A stretch of DNA of 64,000 nt from Symbiodinium sp. CCMP2592 (lineage: Eukaryota; Sar; Dinophyceae; Suessiales; Symbiodiniaceae): contig CAJNDT010003112.1 in assembly GCA_905221615.1 (NCBI GenBank), positions 62,001 to 126,000 of the forward strand, in the 5' to 3' direction. Within the stretch, counting starts at the first letter, position 1, and the number at the start of each line of letters is the position of its first letter. Under the pieces are notes generated by a model, which worked only from the letters and a program-made list of their open reading frames with translations, did no database searches and was not told the origin of the DNA. The translations under genes were made by a program, and so were the position numbers. This document shows, piece by piece, positions 1-64,000 of the stretch.

Positions 1-310
1 ATCTTCATTTAATGGAATCCGCAACCCCGGCCCTGACACTCAGCGGTTTGAGGGCCCACAGGTTCAGGGTCTAGCGTGAAGCGCTGACAATGCTACACCT
101 ATCTGCAACTTTTCCCAGGTGCAGTCTACCCCAAAACCTAAACACATAAACAACCCGAGCCCTAAACCCAAAGCACACAAAAAGCCCTAAACCCTAAACA
201 CACAAAAAACAAAAAGCCCAAACCCCAAAACCCTAAACCCCAGATGCTAAACCCTAAACCCTAAAGATATAAACACAAAAACCCGAAACTCCTAAACCCT
301 AAACCCTAAC
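1..310. repeat. Degenerate CCCTAAA (telomere-like) tract
   Basis: After a short unique stretch, from about 120 the sequence is dominated by degenerate CCCTAAA/CCCAAAA units on the + strand. It ends at a pyrimidine-rich stretch and CAG (318-320), directly before an exon-like island. No gene is seen inside. Confidence 0.8.
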
Positions 311-320
311 CCTTTTGCAG

Positions 321-410
321 GTGCTTCTTGTGGAGCCCAATCCTGGGAATCAGCTGAAGCTGGAAAGGCGCCTTGTCGAAAAAAGACCCCAACAAGAAGG
401 GGCAACACAG
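321..410 (+). CDS. Candidate internal exon, unknown protein
   Basis: An open frame of exactly 30 codons follows CCTTTTGCAG. It reads VLLVEPNPGNQLKLERRL and then a charged stretch, and ends at ...ACACAG before a GC (possible GC donor). C-type telomere-like repeat lies upstream and a hairpin element plus G-type repeat downstream. The frame was chosen by openness, so it may be chance. No family recognised. Confidence 0.35.
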
Positions 411-470
411 CGGCCTTTACAAGGGTCCTATAAGGGTTACTATAAGGGGTCTATAAGGGTACTAATAATA

Positions 471-580
471 GTATAGGGGCCTATAAGTATTACCTATACC
501 ATTTTGGGGGCTCCTTATTAGAGTTATAGTATAATATGCCCCAAAGACTTATTCTAGTTATTTAGGCCCTTATATTATCC
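471..580. mobile_element. Hairpin element, family 3 (ATAGGGGCCT...AGGCCCTTAT)
   Basis: Inverted termini (ATAGGGGCCT and a diverged AGGCCCTTATAT) enclose an AT-rich core with TTTTGGGGG, TTATTA, ATTATAGT and CCCAAAG segments. The same order recurs in at least seven other places in the window. It has no coding capacity, so it is MITE-like or introner-like. Confidence 0.6.
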
Positions 581-589
581 CTCAAGCGT

Positions 590-1155
590 CGCCCGAGGTT
601 CTCGGGGATAAAGTTTAGGATGTAGAGGTTTGGGGTTCAAGGCTTTAGGGTTTAGGGCCTTCCGGTTCGGGGCTGTTGGGCTGTGAGGCCTCATCTCAAG
701 CCCCAAATTTAGGGTTCGCCCTTTAGAGACCAGAAAATCCCACACCCCCTTCCAAAGGCAGGTCATGTGAACCCCAAGGCTGTGTGTAGAGCTTCTGATG
801 GTTGGTGTTCACGTTCTCGCGGTAGGGGTGTGCGTGCCTGAACCCTAAACTCAAGGCCTAGGCCGCCCACCTCCGTGGTTGGGCGGCGCTTAAGCCCCTC
901 GACCCCGATGGCGCAGAGCGAACCATTACGCTTGCCCGCCTTTCCGCAGCCATGGGGACGGTAGCACCTAGGATAGGCGCAGTACCGGAGCAGGTTCTCC
1001 TCGAAACCAGTACTGGTCCCTATTCAAGTGTTTGCCTTAAACCCCCCCCTTCACCTTGAAGGGTGGTCGGCCAATTTGGGCCCCAAGGGGGGCCTGGAAG
1101 CAGAGTTCCAGGACCTGCCGGTCTTAGGGAAACTTGGACCAAACTGCGGCCCTGC
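590..1155. other. Gene-poor stretch with G-type then C-type repeat
   Basis: Degenerate TTTAGGG-like sequence (605-660) is followed by a short C-type patch (836-860) and a GC-rich unique stretch (860-1010) without a convincing frame. No gene is supported. Confidence 0.5.
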
Positions 1156-1265
1156 CGCTCTGCCCTGCTGCCCTGCCTGCCCTCCCCTGCCCTGCCCTGC
1201 CCTGTCCCGCTGCCCTGCCCTGCCCCGCCCCTGCCCTGCCCTCCCGCCGCCCTCCTGCCCTGCCT
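1156..1265. repeat. CCCTG/CCTGC low-complexity tract
   Basis: Imperfect tandem CCCTG/CCTGCC units explain the proline/cysteine-rich open frames on both strands here. A second tract of the same kind lies at 27970-28016, and both are followed by a shared motif TAAAAGGAATAGG. Confidence 0.85.
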
Positions 1266-1604
1266 GCCCCTCCTTCGGCAAGACTGGTGCTGGTTTTGCC
1301 TCTAAATTCCGTTCATAAAATGTGCATTCTAATGGGGCCAGGTGCGAAAGTCGAGGTCCCCTCCTTTCTTTTCGTGTGGTTGCTTTAAACCCTGTGGTTG
1401 CAGAAATATAGAAAACCAATGAAAACCATAGAATGAGTTTAGGGGCTAAACCCTAAAAGGAATAGGTTTGGGTGGTTTGGCCGCCTTAGACGGTGTGGGG
1501 TGGGAGAGTCAACAGAAAGAGCCATCCACAATCAGGCTCCAACAGCCAATCGTCAGAAGACGACGCACTCGAAAGTACACTGTTGCGAGATACTTCCGCT
1601 TAAG

Positions 1605-1925
1605 GGCAAACCCTAAACCCTAAACCCTTAATCCCTAAACCCTAAACCCCTAAACCCTTAAACCCCAAACTCCTATCATCCCCTAAACCTCTGAACCCTA
1701 AACCATAAACCCCAAACCCTACCATAGCCTAATCATGCCGGGGTTCTGCGAAAGCGGTCGAGTCGAGGCCAGGCCTGAACCGGGGTCCATAAGGGTTCCT
1801 TTAAAGGGATCTATAAGGGTTCTAAAAAGGGGTTTAGGGTTTAGGGGTTTAGGGTTTTAGGGGTTTAGGGTTTAGGGGTTTAGGGTTGAGGGGTTTAAGG
1901 GTTTAGGGTTTAGGGCTTAGAGTCT
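1605..1925. repeat. CCCTAAA tract, 60-bp island, then TTTAGGG tract
   Basis: C-type telomere-like units run from 1605 to about 1730. A GC-rich island follows (about 1735-1798), which can be read MPGFCESGRVEARPEPGS, and G-type units run from 1829 to 1922. This is a compact example of the C-island-G arrangement seen across the window. Confidence 0.75.
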
Positions 1926-1966
1926 TGGTTAAGAGATTCTTGGCAACCCCTAAGGATAATATAGGG

Positions 1967-2068
1967 GCCTAAATAGTTACCAATACTATCCTGGTGGTTT
2001 CCTTATTATAAGTATCGAAAAATGGGCCTTAAAACCCCATTCTAATTATTAAGGCCCGTATATTACCA
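1967..2068. mobile_element. Hairpin element, family 3
   Basis: ATATAGGGGCCTAAATAGTT at the left and TTATTAAGGCCCGTATAT at the right form an imperfect inverted repeat around the usual core (TTCCTTATTATAAGTAT). Noncoding. Confidence 0.6.
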
Positions 2069-2294
2069 TGGTAAGGGGCGTAGCACTAAAGGGGGAGACC
2101 GGGTGCCACATTTGCAGAACAAATGTTTTTATGCTAGCAGCCGCTGTGGATGAGCGAGTGTCTCCATTTAATCGCCCAAACCCTTCAATCCCATACCTAA
2201 CCCCGAAGCCTTAAACTCAAAACGGTACCCCGAGTACCGAACCGAATCAGTGCATTAGCAGAAGGAGGGTTTTGGACATTTTTTGGTGTGGAGC

Positions 2295-3758
2295 ATGTCA
2301 ATTTCCGTGGAAGTCTCACTGCTCAGTGGCATGACAGCTACTGTGCAAGCAGGCCTGGACGAAACAGTGGAGACGTTGATGCAACGGGCACAGATCGCAC
2401 TTGGAGTCGGCAAAGGGCGGCTGCTGGACTCCTCCGGAGTCGTTCTGGACGGATGCGCAGAGACCTCGAGCTCTGGCATTCAGAACGGCGATTCGCTGAC
2501 CTTTCACGTAAGCGGAGTCCGCATTCAGTCCAATCGTTTAGATTTTGCTGCCCTTCTTGGTGATGGATCCGTGGTGACCAGTGGTGGTGCTTTTGGGGGC
2601 GGCAGTAGTGCTGTGCAGGGCCAGCTGCAAAACGTTCAGCAGATCCAAGCCACTGATCTCGCTTTTGCTGCCATTCTTGGTGATGGATCGGTTGTGACCT
2701 GGGGTGCTGCTGGCAAAGGTGGCGACTGTAGCGCTGTCCAGGGTCAGCTGAAGAATGTGCAGCAGATCCAAACTACTGGCGGTGCCTTTGCTGCCATTCT
2801 TGGTGATGGATCGGTTGTGACCTGGGGTGCTGCTTGGGAAGGTGGCGACTGTAGCGCTGTCCAGGGTCAGCTGAAGAATGTGCAGCAGATCCAAGCCTCT
2901 GCCTACGCTTTCGCTGCTATTCTTGGAGATGGATCGGTTGTGACTTGGGGACATGCTAACTGTGGTGGCGACAGCAGCGATGTGCAGGATCGGCTAAAGA
3001 ATGTTCAGCAGATCCAAGCCTCCCACCATGCTTTTGCTGCAATTCTCGACGACGGATCCGTTGTGACCTGGGGTGTTGCTGGCTTGGGTGGCGACAGTAG
3101 TGCCGTGCATGGCCAGCTGAAGAATGTGCAGCACATCCAAGCCTCTGCCGACGCTTTTGCTGCCATTCTTGGCGATGGATCGGTTGTGACCTGGGAAGAA
3201 AGTGGTGAAGGTGGCGACTGTAGTGCTGTGCAGGGCCAGCTGCAAAACGTTCAGCAGATCCAAGCCACTGATCTCGCTTTTGCTGCCATTCTTGGTGATG
3301 GATCGGTTGTGACCTGGGGTGCTGCTGGCAAAGGTGGCGACTGTAGCGCTGTCCAGGGTCAGCTGAAGAATGTGCAGCAGATCCAAGCTACTGGCGGTGC
3401 CTTTGCTGCCATTCTTGGAGATGGATCGGTTGTGACCTGGGGTGTTGCTGACCGGGGTGGCGACAGTAGTGCTGTGCAGGGCCAGCTGAAGAATGTGCAG
3501 CAGATCCAAGCTACTGGCAGTGCCTTTGCCGCCATTCTTGGTGATGGATCGGTTGTGACCTGGGGTGCTGCTGGCAAAGGTGGCGACTGTAGCGCTGTCC
3601 AGGGTCAGCTGAAGAATGTGCAGCACATCCAAGCCTCTGCCTACGCTTTTGCTGCCATTCTTGGTCATGGATCGGTTGTGACCTGGGGCCGTGCTGTTTA
3701 TGGCGGCCACAGCACTGCTGTACAGGGCCAGCCACGGCCCTTTTGTACCATAGTCTAG
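2295..3758 (+). CDS. Ubiquitin-like domain plus RCC1-like repeat protein (paralogue A)
   Basis: The frame is 487 codons plus stop. It starts at ATG 2295 because the MSI(S/T)V(E/Q)VSLLSG start is shared with paralogues B and C; the TTG/GTG codons upstream have no such support. Residues 1 to about 76 look like a ubiquitin fold domain (GRLLDSSGVVLDG, then GDSLTFHVSGV). Ten repeats of 41 residues (123 nt) follow, with core FAAILGDGSVVTWG, a GGD(S/C)SAVQGQLKNVQQIQA tail and one Trp each, like RCC1/HERC beta-propeller blades. Such proteins may act as binding platforms, possibly in ubiquitin signalling, but the function here is unknown. There is no signal peptide or membrane segment. The last 10 codons leave the repeat consensus, and relics of the lost C-terminus follow the stop. 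Confidence 0.85.
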   Translation: MSISVEVSLLSGMTATVQAGLDETVETLMQRAQIALGVGKGRLLDSSGVVLDGCAETSSSGIQNGDSLTFHVSGVRIQSNRLDFAALLGDGSVVTSGGAFGGGSSAVQGQLQNVQQIQATDLAFAAILGDGSVVTWGAAGKGGDCSAVQGQLKNVQQIQTTGGAFAAILGDGSVVTWGAAWEGGDCSAVQGQLKNVQQIQASAYAFAAILGDGSVVTWGHANCGGDSSDVQDRLKNVQQIQASHHAFAAILDDGSVVTWGVAGLGGDSSAVHGQLKNVQHIQASADAFAAILGDGSVVTWEESGEGGDCSAVQGQLQNVQQIQATDLAFAAILGDGSVVTWGAAGKGGDCSAVQGQLKNVQQIQATGGAFAAILGDGSVVTWGVADRGGDSSAVQGQLKNVQQIQATGSAFAAILGDGSVVTWGAAGKGGDCSAVQGQLKNVQHIQASAYAFAAILGHGSVVTWGRAVYGGHSTAVQGQPRPFCTIV

Positions 3759-3767
3759 TGTTCCAGT

Positions 3768-4020
3768 TCAAGGCAATGTACCGCTGAGGAATGTGCTCTG
3801 ACACCGCCATTCTCGGCGACGGATCGATTGTGATGCTGGCCGAGGTGGCGGCAGTAGTGCTGTGCAGGACGAGCTGTAGACCTTGCCATAGATCCGTGCA
3901 TGCTTGTAAGTCTCTGAGCTTCTAAGTGGTGCTGGCAAGATGTAGTGCAGTGCATCAATCGCAGCAAAAGATTGGGCGCAGCGAAGACAGGGTAACGAAG
4001 CTGACAAGATACTGGTAGCA
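3768..4020 (+). pseudogene. Decayed C-terminal repeat and 3' flank of paralogue A
   Basis: Beyond the stop, pieces of another RCC1-like repeat remain: CGCCATTCTCGGCGACGGAT near 3808, then a copy of the GGCGGCAGTAGTGCTGTGCAG segment near 3848. They are out of frame and missing bases. The flank from about 3915 (CTGAGCTTCTAAGTGGTG) matches the 3' flank of gene C at 30774. The ancestral stop therefore probably lay about 120 bp further on, and gene A is 3'-truncated. Confidence 0.7.
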
Positions 4021-4660
4021 TGTGCAAAGTCCGAAGCCATAAACAAGCATTAAGACTCAAGAACCTTACGGTGCACCCCGTCCACAGTTTAGGGTCGGGT
4101 GGGTGGCAAAACGAAAGCTTGATAGTCTCGGATTGAGATTTCACAATGTCTGCAGCATTGGGAAAAGACCTCACTTCAAACCGAGTTCCGAATCAAGTGG
4201 TCAAAGTTCATGCCTCCAACCTTTGTTAACAGATTTAGGGCTTTGGGGCTTGGGGGTTCAGGGGTTTGAATTGAAGCCCAGGCCAAAACCAACGTTGTAT
4301 TTCTTAGTCTTGCCGTTCGAGGTATGCTTGAAGTAGGATCCCCTAAACCCCAAACCTTATACCCTCTCTGAAGCATCCTGCCCGGACTTTGAGATCGTAG
4401 TAGCCTCCTGGTCCAGACGAGCAACATCCTGTTCGTAAGTCTGTCGTTGCTTCAAGAACTTGCCCTTCATGGCTTCCGCGTAGGCCTCCCATTGCTTGGT
4501 ACGCAATTAGTCGGAGTCATTTTGCCGCACCAACATCCTTCGAGTCCGTTTCGAAGTGATCCATCGACCCTTGCCCCTTACACCCTGAGCCCAAAGCCCT
4601 TTTTATCCTATTCCAGGATCTCTAAACCCTAAGCTCTAAGCCCCAAGCCCCGCACCCTAA
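4021..4660. other. No gene seen
   Basis: Mixed unique sequence with short G-type (4229-4265) and C-type (4340-4360, 4600-4655) telomere-like patches. Open frames are short and have no family resemblance. Confidence 0.5.
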
Positions 4661-4765
4661 TGTAGGAACCTGATTAAGAAACCTTGGGCCTTTATTAGGG
4701 TTCCTTGTATGAATCCTTATATATTCGGGGTTGTGGGGCCAGGGTTTCTTAACCAGGTTCCTACA
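4661..4765. mobile_element. Hairpin element TGTAGGAACCTG...
   Basis: TGTAGGAACCTGATTAAGAA at the left is mirrored by TTCTTAACCAGGTTCCTACA at the right, around an AT-rich core. No other copy was seen. Confidence 0.7.
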
Positions 4766-4807
4766 TCACTCACTAAAGGTCTTACAGAGAAGGATGGTAA
4801 GAAGCAC

Positions 4808-4939
4808 AATATATCTTGGGTACGGCCCCCACTCAGTAACAGTTGGATAATATTCATAATATAGATATATAAGGCCCTTCATAGTAGCCCTATTATAGAC
4901 TGTTACTGTATGGGGGCCGTACCCAAAATATATCCTTGG
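4808..4939. mobile_element. Hairpin element (ATATATCTTGGGTACGGCC...)
   Basis: Inverted arms of about 35 bp: TTGGGTACGGCCCCCACTC with CAGTAACAGT on the left and ACTGTTACTG with GGGGGCCGTACCCAA on the right. The core is AT-rich with TATAGTAGCCC. Single copy here. Confidence 0.75.
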
Positions 4940-6570
4940 TGTCACGCTCGAAGCGCCGAAAGGTGCAGGATCCCTGCCAAGTGACCTCACCTTGAAGGAC
5001 TAATGTAGGCTTCCATAATGCAGTCCCCCTTAAAGGTCTTCTATAGGGTTCTATAGGGTTCTATAATAGGGTTTTCCTGAAAGGGTGTGGAGCTTAATTA
5101 AGCAATCCGTGGTAACAGAAAATCCAAGCCCATGAGTTCGACGGCTTAAAGTCGAGAGACCAGAGCTCGAAATCTCGAGCCATAAACCCTAAACCCGAAG
5201 CCCTTCTCCTGTCTAACATGGGTTTAGGACTTAGGTTCCGGGGTTAAGGAGTTTAGAACTCAAGGCTTTCAGGTTCTTTACAATAGTAAACTGAACTAGA
5301 CTACAATAGACTATAGTGTACGCAGTTTTTATATGGGCTACTCTAAATACTCTGACGAACAGACCGAGCCCCAAGGAACTTACGGCGGAATGGCTACGGA
5401 TCAGATCTGGTGCGATTCTGAGCTTCGGGATGCGAATAGCTCAGAGCCTTTGGGTATAGGGTTCAGGGTTTACTTTCTGGGATGGGGTTTAGGGTTTAGG
5501 GTTTAGGGTTTAGGGCTTAGGGTATGGGGCTTATTTTCGGGGTTGGGGTTCAAAGGAGTTGCTGGAGGATTAGACTAGAGCTTCAGCTTTGGAGTTTATG
5601 GGATTGTGTGGAGGCTTCAGACGTATTCCAGCGTGAGAACGGTTTAGGGTTTAGGGATTAGGGTTTAGGGTTTAGGGTATCTTCGCACTCGTAGCACCAG
5701 CTGCGATTCAACGTAGCAAATTCCACAAACTCCTAATTTTCGGAAACTCTAACCCCTAAACCCTGTATAGAACCCTTACAGATTCCTTTAAGGAACCCTG
5801 AAGGGATCAAGCTGGTCCAAATAAGCCCACACACCAAAACATACCAAGAACTCTCCATCCTAAACCCCACATCCTGAATCCGTGAGTATATAGGAACCCT
5901 ATATATAAGAACCCTTTTCGAACCCTTGGGGCGGAATGGAACCCTTTCCGAACCTATTCGGCAAACTGTAGACCTTCTGAAGCGCAGAAAGCCATACGGC
6001 ATCCTCTGAAGGAACATGCTAAAACGCGTGCACGCACACACACACACACACCCACCCGTAAAGCCCAAATCCCTAAGCTTTTTAGAACTGAATCCCGAAG
6101 TCCTTGTGGAACCTCAAAGAACCCCTAAAGGAACCGTAGCAGACTCTAAAGAATCTATTCAGGCACTCTACACCGAGTGAAACCCTGTAACAAGCCTTGT
6201 AAAACCTTTAAGGCCCTATTAAACCTTTAAGGAAACTTGTATTGAGAACGACGCGTTGCAACCCTAAGCCCAAATCGTTAAAGCCGAGGTCCTAAACACA
6301 CTCACATACCGGAGCCCCAATATGAAGACAACTTCAAGCCCTGAACTCTCAAGGCACCCTTTTAGTGGAACCCTTTAGGTGGAATCCCATGCATGGAACC
6401 CCCCTGTAGAACCGTTAAGGGAAGTTAAACCTATGCCCTAAACATTACAGTTCCCTACAGTTCCCTGCAGTCCACGGAAACCCTAAACCCTAAACCCTAA
6501 ACCCCTAAACCCCTAAACCCTAAACCCTATACCTTGAGCCCTAAACCCCTAAATCGTTTAAACAAAAAAA
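4940..6570. other. Repeat-rich stretch, no gene
   Basis: Telomere-like patches occur in both orientations (C at 5172-5200; G at 5215-5270, 5485-5530 and 5640-5680; C at 6480-6550). Between 6100 and 6470 there are many CCCTTTAAAGGAACCC-like units. A short CA microsatellite sits at 6036-6052. No convincing coding sequence. Confidence 0.6.
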
Positions 6571-6574
6571 GAAG

Positions 6575-6650
6575 CCACGCTTGCTAAAGGCCATGGACGG
6601 CATGCAGGCTAGCCGGCTCGCTCAGCGGCCCGAGGTGCCTGTTGATGAGG
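6575..6650 (+). CDS. Candidate internal exon, unknown protein
   Basis: After AAAAAAAGAAG an open frame reads PRLLKAMDGMQASRLAQRPE and then VPVDE, ending at GATGAG|GGG. C-type telomere-like repeat lies just upstream. No family recognised; it could be a chance frame. Confidence 0.35.
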
Positions 6651-6658
6651 GGTCCTCT

Positions 6659-6795
6659 TAATATAGTATAATATAAGATATTATCATATAGTATAAGATA
6701 GTATAATACAGTATAGTATAGTATAATTTAGTATTATAGTATAACAAAGTATAATATAGTATAATATAGTATAATGTAGTATAGTATAGTATAGT
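6659..6795. repeat. TATAGTATAA satellite
   Basis: Imperfect tandem TATAGTATAA/TAATATAG units over about 135 bp, strongly AT-rich against its surroundings. Confidence 0.85.
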
Positions 6796-7347
6796 ATTTT
6801 CAAGAGTTCCTGAGGGGCCCTTCAAGGGTTTAGGTTTTGGGGTTTGGGTTCAGGGTTCCACTTGAGGGTTGCTTTAAAGCCTGGCTGCCTTTACAGGGTT
6901 TCCTTTGGGGTGTTTCAAGAGGCTTCCATTTAAAGATTCCTTTTGAGATTTGAGGGTTCTGTGATGGTTCTGTTTTTCGTTATAGGGCTTTATGGGGGGC
7001 TTTCAAGCTTATGAGATGTTAGGACGGGCTTCTGGAGGTCTTATGGATGTCGACGGCACATAGCGCCGTAGAGATATTTTCGAGTTTGCTTAAAGTGGGG
7101 TACGGAGCCGCAGATGGCCGGATCCCTCGACGCGACATGCCCTTCCCCCCCAAACCCCGTCTTCCCGAAACTTTTTTCATTCAAGAAGACCCTGCGTAAG
7201 CCACATACCATGGAAATCCCAAATCCTAACCTCCAAACCCTAGAGGACCTAAACACTGAAAGGGCAGCAAGCTTTAGGCTTTGGAGTTGAGGGTTTGGAG
7301 TCGCAGCTACATCCTACATATTTCTGCTCCCAGACCCATGTCCTCAG

Positions 7348-7407
7348 AATCTAGCTGCCCGAGGTGGATCACGCAAGACACTCAGCCGACTGCAGAAGAA
7401 CGCACAG
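7348..7407 (+). CDS. Candidate internal exon, basic peptide
   Basis: TCCTCAG precedes an open frame of 20 codons: NLAARGGSRKTLSRLQKNAQ. It ends in CAG, and C-type repeat follows within 15 bp. Unknown and weakly supported. Confidence 0.3.
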
Positions 7408-7409
7408 AC

Positions 7410-8330
7410 ACACAATCCTAAATCCTAAACCCCGAACGGCCCTGAAGCCTAAACCCTAGGTAGACGAGACCATACAGACGCTCTCAGCCCTGAGCCCAAC
7501 AATCCGTAAAGCCTAGGTTATCGGCCCGAGGCCAGCAAGGAAAACACGAAGAACATAACACATCCCTGGCCCTGTTCACCACGGAAAATGCTGTGAACAT
7601 GCAATTCGGGTTCTGGTAAGGTTTTGAAGATATCTATCTTCCTCAGCTACTCTGGACCCACTCCCTCAAAAAGCAGCAGAACAAGTCTTATTCCACCATT
7701 CTGGAATCTTATAGCGCCCTTATAGAGGAACCCTTATGCAAATCCTCGTAACATTCTCATAGACGCCACAACCCTTTTTTGGACGACCCTCTGTGCAGGG
7801 CTATGGGATCTTGCTCATCTCCTCGCTGACGCCTGCGGATCAGCTCCGCTCCGTCTCCCACGCGGCCGGACCCCCCCGAGCTGAAGCACAGCTTCTTTTG
7901 CCTTTGATCTTTTCGAGTTTTTGTAGTTTTGGTTTACACATTTATGGTGCTGAAAATTGCACTTCCAGAGCATATGTTTCTCCATAGGTTTGGCACTCGT
8001 TTTGGTATTCGCACGGTTTGCGCGGCATGTTGCGGCATTTTTGTGGGCGGATTTATTGAAAGGATGTCGGAAGGCCTCATATGTTACCCTGAAGCCCCAA
8101 ACGGTCAAAGTCCCCCGAGCTGCACACGCCTACCTGCGCGTTGGATGCAGTGTCTTAAACCCTAGAGCCCTAATCCATACGCGTTGACATCGTCAGTAAT
8201 GTATAACAAGCTTCAATGATCCTCTGAAGCCCGAACTTCAACCCCGCGCTCTATAATGCGCCCTGCAACCCTGAACCGTGAACCAATAAACCAAGAGCGC
8301 AACCCTTCACGACTTCGGTCCATCCCCTAA
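7410..8330. other. Gene-poor stretch
   Basis: Degenerate C-type patches (7420-7520, 8150-8300) surround mixed sequence. The 60-100 codon frames near 7793-8187 overlap each other on both strands, and none looks conserved. No gene supported. Confidence 0.45.
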
Positions 8331-8430
8331 ACTTACCTTTGGTTAGTAGGGAATGGAAGAATGGTAATAATAGTAGTTATAATTGTACCCCATTCTTCCA
8401 TTCCCTGCTAACCGCTAACCAAAGGTAAGT
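8331..8430. mobile_element. Hairpin element, family 6 (ACTTACCTTTGGTTAGTAGG)
   Basis: ACTTACCTTTGGTTAG at the left and CTAACCAAAGGTAAGT at the right are exact reverse complements around GTAGGGAATGGAAGAATGG and its mirror. Each end carries an outward-facing GGTAAGT, the consensus 5' splice site. A second copy is at 40581 and a relative sits in the dehydrogenase gene at about 57980. Confidence 0.8.
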
Positions 8431-8492
8431 AAAGAACCCCGGGACTGGGAAGATGACCCTGAACCCTATGCTGAACCCTTATTACTTATTAT

Positions 8493-8593
8493 GGGTGGTG
8501 GTCAAAATTACGGTCCCTCTTGTGGGTATCCTAAATAATAGGTGCCGTATTATAATAGGGACCCAAAAAGGGGCCATAATTTTGACAACTACC
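8493..8593. mobile_element. Hairpin element, family 1, copy 1
   Basis: GGGTGGTGGTCAAAATTA at the left and TAATTTTGACAACTACC at the right, with the core GGTGCCGTATTATAATAGGG. It is flanked by a TTAT direct repeat (8489-8492 and 8594-8597). Confidence 0.85.
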
Positions 8594-9243
8594 TTATTGA
8601 AGAATGCCAGTAGTTCATGGGGCCGGTTCATGTCAGAGACTGCTTGGATCATGCTTGCACGGTTTCGTTCGGTTGTCCAGACGAAGGATTGTCTTGAGCA
8701 CTCCCTATCAGAACAGTTGACATGGCTAGCATGTGCCACCTGATTTCTGTCTTCAGCAGATACGAAGCCGGCAAAGAGCCGCCGTCATTTTGGCCTTCGA
8801 CTCCACTCTGCTGAGCGAGGTGGGCGGCCCTTACAGAGGGTTTTAGGGGTTTGGGGTTTAGGATTTTCGGGTTCAGGCTTTTTTTGGTTTTTAGTTCACG
8901 GTTTTGAGGTTTAGGGGTTCAGGGGTTTAGTGTCGAGAGTGTCTACAGTTTGGGGGGTTGCGGTTCTGCAACTCCCGAGTTCGATGTGGGGCTTGGATAT
9001 GAATAGACTTAACCTGAACCCCACCCTGAGCCCTAACTGTAGACCCCTGCAGATGGAAAAAGGAGCTCAACAAAGAACCCTAAGATTAGGGATCGATGCC
9101 TCAACCTTTTTGGAATCCAGAAGCCGCTTACAAAAGGAGTCTAACGATCAGTTCAATGCTTCGTCGATTGTTTGTGAAACGAAAACTTCATGGGCCCAAA
9201 CCATGAAACACGAAGCACTCAAGTCTAGACTTATCCTCATAGC

Positions 9244-9344
9244 ATAGGGGCCTTAATAATTCCCAATGCTATTTGGGGGGTTCCTTATTATAACTATAGC
9301 ATCATCGGGCTCAAAACCCTATTCTAAGCATTAAGGCCCCTATA
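9244..9344. mobile_element. Hairpin element, family 3
   Basis: ATAGGGGCCTTAATAATT and GCATTAAGGCCCCTAT are inverted around TTTGGGGGGTTCCTTATTAT. One of the best-preserved members of the family. Confidence 0.75.
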
Positions 9345-9476
9345 TGACACACCAACATCCCAGACCCAGAATGTGGGACTGGGTCATGGGGTCTTGCAAG
9401 GCTGCGCTCGAGGCCCTCCGAACATTCAACAAATGATCACCCTGGAGACTCAGTCAGGGGTCGGGGTTCAGGTGGT

Positions 9477-9830
9477 TTAGGGTTTAGGGTTAAGGGCTTA
9501 GGGTTTAGGGTTTAGGTTTTAGGGTTTAGGGTTAGGGGTTTAGGATTAAGGGATGTTAAGGGAGTTTAGGGTGTGTAGAACTTCCGACTTACAGGGGTTT
9601 ACGGCTAAGGGTTTTAGGGGTCTAGAATGCCGGTGGGTTTTGCGTCTGTCGAAAAGGGGGGGGCGTTTCGGGGATGCGAGGTGCAGGGATGGACCCTAAA
9701 CCCTAACCCTGAACCCAAACCCTAAACCGCAAACCCCAAACCCTAAACCCTAAACCGTAAACCCCAAACCCTAAACCCTAAAGCCCTAGTCTTCCATAGC
9801 CGAAATCCCAAACCCCGGATCTTGGGCCCT
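9477..9830. repeat. TTTAGGG tract followed by CCCTAAA tract
   Basis: G-type units run 9477-9600 and C-type units 9697-9790, converging on a GC-rich centre. An exon-like island (9840) follows the C-type arm. As one unit it is a degenerate fold-back. Confidence 0.8.
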
Positions 9831-9839
9831 CTTTGTCAG

Positions 9840-9911
9840 GAGGAGGCCGAGGAGCGAAAGCAGTTCCTGCAGGAGACTCTTGGCGGCAGAGAGAGGACCC
9901 CCTGGGGTCGA
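9840..9911 (+). CDS. Candidate internal exon, charged peptide
   Basis: TTTGTCAG|GAGGAG opens a frame reading EEAEERKQFLQETLGGRE, typical of an amphipathic helix. The AG|G acceptor fits dinoflagellate introns and C-type repeat lies upstream. The 3' end is uncertain (an AG|GA at about 9895 is possible). Confidence 0.4.
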
Positions 9912-10352
9912 ATTGCCCCCGCCCGAATAGGAACCCCGTTTACAGGAAACCCCATCAAAAGCTCCTGACAGACATTTTCCGTAAAATGGGCTCCAGACAA
10001 GGATCTATAAAGGTTTATGCTTTAGGCTTCAAGGTGGAGGGAGAGTTCGGCCTGTGGCTTTTTTGTAGCCCGAAGCTCGAAAAGCCCAAAACCAAAGCCC
10101 CTGTACCCTAGACGGGGGATATGGCCTTGAATCTTCGCCTTTGCAACTCAAGTAACCTGTGGCCTAATGTAGAATCTGAGTACGTAGTACTAGTATCCGC
10201 TTTATAGTCCGTATATCATCTTAGCATGGTTTACCCTACAGCCCTAATCTAAGTATGAAGGCCCCGTTACTATGCCCGTTTTGGGACCCTTCAAAGGAGC
10301 ATGAACGCCTGAAGCCCTAAACCCTACACCCTAACCCTAATTTCGAAGCTCA

Positions 10353-10753
10353 ATGAGCATGATGCCCAGCGGATCCTCAGGAGAGCAGCAGCAGCTGCAA
10401 GACCTGAGGTCATGCACGTGGTGCAAGAGCAAGAGCTACCTCCGCAAGGGACTTTGCAAAGATGTGTTGTGCCAGGAGTATTATATGGGTAGTTGTCAAA
10501 ATTATGGCCCCTTTTTGGGTACCTTAAATATTACGTACCGTATTATAATAGGGACCCGAAAAGGGACCCTAGTTTTGACCACCACCCATATGGCTCAGAG
10601 CGTGAGGCAGGCAAAATCTGGCACATCGAAGATTGGAGAGCCTTTGGGTCTCAAGATGCGGTGCACCAACCGCATTTGCCACCGGAGCTTGCAGATGCAA
10701 TCAATGAAGGGCCGGAAGTGGAAGTCGGCAGCGAGGACGAGCCTAAACCCTAA
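10353..10753 (+). CDS. Hypothetical Cys-rich protein gene interrupted by a hairpin element
   Basis: ATG 10353 opens a frame with LRSCTWCKSKSYLRKGLC and then KDVLC (CX2C-X10-C-X4-C, possibly zinc-binding). A family 1 hairpin element (10487-10587, ATAT duplication) interrupts it. Reading 1: splice G|GTAGTT at 10488/10489 to GGCTCAG at 10598, joining in phase to REAGKIWHIEDWRAFGSQDA and an acidic tail ending at TAA 10753. Reading 2: run straight through the element, which with its duplication is 105 bp and stop-free, into a basic tail ending near 10841. Reading 1 looks more protein-like. The stop in reading 1 is supplied by a CCTAAACCCTAA repeat, so the gene may be eroded or continue beyond another intron (ACTTGCAG|CATGTGG at about 10770). 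Family not recognised. Confidence 0.45.
10487..10587. mobile_element. Hairpin element, family 1, copy 2 (in a candidate gene)
   Basis: GGGTAGTTGTCAAAATTA at the left and AGTTTTGACCACCACCC at the right, flanked by ATAT (10483-10486 and 10588-10591). The first GT inside the left end (10489) could be a splice donor. Confidence 0.85.
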
Positions 10754-10770
10754 ACCCTATATTACTTGCA

Positions 10771-10837
10771 GCATGTGGAGAACGCACATCAAGCAGATCC
10801 GAGCTCGGAATCACCGAGCGAGCCCAAGCCCCAAAAC
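10771..10837 (+). CDS. Possible further exon of the 10353 gene
   Basis: After TTACTTGCAG the frame HVENAHQADPSSESPSEPKP is open and acidic, resembling the end of the preceding segment (GSEDEPKP). It runs into C-type telomere-like sequence. Very tentative, because the preceding intron would be implausibly short. Confidence 0.2.
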
Positions 10838-10859
10838 CTAAACCTACATTGCAAGCCTA

Positions 10860-11250
10860 AGCTTAGCCACAGAAGCGCCTAAATCCCAGATCATGCCCTA
10901 CATCCTGGACCTTGCAGCCTCTGCCTAAAATGCTGTTTATGTTGGGGTCTCTATAGTCTATAGTTGGTGTCATACCACAAAACCAGTTTCTAGTTATTAA
11001 AACCCCATATTTCCTTGTAGACACCCCTTACAGAGTTTTTGCAAGCACTCTATAAAGCCAGCCAAACTCCAATGGCTGATGCCCCCCATATTCCCCGATG
11101 AGACCTTTGCAAACCCCTCTGAGAAACCTATTCCAAACCCAGATCCTGCAACGTCTTTAACAAGCCCTAAATTGATAAGCTCTGAATCTCTAAACCCTAA
11201 ACCCTAAACCCACAAACCTAGCCCGAAATCCTCAAGACACGCCCTGCGGC
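10860..11250. other. No gene seen
   Basis: Mixed sequence with a C-type patch (11185-11235) and TATAGT/CCCTTA remnants of hairpin elements. Confidence 0.5.
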
Positions 11251-11255
11251 CTTCC

Positions 11256-11346
11256 CCCGAGGTGCTCCTACGTTTTCCCGTATGGGCCCAGCTACACGGC
11301 GCGCACGCACGGCCTTGAGAGTTTTGACGGATTGAGCGGTCTCCGT
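11256..11346 (+). CDS. Candidate exon, Tyr/Gly-rich peptide
   Basis: One frame stays open across a GC-rich island. It contains RCSYVFPYGPSYTARTHGLE and continues to the end GTCTCCGTAG|GGG. C-type repeat lies upstream and a family 2 hairpin downstream. Unknown protein. Confidence 0.35.
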
Positions 11347-11390
11347 AGGGGTGGTGGATAGCAGAGGTGCTCGTATTTCCAGGAGTATAT

Positions 11391-11492
11391 GGGGGGTTTC
11401 GAAACTAGGGGACCCTAAGAGAGTACCCTAAATAGTAGGACCCTTATTATAAGGACCCCAGAATAAGGTACCCCTAATTTTCGGACACTCCC
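11391..11492. mobile_element. Hairpin element, family 2
   Basis: GGGGGGTTTCGAAACTAGGG and CCTAATTTTCGGACACTCCC are inverted around TAGGACCCTTATTATAAGGA. Flanking ATAT repeats at 11387-11390 and 11493-11496. Confidence 0.8.
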
Positions 11493-11633
11493 ATATTGGC
11501 AGGAGGTCTTGCGCACTTTGGGTTTGCAGTTGAAACGATTCCAGGAGGAACCCAACAGCTGAACTCTGGAAACAAGGAATCCACATAATCGTAGGTACCC
11601 GAAGCCCGAAACCCTCAACCCTAGCATACCCTA

Positions 11634-11803
11634 AGGGTCCAAGTATTCCTTACGCCAGGGCGTTGGGTTCTTTTTTGGGTACTGAAAACCATAAACATGA
11701 GGACTACTTGGACCCTAAACTTAGGAATACTACAGGGGCCTTACTACTTAGAACAAGCTTTTGGGGCCCATTTTCTATTGAGGCCCCATATCATAGGGAC
11801 TTC
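11634..11803. mobile_element. Hairpin remnant plus partial family 3 element
   Basis: AGGGTCCAAGTATTCC and ACTACTTGGACCCT form a loose inverted repeat (11634-11718). From 11744 the family 3 order ACAGGGGCCTTA...TTTTGGGGCCC...TTGAGGCCCCATAT follows in shortened form. Confidence 0.45.
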
Positions 11804-12004
11804 TTACCCTCAAACCTAAACTCTAACCTGAAGCCCTGAAGCCTTGTGGCTGTTGTCTGTGCGAGGCCTGAGTACCTGTAGAACCCAGCAACTCGGAGCT
11901 GAAACTTGACATCCTTTCTCTTGCGGTTTAGGGCTTTGGGAATATTCCGGTTTAGGGCTCCATGAAGCTTAGTTATATAGATGCTTGAAGCCCAAGGCCC
12001 CAAC

Positions 12005-12102
12005 GGTTGATGATATAAATCCTGCATTACCTTAAGGACCCTAAACTATGGGAATTATGGTACATTCCTTATTATGCGTACTGCAGGATTTATATCATCA
12101 AC
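12005..12102. mobile_element. Hairpin element, family 4 (TGATATAAATCCTGCATTAC type)
   Basis: Left GTTGATGATATAAATCCTGC, right GCAGGATTTATATCATCAAC, around CCTTAAGGACCCTAAACTAT and GGAATTATGGTACATTCC. A near-identical copy lies at 53224. Confidence 0.85.
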
Positions 12103-12447
12103 AGAAGCACTGTGTTTTGGGTTTCGGTTTCTGCTTTCTGGCTTGAGCTGCTGGGTTGGGCACTTCAGGAATTCAGCACCCAAGGCTTTGTCAGGTCTGG
12201 GTCTGGGACCACAGGTCGTCGAAAATCCCGATAAATTAGGGTCTAGGGTTTAGGGTACAGAGGTTCGGGGTACAGGGCTAGAGCTACAAGTTGTGGAAAA
12301 TCCCGAAACCGTTTCAGTCACGTCAGGGTGTAGTCAGCATGCTTGGTTTACGTCTTTGATTGGGATCTTGGCCTATGGTCTTCTCAAAATCAATGAAGTT
12401 TTGAAGAGTATCCGGCTACTGGGGCTTTATTCAGCTTTTGCGGGCAG

Positions 12448-12522
12448 GGCCTGGCTGCCGTTCTCGCCCGCTTCGACGTGACGCACGCAGCCTGGGGCCC
12501 TAGACTCCGCGCGGCTGGGGAG
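12448..12522 (+). CDS. Candidate internal exon
   Basis: GCGGGCAG|GG opens exactly 25 codons, GLAAVLARFDVTHAAWGP and RLRAAGE, ending GGGGAG before GC (a plausible GC donor). It is distinctly GC-rich against its neighbours. Unknown protein. Confidence 0.4.
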
Positions 12523-12560
12523 GCTTTTCTTGGATTTTTGCATCTGTTTGAATCATAATT

Positions 12561-12664
12561 TAGGGGCCGAAATAATTAGCAACACGATTTTGGGGGTCCC
12601 TATTACAATTATGGTATAATATGTACCCCAAAACTCTATTCTAATCATTGAGGCCCCTGTATTA
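12561..12664. mobile_element. Hairpin element, family 3
   Basis: TTTAGGGGCCGAAATAATTA and TAATCATTGAGGCCCCTGTA are inverted around TTTTGGGGGTCCCTATTACA. Confidence 0.7.
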
Positions 12665-12712
12665 TAGTACCCTTATAGATCCCTTACAGCAACCCTGACA
12701 GACCCCTTTAAA

Positions 12713-12850
12713 GGACGCCCTGTTCAAACATCTAAGGCCTCTGTATTAGCTTGCTCCTCGGCTGTTCTTAGTTGCAACCCTGTTCAAGGACGCCCTATTC
12801 AAACATCTAAGGCCTCTGTATTAGCTTGCTCCTCGGCTGTTCTTAGTTGG
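12713..12850. repeat. 75-bp tandem duplication
   Basis: GGACGCCCTGTTCAAACATC begins a unit repeated at 12788 with almost no differences (GT to AT near its start). Copies are offset by 75 bp, so the duplication looks recent. Confidence 0.9.
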
Positions 12851-12895
12851 GCCCTAGGCCCTGATCCTCGACGTGGCAATGGTGGTTGGTGACAG

Positions 12896-13775
12896 ACCCT
12901 AAACCCAAAACCCTAAAACCCTAAACCCAAAACCCTAAAGCCCAAAACCCTAAAACCCTAAACCCTAAACCCGAAATCCTAAACCCAAAACCCTAAAGCC
13001 CTAAACCCTAAAGCCTAGACCCGAAAGCCTAAAACCCTAAAGTGACGGGGATGCTTGCGATGCGTCCTGGTTGCCATGATAAGACCACGAAACCCAGAAA
13101 CCCTAAACTCTAAAGATCCCCATCGTCCTCCGCAAGCCCTAAGCCCTGGACCCAAATGCTGAAGCTGCTGCTCCCTGGAGTTCATAGGAGAAGGGCTTGG
13201 CGTGCGTGCCGTGCACCACCCACAAGCAGGAGCATCGCGACATGCTTGTGTGTCTATTGTCAGGGTTGAGACTGGTAGTTGGTTGCATCTTCAACCACCA
13301 AGCCATGATGGATCCTGTTCTGCGCTTTTCCCGGCTTAGGTTGCGGGGCTTGAGGAATTGGAGAGTCGGGCTTTGGGGATTCAGGTCAGATGTCTGCGCG
13401 AAGGGTTCCGGCGGGCCCCAACCCTATGCCCTAAACCCCACACCATGCAATCTTCAAATTTAGTCTAGAAGGCTGAGCAATGACCAACAGTGTTCCTTAG
13501 GATTGTTTGTTTTGGTCATACTCATATGTACAGTTATATATCACCGAAAACCTTGCTCTGATGAAAAAGGCCTCTTCACGTAGCCCGAAAACAAACCGCC
13601 TCAAGGAGCACTTCTCTAACTACTAATCTAAGCAAATCCTACCAAACCCTTAGCCCTAAACCCTAAAAACCCTAAACCCTAAACCCTAAACCCTAAACCC
13701 CTAAACCCTAAACCCTAAACCCTAAACCCTAAACCCTAAACCCTGAACCCTAAAAACCCTAAACCCTAAACCCTT
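12896..13775. repeat. C-type telomere-like blocks with intervening unique sequence
   Basis: CCCTAAA/CCCAAAA units fill 12896-13030, and near-perfect (CCCTAAA)n fills 13650-13775. Between them, 13170-13320 is GC-rich with an open frame (LACVPCTTHKQEHRDMLVC) that could be an exon but has no clear borders. A short G-type patch follows at 13330-13380. Confidence 0.7.
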
Positions 13776-13821
13776 CTTGAGTTCCAGGCTCTGAGTCGCA
13801 TGCTTATATCATAGGGACCCT

Positions 13822-13922
13822 TACGGGGGTAGTGGGGGGAGGGGGTGGTCGGCCTTATTGAGTCCTTATTATAGGTATTAAGGCCCCCTACCACCCTCCC
13901 CCTGCCCCCGGAAGGATTCTTG
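13822..13922. mobile_element. GC-rich hairpin element
   Basis: CGGGGGTAGTGGGGGGAGGG and its mirror CCACCCTCCCCCTGCCCCCG flank GGCCTTATTGAGTCCTTATT. Noncoding. Confidence 0.65.
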
Positions 13923-14029
13923 TGATCATATCAGAGGAGGATTCGAGCCGTGGGATTTAGGGCAAAATCAGGGTTAAGGCTTCCGCAGGGTTCAGGGTTT
14001 CCGGGCTCAGGATTTACGGTTCGTTAGGG

Positions 14030-14032
<3 letters not shown>

Positions 14033-14069
<37 letters not shown>

Positions 14070-14072
14070 ATA

Positions 14073-14103
<31 letters not shown>

Positions 14104-14148
14104 TTATATTTATGTTTATATTTATATTTATATTTATATGTATATTTA
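14033..14148. repeat. CT, AT and TTTATA microsatellites in series
   Basis: A CT tract (14033-14067) passes directly into an AT tract and then TTTATA hexamers. A GC-rich island (14150-14270) follows with open frame SWMMCWECWRREAQRVDS, unproven. Confidence 0.9.
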
Positions 14149-14993
14149 TATGAGGCCAGCCCAGCTGTACATCCCGACCGCAGGATTTCCTGGATGATGT
14201 GCTGGGAATGTTGGAGAAGGGAGGCGCAGCGCGTTGATTCGTTGAAGCCTTGGACTCAACACTCCCACGGGTGCACGGTTCAAGATTTGGGTTCCCCCAA
14301 GGCCCTGATACCTAAACCCTAAACCCTGAACCCTAAATCCTAAACTCTGCATCCTAAACCCTACATCCTAAACCCTCAAGCCTAGTCCCCCAAAGCCCCG
14401 AACGTGTAAGGTTTGGAGTTCTGGGTTTGAGAGAACCGTCAAACACCCGAGTCTGAATCCATGGACCCGGCGTTCCTGAAGCTTTCGGCCACGCAAATAC
14501 AGGGTGAACAAACTGCCATAGGGTCCCTGTCATGGTTCTAACTTGGTCCACCTAGCATCATCGTACTAAAACCAGGGGTATAACTATACCATCATTATCA
14601 CAACCATACTTATAGAACAAGTGTATCAAGAAGCCCCAGTCTCTTCTATAAGGCCCCCAGATTTCATTGGCGAAGCCTTTCAGATCTTGGAACCCAACCA
14701 AGGTCCCAAACCCGGACCTTAAGGGTATTTAGAGGCGAGGAGCACATTCAAGGAACCCTTACAGGATCCCTCAAGAGGACTTTTTGAAGGTTCCCTCAGA
14801 GAAGCCCTTACTCGAAGCAACCCTTTAAAGCATCCCTTAAAGGGGCCTTCAACGGAATTCTTGGAGGACCCTTAAGAATTAAGCCGTTTAAGGGAACCCT
14901 TAAACCCTAACTTTTATAGTACCCTAAAAGGAACCCTTAATGGAGCCCTTTCAAGGGAGCCTAAACCCTTAAAGGAGCCCTGAGCGAGTGCAG

Positions 14994-15067
14994 GAGGAGG
15001 CCGGGCTGTCGGAGACACCGCGACCTCCTAGCGGCTCCCTTGGCGCCCCCCGAGGCCGAGATACCCG
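14994..15067 (+). CDS. Candidate internal exon
   Basis: GTGCAG|GAGGAG starts a frame EEAGLSETPRPPSGSLGA that continues to ACCCG|GTGGGA, a GT donor. Upstream is a 250-bp block of CCCTTAAA-like units. Acceptor and donor both fit. Confidence 0.4.
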
Positions 15068-15117
15068 GTGGGATGTTTCAGAATTAGACACAAGAGTAAA
15101 CAAATGGAGAAACAAAC

Positions 15118-15345
15118 ATGCATATACGTATACACATATGTGTGTAGATATGTATATGTGTATGTGAGTGTGCAAAGGAGAGAGGGAGAGAGAGAGAGAG
15201 AGAGTGAGTCAGTGAGTGAGTGAGTGAGTGAGTGGAGATAGAGAGGGAGCGAGAGAGAGCGAGAGACAGACAGAAAGCGAAAGAGAGTGAGAGAGAGAGA
15301 GGGAGGGAGCGAGAGAGAGAAGGGTATAGTGTAAGTGTATATACA
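15118..15345. repeat. GT/GAGA/GAGT microsatellite region
   Basis: TATGTGTATG units pass into long GAGA and GAGT runs. The Ser/Leu-rich minus-strand frames here are artefacts of this repeat. Confidence 0.9.
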
Positions 15346-15410
15346 CAGATGAGTTGTGGCGACTTTACATGTTTTTCTTTGTGAAACCCTTCATGGACCC
15401 AATTTCTCAG

Positions 15411-15482
15411 AAGGTTGCCATGCCCACCCGCCTGGCTCAGGTGGTACCTCGCTGCGGCATCTATGCCCGCCAAGCGGGATAG
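15411..15482 (+). CDS. Candidate exon
   Basis: AATTTCTCAG|AAG opens KVAMPTRLAQVVPRCGIYAR before TAG. An internal CAG|GTGGTA could be the real donor. Long C-type repeat follows 200 bp later. Unknown protein. Confidence 0.3.
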   Translation, partial: KVAMPTRLAQVVPRCGIYARQAG

Positions 15483-15705
15483 CTGCGAATCTTTATTGGC
15501 CGTTGGTCGTACTCTAAGCCCACAATCTCGAACTTAACACTTTCCCATCTGAGGACTTATTTCATCCTACATCTCTCAACCCTCCACCCTTTCACATAGG
15601 TGCCGGACCAACTCGAAGTACTGTTCCTTAGGCTTCGTGGCTTCCGTCTAGCGTACCTGACACCCCCCAACCCCTGTATTCTTACTACTAAGGCACCGAC
15701 TCCTA

Positions 15706-15960
15706 AACATTAAACCCTAAACCTTAAACCTTAAACCCTAAACCTTAAACCTTAAACCCTAAACCTTAAACCCTAAACCTTAAACCCTAAACCCTAAACC
15801 TTAAACCCTAAACCCTAGACCTTAAACCCTAATCTAAACCTTAAACCCTAAACCCTAGACCTTAAACCCTCCGCTAGTGCGGATTCTGCCAACCTTAACT
15901 GCAAGGTGGAAAAAGGTGCTTAAAAAAAAAAAAGACCTTAAACCCTAATCCCTAAACCAT
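15706..15960. repeat. CCTTAAA/CCCTAAA array
   Basis: Alternating CCCTAAA and CCTTAAA heptamers over about 165 bp, a variant unit not dominant elsewhere, followed by degenerate units to 15960. Confidence 0.9.
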
Positions 15961-15995
15961 AGACCGAAAACCCCATATCGTTACCATGCTTACAG

Positions 15996-16072
15996 GGTCC
16001 TCAGGGACCGCAGATTATTTGCCGTGTCGGGAGCTCCCTGTGTCGACGTCTTGCAAGGAGACTCTGAAGCAT
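15996..16072 (+). CDS. Candidate exon
   Basis: CTTACAG|GGTCC opens the frame VLRDRRLFAVSGAPCVDVLQ, closed by TGA at 16071. C-type repeat precedes and G-type repeat (16085-16260) follows, the common arrangement. Unknown protein. Confidence 0.4.
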
Positions 16073-16350
16073 GAAAGATGAGAGGATTTAGGGTTCGTGG
16101 GGTTTAGGGGCCGGGGTTCCGCCTACGATTTAGGGTCTAGGGAGTTTAGAGGCCAGGGCTTACGGCTCCGGGAGTTTTTGGGGTTGAAGGGTTTAGGGTT
16201 CAGGGGTTTTGGGGGTTAGAGTTGGGGCTTAGGGCTTAGGGGTTAGAGGTTCGGGATTAGGGTGGTATGGCATGAGAGTGGCACATGATTCACATTTGTG
16301 TCTGAGTTTGGGGTGTCGGCCGAAGACCTACTGAACGAGAGGTCTCTAGT

Positions 16351-16525
16351 ATAGGGGCCTTAATGTTAGAATAGGGTTCAATTAAAGGGGTGTATAACCG
16401 CTACTATAAGGGTGCAATAATGTAGGGGCCTTGATTATTAGAATAGGGTTTTGGGGGCCCATTATACCATAATTAGAAGAAGGAACCCCCCAAAATAGTA
16501 TTCTAGTAGTTATTGAGGCCCCTAT
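16351..16525. mobile_element. Composite (nested) family 3 hairpin
   Basis: Two left ends (TATAGGGGCCTTAATGTTAG at 16350 and AATGTAGGGGCCTTGATTAT at 16421) precede one right end (TATTGAGGCCCCTATATTG). This suggests one element inserted in, or recombined with, another. Confidence 0.6.
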
Positions 16526-16560
16526 ATTGCCAGCTTCAGCCCCCTTACGAACCCTTCATC

Positions 16561-16632
16561 GACTCTAAACTATGGGAACTATGGTATATTCTTTATACTG
16601 GGTAATGCAGGATTTTGTCCATCAGCAGTACG
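16561..16632. mobile_element. Right half of a family 4 hairpin
   Basis: ACTCTAAACTATGGGAACTA to GTAATGCAGGATTTTGTCCA and TCAGCAG; the left arm is missing. Confidence 0.65.
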
Positions 16633-17198
16633 TCTCAGAGTAATTCTCCGGTGTCAATCAGCAGAGCTTTTGCATTTTTTCTTGGGAATACTTTACTTTA
16701 AACCCGAAGCCGTGAACCTCAAAGTCCTAAACCCTGAACCCCAGACGCTGCACACTAAAACTGACACTTTCGGATGTTTTGGCAACCTTCCAAAGCCCTT
16801 ATACAGTTCAGGAGAGCCTTCATAGAAGTACACATCTGTGCACAACCCGGCTAAACTTTTTGCAAAACACAGGTGGCTTGACAAAATCTCACGAAACCCT
16901 GGTAAAGATGTTACCAGCCTTCTAACCAACCTTCTAAAGCAGTTCAGTATGACTGCTTCGGCCTTATACTATGACATGCCCCTGGGCCCAATTGGAATTA
17001 TTACGGGTCCTGTATTGCACGTTAGCGTAGCCGTAGCCCTTATAGAATCTCTTTTAAGCTTTTTCAATGCAAGCCTTCAAGGAACCCTTCTTAGACCCTA
17101 AACCGCAAACTCTGAGCCTTCAGCCCTTTTCAGTTCCTTAGGGCCCTACAAAGCCGCCGGAGCCTTAAACCCGTATCAGATTCTATAAGGCGCTTCAG

Positions 17199-17322
17199 GC
17201 CATTGATAAACCGACGGCGACGCACTTCGGGGGCTCCTGCAGCGGGTTTCCCGAGCGAGCCGCTTGGCGCTTCCTCTCCGCGAAGCGGAGGAGACCAGAG
17301 ATCTGCACGCTTATGAGAAAAG
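17199..17322 (+). CDS. Candidate internal exon
   Basis: GCGCTTCAG|GCC begins a 124-nt island ending GAGAAAAG|GTGGGTTCAGGG, a good GT donor followed at once by G-type repeat. The acceptor-consistent frame reads AIDKPTATHFGGSCSGFPER. A second frame (LREAEETRDLHAYEKR) also looks protein-like, so the phase is unresolved. Confidence 0.4.
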
Positions 17323-18165
17323 GTGGGTTCAGGGTTTAGACTTGTGTTTACAAACAATACTGTTTACACAACCAATATCTTTTCAGATGTGTTTGTTTAG
17401 CCAAGCGGGGTTGCTGAAGGGTGGTTATGCAAGCTTGAGAATGGTTTTCGGGTCGGGGTTCAGGGTTTAGGGGTACTGTGGTGTGAGGTTTTTGTAGGGT
17501 GTAATTTGGGGCTTTTCAGGATTTAGGGATCAAGGTTTAGGGTGAAGGGTTTGTAGCATGTTTAGGGTTCCAAAGAAGGTTTTGCTTGTGATGGCTTATG
17601 ATGGGGCCCGCTTCCTTTAAGGCACGTTATGGGGTTTGGTTGTTTGGGATGTAGGGCAAACTTGAGAGAAAATGGGTAACGTCGCAACCGGAATAATAAT
17701 GTATCTGAAGGTTGCTGATCGTAGTATCTATCATGTAGGTGATTCCGAAAACTAGGGGTCCCGCTTGTGGGGTACCTCTATTTAAGATCCGACACAAAAC
17801 CAGCACGTACTTACCCCATATCCAAGGAAGCTAAGGGAGCTTCCAGGGCAATGCCAAGTTCGAAGAACCCAAGAAGCTTGAATTTAGAAACCTCTGACAG
17901 CTGCATGAAACTCCTGCAAACACCCCAAACCCCCCCAAAGTCTAAACCCGAAAAAGCTGAAGTCTTGAGCAGTCAGTCCGACAGGAAGTTCGAAGGTTTC
18001 GCAACTCCTCGCTTTCTGGTTTCGTTAAGATCTTCCCTCAAAGTTCCATCGTGCCATGCAGAGTCCGCCTTAAGTCCTGGCCTTACCTGAGGAGCCCAAA
18101 CCCGATCCGCAAGCCGAACCTTGGAAGTCGAAACCCGACAACCCTGCTCCCGAAGACCGCCAGGG
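17323..18165. other. G-type repeat then unique sequence, no gene
   Basis: Degenerate TTTAGGG (17323-17560) gives way to unique sequence. The 107-codon frame at 17767-18090 overlaps a minus-strand frame and has no recognisable domain. Confidence 0.4.
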
Positions 18166-18168
18166 TGT

Positions 18169-18272
18169 AATGTAGGGGCCTTAATAATCAAGATGCTGTT
18201 TTGGGGCATATTATATAATAGAAGTAATAAGGAGCCCACAAAATAGTGTTGGTAATGATTATGCCCCTATAG
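18169..18272. mobile_element. Hairpin element, family 3
   Basis: AATGTAGGGGCCTTAATAAT and GTAATGATTATGCCCCTATA are inverted around TTTTGGGGCATATTATATAA. Confidence 0.65.
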
Positions 18273-18376
18273 GTACCTCGTAGTTTGGGACGGAGACCTT
18301 TTTTTCAGAATCGTCTCTGCCATGGCGAGCTATCCCACGTTCTCTGGCCCTGGAGGTCTTCCAAAGGGATTGAAGT

Positions 18377-18468
18377 GGGAGTTTCCGAAAATAGGGGTAG
18401 GGGTCCTTATACTAAGGATCCTACCATTTAGGGTTCTATAGTAGGGCCCCCTATTTTCGGAAACTCCC
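18377..18468. mobile_element. Hairpin element, family 2
   Basis: GGGAGTTTCCGAAAATAGGG and CCCTATTTTCGGAAACTCCC are perfect reverse complements. AAGT is duplicated at 18373-18376 and 18469-18472. Confidence 0.9.
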
Positions 18469-18618
18469 AAGTGGGTATTCGACTGTTCTGTTTGAGCCTG
18501 AGTTTGGGGTTTAGGATTTAGTTGGGGTTTGAGTTTGGGGCACGGTTTGGGGTTTGGAATTTCGAATTCTGAGCAGAGTCTTAGGGCGTGTTGTGCTTGT
18601 TTCATGAGCAGGGCTTTA

Positions 18619-18725
18619 ATATAGGGTCCTTAATAATTACCTTTGCTGTTTTGGAGGGTTCCTTATTGTAACTATAAGTACAATGGCCCCAAAACCCTAG
18701 TCTAATTCTTAAGGCCCTTACATTA
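18619..18725. mobile_element. Hairpin element, family 3
   Basis: ATATAGGGTCCTTAATAATT and ATTCTTAAGGCCCTTACATT, followed by a partial second right end at 18777-18808. Confidence 0.65.
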
Positions 18726-18882
18726 CATCTCTGTAATAGCCCATATAGTAGCCCTTGTAGACCCCTCTAAAGGAACCCTATTCTAATTCTTAAGGCCTCT
18801 ACATTACACCCGTGGCCGTCACGAAGACCTAAGCCGGAACACCAGTCGCTCAAGCTTAAGTGCTACAGGCTGCGGTCTAGGA

Positions 18883-19093
18883 TTCAGGGTTTAGGGTTTG
18901 GGGTTTAGGGTTCAGGGTTTAGGGTTTAGGGTTTTGGGTTTAGGGTTTGGGGTTTTGGGTTTAGGGTTTAGGGTTTTGGGTTTAGGGTTTAGGGTTTGGG
19001 ATTTAGGGTTTTGGGTTTAGGGTTTAGGGGTTTAGGGGTTTAGGGGTTTAGGGTTTGGGGTTTAGGGTTTAGGGTTTAGGGTTTAGGGTATAG
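18883..19093. repeat. TTTAGGG array
   Basis: About 200 bp of TTTAGGG/GTTTGGGG units on the + strand, among the longest G-type arrays in the window. Confidence 0.95.
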
Positions 19094-19493
19094 GATGGAA
19101 CCTGAGCGTCCTCTCAGCATTCTAGAACAAGGGCTCTGCAAAGTTTCTAGCCCCTCTGAAAACCCAGCCCCTAAAATTCAGGCACCGGTCATATCATAAG
19201 AAGCCCTGCAAACCGTAAAGTGCCCTAACCCTAAAACCGAAACCCTAAACCCTAAGCCGTTCTAAACTGGGTGACGACCTGAGGGTAAGCCTTTATAGGC
19301 AAGACAGACCTCTGCGGAGAGAGAAAGTCCGATACCCTTTAACAAAAAACCGTTCTAAACCATTCTAAACCCCCCAAACCCCAAACCTAGACTTTCTAGA
19401 CCCCTAAACCCTACAACCCCTCAACCCCTAGACCCTTACAACCCCCCACACCTAAAACCCGAAGCCACAAAGCGAATCGCCAGGCAGCCCCTC

Positions 19494-19540
19494 GGCCGAC
19501 CCGGAGTTGGTGAATGTGGAGATCGAGCCCTCTAAGGCTC
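19494..19540 (+). CDS. Candidate short exon
   Basis: ATCGCCAG|GC opens the frame SPSADPELVNVEIEPSKAP, acidic. C-type repeat lies upstream and G-type array (19561) immediately downstream. Short and tentative. Confidence 0.35.
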
Positions 19541-19560
19541 CCCCCCCCCGAAAAGAGGGA

Positions 19561-19745
19561 GGGTTTAGGGGTTTAGGGGCTTAGGGGTTCAGGGGTTTAG
19601 GGTTTAGGGGTTTAGGGTTTAGGGTTTAGGGTGTAGGGGTGTAGGGGTTTAGGGTTTAGGGTGTAGGGGTTCAGGGGTTTAGGGTTTAGGGTGTAGGGGT
19701 GTAGGGGTTTAGGGTTTAGGGTGTAGGGTTTGGGGGTTCAGGGTT
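19561..19745. repeat. TTTAGGGG/GTGTAGGG array
   Basis: G-type units including a higher-order repeat with GTGTAGGGGTGTAGGGG. Confidence 0.95.
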
Positions 19746-19930
19746 CTTGGGAGGATGTTCATAGGTTATCCTGTTTACTGTTTCTGTGTTCATGTGGGGG
19801 CTTTTGTGCAATAGGTTTCATAGGGTTTTTGAGGGCTTCGTCCGTTGATTCAAGCAAGGCTCTTGATAGAGTGTTAGAGGAGCCTCCTATTGTCAGGTTT
19901 CTGTGTGGTCTTAGTCTGAGACTCCAATAT

Positions 19931-20018
19931 GGGAGTTTCCGAAATTAGAGTACCCTAAATAATAGGATCCTTATTATAAGGTCCCAAAATAAGGTACCCC
20001 CAATTTTCGGAAGCTCCC
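19931..20018. mobile_element. Hairpin element, family 2
   Basis: GGGAGTTTCCGAAATTAGAG and CCAATTTTCGGAAGCTCCC; ATAT duplicated at 19927-19930 and 20019-20022. Confidence 0.9.
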
Positions 20019-20249
20019 ATATATGGCTTTCTTGCTATGATTTCAGGCATCTCCCTTTTATGTTGGCCTCTTGCAAGGCGGTTCAAGGTGTGGGGGCTTG
20101 GCCTTCCGTAAACCTTACACCCCCTAAACCATAAGCCCTAAGCTTAAACCTTTAGCATAGTTACTTTTCCAAAGGCCTGCCTCAATGGGGGCTCTCTAGA
20201 CCTTCTGCGGAATAGAAAGAGGCCCTTAAAAAAGCTTTAGCATAGACAT

Positions 20250-20302
20250 GGGTGGTTGTCAATATTACGGTCCGTTTTTGGCCCTAATTCTGACAACCAC
20301 CC
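20250..20302. mobile_element. Internally deleted family 1 hairpin
   Basis: GGGTGGTTGTCAATATTACG and CTAATTCTGACAACCACCC lie only 53 bp apart end to end. ACAT duplicated at 20246-20249 and 20303-20306. Confidence 0.85.
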
Positions 20303-20385
20303 ACATGCCATCGACTGAGGCCCTTGAGAGTTTGAAATCGCTAGGAACGGCGGGGTGTCAGGGCTTAGGTCTCTGGCACAGATAC

Positions 20386-20486
20386 GGGAGTTTCCGAGAT
20401 TAGGGGTACCTTATGTTGGGGTCCCTATAGTAAGGATCCTACTATGTAGGGTATTATATTCGGTTCCCCTATTTTCGAAAACTCCC
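20386..20486. mobile_element. Hairpin element, family 2
   Basis: GGGAGTTTCCGAGATTAGGG and CCTATTTTCGAAAACTCCC; ATAC duplicated at 20382-20385 and 20487-20490. Confidence 0.9.
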
Positions 20487-20551
20487 ATACGGCGCCCAGA
20501 GGGTCAGCCCGAAGCCTTAAACCCTAAACCCTAGACCCGAAGCCCTACACG

Positions 20552-20630
20552 CTTGCGAACTTTCTGGTACCCGGTAAGGCGGATAAGAAATCCATCCGAA
20601 AGTGCAGCAGGAAACTCGAAGCCATGATTA
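20552..20630 (+). CDS. Candidate exon, basic peptide
   Basis: The open frame LANFLVPGKADKKSIRKCSR and following KLEAMI lies between C-type repeat and a family 1 hairpin. Borders are not clear. Lys/Arg-rich; unknown. Confidence 0.35.
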
Positions 20631-20635
20631 CATGT

Positions 20636-20729
20636 GGGTGGTTGTCAATATTAGGTCCCTTTTAGGATCCTTACTACAATACGGCACCTAGTATTTAGGG
20701 CAACGGGACCATAATTTTGACAATCACCC
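20636..20729. mobile_element. Hairpin element, family 1
   Basis: GGGTGGTTGTCAATATTAGG and ATAATTTTGACAATCACCC; ATGT duplicated at 20632-20635 and 20730-20733. Confidence 0.9.
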
Positions 20730-20910
20730 ATGTATAACCCCGCGCCAACACCCGAGACCCAACACGAAGGGCCATTAAGTCCTACCCTCCTAAAGGGTAC
20801 ATCTTCTAGAAACCATGGCAAATCTCCTAAGCCTCAAACCCTGACACCCCAAAGCCCTAAGCCTTAAGCCCTAACACCCCAAAGCCCTTGATAGAGTCCT
20901 GGAAACCCAA

Positions 20911-21008
20911 AGACTCCAATATCCCTTAATTAAGGAATATGCCTGAAATAAAAATAGGATCCCTAATATGATTTAAGGAATATTCCTTAATTAAGGGATA
21001 TTGGAGTC
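20911..21008. mobile_element. Hairpin element, family 9 (GACTCCAATATCCCTTAATT)
   Basis: ACTCCAATATCCCTTAATTA is mirrored by TAATTAAGGGATATTGGAGT. A partial relative is at 48290. Confidence 0.85.
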
Positions 21009-21033
21009 CCTGGGAAGTTTCTCTCTGGGCCGC

Positions 21034-21093
21034 AGGGGGTCCCGATCGAAGTCCCCGGCCGGATGCCCGATGCAGGAGGGTGCCGGTCCTTGA
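21034..21093 (+). CDS. Candidate short exon
   Basis: GGGCCGCAG|GGG opens GVPIEVPGRMPDAGGCRSLR ending before G-type repeat. Tentative, no family. Confidence 0.3.
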   Translation, partial: RGSRSKSPAGCPMQEGAGP

Positions 21094-21142
21094 GGATTCA
21101 GGGTCCAGGGTGCAGTTTTCGTTTGTGATGTTAGAGGGAACT

Positions 21143-21227
21143 CCAGAAAGTTGGAATATGGAATAATGGCTTGATCCCCTATATCTTACCTTAAAGGAAT
21201 TATGATAATGATATTTCAACTTTCTGG
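21143..21227. mobile_element. Hairpin element, family 5 (CCAGAAAGTTGGAATATGG)
   Basis: CCAGAAAGTTGGAATATGG and GATATTTCAACTTTCTGG are inverted. Related copies at 36537, 38929 and 40371. Confidence 0.8.
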
Positions 21228-21344
21228 CTTCTACTGTATGGTTGCTTTTGTTCCGATAGATGAATGCTTCCCGCGAACCCCCAGACCCTGAACCCTTAAC
21301 CGGAATGTGCATCTCTACGTCTTCAGGTTGATTGTCAGCGAGCT

Positions 21345-22265
21345 TACAGGTCGGAGGGTTTTGCTTTAGGGTTTGTGGTAGATTAGGGTGGCAGTTTAGG
21401 TGTCGGGTTTAGTTAGGGTTTAGGGTTAGGGTTTGCAGTAGTGTAGGGTGTAGGGCCCCTAAAACCGGTTTAAGGGTATATGTCCCTTGAGGGGTGGCCT
21501 GGTCATGCCCTGCACCGCTGCTTGCCTTGTTCTTCGACACAGTCTGGTGGCATAACAGGTGACGAAATGCGTGTGAAGCTTACACTGCAGTGTACTACAA
21601 GATACTATAATATGTTATACTGCTTGCCGAATAATGTGTACTATTTCTAGGTGCAACGTTTGGGACTTCAGCACGAGAGGGTTCCCTGATTACTATACTT
21701 CTTCTTATTTTTCTGTTTTTATTACTCCTACTGAGGAGAATAGCATTATCATTATATACCATTCTTGTTGTTATTATTATGACTATTTTGATTCTTAGTG
21801 GATGCAGCTGCGGTTTGCGAGCAGCTGCTGTCCCTTTAGATTTGCGGTTACCCTGGTGCTAAGGCTTCTTCCTGGAGCCTACAATAGAATTCTACAGGAA
21901 CCCCTTAAAGGGGGGTCCTAATTAGCAGGGCTACTATAAACACTTCGATGCGGGTTTCTGCAAGTTCTGGAGCCACCCCTCAACACACTATCTGATACGG
22001 AGAACCCTCAGCCCCTACGCCCTTAAATCGCGAAGCCTTAAACCCCAAGCCCTACACTCTCGTAAGGCTTCAAAACGCCGAGGTTTGCCGATCCCCAGCA
22101 AGCTTGGCAAGGAGGAACTAGGCATCTGGTCGGGTGGGTTCCGGCTGGTAACTAAGGCTTGAGGGTCTGGGGTCTAAGGCTCAAGATTTAGGGTTTTTCG
22201 GGTTTAGGGATTCAGTCAGGTGTGGTGGTTTAGGAGTGTTTGTAGCGGTTGGTCCCACACTGCTT
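21345..22265. other. No gene seen
   Basis: G-type patches (21355-21450, 22150-22240) and C-type (22010-22065) surround AT-rich unique sequence. A short island near 22096-22128 (SKLGKEELGIWSG) might be an exon. Confidence 0.4.
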
Positions 22266-22270
22266 CATAT

Positions 22271-22437
22271 GGGTGGTTGTCAAGATTAGGTCCCTTTTTG
22301 GGTACCCTAAATATTGAAAAGGACATATCAAAATGCTTGTACGAAAATACAGGCCGCCAGGGCGTACCATACTGTAAATAATAGGTGCCGTATTATATTA
22401 AGGACCCAAAAAGGGAGCCTAATTTTGACAACCACCC
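22271..22437. mobile_element. Family 1 hairpin with internal insertion
   Basis: GGGTGGTTGTCAAGATTAGG and CTAATTTTGACAACCACCC; ATAT duplicated at 22267-22270 and 22438-22441. It is about 65 bp longer than its relatives because extra sequence lies between two copies of the TA..CTAAATA core. Confidence 0.85.
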
Positions 22438-22861
22438 ATATGGCTTTTATCAGGGTCCAGGGTTGGTTTATGGAGGTTTTAGTCCCTAAGCCCTAAACCC
22501 TAAACCCTAAACCCTAATAGGGTAAGAAGAATTTCGGACCAAGGGTTCGGGGAATGACCGTTTCGGTCTCCTTTAGAGGGGGGGAGTTTAGGGCTAGGGT
22601 TTGAGCACAGCTTAACGCAGCTCCTTGGGTTTTTGTATATCTGACGTTAGGCACGGAGTGGATATCGGGGATTACAGGGTTTAGGGTTTGGGGTTTAGGG
22701 TTTAGGGTTTGGAGTTTGGGGTTTGGGGTTTAGGGTTCAGGATCTGGAACGAGAAGCCCGAAACCCGCCGAATGCTCCACGGCCCCCCAAACCCCAAAGA
22801 ATCCGAACCCCCCAACAAGTTCAATACTCGTGGAAGACGTGGCCCACACAAACCTTCACGT

Positions 22862-22963
22862 GGGTGGTTGTCAAAATTATGGTCCCTTTTTGGGTACCCT
22901 AAATACCAGGTGCCGTATTATAATAGGGACCCAAAAAGGGGACCATAATTTAGACAACCACCC
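22862..22963. mobile_element. Hairpin element, family 1
   Basis: GGGTGGTTGTCAAAATTATG and CATAATTTAGACAACCACCC; ACGT duplicated at 22858-22861 and 22964-22967. Close to the apparent family consensus. Confidence 0.9.
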
Positions 22964-23251
22964 ACGTATCCCCAACCTGACCCGAGAACGCCACCGCGAG
23001 CCTCACCCTCAACTTTGGGACCCCGAAAGCTGTGAATCCTACTTGGACGCCCAAACTGCGGTCTATTGCAACCTCGCGAGACCTTGCTGCTGGGGGTATT
23101 AGCTTCGACAGCAACATTGAAATCTGGAACCGTTCGTAAGCTGGAGGTATGCGGGTAGGGTTTCACCTACTTACCTGCAGGGTTCTTGATACCCACGAAT
23201 GACCTGTGAAGCAACGTAAGCCTTCGGGATTCGAGCATTCCTGCGCGAAGC

Positions 23252-24824
23252 ATGTCGATTACCGTGGAAGTCTCACTGCTCAGCGGCAAAACAGCTACGG
23301 TGCAGGCCGGCCTGAACGAAACGGTGGAGACGCTGACGCGACGGGCGCAGATCGCACTTGGTTTCAGAACAGGGCGGTTGCTGGACTCCTTTGGAAACTT
23401 TGGAGTCGTTCTGGATGGAAGCGTGGAAACGAAGAATTCCCGTATCCAGGACGGTGACTCGCTAACCTTGCATGTAAGCAGAGTGCAAGTTCAGTGCACT
23501 CAAAGGTCTTTTGCTGCCATTCTTGGCGACGGATCTGTGGTGACCTGGGTGGATGGTAGGTATGGTGGCGACAGTGGCGCTGTGCAGAGCCAGCTGAAGA
23601 GCGTGCAGCAGATCCAAGCCACTGAGCGCACTTTTGCTGCTGTTCTTGCGAATGGATCCGTAGTGACCTGGGGTGATACCTTTTCTGGTGGCGAGAGCAG
23701 TGCGGTGCAGGAGCAGCTGAAGAATGTTCAGCAGATCCAAGCCTCTCGCCGCGCTTTTGCCGCCATTCTTGGCGACGGATCCGTTGTGACTTGGGGTGAT
23801 CTTAACCGAGGTGGCGACTGTAGTTCTATGCAGTGTCAGCTGAAGACTGTGCAGCAGATCCAAGCCAATGATAGTGCTTTTGCTGCCATTCTTGGGGATG
23901 GATCCGTTGTGACTTGGTCAGTGCGGCCAGAGGCCTCGGGGTGTCAATTTGAATAGCACTACCCAGAGGCCCCATAGTAGCTCACTCCGGACCAGCAGGT
24001 TCTGATCGCCAGGGTTGGGAACAGCCCTGGCGATCAGAACCTGCTGGTCCGGAGTGAGCTACTATGGGGCCTCTGGGTAGTGCTATGCAAATTGACACCC
24101 CGAGGCCTCTGGACAGCGCTGCTGTCGATGCCTTTGCTGCCATTCTGGGCGATGGATCTGTCGTGACCTGGGGTGCTGCTATAAGTGGTGGTGACAGCAG
24201 TGCAGGATAAGCTGACGAGTGTGCAGCAGATCCAAGCCTCACGCGATGCCTTTGCCGCCATTGACCTGGGGTCATGCTGACTTTGGTGCCGACAGCAGTG
24301 CTGTGCAGACTCTGCTGAAGAACGTGCAGCAAGTCCACGCTACTATCGGCGCTTTTGCTGCCATTCTTGGTGATGGATCCGTGGTGACTTGGGGTGCTGC
24401 CGGCTACGGTGGCGACAGTCATGCGTTGCAGACTCAGCTGAAGGATGTGCAGCAGATCCAAGCCTCTTCCGCTGCTTTCGCTGCCATGCTTGGCAGTGGA
24501 TCGGTTGTGACCTGGGGTCAAGCTGACTACGGTGGCGACAGCAGTGCTGTGAAGGGTCAGCTGCAGAATGTGCAGCAGATCCAGGCCTCTGACGCAGCTT
24601 TTGCTTCCGTTCTTGCGGATGGATCCGTAGTGACCTGGGGTCATGCTGGTTTTGGGGGCAACAGCCGTGCTGTGCAGGGCCAGCTGAAGAATGTTCAGCA
24701 GATCCGAGCATCTCACAGTGCTTTTGCCGCAATTCTCGGCGATGGATCCGTCGTGACATGGGGTTCTGCTGCCAGTGGTGGCGGCAGTAGTGCAGTGCAG
24801 AAGCAGCTAAAGATTGTTCGGTAG
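23252..24824 (+). pseudogene. Broken Ubl-RCC1 repeat gene (paralogue B)
   Basis: ATG 23252 opens the same MSITVEVSLLSG ubiquitin-like start, then RCC1-like repeats of 41 residues, up to a stop at 23954-23956 inside a palindromic insertion (23927-24112). Repeats resume at about 24130 with two further lesions. Five bases are missing from the AGTGCTGTGCAGG segment near 24200. Twenty bases (the LGDGSVV part) are missing after GCCATT near 24260. Together they shift the frame by 25 nt, not a multiple of three. The last repeats are clean in the frame ending TAG 24824. A GT-AG splice (ACTTG|GTCAGTG to GGACAG|C) would remove the palindrome in phase, but the deletions would still break the frame. Confidence 0.8.
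23927..24112. mobile_element. 88-bp-arm near-perfect palindrome inserted in paralogue B
   Basis: The left arm 23927-24014 and right arm 24025-24112 are reverse complements with a single mismatch (GAATAGC against GCATAGC), around a 10-nt loop (TTGGGAACAG). Termini are CCAGAGGCCTCGGGGTG and its mirror. Unlike the other hairpins it is GC-rich with a tiny loop. No other copy was seen in the window. Confidence 0.95.
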
Positions 24825-26040
24825 AGGTGGTTTTGGCAAGCAAAAAAGCCAAAGATCTGCAGATCTGATACGTTCGTCGTACGTGATTATGAACACAGCG
24901 GTGTGGATGGTAAGTGCTGCTGTAATGGTGGCGTGAATTGCACGAAAGAAGCTCATGTTGCTTTCAACCAAGCAGCGGTGTCAGCACGCGAGGTGGCAGG
25001 TATAGTGAACCACACACACACACACACACACGCATGCACATGCACTCTCATGATAGACATGACTTAGGTTTCTGCAGTCAGCTTCGTCAACAGCTTATAG
25101 CAGCGATCGAAGGGCAGATAACTTCTGTTAAAAGTCAAGAATGCTGTATCCTGCACAAAGAACACGCAAGCAACACCACCTTGTTCCTACAATACACGAA
25201 CAGAGGCATTCTCTTCATGTCGTGTACCTTGTGAGGCTCAGAACATAATTAATTGAAAGCCTCAAAGCCCCGCTCGCTTAAACCCTAAACCCTAAACCTC
25301 ATCCTCTTGAAGTTTCTAGTGCCCTTGAAGGTGACCTGGAGTTGGCCGACGTCGCTCGCTCGCCCTCGTCGCCTGGGGCCAGGTTTAGGGCTTTTAGGCT
25401 TTGAGTGTTTGGGGATAGGGTTTAGGGTTTAGGGCTGTTGGGCGTTGAGTGTTTGGGGTTAGGCTTTTTGGTTTAGGGTTTAGGGTTGAGCGTCTTGGGT
25501 TTAGCGCTTTTGTAGGTCTCGGGAGTGTAGGAGTTAGGGGTTTAGGGATTTAGGGTTTCGTGTATCGGGGATCGGGTTTTGGGTGTGGCCCGGTATCAGG
25601 TGTCAAGAAGAGGCACTCTGGATTTCGATGTCTGAAAAGGGGCTTACAGATAAAACTCATCTATACGGTATACAGTACAGTATACAACATTTAACAGATA
25701 ACATCTAATCTGTAACTACAGGTTGGTGTCGGTTTTGTGGTTGTAGATGTTGGGGCTTGAGGCCGTGGAGCTGCTTGTTACGCTGGGTTTATTCACGAGA
25801 TTTAAGATCTAAGATCTTGCGGAAGGGGATGTAAATCTTGCTCGAAGGGGTCAGCTTCTTAGTCGATGGAAGAATGTTTCTCTTGTTTCTTGTGTGCTCT
25901 CTCTGAACCCTACAGCCCTACAGTTCCTAAAGACTAAACCCCGGCCCAGACCCTAGAGCCCTAATCTGTTGTGTTGCGATTCCGAAAGAGAGTGACAGAA
26001 AGAGAGCGAGAGATCAGGAGGGGAGTAGCGGAGTGAAGGG
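24825..26040. other. 3' flank of paralogue B and repeat-rich sequence
   Basis: A CA microsatellite lies at 25013-25032. A C-type patch (25279-25300) precedes a candidate exon and G-type repeat (25383-25590) follows it. A short GAGA stretch occurs near 25985-26010. No complete gene seen. Confidence 0.5.
25310..25382 (+). CDS. Candidate internal exon with GTTTAGGG donor
   Basis: The frame EVSSALEGDLELADVARSPS is open from CTTGAAG to GGGGCCAG|GTTTAGGG. The telomere-like repeat itself would supply the 5' splice site. C-type repeat precedes. No family known. Confidence 0.4.
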
Positions 26041-27310
26041 CCTACCTGATGGCTGCACCCACCCTCCCTTTCGCAACACCGGGGGATGACACCCTCACTA
26101 CAACGGAGGACAAAACTACCGAAAAAAGAGATACGGAAGAGACAGTCGCTGTGAAAATTACAGTTGCACACAATGCAGCGAAAGAGTCACACTGCACGCA
26201 AAGCGCCCGCAACCTACACCACTACCGCCAGCCCATGACTCGGTGCATCAGTCACATACAGACTCAGCCGCTCCAACAGCAACCACCTGACAAGCAGAGC
26301 TCCCGCTACCAACATCACTACCACTACACCAAATCCTTGGCAGAGCATGACACTACAAACAGAACCAACTGGAGATCCTACCTCAGCAGATGCCGCTGGG
26401 GGACTGTACCTCATTGGAAGCAGCCGCTCCAACCTCAAGAGCTCTCCAAAGACAGCCAACCGGCGCAGCCATGGCCGAAGCACCGGGGGAGCCGGAGCCA
26501 GCGGGGGAACACTGCCGCTACTGCGCTCTGGGGCGTGATGGCAAGCTGGGTGTGTTGGCAAGCACCTAAAACACGACAGAGCGGACCCAGCCTGCAAGCT
26601 GCATGGTAAGGCCCCCCGTCGAACAGCCGCTACAACACAAGTCGCCACAGAGCCACCTGCCGCAAGTTCAGTCGAGCCGACTGCGGAGAGAGCAACGACA
26701 GCTCCGCCAGCCTCGCTAGCGGGGGACGACGACAGCAGGTCTGAGGACGAGGGGACTCCTCAAGTACGTCCCCTGTCAGCGAAGACGACGATGCCCCTCC
26801 AGGGGGAACGCCTTACAAAGGCAAACAACGCGGAGGACAGTTCGGGGGCTCTACCGAGGCGACTGGGAGGTGCTGGTCTACGACAAGGCGGGAAGAAAAT
26901 TCCATGTGGAAGAAGAGTCCCTCGCCCTGGGCCAGCGGGGGAACCAAGCGCGTAGTCACACAGATGATGGAGGCGGCTTACAAGGCGCTGTGTCACTCCG
27001 TATGTACGGAGATATGTACCAATATCATGGGCTGATCAGTGTACCACGAGACCGTCCTCTGGAGGCCGCCGATGCTTGGACCGCTTGTAGGGTGAGGTAC
27101 AACCGCCAACTGGGGGTACAGCCGCAAGAGTTCTACGCCCTCCTCCACAACCGAGCCCGACCGCTCCCGTCGATCACCACCAGCTCCGGCCGCAGGAGCT
27201 GATCGTGATGTTTCCAGAGTACAAGAATGGGGGAGCGTCAGCACCCAGCCGGAGCCAGACCGGACCGGCCATGGATCAAGCGACGCCACCCGGGGGACTA
27301 CTGAGTGCTC
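26040..27310. other. GC-rich coding-like island, possibly a decayed gene or retroelement
   Basis: About 1.2 kb without telomere-like repeats or hairpins. Several overlapping frames are open, one 186 codons from 26049, rich in Thr/Gln/His. Another includes CRYCALGRDGKL, possibly a Cys/His knuckle. No frame runs through, and no polymerase or integrase motif was seen, so the strand is not decided. It may be a broken multi-exon gene or gag-like remnant. Confidence 0.3.
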
Positions 27311-27895
27311 AGCCAGCTAACAGTGAAGCCGACGCTGTATAGCATAGCCACAGGGCACAGTACAGGGGAGTTTCGCCTGCCTTCAGTTGTGTTTCTAGTC
27401 GTGAAGATCCTTTGCAGTAGAACTGCACCTTCAGTGATGCAGGGCTTCCCGTTTCTTTCGAGTGGCACCATGAACCTGTGTAAGTGTCAAAACTGGTGCA
27501 TCCACAACATGTGAACATGCTGTATCACCCTCTTCTCCAACTGCAACCTTGCCCTGGGTGGGGAGTCTTTCTTCGGATGCAGCAGAGTGCTTTCCGTTGA
27601 ATGCTCAGGCGGGGGATGCATAACTGTCTGTATGGCCGAGCCTCCCGGAGACCTCTACCGGGGGGCGGCCCTTGCCTGTCAAGTGACGCGGGGGTGCGCT
27701 CGCGCACGAAGGAGCTGCCAGGACGCTGCAGCTTCTTCAAGCCCAGTAGCAAGCAAGCAAGAGAGAGATCGGGTTTTCAGGCGAAAATGTCCACGCACAA
27801 GAGTTCAAGGAAAAGGGGGTTAACCCTAAATCCTAAACCCTAAACCTACAAAACTCAAGGCCTCGGCCTTTCCACAAACCTGTACGGTCCCTTAA
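27311..27895. other. Unique sequence, no supported gene
   Basis: Short frames on both strands (27525-27843) overlap. Two + frames of about 80 codons at 27587-27843 share the same DNA, so neither is supported. It ends in a short C-type patch. Confidence 0.4.
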
Positions 27896-27902
27896 TAAAG
27901 TC

Positions 27903-28092
27903 AATACCGGCCCTTGGCAGAATTTAAGGACCGGGGGCCTCGGGCCGGTATTAGGAGGTTGTTTGGGGGCCCCTGCCCTGCCCTGCCCTGCCCTGCCTGT
28001 TCTGCCCTACCCTGCCCTTGACGAAACTGATAAAGAAGACACATGGAATGCGTTTAGGGGTCCCTAAAAGGAATAGGTGTGGGTAGTTGCCC
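27903..28092. repeat. Hairpin, CCCTG tract and shared 3' motif
   Basis: AATACCGGCCC (27903) and GGGCCGGTATT (27942) are inverted. A CCCTG tract follows, then TCCCTAAAAGGAATAGG, which also follows the CCCTG tract at 1156. The whole may be a repeated unit. Confidence 0.6.
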
Positions 28093-28313
28093 TCTGCACC
28101 CTCGCGTTCCCCTAAACCCTAAGACTTAAAATGCTACCCTAAACCATAGAACTCGCAACCTTCTGAACTCGAAGCCTTCAACCTCCGAGACCACAAGAAC
28201 CAAAGCATGGATCCTTTAGGGTTTAGGGTTTTTGGCCCACCAAGGCCCGAGGAGGAAATGTGGATTTTGTCGGCGAGGCAGCGCCGCCTTTAGTAGGTTC
28301 GCTTTCAGTGTAC

Positions 28314-28440
28314 AGTACCTATAGTCTCCATTGTAGTTGTAGTTCCTTTTTTTGGTTGCCTTATAGTGGTTACCTTATAGGATCCTTAACATAAAATTGG
28401 TTAAGCCAGGAAAGGAACTACAATGGAGACTATAGGTACT
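28314..28440. mobile_element. Hairpin element AGTACCTATAGTCTCCATTG
   Basis: AGTACCTATAGTCTCCATTG, with TAGTT following, is mirrored by CAATGGAGACTATAGGTACT around an AT-rich core. Single copy. Confidence 0.85.
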
Positions 28441-29424
28441 CCCATAAAGTTGGAAACCGAATTAAGGCCAAATCGTGCTGGGATTCCCTGTATTACTCTT
28501 AAGGATTGAGGCTATTGGGTTTCCCTTTTTTTTTGGCTGCTACTGTAGGGCTGAAAGTTTTTGGGTTCAAGGTTTCGTGCTGCATGGTCTCAGTTTCTGA
28601 AGCTTCAGGGTGTCGGACGGAGTGTCGGAGGTTCAGAGTTTGGACGTTTGGGGGTTCAGCGTTCTGGGGCATGTCAGCAAACTTCAGAAATAAGGTTAGG
28701 GTCTAGGGTTTAGGTTTTCGGAAGGTGTTTGGAGAGGGCATCCGAATGAGTTGAAGAGAGTGTAAGGACAAGAAGTATCATGCGGATGAAGAGCGGAAGT
28801 GGCATCTTCCCTGCAAGATACTGAACCCTACAATCCAAAACCCCACCCTGAGAAGGCAAAACCCTGCAGCCCTTAATCCTAAACCTCGAAACCTTGCAGC
28901 AATCGAGACTAAACCCAAAATCTACAGCTAAGCCTTTATCAAGCCTTCAAACAACCACAGCAAAACGCTGTGAAACCGTGCTCAATAATCGTGCCAGGAA
29001 AGTCTCCATCATCTCGATTCTCGTTTCGGTGGCGGGCCTGCCGCGATTGTACCGAACCCTAAACAACCCTGGACGCCGGTTTAGGGATTAGGCCCTAAAC
29101 CCCAGACCTTGAAACCCCAAACCTTGGAACCCCACAAGAACAACTCTTCCTGATGTCAAAATGCTTAAACCTTGATCAGTATACCCTGAACCCTGAAAAC
29201 TACTCCCTAAGGCCCAAATACTAAGACTTACACCGAGCAAAACACTTCAAGCGCGAAGTAGAATTCCTACATCTCAGTTCTCGACACCGCGCGAAAGGCT
29301 CCAATCGTAAACCTACACGAGGGTTCAGGCTTAAAATCGATTGTCCTGGGCTTATAGCTAGTGGACTATAGAGTTGTCGGTCTAGGATTTAAGGCTGGCG
29401 GTTTAGACGTTTCCTACATGGATC
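28441..29424. other. Gene-poor stretch upstream of gene C
   Basis: G-type (28695-28715) and C-type (28800-28920, 29050-29130) patches. A possible small exon at 28774-28818 (KYHADEERKWHLPCK) was noted but is too short to call. Confidence 0.4.
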
Positions 29425-30768
29425 ATGTCGATTACCGTGCAAGTTTCACTGCTTAGTGGCAAGACAGCTGCCGTGGAAGCAAGCCTGGACGAAACTGTGG
29501 AAACTTTGAAACAACGGGCACAGATCGCACTTGGAGTAGGGAAAGGGCGGCTGCTGGACTCCTGTGGGGTCGTCCTGGACGGATGCGCGGAAACGAAGAA
29601 TTCCCGGATCCGGGACGGTGACTCGCTGACCTTGCACATAAACAGAGTTCAAGTTCAGTCTTCTGAATGTTCTTTCGCTGCTATTCTTGGTGATGGATGC
29701 GTTGTGACCTGGGGCACTGCTGACTCTGGTGGCGACAGCAGTGCTGTGCAGGGTCAGCTGAAAAACGTGCAGCACATCCAAGCGTCTGCCTACGCTTTTG
29801 CTGCCGTTCTTGGGGATGGATCGGTTGTGACTTGGGGTGATGCCGACCGAGGTGGGGACAGTAGTGCTGTGCAGGATGAGCTGAAGAGTGTGCAACAGAT
29901 CCAAGCCTCCTTCGGCGGTGCTTTTGCTGCTATTCTTGGTGATGGATCCGTTGTGACCTGGGGAAATGCAGGCCTTGGTGGGGACAGCAGTGCGGTGCAG
30001 AGTCAGCTGAAGAACGTGCAGCAGATCCAAGCCTGTTACGCATCTTTTGCTGCCATTCTTGGCGACGGATCTGTGGTGACCTGGGGTAAAGCCGCCACTG
30101 GTGGCGACAGCAGTGCTGTGCAGGGTCAGCTGAAAGATGTGCAGAAGATCCAAGCTTCCGCCAGTGCTTTTGCTGCTATTCTTGGCGACGGATCGGTTGT
30201 AACCTGGGGTTTTGCTGCCACTGGTGGAAATTCTAGTGCTGTGCAGAAGCATCTGAGGAATGTTCAGCAGATCCAAGCCTGTGGCGCTGCCTTTGCTGCC
30301 ATTCTTGGCGATGGAACCGTTGTTACGTGGGGTCATGGAGCCTCGGGGGGCAACAGTAGTGCTGTGCAGGACCGGCTGAAGAATGTGCGGCAGATCCAAG
30401 CCTCTTACGGCGGTGCTTTTGCTGCTTTGCTTTCCGATGGATCCGTTGTGACATGGGGTAATGCCGAGTTTGGTGGTGACAGTGAAGCGGTGCAGGGTTC
30501 TCTGAAGACGGTGCAGCACATCCAAGCCTCGCGCTCTGCTTTTGCTGCCATTCTAGGCAATGGATCCGTCGTCACGTGGGGTTGTGCTGAGCGCGGCGGC
30601 GACAGTAGTGCTGTGCAGGATCATTTGAAGAATGTTCAGCAGATCCAAGCCTCTTGTGGCGGTGCTTTTGCTGCCATTCTAGGAGATGAATCGATTGTGA
30701 CCTGGGGTTGCGCTGACTCTGGTGGCGACAGTAGAGGCGTCCAAAATCAGCTAAAGACCGTTCACTAG
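29425..30768 (+). CDS. Ubiquitin-like domain plus RCC1-like repeat protein (paralogue C)
   Basis: An intact 447-residue frame. ATG 29425 gives MSITVQVSLLSGKTA, collinear with paralogues A and B; an ATG at 29418 is out of frame. Residues 1-76 form the ubiquitin-like domain. Nine RCC1-like repeats follow, mostly 41 residues and some 42-43 (QASFGGA, QASYGGA), with the core FAAILGDGSVVTWG and one Trp each. It lacks the ubiquitin C-terminal Gly-Gly at the expected place, so the domain is probably a fixed fold rather than a processed tag. It ends QNQLKTVH with TAG. No intron, signal peptide or membrane segment. Function unknown; a propeller-like binding scaffold is inferred. Confidence 0.88.
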   Translation: MSITVQVSLLSGKTAAVEASLDETVETLKQRAQIALGVGKGRLLDSCGVVLDGCAETKNSRIRDGDSLTLHINRVQVQSSECSFAAILGDGCVVTWGTADSGGDSSAVQGQLKNVQHIQASAYAFAAVLGDGSVVTWGDADRGGDSSAVQDELKSVQQIQASFGGAFAAILGDGSVVTWGNAGLGGDSSAVQSQLKNVQQIQACYASFAAILGDGSVVTWGKAATGGDSSAVQGQLKDVQKIQASASAFAAILGDGSVVTWGFAATGGNSSAVQKHLRNVQQIQACGAAFAAILGDGTVVTWGHGASGGNSSAVQDRLKNVRQIQASYGGAFAALLSDGSVVTWGNAEFGGDSEAVQGSLKTVQHIQASRSAFAAILGNGSVVTWGCAERGGDSSAVQDHLKNVQQIQASCGGAFAAILGDESIVTWGCADSGGDSRGVQNQLKTVH

Positions 30769-31190
30769 CTCCGCTGAGCTTCTAGGTGGTGTTGGCAAGC
30801 TGTAGTGCATCTCTCGCAGCAGTACAGCAAAAGTCTTGCAGACTCGCCTGCCACGGAATCTCGAGGTGCAGACAAGGCGTTGGTAACATGGACGTAGTTC
30901 TCTAAATTAGGGTCCCCTCTGGGTCCCTTGACAAGGGCGTCGTGCTGTTATTGAGACCCATGTGCAGAGTCCTAAGCTGATTCCTAAGCCGTACAAGCCA
31001 TAAACTATAAGCCCTAACACACACCTAAGCCGTAAGCCCTAAACAACTTTAGTCGCTGAAAGGCCTTCGGCCTCAAAGCTTCTTAAACCCTAAACCTAAG
31101 GACCCGACCCACGCTAGCCCCAGTGCATGTAGGTCGACGCAGGACTCGACGGCTTGGAGATTCGGGTGCTAGGGTTTATATGGATTGATT
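30769..31190. other. 3' flank of gene C, partly shared with gene A
   Basis: CTGAGCTTCTAGGTGGTG and GTTGGCAAGCTGTAGTGCA match the flank of gene A (3915-3950) with few changes, indicating a shared 3' untranslated region. The rest is C-type repeat (30985-31095) and unique sequence. Confidence 0.6.
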
Positions 31191-31198
31191 GTTTGGGG

Positions 31199-31303
31199 AT
31201 GCCCAAAAAAATCCATGCTGAAGACGTCATAAAAGGGTTGCATGCGTCGCAGGATCAGGCTTGCCAAGTGCAGATTGCTGCTGTCAACTCTACTGCTGAT
31301 CAG
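31199..31303 (+). CDS. Candidate exon, strongly protein-like
   Basis: Thirty-five open codons from ATG 31199: MPKKIHAEDVIKGLHASQDQ, then a second helical-looking stretch ending NSTADQ|GTCTAAG, a plausible GT donor. C-type repeat begins 15 bp later. It could be a first exon (ATG) or internal. No family identified. Confidence 0.45.
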
Positions 31304-31309
31304 GTCTAA

Positions 31310-31700
31310 GCTCCGAAACCCTAAACCCTAAACCCTAAACCCTAAGCTCCGAAACCCTAAACCCTAAACCCTAAACCCTAAAACCATAAGGCCCTGCAGA
31401 CCCAAGCCCTGAATCCTCAAACTTCAAACCCGAAGGACCTTGGGCCCTAAACCCTAAACATCGACACTTACAAATCCATGTAAATCCCCCAAAGCCTAAA
31501 GCCCTAAAGCCAAAAAGGAAAACCGTAAACTGCTAAGGACCCTGAGCCCCCAAACCCTATAGATCCGTCGTAGAAGGAGCCTTTCTAGATACCCTAAAAC
31601 TTGAACCCACAAACCCCACCAAGACCCTAAACCCCTAAACCCTAAACCCTAACCCTAACCCTAAACTCTAAACCCTAAACCCTAAACTCCTAAAACCTGT
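31310..31700. repeat. CCCTAAA blocks
   Basis: Two compact C-type arrays (31310-31385 and 31622-31690) with degenerate units between. It ends 55 bp before the next candidate exon. Confidence 0.85.
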
Positions 31701-31756
31701 AAAGCTTGAAGGATCCCACGCCCTGAACTACCAGGGACTTATTTTGGCTTCGCCAG

Positions 31757-31828
31757 GTTCTCGCTTTCCTCGGCTTCAGCATCGGCTTCTCCGAGAATGC
31801 CATGGCCCAGAGCAGGGCGTTTGAAGAG
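31757..31828 (+). CDS. Candidate internal exon
   Basis: CTTCGCCAG|GTT opens exactly 24 codons: VLAFLGFSIGFSENAMAQSR and AFEE. C-type repeat precedes and G-type (31836 onward) follows. Unknown. Confidence 0.45.
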
Positions 31829-32039
31829 TTTTGTGTAGGGTTTAGGTTTGTTTAGATTTTCTGTTGGCTTTTGGGGTAGGGGTCGTGATTTTATTTAAGT
31901 TTTCGGTTGGTAATGTTTGGTACGGTTATAGGTTTGATGGAGCAGAACGGTGTTTATCAAACCCTCAGCCCTAAATCCTAAACCCTATACCCTAAGCCCC
32001 AAACCCTGCACGCTGAAGTCCTGAAGCCTCCGCTGGGTC

Positions 32040-32085
32040 GAGGTCGCCGGAGTTTCCTGGGCCGCCATCGTCGAGACCTGAACAG
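32040..32085 (+). CDS. Candidate short exon
   Basis: An island ending ACCTGAACAG|GTCTAGGGTTTAG, readable as AGSRSPEFPGPPSSRPEQ. The donor merges directly into G-type repeat. Tentative. Confidence 0.3.
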
Positions 32086-32112
32086 GTCTAGGGTTTAGGG
32101 TTTAGGGTCTAG

Positions 32113-32229
32113 GTGTGCGCCCTCAGCCGGGCCCAGCGTGCCATCCTATATGAGGACTACAGCAAGCGACCCCGGATGGACGTGAACCTGAGGTGGACAG
32201 AGATGGAGCGGAAGGGCATGGGGGCCTAA
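32113..32229 (+). CDS. Candidate exon, strongly protein-like
   Basis: After GGGTCTAG the frame VCALSRAQRAILYEDYSKRP, then RMDVNLRWTEMERKGMGA, runs 38 codons to TAA 32227. Codon and residue use look coding. It may be a terminal exon of the small cluster starting at 31199. No family recognised. Confidence 0.45.
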   Translation: MCALSRAQRAILYEDYSKRPRMDVNLRWTEMERKGMGA

Positions 32230-32235
32230 TCGGCG

Positions 32236-32685
32236 ACCTGTGAGGGGCGAGGGTTGATGTCTGAGCCGCAGATCCCGTGGCTCTGGAATGGTCCGTGAAG
32301 TTAGGGGTCGATGATGCGGCTGCGGTGATGTGTGGCCCAGGGGTGTTGCACTGACGGATAGGCCTTCGTAATCACCCACACTCCCCTTCTGCAATGCGGA
32401 TTGCTCTTGTGTAGGGTAGACCTCAAGCTGGAGCAAAATGGAGCTTTAAAGCAAACCTAACTTTCCCTTAAAGTCCAAGTTCATTTCAGTACACCACGAC
32501 GGACCCCTCCCCAATTGTTGTGTTCCCTGTGGGAAAGCTCGATTGGGGAGGTTTCTACCTGGCATGTAAGTACAGTTTATACCGAAGCTATGCTGGGTAT
32601 CGATTTGGGATAGTTTCTAATGTCCTTGATTGTGTAATATAGAGCCACGAATTGTACATAGCTTTGAGGACTGTTGAAATCGACA
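32236..32685. other. Unique sequence, no gene
   Basis: Few repeats, no long open + frame, and a weak 96-codon minus frame without features. Confidence 0.4.
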
Positions 32686-32688
32686 CCT

Positions 32689-32790
32689 GGGGGTTTCCGA
32701 AAATGGGGGTACCTGATTTTGGGGTCCTTATAACAAGGATCCTACTGTTTAGGGTACTCTACTAGGAAGCCCCCTATTTTCGGAAACTCT
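32689..32790. mobile_element. Hairpin element, family 2
   Basis: GGGGGTTTCCGAAAATGGGG and CCCTATTTTCGGAAACTCT. No clean target duplication, so the right end may be altered. Confidence 0.75.
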
Positions 32791-33110
32791 AAGCCCTTAT
32801 AGAGCCCTTTAAAGGAACCCTTATAGTACCCTTATAGTATCCCTTTAAAGGTACTATATTAGGGTCCGCTATTTTCGGAAACCCCCGCCTAGTATAGTTC
32901 GGGTATTGCTGCTACCCGTCCGACTCCCTAAACCCTAAACCCTAAATTATAGGATCCTTAAGCGAGGGTGGTTCAAGGGGGGAGGGTACAAGGAATCCTT
33001 AGGGGAACCTTAGGGAGTACTAGGGAGAGTTAGGGATCACTAGGCCATGTACCCCCCTTGGAGCCCCCTCCCTTAAGGATACTATAACTAAACCCCTGTT
33101 TTCGGAAACC
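32791..33110. mobile_element. Composite of nested hairpin remnants
   Basis: A second family 2 right end (GCTATTTTCGGAAACCCCC, about 32870) and a third (CTGTTTTCGGAAACC, about 33093) flank another fold-back. In that, TAGGATCCTTAAGCGAGGG at 32952 pairs loosely with CCTCCCTTAAGGATACTATA at 33066. Insertion of one element in another is likely. Confidence 0.5.
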
Positions 33111-33137
33111 ACAACCTAGTAACTGTTCGGGTATTGG

Positions 33138-33242
33138 TACTGCTGCTGGACAAAATCCTGCGTGACCTTAAGGACCCTAAATTATGGGAATTATCGTATA
33201 TTCCTTATAATGGGTAATGCAGGATTTTGTCCATCAGCAGTA
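33138..33242. mobile_element. Hairpin element, family 4 (GGACAAAATCCTGC type)
   Basis: TACTGCTGCTGGACAAAATC and GATTTTGTCCATCAGCAGTA, with the same core as the copies at 12005, 51194 and 53224. Confidence 0.85.
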
Positions 33243-34140
33243 TTGCTGCTACCCGTACGACTCCATTGGGTCCCAAGAGATGCTGAGGTCCTCTCCGTGA
33301 TCGGTTTTGGAATGGAGGCGATGCTTTTTTTCGGCGGGGAAAAGGGGTGGGTGGGGTGGGGACGGTTAGGGTATCGGTTTTGGGATATATGGGTTGGGGC
33401 TAGGGGTTAGGGATACAAGGTTTCGGGTTCAGGGATAGTTGGTTTACGGTTGGGGAGTCTGTTCAGATTAGGATTTCGGGTCTGGGGTGTTGCGATACAG
33501 CTTTTGAGGTGGTGCCACTTTGCTGCAGCAACTTTCGCAGTGTTGTGCTGGAGGTGATGCAGGGTTCTGCGCGTCAAGATACGGACCTAAACCCTGACAG
33601 ACCTAAACCCGAAACCGACACCTTAAACCCGAAATCCCATTGTACGGTTCTGGTGGAGGCTCAGGGTCTCTCCGGTGCAAGGACCGCCATGGTTGCTAGG
33701 ATGGCTTTCGATCAGTAGGTATGTTTAAGTTCAGGGGCTTGGGTTTATCAAAGGGGAAAAAGAGGGACCCTTTAATGGGTACCCCTACCCTATAATGGGC
33801 CATATTATGGGTATATCATAGCTATATTGAGGGTATATACCTAGGGGGTCCTTATTGAGGGTCCCTCCTTTTACCCTTGGAGTTAGGGGCTAGGGTCAAG
33901 GGTCTGGGGTTTAGGGCTTGGGGTTTCGTTGCGACCACGGGGGCCTCTTGAAACACTGAATGTCTGCGTGGGGTTCCTACACCCTACTGCAGGGCAAGGG
34001 TTTTAGAGTTCAGACCCAAAAGCTTGACAACAAATCAAAACCCTAAACCTCAAACCCTGAAGAACATCCCTGAGCCTCTTGAAAACCACACGCAAGCCCT
34101 AAGCCCTAAGCCTTAAAAGCCTTGACACGCCAACGTCCAA
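33243..34140. other. No gene; includes family 7 hairpin
   Basis: G-type (33395-33490), C-type (33575-33640), G-type (33895-33930) and C-type (34015-34120) patches. The family 7 element lies within. Confidence 0.5.
33750..33880. mobile_element. Hairpin element, family 7
   Basis: AAAGGGGAAAAAGAGGGACC and GGGTCCCTCCTTTTACCCTT are inverted around TATATCATAGCTATATTGAG. Second copy at 49885. Confidence 0.85.
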
Positions 34141-34146
34141 GTTCAG

Positions 34147-34212
34147 GCGGCATTGGACGGGATCTCATCAGCCCTGGTTCTCTGGCGATTCAAGAGCCCC
34201 GGCTCTGTCTGC
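34147..34212 (+). CDS. Candidate internal exon
   Basis: AAGTTCAG|GCG opens 22 codons, AALDGISSALVLWRFKSPGS then VC, ending at TGC|GTAAAT, a consensus-like donor. C-type repeat lies upstream. Both borders fit well. Unknown protein. Confidence 0.5.
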
Positions 34213-34938
34213 GTAAATTGGTTTAAAGAGTTTGAAGTCGGCGTTTATGAGGGCTGTAACGGTTGACATGGAGGAAAGTTTAGGGGTTGTTCTACAGGTC
34301 CTCTTGACGGACGGGTTACGGGGAACATACTTCCTTGTAAGGAGATGCGAACCCATCCGGGCAGCCTACCTTGTGGTTGTTTTGGAGAGGTGTTTCGAAC
34401 AACTCCCTAAACTCTGAGCCCCAGACCCCAAACCCGAAACCCGAAGCGCGAAACCCTAAACCCTAAACCGCGCTGAGTTATCAAGTAAACACATAACTGC
34501 AAGCCCACTGGGATAGTTGTCGGTTGAGGTGATCCTGTTCACGCATATCCTTCAGAGGCTTTAAGCAGCGCACCTAGCTTCAGAAAGGGCCTTTGAGATA
34601 TGGGTCTGTGTCACGGCTCCGTGAGCTTCAAGAAAAGAATTCATTCACACTCTAAAGCCCTGTGGTAAAGCTTGAGGTTTAGGGCTTGGATTTGGGGTTG
34701 AGGGTTGAGGGTGTGGGGTTTGGGGTTGGCAGCCTGAGGTTTTGTTCTGGGTTTTTTTAGAGGCTGGTGGGTTGACAGTTTGGCATGCACTAGGAGCTAG
34801 GTAACTAAGTGCCTTAAGCGACACCTGAACACATTGAGAAACTTAATGAGCTATTTGCGAATGATGGAACTCTTGCAGAAGCCAAACAACTAAACCCTAA
34901 GCCCTAAACTCTAAATCGCAGTCTTCTTCCACGCCCAG

Positions 34939-34980
34939 GATCGGCAAGAAGCGGGAGTTCCGCGCCGGGGCCCCTTCTTG
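34939..34980 (+). CDS. Candidate short exon
   Basis: ACGCCCAG|GATCGG to CTTCTTG|GTCTTTGG; one frame reads RQEAGVPRRGPFL, another IGKKREFRAGAPS. C-type repeat upstream. Tentative. Confidence 0.3.
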
Positions 34981-35102
34981 GTCTTTGGTGCGGCAATTCA
35001 AGGACCTATGAAGTTGTTCAGAGGGCTTAAAGAGCGTCTTAGACAATTTGTATACTGGTTGAACTGAAAGGTTCTTGAGTTCTATTCTATATCGTTTTGC
35101 AG

Positions 35103-35202
35103 ACGTCTTGTTTTAGTCCCAACTTGCAAGAGCTGTCGGACTTTTTGGCTAAGAAGAGATCTGCTGCGAGACTGGCGCGCAAGCAACTTAGGGCCGTAGG
35201 AG
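35103..35202 (+). CDS. Candidate internal exon, basic
   Basis: TCGTTTTGCAG|ACG opens TSCFSPNLQELSDFLAKKRS and AARLARKQLRAVG, ending at GTAGGAG|GTTTGGTTTAGG, where the G-type repeat supplies the donor. One of the best-bounded islands. Unknown protein. Confidence 0.5.
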
Positions 35203-35569
35203 GTTTGGTTTAGGCGAGGCTTCTTCAGTGATTCAGAGCGTCACTACACCTTAAACAGCCTAAGCCCTGACACCGGGTCGAGCCCGAAACCCTCAAGCCA
35301 GGCGCCCTGAGGGACCTTTGCTAAAGATTTCAGGGTTTTCGGTCCGGGCTTCGGCTTGGAATCTAGTGCGTAGCATGAGGAGCTTAGGCAGGGTATGCGT
35401 TGTTATTGCACGTGCGTGGGGATTGACCATTCCTTCTGCAGTTTGTTCCAGCTTCCAAGCTGGAGCTCGGAATCGATACAGTGGAAGTGCCGTGCCAAGA
35501 ATGTAAACACAGGTCATCCTCTGAGCTTTCGCTGCTACATGGAGGCGGACTCCACCGTCTGATGTTGAC

Positions 35570-35880
35570 TTGCTGACCGAGCTGTGTGCAGCAGGAGGTG
35601 CCTTGTCACCCCATTTTGGCCTGCCCGAATTCGCGCTGAGCTGTGTCGTCCTAGACTGGCTACACATCGTTGACCTCGGTGTCGGCGCCGATGTCATGGG
35701 CAATTTGTTTCGGCTCCTGTTCACCTCAAATCGCTGCTTTACTTGCTGGCGATAGCAAGGAGGAGCGTTTGGTCCAGCTATGAACAAATATCCGGGAGTT
35801 TTATCAACAAGATCGCGCCCCCAGTGTTCTTGACAGATTAACACTCGAGATGATTCGGCGAGACGGGGCCTCGATGAAGC
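35570..35880 (+). pseudogene. Relic of a dinoflagellate multicopy 'DWLH' protein family
   Basis: The frame from 35570 reads ALSPHFGLPEFALSCVVLDW and LHIVDLGVGADVMGNLFRLL. After a frame break near 35740, another frame reads GDSKEERLVQL, a TGA (probably from TGG), then TNIREFYQQDRAPSVLDRLT and LEMIRRDGASMKP. This order (DWLH, DLG, GNLF, then LTxEMI) matches, from memory, a very abundant uncharacterised dinoflagellate protein family. Whether it derives from a transposon is not settled. The frame break and nonsense codon mark it as dead; the 5' part is not found. A family 3 hairpin adjoins its 3' end. Confidence 0.55.
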
Positions 35881-35889
35881 CTAATTTAG

Positions 35890-35982
35890 AAGGCCAAGTA
35901 ATTACAAACATTACATTTTCTAGGTTCCTTATCATAACTAGACTATAAGGGATTCCAATTATTAAGGCCCCTATAGTAAATT
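35890..35982. mobile_element. Diverged family 3 hairpin
   Basis: AAGGCCAAGTAATTACAAAC to TATTAAGGCCCCTATAGT, with TTCCTTATCATAACTAGACT inside. Degraded left end. Confidence 0.55.
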
Positions 35983-36140
35983 GAAGAGACCTTGAGCCTA
36001 GAGCCTAGGGAGGAGAGTGCATGCTGACCATACAAAGCCCACCACTCAACCCTAAATTCCAATCCAGACCTGAAGCCCGAAACGCTAAACCCTGAAGCTA
36101 AACGCAACCCTAAGCTCGAGGTACATCAGAGCATTTTCAG

Positions 36141-36215
36141 CAACCCATGCCAAGCCAAGAGCTGCGGCGCGGGCTTGAGGGCTCTATCCAACACCTCAAC
36201 ACACCAGACCTACAG
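36141..36215 (+). CDS. Candidate internal exon
   Basis: GCATTTTCAG|CAA opens 25 codons: QPMPSQELRRGLEGSIQHLN and TPDLQ, ending at CTACAG|GTCCAA. Acceptor and donor both fit, and C-type repeat lies upstream. Unknown protein. Confidence 0.5.
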
Positions 36216-36359
36216 GTCCAACTCGAAACCAAACCCTAATAAAACTCTAAACCCTAAATCCTATACCCTACACCCAAAAGCCTATACCTCAAGCCCTTAG
36301 TCCTCAACCCTATGAGCCCCAAGTCCAAGCCAAGTCCGAATTTCTAAATCCTGAGCCCG

Positions 36360-36428
36360 ACTGAGGATGCGGATGCGGCGGCAGCAGCCAAAGAAGCCCG
36401 CGATGCAAGGCTCAGATTCCGCCGAGGA
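36360..36428 (+). CDS. Candidate exon, Ala-rich helix
   Basis: TEDADAAAAAKEARDARLRF then RRG, ending CGAGGA|GTAAAGT, a strong donor. C-type repeat (36230-36350) upstream. The 5' border is not defined. Unknown. Confidence 0.45.
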
Positions 36429-36536
36429 GTAAAGTCCTTGGCAGTCGTTTTTCCATGGCTACTATAGTACAAAGCCGAGGTGTCGTGCAACAAATGATTC
36501 TCAGTTTGGGTGCAAGCGGCTTCTACTAGAGGCCAT

Positions 36537-36628
36537 GAAGTTGGAACATGGGCTAAAGCTGATCCCTGCTGGATTTCTCTTTGCTCCAGGATAAGGGTCC
36601 GAGGATAATGATGTTCCAACCCTTCTGG
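36537..36628. mobile_element. Hairpin element, family 5
   Basis: GAAGTTGGAACATGG and ATGATGTTCCAACCCTTCTGG; diverged member. Confidence 0.65.
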
Positions 36629-37143
36629 CTGCTAATGAAGAGATAGTTCTTGAAGATTCGACGTTTAAGAGCGGGCTTTACCGGGGTGGGCATGTGGGGC
36701 TTGTCATGTTTTATCAGGTTGCTGTACGGCTTTGGAAGGGTTACAGGGCCCGATAAGCGCTTCATAGGGCTGTATGGGTGTGCACGCGTAGGACTTTTCA
36801 AGGGTGCAGGGCCGAGGGATGATCTAGACGCCTATAAGCAGTCAGCCCCCTTTCCACAAGGGCCTTCACAGGTGTTTTCCGATTATATGATCAGGGATCT
36901 ACATCATTCAGCATTTATAGTTCTTCAATGATGAAGGGTCGTTCTTGCGGTTCAACCTTTGCTTTCATTGGGTGCTTGGGGAAACGTTCCCTTATGCTCC
37001 CCACGTAGCAATACTGGTTACAAGACGCCCACAGCATCCCGCGACTCTGTTCTACATGTTCAGATCCTAAGCCCTGAAACTCCTTCCAAGGAGCGCTTAT
37101 ATACAGAAATTGTAGTCTAATGATACTACAGTACCTATCACAG

Positions 37144-37203
37144 GCGCGAGAGGAATTCCTCCATCGGCATCGGCGCTACATTTTGCGTCCTCGCCACCTG
37201 GCT
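37144..37203 (+). CDS. Candidate exon, Arg-rich
   Basis: TATCACAG|GCG opens AREEFLHRHRRYILRPRHLA, closed by TAA 37204. G-type repeat follows at 37230. Unknown protein. Confidence 0.4.
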
Positions 37204-37503
37204 TAAGCCCGTCATCCGACGTAGGGCTTTCAGAGGCATGGGTTAGGGTCTGGGGGTTTCCATGGGTTTGGGGGTTTAGGGCTTCGGGGGTTTAGGGTTT
37301 GGGGTTTACATTAGGTTTAGGGTAGAGGGTTTAAAGTGAGGCTGCTGTTTTCGGAGTTTTTCTTAACAGACTTATTCTAGTTCCCTCTGCAGTCTTGCCG
37401 CAGCAAGGTCCTGCAACTGGCCCTGGTTTCAAGCCACAGCCCGCAAAGCCTTAGCCTTAAAAGCTTTAAACCTTGAGCACTAAGCCCAAAGATCCTACAG
37501 TCA

Positions 37504-37620
37504 TAGGAGGCCAAAAGGGGTTTTAGCCTATGGGGGTTTAGTAGGGATTAGGGTTCCCAAAATAGGGTTCAGATTAAGGAATCCCTACCCCAAGAATCTT
37601 ACACCCCCCTTTTGGCCTAC
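37504..37620. mobile_element. Hairpin element AGGAGGCCAAAAGGGG
   Basis: TAGGAGGCCAAAAGGGG and CCCCCTTTTGGCCTAC are inverted around GGGATTAGGGTTCCCAAAAT. Single copy. Confidence 0.7.
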
Positions 37621-38410
37621 CATCATAAAGGCGGTAGCGACCAGCCTTTGTGACGTCGTGTTTCACGTTGGAGACAGGCAGAACGTGGCTATCAGACGCC
37701 TATTGATGTAGAAGCCTTGAAATAGTACTACATGGCCCTTCTAGTACCTACTGTAAAGTGACTAGACTATCTATCCACCAAGAACCAAATTCTAACTGTC
37801 GAGGCCGTTACCTTCAGCCAAAAATTCCCCCTAAACCCTAAACCCTAAACCCTCAACCCGTAAACCCGAGAAGGGAGCACCACGAGTGCAGAAATTTTTT
37901 CGGGGGCTCGGCAGGTTTAGGGTCTCCAGGTTTAGGGGATCAATTTTGGGAGGTCTTGGTTTTTCCCAAGACTGAGGAGGAGATCCCTTCGAAGCCCTAA
38001 GCCCTCAGCAAGCCTAGCAGAATACTCGAGATCTGAGGCCTTTTTCCTGATGCTCTCCTCCGTCAGGGCCTCTTTGTCGGAGCTGCCCAACGCTACTTGC
38101 GGTGTCCTGAACCCTCGCCTACTGCTACCACAGCCTGAACCGCAATTCCTGAACACCGAGTCCCCAAACTCCGTGAGCATGAAACCCTAAGCCTGAAACC
38201 TAGATTCCTTCCCACCCTGAACCTCACCCTCGAGAATCTCAGCCTAAGCCCTAAACCCTTGACCCTAAACTCTTCAAGCCCTAAGCCCGAAACCGAAAAG
38301 GCTTCTGCCCAACCTTTCCAGAGCCTGTAATCTCTAAACGCTTACAGGAACCCTGATGGTGGTAGGTTTCAGGGGCGTGGGGATGGTGGCTTGTAGGCTC
38401 AGAGACAGTT
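37621..38410. other. Mixed region with one possible exon
   Basis: C-type (37830-37865) and G-type (37916-37945) flank a short island (37870-37915, ending GGCTCGGCAG|GTTTAGGG). From 37955 to 38180 frames are open on both strands (+: LAEYSRSEAFFLMLSSVRAS; -: SSDKEALTEESIRKKASDLE). I cannot decide which, if either, is coding. Confidence 0.35.
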
Positions 38411-38426
38411 GTTTATGTCTGTATAT

Positions 38427-38428
38427 AA

Positions 38429-38470
<42 letters not shown>

Positions 38471-38476
38471 GCACAT

Positions 38477-38517
<41 letters not shown>

Positions 38518-38560
38518 AGCAAAACGAATAAATATGAATGTGCGTGTGTGTTTGTCTGTG
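38427..38560. repeat. AT and GT microsatellites
   Basis: Long AT tracts (38436-38515) followed by TGTG runs. The Ile/Tyr-rich minus-strand frame is an artefact. Confidence 0.95.
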
Positions 38561-38928
38561 TGTGTGTGTGTTTTGAATCGAAGGGGGTGGTTGGGTTCTG
38601 CTTTTTGCGTGGTTTGCTGCTTGGAGTAGGGCTCAGGGGCTACATTGGTGGATCAAGACTTTAGGGTCCCGGGCTTTGGTTCCCAGTTCTGGTGCTTTTG
38701 GGTTCATCCTGTTGAGCATGAGGCTTGCAACTAAGCCCTAAGCCTTACACTATGTTTTGAACGCCCTATATCACACATGGACGTTATGCTTTGGTGATGG
38801 GGCATGGCAGTGTCCCTCATGAGGCTCGAGCCACAAAGGTTAGCAGAAAGAACTCGATGGCGACTTGCTGCACATTGAAATGGAATACCTCTCCACACCA
38901 CAACCTTATTTTAGCATTAAAGGGAGCT

Positions 38929-39015
38929 CCAGAAAGTTGGAATATATGGTTTCAGGGTAGAATACTTTATAATTTACCACAAAGGGTTTAGGATAATCAT
39001 ATTCCAACTTTCTGG
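38929..39015. mobile_element. Hairpin element, family 5
   Basis: CCAGAAAGTTGGAATATATG and CATATTCCAACTTTCTGG are inverted; close to the copy at 21143. Confidence 0.85.
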
Positions 39016-39785
39016 CTTTTGCTTAAGTCATGTCGTGGGGCTTGATCCGAAGCCTAAACCTGAAACCGTCAGGGTTGACCTGAAGCCGTAAGCCCTCAAC
39101 CCTGAGCGAGGGATGCCACCGACGACCCTACAACTGAATTTGTCGAATCTTCGCCCTTACACCCGAGGTCTTCAAGCACAGTACATGCAGATTTTTTCAC
39201 CGTGAATGCCTTTGAGATCTGAGCCTTAGACCCTATAGGTCAAATAACCCCCCCAAGCCTCCACGAAGTCCCTCTACCTACGAAACCTCCGCGTTTCCGG
39301 AACCTCGGTACCATGGCTGCTCCGTGGCAGAGCACCCATGCCGAAGGTCGACTGGAGGCGTCCCTCTTGAAAGACTTCCGCGTTTTGGTTTCTTGTTGCA
39401 TGTATTCATAGCATGTGTACATATTTATGCTTTTGTGCATGGGTATTGGTCTGGTCGATGGTCAGATGAAATAACAGTAGGTAGATACATAAGTACATGG
39501 ATAGGTACATAGAACAACAGATAGACAGGTAGACAAGACAAGGCAAGATGAGATGAGGTGAGATGATATAAGATAAGATAAGACTTGGATTAGAGTTGGT
39601 TGTGTTAGGTGAAAGTAGATGAAACGAGATTAGATTACACAGATATACAGATAGCAAAATGCCTAAGCAGATAGACAGATAGCGCGAAATCGGAATCTCC
39701 AATCACTCCTACACTGCAAAGCCTAATCCTAAACTTAAGCCCTCAAGACGATAAAATCCCAAAACGCCAGATCCCTATGCCATAA
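39016..39785. other. No gene; GATA/GACA-like degenerate microsatellite
   Basis: Short C-type patches, then degenerate TAGATA/GACAAG units (39475-39690). Short frames only. Confidence 0.5.
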
Positions 39786-39789
39786 ACTG

Positions 39790-39852
39790 AAAAAGCAAGT
39801 GCAGGCTTGCGCGGATGCTGCGGCCAAGGGCGAGCTCTTGGAACCTTGGAGT
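39790..39852 (+). CDS. Candidate exon
   Basis: KKQVQACADAAAKGELLEPW is open across a GC-rich island after C-type repeat. Borders are uncertain (CAG at 39801-39803 possible). Unknown. Confidence 0.35.
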
Positions 39853-40289
39853 GGAATCGATATGGAACTTTCAGAACATTAGGGTCCCGGTTCTGTATCC
39901 TAGGCTCCTTATGTTAGGATCTCAGATCTCTGTATTGGGCTTTTGTGCGGCAGCACGGGGATCGATCGGTGTTGCTCGCGCCTGAAATTGGAGGGCTGCT
40001 CCCTTAGGGCGTCTAGGTTTGTCTTGCATTTTCAGACTCAGAAGCACCGCATGTGTTCTCCGGGGTTTCTGTTGAGGGTGTTGCGTTGAGGGTTTGGGAC
40101 TCTCCAAGATCCCGCAAGTCCTGAATCCGAGTCCCTGAACTCGGCAACTCAAACCTTCGAGCCCCACGTTGCTAAGCCTTATAATTACACAACTCCAACC
40201 CTAAACCCTAAACCCTGAACCTCACAACCCGAAGCCCTCCAACCCTGCAGCCCTCAGACCTAGATCCCAACACTGCATACCCTAAAGCC

Positions 40290-40356
40290 CCGGCAGCATC
40301 AAGAAAGGTCATCTTGGATTTCGACCGGACATTGACCAGCGCCCCGGCGCTGACAG
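40290..40356 (+). CDS. Candidate exon
   Basis: PGSIKKGHLGFRPDIDQRPG then AD, ending GCTGACAG|GGTTTAG. C-type repeat upstream and a G-type start downstream. Unknown protein. Confidence 0.4.
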
Positions 40357-40370
40357 GGTTTAGACTTAAC

Positions 40371-40460
40371 TTCAGAAAGTTGGAGCATGGATTTAGGATG
40401 ATCGGTGCTGGGATCCCCACACTTTAGAGGCATGAGGATATCGATGTTCCAACTTTCTGG
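40371..40460. mobile_element. Hairpin element, family 5
   Basis: TTCAGAAAGTTGGAGCATGG and GATGTTCCAACTTTCTGG are inverted. Confidence 0.8.
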
Positions 40461-40580
40461 TATCTACTTGAGGGCAAAAGGAGTTAGAGTTTGGGGCGGG
40501 GTCCGCGCCCCCTCGTGGGCCGATGCTCCTTCAGATGGCACTGTGGTCTCGTTTCCTCGGTAAGCAAGGTAACCCTAACC

Positions 40581-40669
40581 TTACCTTTGGTTAGTAGGGA
40601 ATGGAAAAATGGTAGTAATAGTAGTTATGATTGTACCCCATTCCTCCATTCCCTACTAACCAAAGGTAA
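40581..40669. mobile_element. Hairpin element, family 6
   Basis: TTACCTTTGGTTAGTAGGGA and TCCCTACTAACCAAAGGTAA are perfect reverse complements, with an ATGGTAGTAATAGTAGTTAT core. The island just upstream (MALWSRFLG|GTAAGCAAG) may be an exon with a strong donor. Confidence 0.9.
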
Positions 40670-41003
40670 CCCTGACCCCTACGTGCAAACTCTAAACTCC
40701 TCCTTCTGTAGGATCCTTGGCACCCTGCGCCATGAATCCCGGAGCCCTAGCTTAAACCCGAAACCCTAAACTTACACCAAGCCCTACAGTAAACCCGAAG
40801 CGCCATAACTCCCCCTGAAGCCCAAACCCCAAATCCCAAGAGCCCCAAGCTATTCAGCGTCAGCGTCGCCCCAATCCACAAAGGAGACTAGCCCACGCGA
40901 ATCTTCGACAACGCCATCCTAAAAGCCTTGACCCCTGAACTTCTAAACCCCTAAACACCCTAAGCAACTAAACCCTGAGCCCTCAGTAGCACCTTTGTTT
41001 CAG

Positions 41004-41061
41004 GGGTACTGGAAGTGTGACCAAAGAGCAGCTCAGGCAACTTCATGCCGGATGGCCGCAG
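41004..41061 (+). CDS. Candidate internal exon
   Basis: TTTGTTTCAG|GGGT opens GTGSVTKEQLRQLHAGWPQ, ending GCCGCAG|GGTGAC. A long C-type region lies upstream. Unknown protein. Confidence 0.45.
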
Positions 41062-41099
41062 GGTGACCTCAGCCCATGGAGTCCTCGAGGACCATCACC

Positions 41100-41700
41100 G
41101 CTCTCTCTACACATATATATATATATATATAGAGGTAAATATAAACAGATAAGAGTAGATATGGATATGTGTTTGTGTGTGTGTGTGCGTGCAAAAAATA
41201 CAGTTGTTTAGACGTTAATTTTCGGTTGTGTGGTAGTAGGGTGGGTGTTGGGTGTTAGGGTTTAAGTTTTGCTTTTAGACAGAGTGTAGGTTCGGGGTTC
41301 AGGCTTGGTCGGTTGAGTTTTTTCCAGCAGGTTTGGATTAGAGTTTTTTTGGCATGGTTTGCTTGGGGTGCACAGGGGCTGTCCGACAGGCTCTCTGCCA
41401 GGGTCCTGGAGTTTTCTTTTCAGGAAGACCCTTTCTGTCTCAGGGTTTCGGGGATTTTGGGAAGAGTTCAGGATTGCCGGCTTCTGGGCATTGCAAGGCA
41501 AGCTCTTTTGGGATGAAGGAGCCCATTCATCCTTGAAAGAATGCTTGCGAGAACCCTTTCAAGAAACCTTCATAAAGGCAAACCCTGATACTAAAGGTAC
41601 CCTGGAAGCTACCCTTAAAAGCACCCTTAATGGTACCTTAAAGGGTACCCTTCAGGGCACCCTTGAAGGTAATCTTAAGGGAACCTCTCGGCGGTCGTGA
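41100..41700. other. AT microsatellite, G-type patch and CCCTTAAAGGT-like repeats
   Basis: An AT tract (41113-41132), a GT tract, a G-type patch (41230-41300), then imperfect ACCCTTAAAGGT units (41575-41685) that give a pseudo-repetitive Leu/Thr/Gly frame. Not considered a gene. Confidence 0.5.
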
Positions 41701-41701
41701 G

Positions 41702-41765
41702 GACGCCAGTGTACTGTCCGAAGCCTTCAAGACCAAGGCCCAAGAGCTCTGCCGCTTCTGGACCT
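41702..41765 (+). CDS. Candidate exon
   Basis: GTCGTGAG|GAC opens DASVLSEAFKTKAQELCRFW before TGA; G-type repeat follows (41770-41960). Unknown protein. Confidence 0.45.
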
Positions 41766-42138
41766 TAAATTGAGAGTTGAGGGTTTAGGGCTTAGGGTTT
41801 TGGGTTTAGAGTTTAGGGTTTAGGGTTTGGGGTTTAGGGTTTATAGGATCAGGGTTCACGGCTAAGGTTGAGGGTTTTGGGTTCAGGGTTTGGAGTTTCC
41901 TAAGTGTTTAGGGTAATGGGATTCGCAGGTTTGAGGGTGTATGGTTTCAGGGTTTTCAGGGGTGTAGGCTTTTGGTAGGTTTTGACGTCTAAAGTTCCGT
42001 GTGAACACCTCAACGGCTCATCTACAGAGTCTTGAGCTTCAGGGCGAGTTTTCCCCAAACCCTGGAACAAACACTTAACTGTAAACGAACCCTAAACCCT
42101 AAACCCCAAGCCTACAAATCCGCAATCCAAGCCAGCTT

Positions 42139-42221
42139 AAGGTCCCTTGCAGTAGTCCCCAAAAGCCCACTTCCCCGTAGGGAATTGGCTAAGGGGCTGT
42201 AGTGACTACTGTGAGGGAACT
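42139..42221. mobile_element. Diverged hairpin
   Basis: AAGGTCCCTTGCAGTAGTCC pairs with GACTACTGTGAGGGAACTT. Single copy. Confidence 0.55.
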
Positions 42222-42269
42222 TGATCGTGGAAGAAGGTTTGGGTCTCTCGATTGTGGAGATACTATAGG

Positions 42270-42420
42270 GGCGGGTTTAGGGTTTAGGGTTTAGGGTTTA
42301 GGGTTTAGGGGTTTAGGGTTTAGGGTTTAGGGTTTTGAGTAATTGCCTATACTAGAATTATAGTCTAATGGACCCCAAAGCCTTATTCTAATTATGCAGG
42401 CCCTCATATAATGGCACCTT
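42270..42420. repeat. TTTAGGG array running into a family 3 remnant
   Basis: (TTTAGGG)n at 42273-42335, then TAGAATTATAGTCTAATGGA and ATTATGCAGGCCCTCATATA from the right half of a family 3 hairpin. Confidence 0.75.
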
Positions 42421-42530
42421 TATAGATCCCTTATAGTAACCCTTATCGACCCCTTTAAAGGAACGCTATTCCCATTCTCAAGGCCCCTATGGTACACCAC
42501 CCTAACCCCCTTGCGAAAGCTGAAGGAAAG

Positions 42531-42589
42531 TATTACCCAATCGAGATCGACGCCGTCTTGCGCTGCCCTCAGTGCTTCGGGTTGTTCAG
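42531..42589 (+). CDS. Candidate internal exon with CPQC motif
   Basis: GGAAAG|TAT opens YYPIEIDAVLRCPQCFGLF, ending TTCAG|GGC before G-type repeat. The CXXC could be half of a zinc site. First of four closely spaced islands (42531-43394) that may belong to one gene. Confidence 0.5.
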
Positions 42590-42683
42590 GGCTTAGTGTT
42601 TTGGGGTTTGGGGGTTTAGGGTTTAGGCTGGGTTTGGAGTTTAGGCTGGGTTTAGGGTTTGGGGTTTAGGGTTTGGATGCCAG

Positions 42684-42780
42684 TCTTTTCGCTCAAGACA
42701 TCGAAGCCCCCCAAAAATCCCGGAGCCAGCAGGCCTTCGACTCCTTCGACCTCCCTACTACGCTCGACGCCCCGAAGCTT
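42684..42780 (+). CDS. Candidate internal exon
   Basis: GATGCCAG|T opens LFAQDIEAPQKSRSQQAFDS, continuing FDLPTTLDAPKL. G-type repeat precedes it, so the simple C-island-G rule is not obeyed here. Unknown protein. Confidence 0.45.
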
Positions 42781-42799
42781 CAAAATTGAAAATGCCCCT

Positions 42800-42870
42800 A
42801 AACGGTTTAGGGTTTAGGGTATAGGGTTTAGGGTTCAGGGTTACTTGAAACCCTAAACCCTAAACCTCTA
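42800..42870. repeat. Head-to-head TTTAGGG / CCCTAAA fold-back
   Basis: G-type units (42803-42842) meet C-type units (42849-42866) across GGGTTACTTGAAACCC, a small telomere-like hairpin between two candidate exons. Confidence 0.8.
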
Positions 42871-42928
42871 AGTGCCGCTAAACCAGATTTCCCGACTTCC
42901 CGAAACCCAGAAGCTCCGCTTCGCTAAG

Positions 42929-42985
42929 GTCCATCGAGGAGAAGGAAGCTCGGTTCAATCCGAGGATCCATTCAGCATTGCTGCT
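42929..42985 (+). CDS. Candidate internal exon
   Basis: RSIEEKEARFNPRIHSALL is open after TTCGCTA; C-type repeat precedes. Phase not proven. Unknown protein. Confidence 0.35.
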
Positions 42986-43306
42986 CGGGGGTGAGGGTGT
43001 TTGCTCTCAGCAATGCACGGCAGTTACTGGAAATACTTGTTCCCAGAATGGACATCCGGCGAGCTCTCTGTTGTTGCTAGGTTCTGGGAAGGCTTCGCTG
43101 TTAAACGACAGCCGAAGCCCTGAAGCTAAACCCCCCCAACCTCTAAGCCGTTTCGACACGAAGCCCCCCCTTAACTTAGCTCTTTTTTCGATCAGCTGGT
43201 AGAAATCATATAAGAGCTTATCGAATCCCCCTAATCCTACACTCCCTGGTAGACATTCTTGGGAAACCCATATAAGTCCTCATCGAATCCGACCCCCCCT
43301 GCTAAG

Positions 43307-43394
43307 ATCCCGATCATGGGCGAGTGGTACGGGCAAGTCCACGAGCTGATCCTGAAGGAGTCAGCTCAGACAGCTGCATCTGGGAGCTACTTTC
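43307..43394 (+). CDS. Candidate internal exon
   Basis: TGCTAAG|ATC opens IPIMGEWYGQVHELILKESA and QTAASGSYF; G-type repeat begins about 10 bp after. Strongly protein-like residue use. Unknown protein. Confidence 0.5.
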
Positions 43395-43399
43395 GTTTC

Positions 43400-44940
43400 G
43401 TTTTTGGGGTTTAGGGTGTAGGGTTTAGGGGTTCAGGGTTTAGGGTTTAGGGTGTTTTGGGTTTAGGTTGTAGGGTTTAGGGTTTAGGGTGTAGGGTGTG
43501 GGGTTTAGACCTCGCAGGTTTTTAGATGGCTTCAGAAGGGGCTCACTTTTGATCACTATTGCTGAAATAGGCGTGAAGGCTGTAAAGCAGCAGGACAGCT
43601 TAAAAAAGTATCTTTCAGATGAGGTATAGGGATTTGATGCAGAAACGTTCCTAAACTCCAATCCCTAAACCCTGACTGTTTTAGCTTCCACGTCACAGCC
43701 CTCAATCCCTGTGACGGGTATAGGCTTCGAGACTATGTGCGGCTTGAAGTATCGATCGTGGAGCTTATGGGATCTGTAGGGGGCCCCATTCGGGATTTAT
43801 CAGGGCTGGTTTTGGGGGTTTTAGGGTTTGGGGTTCTTTAGGCTTTATTCGACTTTAGAGGCTTGTTTCTTTTAGAGGCTTAGGTTTAGGGGCAATCCAG
43901 AAGAAGAGGCACCCGTAATCCGATCCAGAACCTTCCTGTTTTTGTGGCATCCATGTCTACATCCTAATACAGAATCCCTGCAAGCCCTGCATTCGATAGG
44001 TTGAGATGGGGCTGGGGTTTAGTTGACAAGCTTTAAACCGTACGCCCTGCGCAAGCTGCGTAAAACTCAGGATTTTATAGCCCAGCAAACACAGGTCGTA
44101 GAACCTGCGTGTAGAGTTGTGCCCCCGGAAGGTTACTCGAGAGAACATTGCTGGTGCGGTGGCAGGCTGCAAAACGATTCGTCCCCGTGACGGCATGCTC
44201 CGCGGCTTCAACCAAGCAAAAACAACAGCAACGTAAGCGCCTGAAACCTACTCAGGCTTGCAATGCAGCAGCCCTAATGACCACAACTGCAGGAACCCCA
44301 AAAGCCCTAAAATCCTAAACCCTCAGCCGTAATGAGTGCTCCGTTCTTGTGTGAAAGTTAGTCAGAAAGTATCCCTGTGATTTTGATTTTGGCGCTGATA
44401 GCATCAGTAAAGTTCTGGTGTTACTATTACTATGAAGCTTTCTTTTGGCTTCCCCAGACCCTGCCCGCAGAAATCGTTGCTCCGACCTTCAAGTGTTCCA
44501 TTGGCAGCTCCCCACACCCTAAACCCAAACACAGTTCCCAACACCTCTCCTCCGGAGACCCAACATGCCCCTACTTTCGGTTTAGGGTTTGGGCTTCCCT
44601 GACAGCTTCTGGCTCTGGGATTCGGGCTCCGGCTCAAGGCCTGGCTGTTCTCGTGGCTGCCCAAGAACTCCCCCTTCCTTACATCCACCCTTGTCCTTTG
44701 GGTTGATAGACAGAGCCCTATACCTATATCCCTTAATAGGAATTATTTCAGAAGGTCTACTAGCCGGTCTGTTTATTCTTTTGGGGGAGCCATGAAAAAG
44801 GACAAGGCTGCATCCCCCAGAGAACCTACCGTCAAGATCCTGCGAGTCTCGCTTCCTCGTGCATCCTGAGACACACACGCTCTCAAGCGCAAGCGACACA
44901 AGCCCAGCCTCGGGTATGTAAAGTCTCCACCATGTCATTC
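43400..44940. other. Repeat-rich, gene-poor
   Basis: G-type (43405-43510, 43800-43890) and C-type patches. Open frames between 44377 and 44706 on both strands overlap and show no domain. Confidence 0.4.
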
Positions 44941-45130
44941 TTACATACATGCATGCATGCATATAAGTATATATAGATATGTATATGTATATGTATAATT
45001 GTACATATATATATATATGTATGTGTATATGTACATACACACTATATGCACACGCACACACGCATACACATACGCATGCACATACGTGCATGCATATGTA
45101 CATACCTACATATGTACGTTCGTTCGTACA
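44941..45130. repeat. ATGC/ATGT/CACA microsatellite
   Basis: TACATGCATG, TATGTATA and ACACACGCATA runs. Tyr/His/Thr-rich frames here are artefacts. Confidence 0.9.
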
Positions 45131-45401
45131 TACTTTGCTTCAGTGGCTGAATGCTATTATATCGGTCTCTTTGCTTTCGCTATTCATTGCCTCCTCATGG
45201 CTCGACATTCCGTGTTTAAACCGCTGGCATCGATTTTCGAGCAATCATGGCAAAGTGCCGGAGGACAAGGAACCCCACTAGCTAGCCAGCTCTGATCCTC
45301 TTCAGCCCTTCAGTTGAAGCTTGCCGTAAGAAACGAGACTCGGGTTTTCGTGACTTGTAGTGTACAGTCATACAGTATAACTCTGTCGGGATCTTGAGCC
45401 C

Positions 45402-45500
45402 CCTAAACCCTAAACCCTAAACCCTAAACCCTAAACCCTAAACCCTAAACCCTAAAACCCTAAACCCTAAACCCTAAAACCCTAAACCCTAAACCCTATC
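45402..45500. repeat. CCCTAAA array
   Basis: Near-perfect (CCCTAAA)n with two extra-A units. Confidence 0.95.
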
Positions 45501-46600
45501 CCATTGAGCCCAGAGCCCCTAAGCCCTCAAGCTACAACCCAACACCGTTGACGAAGGCTGGACTTCATCAAAGCCTGTCAGGACCACAGCCCGGCGATTC
45601 CTGTGTGCTTGGGGTAGCATTAGAAGAACGAAGAAACATAAATCATTGGAAGAATCATGGTTATAATACTTCAGTTAGATCGGTTTGCAGTCGTTAGCGA
45701 CTGTACTGTATGTGGTAGAACATTGCTAGGTATTGCTGTTGGCGGTGCGGTGCGATTGGATACCCCCTGCAGAAGACACCCACACCCGCTCCATTCCACG
45801 CCCGTCAAATCGTCCCATGAACCGCGATGCGGTGTCATGTGGTGTCGGTTCATGCGATGTAGTTTTCTGCGATGGGGATACGGTTCCGTGGCGATACCGG
45901 TTACATGTCGATAGAAGGATTGTGGCAACGCCCATGAGAAGCAACAAGGCTCAGTGTTTAGGGTTTGGGTTAAGGGAATTGGGGGGGGAGGGTGTAAAAC
46001 CTCAACCCTAAACACCGCAGGTTCTCACAACTCTGAGCTCTTAGCCAGCCGCCTCCCAGCCCTCAAACTTCAACTCTAGACGAAAGTCGTATTGGGGTCG
46101 TGAAGGAGTAGGAGAACTACTGGGTTCATGTTAAGAAATGTACTTGAGGTTAGCACATAATAGGGGTCTATAGTACATCACAAGGTTTCTTTATTATGGG
46201 TAACTTAAGATGAAATTCCTTAACAAGAACCCAGACTACCCCATTTAGTCGCTGTAAGATATCGTACAGCATACGCGACAAGCCTCCTTGCAAGATTAGG
46301 CCCCGCTGTTAAAAACAACAACAGTTGACCACCTGAACCGCTTGAAGCATAAACCCTAAACCCTAAACTCTAAGATAAAATCCTGAACGAGCAGCTCTGG
46401 AACCCGAACCTTGCGCCAGAACCCAGTTGCACCTGTAGGCTCTCAACCAGAAGCCGTTACCCCCAATACAGGGGCCTGAATAGTGTACCACAAGTCTTTA
46501 GGTTTTTAATAGAGTGGAAGATATGAAGCTACCAGTTTAAGTGTGATACTTGAGACTTCAAAATAAGACAAAATCAAACCCTCAACCATGCACTCATGGC
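45501..46600. other. No supported gene; one diverged hairpin
   Basis: Unique sequence with overlapping frames on both strands at 45657-46015. A loose fold-back lies at about 46122-46228 (CTGGGTTCATGTTAAGAAA and TTCCTTAACAAGAACCCAG). Confidence 0.4.
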
Positions 46601-46605
46601 TTAAG

Positions 46606-46662
46606 GATTGTCATGTCGGCCGGCTTGGGTGATGTCATCGAGGACTGGAGGTTCGTGCCTGA
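46606..46662 (+). CDS. Candidate exon
   Basis: GCTTAAG|G opens IVMSAGLGDVIEDWRFVPDV before GCTTTAGG. G-type-like sequence follows. Unknown protein. Confidence 0.4.
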
Positions 46663-46790
46663 TGTAGCTTTAGGATTTAGGCCCTTGTAAGACTTTCACA
46701 TCAACGCAGCTAATCCGGGTTCGAAGGGATTTCGGTTCAATGGGCCGTAGGTTTTGGGATTTGTGGTAGGTGGGGGCTGTTAGGCCGTGG

Positions 46791-46902
46791 CTAGGATGCC
46801 CAGTAGTACCCTTATTCCCTCTTTGTAGTCTTAGGATCTTTATAAAGTTACCCAATACCAAAAAGGGAGCCCCGTTTATTCCTAGCTTACTGGGCATCCT
46901 AG
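46791..46902. mobile_element. Hairpin element CTAGGATGCCCAGTA
   Basis: CTAGGATGCCCAGTA and TACTGGGCATCCTAG are perfect 15-bp inverted ends around AT-rich sequence. It abuts the family 1 element at 46905. Confidence 0.85.
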
Positions 46903-46904
46903 GT

Positions 46905-47001
46905 GGGTGGTTGTCAAAATTAGGGTCCCTTTTTGGATCCTTATTATAATACGGCACCTTATATTTAGCCCAAAATGGGACCATAATTTTGACAACCATC
47001 T
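46905..47001. mobile_element. Hairpin element, family 1
   Basis: GGGTGGTTGTCAAAATTAGG and CATAATTTTGACAACCATCT; AGGT duplicated at 46901-46904 and 47002-47005. The left copy of the duplication lies inside the end of the neighbouring hairpin. Confidence 0.9.
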
Positions 47002-47585
47002 AGGTGCGGTTGAGCTCGGGCTAAGGGGGGCGGTCTAGCGGGGTTTTTGAAACCGGCAGCCTCTAACTCGCATTCCCGGCCATGCCTCATAAACCCTAAG
47101 CCAGAAAATCCTAGTCCCTAAAACTCTAGATGGTTCGGGGGTGAGAGCTTACTGCTTTTGGGTTTTCGATTTTTAGAACCCCACTTCAACAAGCACTCAC
47201 CCCAAACCCTAGACCCTACACCACCAAACCACAAAGCCCCCTAAGCTCTACGCTCTAAACCCTAAGGCCCCGAACGAGAGATAGAGGGTGCTCTGATTGT
47301 GGATCCCTCTCGAGGGACGAGGGCCTTAGGGCCTGGGGTGTAGGATGTAGGATGTACCCTTGTAGATTCCTTGAAGAAGCCATTGTAGCACCCTTCAATG
47401 AACCTTATTCCGGCCATGAAGGCCCCTGTCAGCCGCCTTTTGCCCTTAAAATGCTCTCAAAAGGAGCCCCTATTCTGAGTATTCAGGCCTCTGCAGTACT
47501 ATAGTAGTACAGCCTTCAAGGAACCCCTATTCTGATTATTCAGGCCCCTAGTGGGAGCCTGCTGAACTCCACGCTAGCTTCCCAG

Positions 47586-47647
47586 GAGTTCCTTCGCCAG
47601 ACGCTGCCGTTTGAGCGGGCCCCGACCACGCACGTGGTCTCCAACAG
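47586..47647 (+). CDS. Candidate internal exon
   Basis: TTCCCAG|GAG opens EFLRQTLPFERAPTTHVVSN, ending AACAG|GCCCG (GC donor possible). C-type repeat follows rather than G-type. Unknown protein. Confidence 0.4.
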
Positions 47648-47749
47648 GCCCGCTTCAGCTTAAGCCCTAAACCCTAAAGCCTCCAGCCCAAAACCCCAAA
47701 CCGACCATAAACCCTAAACCGGATCCGAGGCCCCGGGAAGGTACAGGGG

Positions 47750-48289
47750 CTAACTTTTTATGCAGATGATCGCGGGAACCTCCCGTCTACTCTTACTGTT
47801 GGACCCGTTTCTATCATAATCGTTGTTGCAGGAGGGCGGCCATTTATCAGGGGTCTACATCACTTGCCATGTTGCTTCGTCAATAGGATCAGGTTTCGAT
47901 CCGTGCAGTCCTGCGGGGAAGAAGTGTACCTCAAAGCACATTTTGCATTCAGAAAACATAAAACCAACCCCTGAACCGTAAACCCTCACAAAGGGGCGTT
48001 TCTTCTGTGATGAGCATAGAACTTCGTGGGTTCGACTTCGAGGACTGGAGAGCCAATTATTTGAGGGGTTGAGGCTTTTAGGGAGTTTCCGTTTGGGTCT
48101 ATGTTTCAAAGCTTGAGCCCTTTGTTTGGGACGCCCGGTTGTTGAAGGAGAGGGTAAAGGACTTCACTAAACTTTATACCCTAGACTCTAGACCCGCTTA
48201 AGTCTGAAGGGCCCTTATCTGGAATTTCAGCATTCCTAACATGTAATGACCGAGATGAGACCTGTAAGTCACCATCAACATGTCCCAGA
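47750..48289. other. No gene seen
   Basis: Unique sequence with few repeats. An 84-codon minus-strand frame (47855-48109) has no recognisable domain. Confidence 0.4.
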
Positions 48290-48381
48290 GACTCCAACAT
48301 CCCCTAACTAAAGGAATATTCCTTAAATCATATTAGGGTCCCTACTATAATTTAAGGTATATTCCTTAATTAAAGGATATT
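48290..48381. mobile_element. Truncated family 9 hairpin
   Basis: GACTCCAACATCCCCTAACT to CTTAATTAAAGGATATT. The right terminus is replaced by a CCCTAAA array that starts abruptly. Confidence 0.75.
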
Positions 48382-48592
48382 AAACCCTAAACCCTAAACC
48401 CTAAACCCTAAACCCTAAACCCTAAACCCTAAACCCTAAACCCTAAACCCTAAACCCGTCTCTGGGGTCTTCAGAGCCCTTAGCTCTAACCCGAGAGACC
48501 CGAGGCTTACAAGTCTCATCCCCTTTGGCAACACGGTTTAGAGTTTAGGGTTTAGGGTTTAGGGTTTAGGGTTTAGGGTTTAGGGTTTAGGT
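48382..48592. repeat. CCCTAAA array, 80-bp island, TTTAGGG array
   Basis: (CCCTAAA)n at 48382-48455 and (TTTAGGG)n at 48541-48590 face each other across an island that can be read VFRALSSNPRDPRLTSLIPF. The cleanest example of the arrangement in the window. Confidence 0.9.
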
Positions 48593-48594
48593 TT

Positions 48595-48694
48595 GGGAGT
48601 TTCCGAAAATAGGGGTTCCTTATTTTGGGCCCTTATAACAAGGATCCTAGTATTTAGGGTACTCTGTTAGGGTCCCCTATTTTCGGAAACCCCC
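48595..48694. mobile_element. Hairpin element, family 2
   Basis: GGGAGTTTCCGAAAATAGGG and CCCTATTTTCGGAAACCCCC; flanks GTTT and ATTT, an imperfect duplication. Confidence 0.85.
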
Positions 48695-48923
48695 ATTTCC
48701 CCAAGCCTCAGAGCTACGAACTTCCACAGAAGCCCTAAACCCCAAACCCTGGCAGAGCTTTTCGCTGCCCAGGCCCCGAAATCCGGAAACCCGAAACCAC
48801 GAAGAAAACGCAGAGAAGGATGAACCCCTAAGCCTTAAACCCCCAAACCCCTAAACCCCTAAAGGCCTAAACCCAAAAACCCTAAACCCTGGTAGATGCA
48901 TTAAAAAAAGAAGCCCCAGAGAA

Positions 48924-48998
48924 GGATGGTCTTCAACGAGGAGGGGCGGCTTGTGGACTTCTCCGAGCCGCTCCTGCACATGCCCGGGGGCTCAACTC
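48924..48998 (+). CDS. Candidate internal exon
   Basis: CCAGAGAAG|G opens MVFNEEGRLVDFSEPLLHMP and GGSTH before TTTTTTTTGAGGTTTAGGG. C-type repeat upstream and G-type downstream. Unknown protein. Confidence 0.5.
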
Positions 48999-48999
48999 A

Positions 49000-51190
49000 T
49001 TTTTTTTGAGGTTTAGGGTTCCGGGGTTTAGGGGTTTAGGGTTCAGGGTTTAGGGGGTTCAAGGTTTAGGGGGTTTGGGGTTTAGGGGGTCGGGGTTTGG
49101 GGTTTGGGTTGTTTATATAGTAGAGTAAATTTGTATTTTGGGTTTGTCAAGGTAGGGGGGTTTGCGGGTTGTCGGCTGTGGGTGCTCTCATGCCGAAATC
49201 CCGAAAAAGTTGGAGGCGGGAAAGACCATGCCTGGGGTCTCGGGTGGGCACTTGTTATTAGAGGATATAGGTTCTTGTAGTAGAGCGCCTCCGTTGTAGG
49301 GTTTACAGCAGGATTGCATGGGCGCTCTGCCGCTGTTCCAACCTCGCGACTGTATGTGTATGTGATGCGGTTTCACAGAAGTTCATTCTGATAAGGACCA
49401 CCTCAAAGAATCGCAGATTGAAGTCTCCTCAAACCCCCTGACAAACCGTCGGCTGTCTCGGTTGTCTCGGTTGAGGTCGGCATGTAGATCTCAACTCGAA
49501 GCCCTATACCCAAGGTGTCTTGTATCTTTTCGATGTAGCTCCAACCCTGGACACTGGAAGAAGGAATCCTTGTTTCTTCAGGGTCTACTTGGGAACTAGA
49601 TTTCAACCGATCCTGAAAAGCAGTCCCCCACCGAAGGTGGGCTGGGGTTCTGGGCTTAGGTCTCTAAGGCTGTTGGCTTAGGATTACAGATTGTAGAGTT
49701 CCATCCAACGCCCGAGACTCTAATGTCCCAGTAGCCGGCGCAAATGAAATGCCCCACACTCCCAAAAACCTCAGAACAACCCTAGACACAACCGGAAGTC
49801 TAATGCCTTAAGCCACAGACCCTAACCCTAAAACCCTGAACCTTATATAAACCCCCAAGCCCGAATCCCTGAAACCCTAATCCTCAAAGGGGAAAAGGAG
49901 GGACCCTTAATGGGGACCCCTACCCTATGATGGGCTATATAATGGGTATATAATGGCTATATTAAGGGTATATACCTCGGGGTCCTTATTGAGGGTCCCT
50001 CCTGTTACCCTTGGAAATCCCTAAACCCCAAACCCTACAAGCCCAAAGCTCCAGACAGGTTCAACAAGACAGCGGCCTTTTTTCCCCAGGCACGGGGGCT
50101 AGCACACTTCGGCTGTTTGTGGATTTCACTGTAGGATTTCTATAGGCTTTTCTTGATGGGTTTATTGAAGGTTTTATGAAGTTAAAACGGGAACAAATAA
50201 TAATCGTGGTTGTAAGTAGGTCAACCTAAATGACCAGAACAGCCTATCACCTCCAAGTACGGTGTTTGCAGCCGCACCTGTAAGTGCGCACGAGCCTGCA
50301 AGTAGCCTTCGCCACAGACCTGGGCTTCAATAGAATGTACACAAATAGCTCCGTCAGATAAGGAGTAGACCGCAGATTGCGATTGGCATCCTACCCAGGT
50401 TTTCGATGCACATTTCTGGATGAAGGGCTTCCTGGTTCTTTGGGTACTCGTAGCCGTTCTTTTTTGTTCTGGAGCCGCAAAGCAGGTGTTGTCGGGTTTA
50501 GGGTTTACGGTGTAGAGTCTGTTGTTTGGGGTGGGCAGGGTTGGTCCCAGACCCGGTAGGGTGTACCCAGAGGTTCCGAACTCCCCGTAAGAAGGAGCCC
50601 TGAACCCTATATTTTAGAACCCTAGTATAGATCCCTTATGAACCCCGTTAAGGGTCCCGTTAAAGGGAACCCTATTCTAGTTATTTAGGCCCCTACATTA
50701 AATCCTTTTTCATAGCCCTTATAGTAGTCCTAGCGAAGCCTCGTATATACCCGTACACCCTATTCTATTGGTCCCCTGAAGCTTAAACTCATACCAGGCG
50801 ACCCGAGATTTGGCGAAGGGCAAGAGCCAGTGCTTGCTGATGGGCGATGGCGTGGGCGACTGCCCTCTCGGCTTAAGAACTCCTTCAAGGGCTCTTTGAA
50901 GTGGTCGAAAAGGGATCTCCAATAGGGTTCTAAAATGTAGGGTTCAAGGGTTTAAAATGGTGTTGGGTTCCGGCAGAGTTTCCTTTTGGCTTGCTCCAGA
51001 TTTCTTCGATGGTTTGATGAACTCTCTAAGAATAAGAATTGGTTCTATCAGGTCCCCAATTCTTATTCCCAAATCCTAAAGCAAAATCCTAAAGCCTGAA
51101 TCCTAAAGCGAAATCCTAAAGCGGGCCTAAAGGGTAAAGGTTTGAGGGCTCGGAGAAAGACTTCGGGTTTTCAGATCTGGAGTGTGCAAT
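49000..51190. other. Gene-poor; G-type tract and family 7 hairpin
   Basis: G-type (49005-49110), unique sequence with short overlapping frames, C-type (49810-49880), a family 7 hairpin, a partial family 3 right end (50640-50700), and a small fold-back AATAAGAATTGG...CCAATTCTTATT (51030-51068). Confidence 0.5.
49885..50014. mobile_element. Hairpin element, family 7
   Basis: CAAAGGGGAAAAGGAGGGAC and GTCCCTCCTGTTACCCTTGG, about 90% alike to the copy at 33750 by eye. Confidence 0.85.
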
Positions 51191-51193
51191 ACC

Positions 51194-51292
51194 GCTGATG
51201 GACAAAATCCTGCATTACCCATTATAAGGAATATACCATAATTCCCATAATTTAGGGTCCTTAAGGTCATGCAGGAGTTTGTCCATCAACAG
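51194..51292. mobile_element. Hairpin element, family 4 (inverted copy)
   Basis: GCTGATGGACAAAATCCTGC and GCAGGAGTTTGTCCATCAAC. The core runs in the opposite orientation to 33138 (ATTATAAGGAATATACCATA first). Confidence 0.85.
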
Positions 51293-51549
51293 TATGTCAT
51301 TGGGGGTGTAGAGAGTAGGGAGTTTGGCGTTTACCAGTGAAGGGTTTTTATAGTAATACGGAGGTTGGAAAATTAGAAGTAGTGGCCCCTTATAGTCCCA
51401 AATGCGGTTAACTTCATGTTTAGGGGGCCCCGAAGCAGCATTCCAGTCCAAGTCATGATATCTTACGGGTATGAGGTGTTGACTTCAAGATTTCTGCAAT
51501 ACTGGGCCACGTTGCTCGAAGTCATCTGGGCTTTGAGTTCATCTAGAGA

Positions 51550-52035
51550 CTCCCGATCCCAACCCTTCCTAAACCGTAAAACCCGAACCCCTAAACCGCT
51601 AAGCCGCACGGAAAGCCTTAAACCGTAGACCCAGAGCCCTAACCCCTAAATCCTTAAACCCTTAACCTTGAGCCCTTAAACCCTCAAGCCGCCCTGAACC
51701 TTAAGTCCTAAGCCCTAAACCCTCAGCCCCAAACTCCCTCAGCCCTAATCCCTGAAGATGCTCTCAACCCCAAACCCTAAAGCCTAAAGCCCTAAACTCG
51801 AAGCCCCAAACTCCCCAAGCCCTAAACTCCCCAAGCCCTGAACCCTAAGCCCTAAACCTACGCCTTCATCCTTAAGCCCCAAACGAAGCGCCGAACCTCA
51901 AGCTTTAAATTCCCTAAACCCTAAGCCCCTAGAGCCCAAACCCTAAACCCTAGACCGTAAGCCCTAAACCCTAAGCCCTAAGCCCTAAACCCTAAGCCCC
52001 AAACTCCCTGAGCCCCAAACTCCCTAAGCCCCAAA
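51550..52035. repeat. Long degenerate CCCTAAA/CCCTAAG block
   Basis: Nearly 500 bp of CCCTAAAC, CCCTAAGC, CCCCAAACT and similar units. No gene. Confidence 0.9.
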
Positions 52036-52052
52036 GAGTGAAGATGCTCAAG

Positions 52053-52110
52053 GCACCATGTCTCAGGGCTTGGACCTCGAGCCCTTCAAGGCTCGACTGA
52101 CTCACTGGGG
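52053..52110 (+). CDS. Candidate internal exon
   Basis: GCTCAAG|GC opens TMSQGLDLEPFKARLTHW, ending at CTGGGG|GTTCCC. C-type block upstream and G-type downstream. Unknown protein. Confidence 0.45.
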
Positions 52111-52663
52111 GTTCCCTTTAAAGGGATCTACAGGGGTAGAGTTTAGGGCTTAGGGTTTTTTGGGGTTTTGGGGTTTTTTTTTGGGCTCTTAGAGTTTGAG
52201 GCTTAGAAGATTTTAAGGAATTCCGATCTAGGGCTGCTCGCTATGGTGCTGTTTGTTCCTTACGATGTTGTTCGTATTGATAGTTTTAGTGTTTCGGGTT
52301 CTGGCTGCGCAAGTAAGAAAGGCTGAAACCCGGGATACCTGGGAATCTAGCAAGTGTGTCTGAAAGCATTTAGATGGTCTCTGCACTGCTCTGCAGAAGC
52401 TGAAGACTCCAAGTATACAAATAAACAATAATCACCCTGAGCTCTGAACCGCAACCCGTTGAGCTACTTCTATGATGTTTGTGAACATAATTTGCGGTAA
52501 TCTCGAATTATGAGGCTAAATACGCCACAAGTGAGCAACTCGAACACCCAACTCCATCCTAAACTCTAAATAATAAACCCTACACCCTACAGTAAAGCGT
52601 AAACGTTCAAGCCTAAAGCCCAAACCCTACAGCCTGAGCCCTACAGCCCAAGCCTTAGCCCCT

Positions 52664-52772
52664 AATATAGGTGCCTTAATATTCAGAGTAGGGTTTTGGG
52701 GCAAATTATACTATAGATATAATAAGGCCCCCCCCGCCAAATGGTACAGGTAACTATTGAGGCCCCCATCTT
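52664..52772. mobile_element. Hairpin element, family 3
   Basis: TAATATAGGTGCCTTAATAT and ACTATTGAGGCCCCCATCTT are inverted around TTTTGGGGCAAATTATACTA. Confidence 0.6.
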
Positions 52773-52859
52773 ATCGGCACTCTTACCCTGAACCCTGAAC
52801 CCTAAACCCTAAGCCTTAAACCCTAAACCCTAAACCCGAAGTAACCCTTGAATTCCCAG

Positions 52860-52931
52860 ATTGGTTTCCTGAACGAGAAGATCGAAGAGAGGATGCCGGA
52901 GCAGTTTGGCTCGTCCACAAAGCTTCTTCAG
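52860..52931 (+). CDS. Candidate internal exon
   Basis: GAATTCCCAG|ATT opens exactly 24 codons, IGFLNEKIEERMPEQFGSST and KLLQ, ending CTTCAG|GGGTTTAGGG. C-type repeat precedes directly and G-type follows directly. Among the clearest islands. Unknown protein. Confidence 0.55.
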
Positions 52932-53223
52932 GGGTTTAGGGTTTAGGGTTGCTTCTTCAGGGGTTCTATTGGGGATTCTGGGGACCTCGGACATGGAGAG
53001 AACGTTTAGCCTGTAATTTTTGAATTTTGAAATCAGATCTTGCTCAGAGAAAGTTTGAGTTTTGTTTGTTTGGGGCATGGTTAAAAGGACATGGCAACCA
53101 GAAGAATACCAGGTTCGAGTATTGAAGAAGAGACAAAGGGCATCGCAGCCAGAAAATATGTCAGGTTCGAGGCATTCTGGGCTGCACCAGAGAGGGGCGG
53201 AATAGTCTGGAAGGCAGGGTAAC

Positions 53224-53327
53224 GGTTGATGATATAAATCCTGCATTACCCATAATAAGGAATATACTATACCATAATTCCCATAGTTTAGGGTCCCTAA
53301 GGTAATGCAGGATTTATATCATCAACC
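53224..53327. mobile_element. Hairpin element, family 4 (TGATATAAATCCTGC type)
   Basis: GGTTGATGATATAAATCCTG and CAGGATTTATATCATCAACC are perfect inverted ends. Confidence 0.9.
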
Positions 53328-53810
53328 GAAGTAGCCCTAAACAAGTGTATTTCCGGAACCAAAATAGGAACGGGGTACAAGAAGGATCCACTAGAGTTAT
53401 AGTTGGTTCTAGCAATGCCCGAGGTATGTACTACCTTACTTACCTTAAACCCTCTTTCCTTATATGCCCATTGTACGTTGAAGTATATCCAGACCCTGAA
53501 GTAAAACTGACGGTGTCGATGTTTAGGGTTTCGGGTTCTGGAGAGTTCGCTAGGTCTTGGGCTTCAGGCACCTGCTTTCATGCATCGCCTCACACTTATC
53601 AGCTCGTGATACAGCACTCCAGCCCAAACTCTAAGCACTTCCAAAAACTCACACGCCTCCACATGAACACAGCCCCAGAGTAAACACAGGCCCCCACTCT
53701 AAACTGCCCAATCCCCCAAGCCAGAAACCCCAATGCCTAAACGCTAAGCCCCAGACCTTAAAGCCCAAACCCCAATCCCTAAATCCTAAACCTAAAGCCC
53801 TTAAACTCCT
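53328..53810. other. No supported gene
   Basis: A 112-codon + frame (53345-53683) contains TTTAGGG-derived codons and no domain. C-type repeat occupies 53690-53805. Confidence 0.45.
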
Positions 53811-53814
53811 TCAG

Positions 53815-53914
53815 GTTCCAGCAGAAGTTCGACGTCGTCGTCGCCGGGGATGGCCCTGTCCCCCCACTGGCCTTCCGCGCCATCGGCGCGGCGCCGGGGT
53901 CAGAAGAGCCGAGC
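53815..53914 (+). CDS. Candidate exon, resembles the region before a DEAD-box Q motif
   Basis: AACTCCTTCAG|G opens FQQKFDVVVAGDGPVPPLAF and RAIGAAPGSEE. DEAD-box RNA helicases have a conserved F/Y...V.G...P.P...F..... segment just before the catalytic core, and the order here matches it. No Walker A or DEAD motif was found nearby, so this is a weak inference. C-type repeat upstream. Confidence 0.4.
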
Positions 53915-53919
53915 TGAGA

Positions 53920-55270
53920 GCCGCGGTGAGAGAAGCTAACATAATGGTGTAAGAAGAGTTTCGGTCTTTATGGGGATTTGTAGGGTTTGAAAAGGTTTTT
54001 GTAATTTTTGTGGTTGGGGGTTTAATGTTGCTTTGTAGAGTGTAAGACTGTGAGACCGATTCAGTCATTGGTCCTGAAACAGGTCGCTCTTGAGTTATCG
54101 CAGGGTGTATACTTCCAAAACAGTCTTTGTCATAAGCCCTAGGTTCCAAGTTTTTAAATCCCAGCTCGTCAGCCCCAAAGCCCAATTCCCTAATCCAGGC
54201 TCTCGCAAACCTCAGCTCCTTTTGGGACGAGACTTGCGGCAGACAAAAAGGGGGCGATGCTTCTTTTTTGCTGGGTGTTGGTGCAGGGGCACTATAGGAT
54301 ACCATACCATGCCATAAATACCATACTATACTCCACTCTACTATGCCATAGCGCAAAGCGCTGTTGCAATGTTGAGGCACCTTTATATGGTAGCTTGGTA
54401 TTCCTGCTTGCGTTCTGGGCCGTGTCACAAGCTTCTCTACGTAGGACCCTGTAAACATGAGACTCTAAACTTGTAAATCCCCATCTCTGAAGCTTGCATT
54501 CTCAACCCTAAACCTCAAAGCCTGAACACTCGAACCTACACATTGTGACCCAAAGCCCAAACAACCTAAACCCTCAATCGTTGCACTCTAACGACTCCGA
54601 AGAAGTCTTGGAAGCATTGGAGCCGAAACCTAAACCTAAAACCTGGCTTAGTGTTTACGCCTGCAGCCCCAAATCTGAGCTCAAAACGCCAAGAAATTCT
54701 CCCTGAGGGCCAAAGAAGCGGCGAAACCCTCCAAGTTAAGGATTTAGGGTTGCGAAAAAAAGCAAAACACAAAGCCCTTGAGCCCTTGCAGTTTAGGGTT
54801 CGATGGGGCTTTACCTACACCAGCTCAAGCCCTAAGGCGCCTAAGCAGAAGCCTCTCGCCAATGTTTTAGCGTTACTTTGGGGTTTTGTTAGCTTTAGAG
54901 TTTCGCAAGCAGAGCCCGAGACAGTCAACCCAAAGTTGTAAACCCGGCGCCGTAAACCGGAAGCCCCACACCCTCCACCCTGAACTCTCAATGGCCTGAA
55001 AGCCTGCATGCCAAAACCAGTAAGACAGTAAACCGCCAAACACTGCGGAGCCCTAATATCCTGAAGCCTTACAGCTAAGACCCTAAACGCTGGTCGGTAA
55101 AACCTCATAAATGCTCAATGCCACATTAAAGCCATGATGTTTACCCCCAAAGAAGCACTTTAGAGAGCCCCCTAAAACGCTTTATGCCACCACATATAGC
55201 ACCTTTGACCCGCAAACACGCCAGCACGAAAACTCGCAAAGCCTAGGCCCTACAGGGGGCCCTTTGCTCA
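53920..55270. other. Gene-poor
   Basis: Unique and degenerate sequence. A + frame at 54651-54941 contains a possible exon (KRQEILPEGQRSGETLQVKD) followed by TTAGGG-like units. Frames on the two strands overlap, so none is called. Confidence 0.35.
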
Positions 55271-55274
55271 CCAA

Positions 55275-55349
55275 ACCCTCCGCTCCGAGGTGTGGAAGTT
55301 CTTGGGGTTCGATCCGACGACACCGGAGCACCTGCAAGAGGAGTTCGAG
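55275..55349 (+). CDS. Candidate exon
   Basis: TLRSEVWKFLGFDPTTPEHL and QEEFE are open in a GC-rich island after a C-type unit; the donor is unclear. Strongly protein-like residue use. Unknown protein. Confidence 0.45.
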
Positions 55350-56455
55350 TTATATAGGTTACATGAGGGATAGGTAGCTTTGCAAGGGCCACAATGTGAG
55401 GCTTTGTAAAAGTCTATCTCTATCAGGGCTTTATCGGCATTTACAAGAGTTTAACTAGAGAAGTTCTACAAGGATTCTAAATGCAATGGTTCGTGAAGGG
55501 GTCTCACCAGGATTCTATGCGTTCAGCGTCAGAGCTTTGAGGTCTGGGGCATATTCTTCTTAATATCTTATTGTATCTTTGCCGATAGGAGGGGTGCTCG
55601 GGTTTTGGGGTTTTTAGATTTCGGGGCTTATGGTTCAGGAGTTTTCATGCTTAGGCATTGGCGGTCCGCAGCATGTGGCAGTCCTTCCTGGGATCCTTAC
55701 GCAAAGCATTCAAAACTCAATGTCGGAATTAGGGTCCCTAAGGCCCCAGACACAAACCCTAAACGCTTCTTTGCGGAAGATCCCTCTTGCTAGTGTTTCG
55801 AGTCACAGAAGGCCTGTGGTCTCTAGTGACAACATTGATCTCCTGTGTGAGGCTTCGTTTGGGTGGTGGTCTATGTCAGGTAGATATATACCGGAAATGC
55901 TTTGCTAAAGCCTAAGCCATTAGGAAAAACCCGAGCAAGGTTTCAAGTTTGGACTGCTAGGATATCTTTCCGAAACCTTGAGCCCTAACCCATAAGCGGC
56001 AAAATCAAATCGTAAAACACCAACCCTCCCTAAACCCTAAACCTTCCGGAAGAGGAGCATGCCGGCGCCATCTACACCACTTTGCTGTGCTGGCCCTCCT
56101 GTGTCACAATCCCAGGGGTTTAGGGTTCAGGTCTTACTGCGGGGGGCTTTGATATTTTGCCCTGTTTGCCTTGATTTTGGGCCTCAGGGTCTTTAGAGTC
56201 TTTAGAGACTTGGAAGCTTTGTTTTAACTTGGCTCTGTTAGGGTTTAGGGTTTACAGGTAATATTGTGCGCAGCTTGAGAAGCGCGTGTTGTTTTTGTGT
56301 TATCAGAGAATAGGGCAGCAAGTACGCCGGAGCCGGCTTACTTCCTCGGCAGACCTCCAATTATTCCATGTGGAGCAGTTTCTTGCAGTTTTGTCGGCAA
56401 CAACATGAAGGCTCAGAAGGACCTCTTCGCTGAAACACTTGAGACCTTCACCACC
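55350..56455. other. Mixed region with two possible small exons
   Basis: An island at 56042-56117 (LPEEEHAGAIYTTLLCWPSC), between C-type and G-type repeat, and one at 56306-56455 (RRSRLTSSADLQLFHVEQFL; then NMKAQKDLFAETLETFTT in another frame) may be exons. The frames change between them, so borders are unresolved. Confidence 0.35.
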
Positions 56456-57000
56456 CTAAACCCAACACCTGAATCCTAGTTCCTACATCCCAGCATCCGA
56501 ACCCAAAAACCTAAGCCTAAAACCCCAAACCCGAAAACCTAAATCAACAACCCCGGACCCAACATCCAAAACACCACACCCTATACCCTAAACCTTAAAC
56601 CCTACACCCGGAACCCAAAACCACAAACCTTAAAACACTAAACCCTAATCTAGCATCCTAAATCCTAAGCATGAAAATCTAAGCCCTAAGCCCTACACCT
56701 AGACCTAAGCCTAAACCTCAATAGACTAAGCCCTCGTCTAACATCATAACTAAGCACCAAAGTCTAAACCCAAAGCCCTAAACCTAAAATCTGAAACATC
56801 TTAAACTCCTTCAACTCAAACCCCAAGACCCTAGTTAAATCCTAAACCCCAAACCCTTAACCCTGTAAACCCTGAAGGCCCTGAAAGCCCTAAACCCTAA
56901 AGACTAGACCCTAAACCCTAAAAACCTAAACCCCAGTCCAACCTAAACTCGTTAAACTCAAACCCCAAAAGCCCAGTTAAATCCTAAGCACCAGCATCCA
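56456..57000. repeat. Degenerate CCTAAAC block upstream of the dehydrogenase gene
   Basis: About 540 bp of CCTAAACC/CCTAAGCC-like units ending six bases before the ATG. No promoter motif recognised. Confidence 0.9.
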
Positions 57001-57005
57001 ACATC

Positions 57006-58356
57006 ATGGCGTCTCGCCTTGGCAGCCTCCACCGGCAAGTCGCCAGAAAACCCTTAGCCGGTCTCTCGGCTATCGTCACCGGCTCTACCAGTGACTGGGT
57101 AGGCCTTTAGGATACATTGTTCTCCTCTTTCTATGTGTTTTTTGTTTGGCCTTTTAGCCTATTGGGCTTAAGATGATGCTGTAGAGCCAAGTTTTTATGT
57201 GTTTTTTGTTTGGCTTATTGCGCTTAAGATGATGCTTTAGAGCCAACGACAGTAGGTGGTATTGGACTTGGGATTGCCCAGTGCCTGGCCATGGAGGGTG
57301 TCTCCGTCGTGATGAATCTTGACCGTGTTTTTGATGGGCTTTTGGGACTTTAACTCTCAGTATTTCTCTATCATTCCCATCATGGCGGCTAAGGAACGGG
57401 CTCGGGAAGGAGGAGGACATCAATGCTGCCGTGGCATCTGTCCGTGAGCGTGCAGCAGCCTTCGATCAGTTTGCCGCTAAGAACGAGATCACAGTCCCCG
57501 GGCCCACTGTTGTCACTAGCCATGGGGCGAACTTGATGAAGATCACTGAGATGAAGCAGTTAGTTTCATTTGCAAGGAGCCAAGATGCTTTTGGAAAGCA
57601 CCACGATGGCAAGATCGATATCTTGGTCAACAATGCTGGGATCCAGCATGTGGCCCCTATTGATGACTTCACATCGAAGGCCTGGGATCGAGTCATTTCC
57701 CTCAACCTGAGCTCAGTCTTCCATATGACTCGGCTGGTTCTGCCCTCCATGAAGGAGAACAAGTTCGGTCGCATCATCAACATTGCGTCGGTCCATGGCT
57801 TGGTGGCCAGTACAAATAAATCTGCCTATGTTGCTGCCAAACACGGCGTCGTGGGCCTCACGAAAGTCACGGCACTGGAGACTGCTACGGAAACCAACCT
57901 GACTTGCAACGCTGTTTGCCCGGCCTGGGTTCTTACGCCGCTCGTTGAAGCTCAGGTTCATGCCCGGGCGAAGGACTATCTGGTTCTTAGTAGGGAATGG
58001 GGGAATGGAGCCCTATGATAGTCCCTTAAGGTCCCTTATAGTAGTCCATTAAGGTTCCTTATAGTAGTCCCTTAAGGTCCTTTGTAGTAGTCCCTTAAGG
58101 TTCCTTATAGTAGTCCCAAGGTCCCTTATAGTAGTCCCCATAACCCATTCCACCATACCCTACTAAGAGCCAGACAGAGGAGGAGGGTATCTCTGTGGAC
58201 GAGGCCAAGGGCCTCCTGATTGGCGAGAAGATGCCCACGAAGGACTTCGTTGCCGCGGAGGAAATCGGCAGAGCCTGCGCTTATTTCTGCGACCCTGAGA
58301 ACAAGGGAAGCACTGGAACTATCCTTACCGTGGATGGCGGCTGGATCAGTCAGTAA
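57006..58356 (+). CDS. D-3-hydroxybutyrate dehydrogenase-like short-chain dehydrogenase, four exons
   Basis: It probably interconverts 3-hydroxybutyrate and acetoacetate with NAD. Exons 57006-57090, 57256-57313, 57394-57982 and 58168-58356 give a 306-residue protein. An alternative third intron 57974-58173 gives 301. Intron 1 is A|GTGACT...AG and intron 2 AT|GAATCT...AAG (GA-AG, known in dinoflagellates). Intron 3 is a hairpin element. Motifs: TGSTSGIG (25-32), NNAG (127-130), Ser180, Tyr193-XXX-Lys197, and the C-terminal DGGW typical of this family. About 20 N-terminal residues before the fold are basic and could be a mitochondrial presequence (inference). The assignment rests on motif order and the VCPAWVLTPLVEAQ segment. 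Another SDR specificity is possible. Confidence 0.85.
57091..57255 (+). other. Intron 1 with internal duplication
   Basis: 165 nt, GT-AG, both sides AG|GT. It holds an imperfect direct repeat of about 55 bp (57132-57190 and 57196-57245; shared TATGTGTTTTTTGTTTGG and CTTAAGATGATGCT). No telomere-like sequence. Confidence 0.8.
57314..57393 (+). other. Intron 2, non-canonical GA-AG
   Basis: 80 nt beginning GAATCTTGACC and ending GGCTAAG. This is the placement that keeps phase and gives VVMNGLGKEED, matching VVLNGFG of the family. Confidence 0.75.
57980..58173. mobile_element. Introner-like hairpin forming intron 3
   Basis: CTGGTTCTTAGTAGGG at the left and CCCTACTAAGAGCCAG at the right are inverted with one mismatch, then GAATGG and CCATAC. 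Between them, a unit of about 20 bp (AGTCCCTTAAGGTCCCTTAT) recurs about six times. The ends resemble family 6 (GGTTAGTAGGGAATGG). Coding resumes in phase on removal, by GT-AG (57983-58167) or GA-AG (57974-58173). Confidence 0.85.
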
Positions 58357-59840
58357 GGAAGCATAAAGAAAAAATGTAGAAGTAGTTGCAGCCGCTGCAT
58401 CTTAAGATTTCAGGTAGAAGTGCTGCTTACTTATGTTGGGTTTTGTAAGGCAAAGGTCTCTCTCTCTCTCTCTGTCTCTCTCGCTCTCACAATCTATTTC
58501 CGCGAGGGCTTGTCTTCCTCAGGCAGCTTTGGATCACTTGTGCGTGCATACATACACCTCGTCTAGCTAAGCCCCGATCCGTTCTAGACCCTTCAGCCGA
58601 TGCCAGCGGCTATTATTCATGGCGGCAGCCGGCCTTGAGCACTGAGCCCTCAGCTTCAGGCCATGTCTCTGGCATTTGCAGGTTAGGTTTCGGGAAATTG
58701 GCTTACATAGGGTTCAGAATGTTAAAGTATCGTGGTGTAGGATTCACCGTTCGGGTTTGGGGTTACGCAGAGATTGGGGTTGATAACTTGAATCCTAGTG
58801 TTTAGGGTAGCCGAGAGAAGGAGTCTCTGGGTTCTTGGTAATCCAAAAGGCCCTAAACCCTGAACCCCTCGCTGACTCCATAAAACCCTACTAGACACAC
58901 TCCATGAAACCCTAAATCCGTCAACTCCGTCAAGCACAAAACCCTAAAGCTCTTACTACCTAGCCTGTGTGCGGATGGACTTTGTCTCTGTCCATGGGGT
59001 CCTGGGCAAGACAGGAAGGATGTGCATGGCCTTTGTAAAGCAGTCTGTGTAGTGTACTTTCCTGAAATTGTTCGTGCTTCAATTAGAATCGGTTTTGGGG
59101 TATATCATTATGTTATGCTTTCACAATTGTAACAATGAGCCGTAGGGATTACTGACTATTCAGGCGTCTAGTTGTGCCCAATGAGCTGTCACTTGGAGTA
59201 GTGTGGAACGAAACGGTGTCTCTTTTGATGACAGTTTTACTGTTGGGTTTTGGCTTTGTAGTCTTGCACTTTGGTCTGGTTGGGGGTTGAGGTTGGGCTT
59301 CTAGCGTAAGCTGGTTTAGAGCCAGATGAAGCCTCTGTGCATCAGGCAAATTACATCCCATCGGAAAGAAACAGTGACAGTTCTTCAAGGCATTTGTGTC
59401 GCTACATGGGGGTCCGAGTATTTCCTGACTATGGGATTGCTGCTTCTAAAGCTCTGGAGTCTTTGAGCCCGTTTTGCTGAACCGAATCCCTACACCATAT
59501 ATTGTGAACCTTTTATCTGAAGCTTAGTGAGGCCCCAGCCCCTTATCTTTGAGAGCCTTATACTACGAGGCGCTCCACTACACCCTAAACCCCAAACCCT
59601 AAACCCTAATCCCTAAACCCTAAACCCTAAACCCAAACCCTAACCCTAAATGCAAGCCACCGGCTCAGGCCCTTAGCCCTGCACCCCAACAAGCCGACTC
59701 CACCACTTCACAACCCCCCAGATCCTTGGGACCTACTCAGAGGATCATGGGGCTTAGTAAGTATGGTTATAAGTACCCGAATTGGGCTTATAAGTAGTTA
59801 TAAGTATAGCTACCCTACTTCTTACCCTGGTTACTGAAGT
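58357..59840. other. 3' flank and repeat-rich sequence, no gene
   Basis: CT microsatellite (58459-58492), C-type patches (58850-58950), a compact C-type array (59582-59655) and a loose fold-back (59757-59832, AAGTATGGTTATAAG). Short overlapping frames only. Confidence 0.5.
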
Positions 59841-59843
59841 CGG

Positions 59844-59918
59844 GCCTTCGACCAGGCCCTGATGTCGGCCGGGATGAGAGGCAGACTGCTCGGGCTTGCT
59901 CTCCGAATGAAGCCGGCC
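59844..59918 (+). CDS. Candidate exon
   Basis: AFDQALMSAGMRGRLLGLAL then RMKPA is open to TAG 59919. The last telomere-like tract of the window lies just upstream and a short G-type unit just downstream. Unknown protein. Confidence 0.4.
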
Positions 59919-59949
59919 TAGAGACAACGGTTCTTGATGTTGATGGGTT

Positions 59950-61534
59950 TAGGGGTTCTTTATGTGTTCACAGGAGTTGATGTCCAGGCGGATGTAGCGG
60001 CTAAAGGATTCAGGTCTTGGAGGTCTCGGGTCAGGGAAGGATCAAGAAACCGAGCTTAAAAGCCCCAAGCGAAGTTACCCTCAGCTTCGGAATATGCATT
60101 CTGCCACAAACCCTCCAACTCAGCGGCTGGCCCGCTGCAGGGGTCGGGCTGGTGGGGAGTTTTGCCTTCAGACCCGTAGCGTTAGAGCCTACATGCCGAG
60201 TTTGGCTCGAAGAAGACCCCCGAGCCCTGCAGCCCCTAGTGTTGGTCTTAGGCTCCCCGAAACGGAAGTGCAAGGCCACATGTAGGCCCTGCATGTCGAT
60301 CTTTATCCAACGAGCACGACGCGTAGGACAGTGCACCTGCACAGGCTGACCTCCGAACTTTGGTGCCGGCTCTCTGGCAGAAAGAGCAAGGCCGCGCCTC
60401 TCTTGGATGTTGCAGGGAGCAGGGCTTAGGGCACGGCGAACTCCAAACCTGAACTGAAACCGTTGAGGCAGGCGCAGAGTGCAAGGTGAAGATTCGCACA
60501 TCCCCGCCAAAATAGACCTGGACCATGATGGATCGCGCAGGTTCAGGGACGACAGTATACAGTCTAGAGTTTGTATTTGGGGTTCGAGGTTTAGGGTTTG
60601 TCGATGTCTTTTGTTCAGGATTTCTTGGCTAGTTTGTTGGCAGCCGTCAGACACATATTGAAGTTCGGGATCGGGAAGGCCCGCCGTGTGAGTGCGCGCT
60701 TTCACTCTTGATGCCACATGACTCCTGTGTTGGAAGAGTCTTTTTGATGCTGGTGGCTGGTGGGCCATGTCCGAAGATAAAGGTGCTTTTCGCAGAGGTA
60801 TCCTAAACTCGACACACCGAACTGCAACTCCCTGTGCGCAGGACAGCGCTGACTTCGATCGACGACAGCTCTTGATGAGTGCAATTTGCGATGCATTTTA
60901 GCATGGCATGTTGCAGGACGCCACACGACGTGTGCACGTTGCATGCTTGCCTGACGGAGGGTGGGAGTCGAGGGCAGTCGGATTCAGGGGCGTGTCAGGG
61001 CATCTCTGAACTTTCAACCTTTGCGAAGGTGACATGGGTTCTTCCGGCGTTTGTCGAACTGAGGCAGCCTGTACTCCATCCGGACACGATTCGGGACGAG
61101 GCTGGCAAGTATGAGCGTTGCAAGTCGTAGCTTTGCTCGTCACATGTCATATGAGATCAGGGTGTCATATGAGATCAGGGACCGGGCTGCGAATCATTAG
61201 TTCAGGTTCGCCGGTCTCAGTGCTGCTTGCTTCGTGGGGCTTCACCACGAGCCCCAAGCATCTCTGCATGCCAGGCTGAGTGCGAGCCGCGGAGCTGCAC
61301 CAGGCAAGTCTGTCCAAACCGTCACCTTCACTCATGCACCAAGGGCCGACGCATGTCGAGAAGCCTCTGCCAGCCTGCTTTTGCACTTGGATTGTGGATC
61401 CTGTTGCAAGATTTGTCTCTCACAAAATGCACTGATGTTCTTGAAGTGACAGCAAGTGTAGACGCAGGTAATCTAGCTTAGCCGCAGAGCTTATGGTCTA
61501 GCGCTTTGAGATCCATTCGCCACCTGCAGTTGCC
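59950..61534. other. Repeat-free upstream region of the dynamin-like gene
   Basis: GC-rich unique sequence almost without telomere-like units or hairpins. Overlapping frames on both strands (60017-61481) are not separable into a gene; upstream exons are possible. A perfect 18-bp tandem duplication TGTCATATGAGATCAGGG lies at 61145-61180. Confidence 0.4.
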
Positions 61535-64000
61535 ATGACTTCTGCTGATGAGCTTCTGACTAGCTTCGAGGAGTTAGAGGCTTCAGATGCTGACATCCAG
61601 GTCTTGCGGAACAAGATTCAGGCCAATCACATCACCGTTGCAGTCATGGCCTTGATGAAGTCTGGCAAGAGCACGTTGCTCAATGCCATGATCGGCCAGG
61701 AGTTCTGCCCAGCCACCGTAGAACCTCAGACTGCTGCATTGCTCCGCATCCAGCATGACCCAGATTTCCCGGAGGGGAAGCTGACCGATGCCAATGGGAT
61801 CACCATCGCGGAGGGCCGCGAGCAGATCTTGAACACGATCATGGCCGCCAATGCTGAACGTCGGAATGCAGTACAGCAAGACATGGCAAGCCCGCTGCAT
61901 GCAGCTGTGCAGCAAGACACCCCAGCCGTCGTGCCCTCGCCGCTGCTGGAGGGAACTTACAGCACAGTCGCCGAGGTCAGCAAATGGCGGATTGTCGTCT
62001 CCATTCACCGCCTGCCATACCAGCCCGGGTTGTTTGTGGTTGTTCTTTCGCACTTCTGCAACACAAGGTCCTGCAGTCCAGTTCAGTACCTTGGCCTGAT
62101 TCGGGACGCTGAGAAGACTTCATGTGTGGCAAATGTACAGTGTTTGCCAGATGGGCGGAACAAGCGTTTGGAGCTATGGCTTTGGTTTTCGCATTGTGGC
62201 CTTGACTTCCAGCTTCAGCAAGTGGCCCCTGATGGGACGAATTATGTGCTGATCCCGCGGCAGTCAGCTCTGCTTCAAGAAGCGCCACCTCGTTTGCTGC
62301 GCGCTAGGTGTACCAACGGGGGCTTGGCGTCCTGTTGCTCTTTGACAAAAGGTGTGAAACGACGCACAGACGATTGTGAGGAAGGCTACTGCGAGGTAGG
62401 CAGTGAGTTTGTCGTTCGTGCACTTTTCCCTCGGAGAGGCTGCAGCTGGCTTTTGATGGATCATGAAGGCTATTGGCTGGAACTCCATAGCAGCACGAAG
62501 CAGCTGCAATTCCAGTTCTTGCATGGTGATCACACGGCCATTGTGCCTGGTGAGCAAGTCCTAGTACGTTGCGACAGCCGTGATCACTCAGCAACTGTCG
62601 TGCATGTGGCCTGGACTGGTGTGAAGCCCCTTTACACAGTAAGGCTAAGCTCGTCCCCAGAAAATGAGCCTGTGCGTGTTGACGAAGTGCATCTTGCGAC
62701 GGAGCAGTTGTCTGCCACTGAAGACAGTCGAACCAGTGCAACATGGCAAGCAGCAGATGATGACAGCGATGAGCTCGTAAAGGCCAGCATGGAGTTCATC
62801 ACGAGCACCAATGCTTTCACTCTCTTCGTTCCCGTCGAGTCATTCGCTGCCTGCTCGGGCTTGGATGCGGCAGGTCTGATCCTCATGGATACTCCGGGCC
62901 CGAATGAAGCTCATGTCGGCTTGAAGATGGACCTCAAAGTTGCCCTTGCTGCTGCCGACGTTGTCATCTACCTCATTGACTATACAAAGCTTGGCACCAA
63001 AGACGAGGTGGAGTTGCTGACGGAAATCTGTGAGGAGTGTGGTGACATGCTTGTAAAGGACCCATCTCGCTTCTGGTTCGTATTGAACAAGGTCGATGCC
63101 AGGAAGGCGGGGGAGAATGTAGACACAATACGCAGAACGGTCGCAAGAAAGATGAGCTCTTTGCGAAACGCCGTCACGGTTTCGGCGAGGCAAATCTTGC
63201 CAATCTCTGCGCAGGGTGCTTATTTGGCACGCCAGGCTTCTAACTCCAGGTGGGAGATTGACATGGGCTTCCGGAACGAGTTTGAGGCAAGAGCCGTTGG
63301 GACGGCATCTGCAGAGGCATTCAAACCAATGTTCAGTGAGGAGGAGTATTGGAAGTTTGTGCAAGAGAAGTTCCCGCCTGCGTTGCTGGCGCAGTCAAAC
63401 TTTGCTTGCTTCGAAGAGCATGTGTTGGTGAGAGTTGCTCAATCGAAAGACCGCATCATGAGGGAAAAGTTCTGCGAAGCAGCGCAGGCACTTCTTACAA
63501 GCATGCAGAACTCTGCCAAGTTGACATTGGCAACTCTTCAGGATGCAGGCGTTGAGATCCACCAGCAGAGGCTGAAAGCCGTCGAGCTAAGCGACGGTCT
63601 GCACAGGCGACTGCAAGACATGGAGGGTACCATTTATAGCGCCACGCCCGAAGAACCGTTCGTGAGGCTCATAGAGGACCATTTCGAGAAGTTGAAGAAC
63701 CAGGCGTTAACCATGATTCGGAGTCTCTTCGGTGGCTCGCGTGAGACGACAAAGGGATTGAAGTTCTGGTTGGATGTCGTAGACAAGGACAAGACGTGGC
63801 ATGCTCAGGTACGTCAGAAGTTCAACAATCGTGAAGATGCTAATTCGTTTGTTGATCGTGAATTCGAGAAGTTTGTGGAAGTCTTGGACAAGTTCTTTCA
63901 GACCTCCAACCAGGAGATTGTGACGCAGCTCAACGATGCAAGTGCACAACTTCAGAAAGATATCTTGCAGGCTGCTCAGCCTATCATCAACCTGGTGGTT
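61535..64000 (+). CDS. Dynamin-like large GTPase with a long insertion, 3' end outside window
   Basis: From ATG 61535 the frame is open for exactly 822 codons to the window edge, without introns. The GTPase is recognisable. G1 is ALMKSGKST (39-47), with Ala in place of the usual first Gly. G2 threonines are in ATVEPQT (60-66), G3 is DTPG (452-455) and G4 is NKVD (518-521). After the G domain, long helical stretches (about 620-822) fit a dynamin-type stalk. G1 to G3 spacing is about 405 residues, far more than the roughly 60-100 usual in dynamins. Residues about 115-425 are therefore an insertion, beta-rich and Cys/Trp-containing, of no family I recognise. The protein probably remodels membranes, like bacterial and organellar dynamin-like proteins (inference). 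A start further upstream cannot be excluded. Confidence 0.8.
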   Translation, partial: MTSADELLTSFEELEASDADIQVLRNKIQANHITVAVMALMKSGKSTLLNAMIGQEFCPATVEPQTAALLRIQHDPDFPEGKLTDANGITIAEGREQILNTIMAANAERRNAVQQDMASPLHAAVQQDTPAVVPSPLLEGTYSTVAEVSKWRIVVSIHRLPYQPGLFVVVLSHFCNTRSCSPVQYLGLIRDAEKTSCVANVQCLPDGRNKRLELWLWFSHCGLDFQLQQVAPDGTNYVLIPRQSALLQEAPPRLLRARCTNGGLASCCSLTKGVKRRTDDCEEGYCEVGSEFVVRALFPRRGCSWLLMDHEGYWLELHSSTKQLQFQFLHGDHTAIVPGEQVLVRCDSRDHSATVVHVAWTGVKPLYTVRLSSSPENEPVRVDEVHLATEQLSATEDSRTSATWQAADDDSDELVKASMEFITSTNAFTLFVPVESFAACSGLDAAGLILMDTPGPNEAHVGLKMDLKVALAAADVVIYLIDYTKLGTKDEVELLTEICEECGDMLVKDPSRFWFVLNKVDARKAGENVDTIRRTVARKMSSLRNAVTVSARQILPISAQGAYLARQASNSRWEIDMGFRNEFEARAVGTASAEAFKPMFSEEEYWKFVQEKFPPALLAQSNFACFEEHVLVRVAQSKDRIMREKFCEAAQALLTSMQNSAKLTLATLQDAGVEIHQQRLKAVELSDGLHRRLQDMEGTIYSATPEEPFVRLIEDHFEKLKNQALTMIRSLFGGSRETTKGLKFWLDVVDKDKTWHAQVRQKFNNREDANSFVDREFEKFVEVLDKFFQTSNQEIVTQLNDASAQLQKDILQAAQPIINLVV

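Follow-up and report, generated by a model that had tools for sequence, protein, structure and literature searches.

Strand-sorted telomere-like repeats around the exons of a Symbiodinium 5'-nucleotidase gene, a pattern with exceptions

The introns of dinoflagellates, which are long and use non-canonical donors, are poorly understood. Compositional signals are known at intron ends, where G-runs follow donors and a branch point and tract precede acceptors. Introners, in the definition of Farhat and Dougan, are reportedly multi-copy related introns with direct repeats of 3-5 nt at exon borders. The definition also requires, at each end of the intron and no more than 30 bases from it, inverted repeats 8-20 nt long (PMC10666404, excerpted text). 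Dinoflagellate telomeres are (TTTAGGG)n, as stated in an excerpt of PMC11453091. Titles and abstract openings found in a literature search contain no description of telomere-like repeat orientation around exons.

The window analyzed here is the whole 64,000-nucleotide stretch of Symbiodinium sp. CCMP2592 DNA. Exact TTTAGGG-rotation 7-mers cover 2,296 bp of it on the G strand (TTTAGGG) and 3,277 bp on the C strand (CCCTAAA), against 265-373 bp (G) and 233-293 bp (C) in three first-order Markov shuffles. Genome-wide, (TTTAGGG)3 is matched 73,488 times in the forward and 75,164 times in the reverse orientation (overlapping matches counted), and the reversed pattern, used as a control, 0 times and once. 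These telomere-unit arrays lie within contigs, away from the ends, as interstitial telomeric sequences do. Degenerate TTTAGGG is a very abundant interspersed repeat of the Symbiodinium genome and fills the long introns of one gene class. The window yielded no Rfam match at gathering score and no ARAGORN hit. The dinoflagellate spliced leader, with the sequence given in an excerpt of PMC8045281, has 429 exact copies in the genome (reversed control, 0).

A cytosolic 5'-nucleotidase gene (UMPH-1, PF05822) with 11 exons occupies roughly 40,303-53,915 of the + strand (Table 1). Pfam searches of single predicted peptides (10, 10 and 1) returned weak matches only, and one of these, to UMPH-1 at 0.16, led to the gene. 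The spliced exons match PF05822 (UMPH-1/cytosolic 5'-nucleotidase III) with 86.8 bits (E 2.2e-24; curated cut-off 23.7), a score that was 76.9 bits before exon 52053..52109 was included, and match 7zee with E 3.7e-18. Borders were set without cDNA and are approximate. The exon at 40303..40356 falls outside the stretch aligned to PF05822 and 7zee and was assigned by order and by its DFDxT motif.

The initial annotation had described ten clear exon-like islands between a C-strand and a G-strand block, and all ten occupy such positions in the window's block list. As exons, three (48924, 52053 and 52860) are borne out by UMPH-1 and the other seven are candidates; the frames tried of islands 15996, 17199, 31757, 32040 and 35103 had no Pfam match. 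Two islands had been listed as exceptions: 47586 is a real exon and really off-pattern, and 42684 lies between two UMPH-1 exons that leave no part of the protein for it to encode. The AG/G borders ascribed to the islands are present at some exons, not at all of them. Exons running directly into a repeat, another feature of that description, are seen at 40356 and 52930, where two mapped UMPH-1 exons end at a repeat-borne donor-like site.

Table 1 Features of the window. C and G denote the strand of the nearest telomere-like repeat on each side; exon borders are approximate.
Feature	Position	Strand	Remarks
UMPH-1 exon, VILDFDRTLTS	40303..40356	+	C left, G right; runs into GGTTTAG; borders approximate
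UMPH-1 exon, GKYYPIEIDAVL	42524..42560	+	C left, G right; right border +/- some tens of bases
UMPH-1 exon, IPIMGEWYGQVHELILKESAQ	43293..43368	+	C left, G right; borders approximate
UMPH-1 exon, VTRENIAGAVAGC..GFNQ	44133..44225	+	Exception: G 111 bp to the left, C 80 bp to the right
UMPH-1 exon, RIVMSAGLGDVIED	46603..46652	+	C left; G right, 268 bp away
UMPH-1 exon, EFLRQTLPFERAPTTHVVSN	47586..47648	+	Exception: C on both sides, 321 bp away on the left and 17 bp on the right
UMPH-1 exon, RRMVFNEEGRLVDFSEPLLHM (island 48924)	48922..48999	+	C left, G right
UMPH-1 exon, CLLMGDGVGDCPLG	50796..50870	+	C left, G right
UMPH-1 exon, TMSQGLDLEPFKA (island 52053)	52053..52109	+	C left, G right
UMPH-1 exon, IGFLNEKIEERMPEQF (island 52860)	52860..52930	+	Runs into GGGGTTTAGGG
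Last UMPH-1 exon, stop codon at end	53820..53915	+	C left, G right; right side not intron
Island 15996, candidate exon	15976..16082	.	C..G gap; best codon score 4.9; no Pfam match, one frame
Island 19494, candidate exon	19439..19558	.	C..G gap; codon score 7.2
Island 25310, candidate exon	25300..25380	.	C..G gap; codon score 6.6
Island 31757, candidate exon	31699..31824	.	C..G gap; codon score 8.9; no Pfam match, one frame
Island 32040, candidate exon	32009..32084	.	C..G gap; codon score 7.1; no Pfam match, one frame
Island 42684 ("exception")	42684..42777	+	Codon-like part 42721-42777; inside intron 42561-43292
C-strand telomere-like tract, example	48821..48891	.	Upstream of exon 48922
G-strand telomere-like tract, example	49009..49110	.	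Downstream of exon 48922

The nearest telomere 7-mer is C-strand to the left of 10 of the 11 UMPH-1 exons and G-strand to the right of 9. Nine exons show both, a count equalled by none of 1,235 circular shifts (P=0.00095 under random placement), which upholds the earlier claim that repeats are oriented C before and G after exons. Exceptions remain: 44133-44225 has G to its left and C to its right, and 47586-47648 has C to its right. GC skew over 100 bp, right minus left of the exons, is +0.70 (null -0.004, sd 0.155); with telomere 7-mers masked a reduced skew persists, so that the skew is not wholly telomere repeat. Scored by the majority strand among 7-mers up to 300 bp away, 10 of the exons gave no significant orientation (5 of a possible 20, p=0.13). 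Repeats near exons are strand-sorted, with exceptions, into CCCTAAA upstream and TTTAGGG downstream; the pattern looks real, and the orientation effect is partial.

Segments selected by codon score were compared in the window and at other loci. At a score of at least 8, right skew exceeds left skew in 19 of 24 window segments (p=0.0005) and in 30 of 43 elsewhere (p=0.004), the latter from L001 and L005-L022. Of these loci, L001 and L005-L008 were chosen by a telomere pattern, and L009 and L010 are next to the window on its own contig. A reversed-codon model gave 13/25 (window) and 24/45 (other loci) in the same test, and at score 7 the mean skew difference of 0.213 compares with an average of 0.031 (sd 0.029) for 30 permuted codon models. 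The polarity of codon-scored segments is thus largely missing from reversed-codon and permuted-codon models. Codon score thresholds of 6-9 were tried for the skew test and 6-12 for counts of codon-like segments with C left and G right (C..G) versus the converse (G..C). At score 9 the skew test gave 9/12 in the window (p=0.08) and 21/30 at the other loci (p=0.03), with telomere C..G and G..C counts of one each in the window. Counts of C..G versus G..C were 39 and 17 at score 6, 18 and 4 at 8 (p=0.004), 5 and 2 at 10, and 1 and 0 at 12. Polarity reaches about 160-200 bp from the exon and fades beyond; once telomere-like 7-mers are masked in the codon-scored set, the left side loses its polarity and the right side keeps a weaker one. 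Minus-strand codon-scored segments exhibit a weak effect (n=32).

Kinase/kinesin-anchored exons formed a further set (54 entries, with 49 scored once hits with stops, duplicates and short flanks were dropped). The expected orientation was found for 10 of 13 at telomere-rich loci (p=0.057), and the 36 exons from telomere-poor loci exhibited no orientation effect (16/36). Three RCC1 open frames, with right borders that are presumably not splice sites, lean slightly the same way. At one locus, L026, C repeats predominate on both sides.

With alternating blocks, GC-rich islands would tend to appear flanked by a C and a G tract, and if examples were then selected, chance and composition might account for most of the arrangement. 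Consistent with this, C..G and G..C gaps between exact blocks are equal in number in the window (69 and 69). Their lengths do not differ (medians 146 and 127), nor do those of gaps between fuzzy tracts (194.5 and 270, p=0.13); reading frames are no more open in C..G gaps (p=0.20), and GC content is higher there (0.518 vs 0.487, p=0.008). Among exon-sized gaps, the codon-like ones are mainly of the C..G kind, both in the window (8/16 vs 3/34) and elsewhere (7/15 vs 5/41). The reversed-codon model is also raised in these C..G gaps (window, 5/16 vs 1/34, MWU p=0.009; elsewhere, 4/15 vs 6/41, MWU p=0.0006), indicating that the gap test partly reflects base composition. This partly positive control and the non-significant majority count also speak for chance. 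However, the circular-shift result concerns homology-defined exons of one gene, and the polarity was replicated in other loci with a null control; we consider it improbable that the pattern is mostly chance and composition.

Pairing of the G-strand start of an intron with its C-strand end in the transcript, joining the splice sites, had been proposed from the sequence, each intron being a single G-to-C fold-back. A similar role has been suggested for the inverted-repeat introns of Amoebophrya, as hairpins joining exon borders (PMC7789003, in excerpt). A G start and a C end are present in 7 of the 10 UMPH-1 introns, yet 8 of the 10 switch strand more than once, as with GCGCGCGC in intron 40357-42523. 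Given the repeat polarity, the two ends of an intron are on average complementary: mean duplex energy is -78.0 kcal/mol within the same intron and -67.5 (sd 19.3) for pairs of random 160-mers. However, ends of different introns pair as well (-79.9 kcal/mol, permutation p=0.64), and pairing across a short exon is as strong (-82.9 kcal/mol) over a loop of tens of nt rather than the 730-2,380 nt across an intron. An earlier pairing test with 10 exons and nine introns, one spanning exon 52053, had the same outcome as that with 11 exons. Tract strengths at the two ends of an intron are uncorrelated (Spearman -0.29, p=0.41, n=10). With borders approximate, perfect inverted repeats of at least 8 nt within 30 nt of both ends, as in introners, were found in 0 of 10 introns (5/90 mismatched pairs), and those within 45 nt in 2 of 10 (14/90). 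Pairing of intron ends is accordingly very unlikely to underlie the pattern.

The introns could also consist of introner-type or MITE-like elements whose terminal inverted repeats (TIRs) are telomere-like, exon polarity then being TIR polarity. Introners and inverted-repeat-ended introns are reported in dinoflagellates (PMC11453091 and PMC10666404, in excerpts, and PMC9860276), and other fold-back elements adjoin exons here (L024, L059, L029). Against this, in 53 non-telomeric hairpins (arms of at least 16, loops of at most 350) the left arm lacks clear polarity (p=0.09; 26 positive and 24 negative, with a mean skew of 0.097), hairpins with telomeric arms number just three, all C-left, and UMPH-1 intron splice ends have no matching sequence by eye, in agreement with the inverted-repeat test. 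We consider such elements an unlikely source; MITE/TIR polarity as the cause of exon polarity was not seen in hairpin arms.

Alternatively, sorting may occur in DNA, where non-coding breaks would be healed by telomerase on both sides and rejoined, leaving exons as unbreakable segments with CCCTAAA left and TTTAGGG right. Exon polarity is that of a chromosome with two telomeres, introns are chains of G-to-C units, and no splicing is required. However, head-to-head junctions are rare, with gaps of at most 10 bp in 1/63 G..C and 0/63 C..G cases (7 sources), and polarity stops by 200 bp. This capping by telomerase is doubtful as the cause.

We favor splicing as the most likely cause, with slightly less than even confidence: orientation would be sorted in the transcript, where the two strands carry opposite signals. 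Ten G-strand units contain 10 AG and 9 GT, and ten C-strand units contain no AG or GT and 10 CTAA. The G strand would thereby offer donor-like AG/GG or AG/GT sites and G-runs every 7 nt, and the C strand a branch-point-like CTAAAC every 7 nt, free of AG and GT. Repeats landing or expanding beside an exon may be retained if their orientation fits and lost if not, and the two ends of one intron would need no match to each other. A simple account by exclusion of AG upstream of exons fails: in the 120 nt preceding 10 UMPH-1 exons AG is no scarcer than expected (6.85 per 100 nt vs 4.88 expected). The lack of skew in telomere-poor genes indicates that splicing in this genome can do without it. Also counting against this view are the two exceptional exons, the C repeats on both sides at L026, the weak minus-strand effect, the slight lean of the RCC1 frames, the skew that persists after masking and the share of base composition in the gap test. 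A broader and rather unlikely proposal is that telomere repeats are portable intron ends, with G copies serving as 5' splice sites and C copies as branch-point regions, so that a whole class of long Symbiodinium introns would have arisen or grown through repeat invasion, with exons surviving as capped islands. If orientation-sorted repeats mark exon borders genome-wide, they would provide a cheap gene-finding signal and connect telomere repeats with splicing in a new way.

The arrangement resembles dinoflagellate introners and inverted-repeat introns in having inverted repeats at both intron ends (Farhat 2021, PMC7789003; Dougan 2023, PMC10666404; a review, PMC11453091; as far as the excerpted texts describe them), but here generic telomere-type repeats lie within about 200 nt, rather than repeats of 8-20 nt at the extreme ends, and the two intron ends are not matched to each other. 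As with the compositional signals of introns, introns here start G-rich and end C-rich with CTAA, but the pattern reaches 160-200 nt, consists largely of telomere-type repeats and is absent from telomere-poor genes of the same genome. As in interstitial telomeric sequences, short degenerate TTTAGGG arrays lie distant from chromosome ends; in contrast to them, the arrays here are very abundant and strand-sorted relative to exons.

Codon scoring, with a training set of 2,675 codons drawn from kinesin/kinase matches plus one SDR exon, produced a list of short exon-like segments, among them one peptide with a weak UMPH-1 match. When the plus-strand segments were chained, PF05822 was matched at 5.9e-14; addition of exons 44133, 46603 and 52053 (named by their starts) and trimming of the segment at 47529 to a start at 47586 brought this to 2.2e-24, and the same enlarged exon set matched PDB 7zee at 3.7e-18. 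Most UMPH-1 exons were identified by codon score plus homology; reading the sequence revealed 44133 and 46603, and exon 52053, which contributes 9.9 bits to the profile match, was tested since the initial annotation had named it. Exons were chosen without repeat orientation, though the list of repeat blocks was in view; their borders are approximate, and the aligned stretch does not include the first of them. UMPH-1 is a proven gene in the window. Other coding features are collected in the table.

Coding features in the window and elsewhere in the genome
Feature	Location	Strand	Remarks
RCC1-type open frames	window 2259-3731, 23210-24824, 29407-30768	+	41-aa repeats; RCC1_2 match
Short-chain dehydrogenase gene	window 57250-58353	+	PF00106, PF13561; at least 2 pieces
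Long open frame	window 61508-63997, reaching window end	+	Dynamin_N (1e-12), GTPase match
AAA-type ATP-binding motif pairs, regular spacing	G000:C5035:116951-134987; C1513:206412-221980

The RCC1-type frames matched the RCC1-like domain below cut-off, and their common N-terminus appears ubiquitin-like by eye. The dehydrogenase gene sits in a telomere-poor stretch adjoining a telomere-rich one. The regular spacing of the AAA-type pairs suggests tandem arrays of ATPase genes.

The initial annotation had described exon-like islands with C-strand (CCCTAAA-type) repeats on their left and G-strand (TTTAGGG-type) repeats on their right, and this sorting is real. The nearest telomere 7-mer was C-strand on the left of 10/11 UMPH-1 exons and G-strand on the right of 9/11. 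Both held for nine of the 11, a count reached by 0/1,235 circular shifts (mean 3.3) and improbable under 20,000 random placements (P=0.00095); the exceptions are exons 44133-44225 and 47586-47648. GC skew (100 bp) rises by +0.70 across the exon (null sd 0.155; 0/1,235 shifts as high). A cruder measure, the majority count of 7-mers within 300 bp of 10 UMPH-1 exons, was not significant (p=0.13).

The skew extends ~160-200 bp on each side of the exon and is gone beyond. Masking telomere-like 7-mers abolished the left skew and weakened the right in 82 codon-scored segments, and a reduced skew persisted in the UMPH-1 exons. Because of this limited range and these masking effects, the orientation is an exon-proximal sorting, mostly borne by telomere-type repeats, with no whole-intron gradient. 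G strand at the start and C strand at the end were found in 7/10 UMPH-1 introns, and 8/10 contain several strand alternations. Internal C-to-G switches with no recognised exon also occur in these introns (window 40357-53819), e.g. at 42115-42263; such switches might mark exons that were missed, exons now dead, or recursive splice points.

Among codon-like segments near telomere repeats (score >=8), right skew exceeded left in 19/24 in the window (p=0.0005) and, as a replication, in 30/43 at other loci (L001, L005-L022; p=0.004), as compared with 13/25 and 24/45 for the reversed-codon control. At score 7, the skew difference was 0.213 with the real codon model vs a mean of 0.031 (sd 0.029) for 30 permuted models. 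Exon-sized gaps reaching codon score 5 numbered 8/16 between C- and G-strand tracts (C..G) vs 3/34 for other gaps in the window, and 7/15 vs 5/41 elsewhere (label permutation, 0/5,000). The reversed-codon model was likewise higher in C..G gaps (5/16 vs 1/34 in the window, 4/15 vs 6/41 elsewhere), so the gap test partly reflects composition. Among exons anchored by kinesin/kinase matches, the leaning was seen only in telomere-rich loci (10/13 skewed, p=0.057) and not in telomere-poor ones (16/36). The pattern deserves a genome-wide test.

Genome counts cover 1,098,105,373 bases in 5,383 contigs (window, G000:C3112:62001-126000). (TTTAGGG)3 has 148,652 overlapping matches on both strands together, and the dinoflagellate spliced leader 429 exact copies vs 0 for its reversed control. 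Telomere-repeat density is patchy: in 14 stretches of ~10 kb (L009-L022), repeats cover from 7 to >1,300 bases per 10 kb. The kinesin loci of this one genome form two classes, telomere-poor (L023, L030, L031) and telomere-rich (L024-L029).

Fold-back of intron ends, proposed initially as the means of joining splice sites, is unsupported: in tests resting on 11 exons, duplex energy averaged -78.0 for ends of the same intron vs -79.9 for ends of different introns (p=0.64). Random 160-mer pairs averaged -67.5 (sd 19.3), and pairing across the exon -82.9, with a far shorter loop than same-intron pairing. Since the polarity allows both pairings, it alone is unable to join the splice sites of one intron. 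Transposon TIRs were rejected as the source of polarity, as 53 non-telomeric hairpins lacked clear polarity; telomerase capping predicts abutting G-C junctions, but these are rare. Some fold-back elements near exons have similar arms, at L024 557-682 and L059 668-791 (..TCATGGGACTTAGTAAGTA), with a looser relative at L029 869-982.

Splicing is, we infer, the remaining explanation of the sorting. Dinoflagellate donors, as tabulated in PMC10666404, are mostly GT, GC or GA, with AG|G acceptors. Each unit of the G-strand repeat contains AG|GG, and nearly each GT; the C-strand repeat contains neither and has CTAA in each unit. G-strand copies would thereby offer donor-like AG|GG or GT, and C-strand copies CTAA instead. 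Exons 40303 and 52860 terminate in CAG, followed directly by repeat. Against the splicing explanation, AG depletion upstream of UMPH-1 exons was looked for and absent, and telomere-poor genes splice without sorted repeats.

In the literature searched, which left out most subscription papers, no description of strand-sorted telomere repeats at exon borders was found. Published work describes introners and inverted-repeat introns in dinoflagellates (PMC11453091) and, for Amoebophrya, proposes that intron hairpins bring exon borders together (PMC7789003). Inverted repeats of 8-20 nt within 30 nt of both intron ends, one part of the definition of dinoflagellate introners (PMC10666404), were found in 0/10 UMPH-1 introns, and in 2/10 when 45 nt were permitted.
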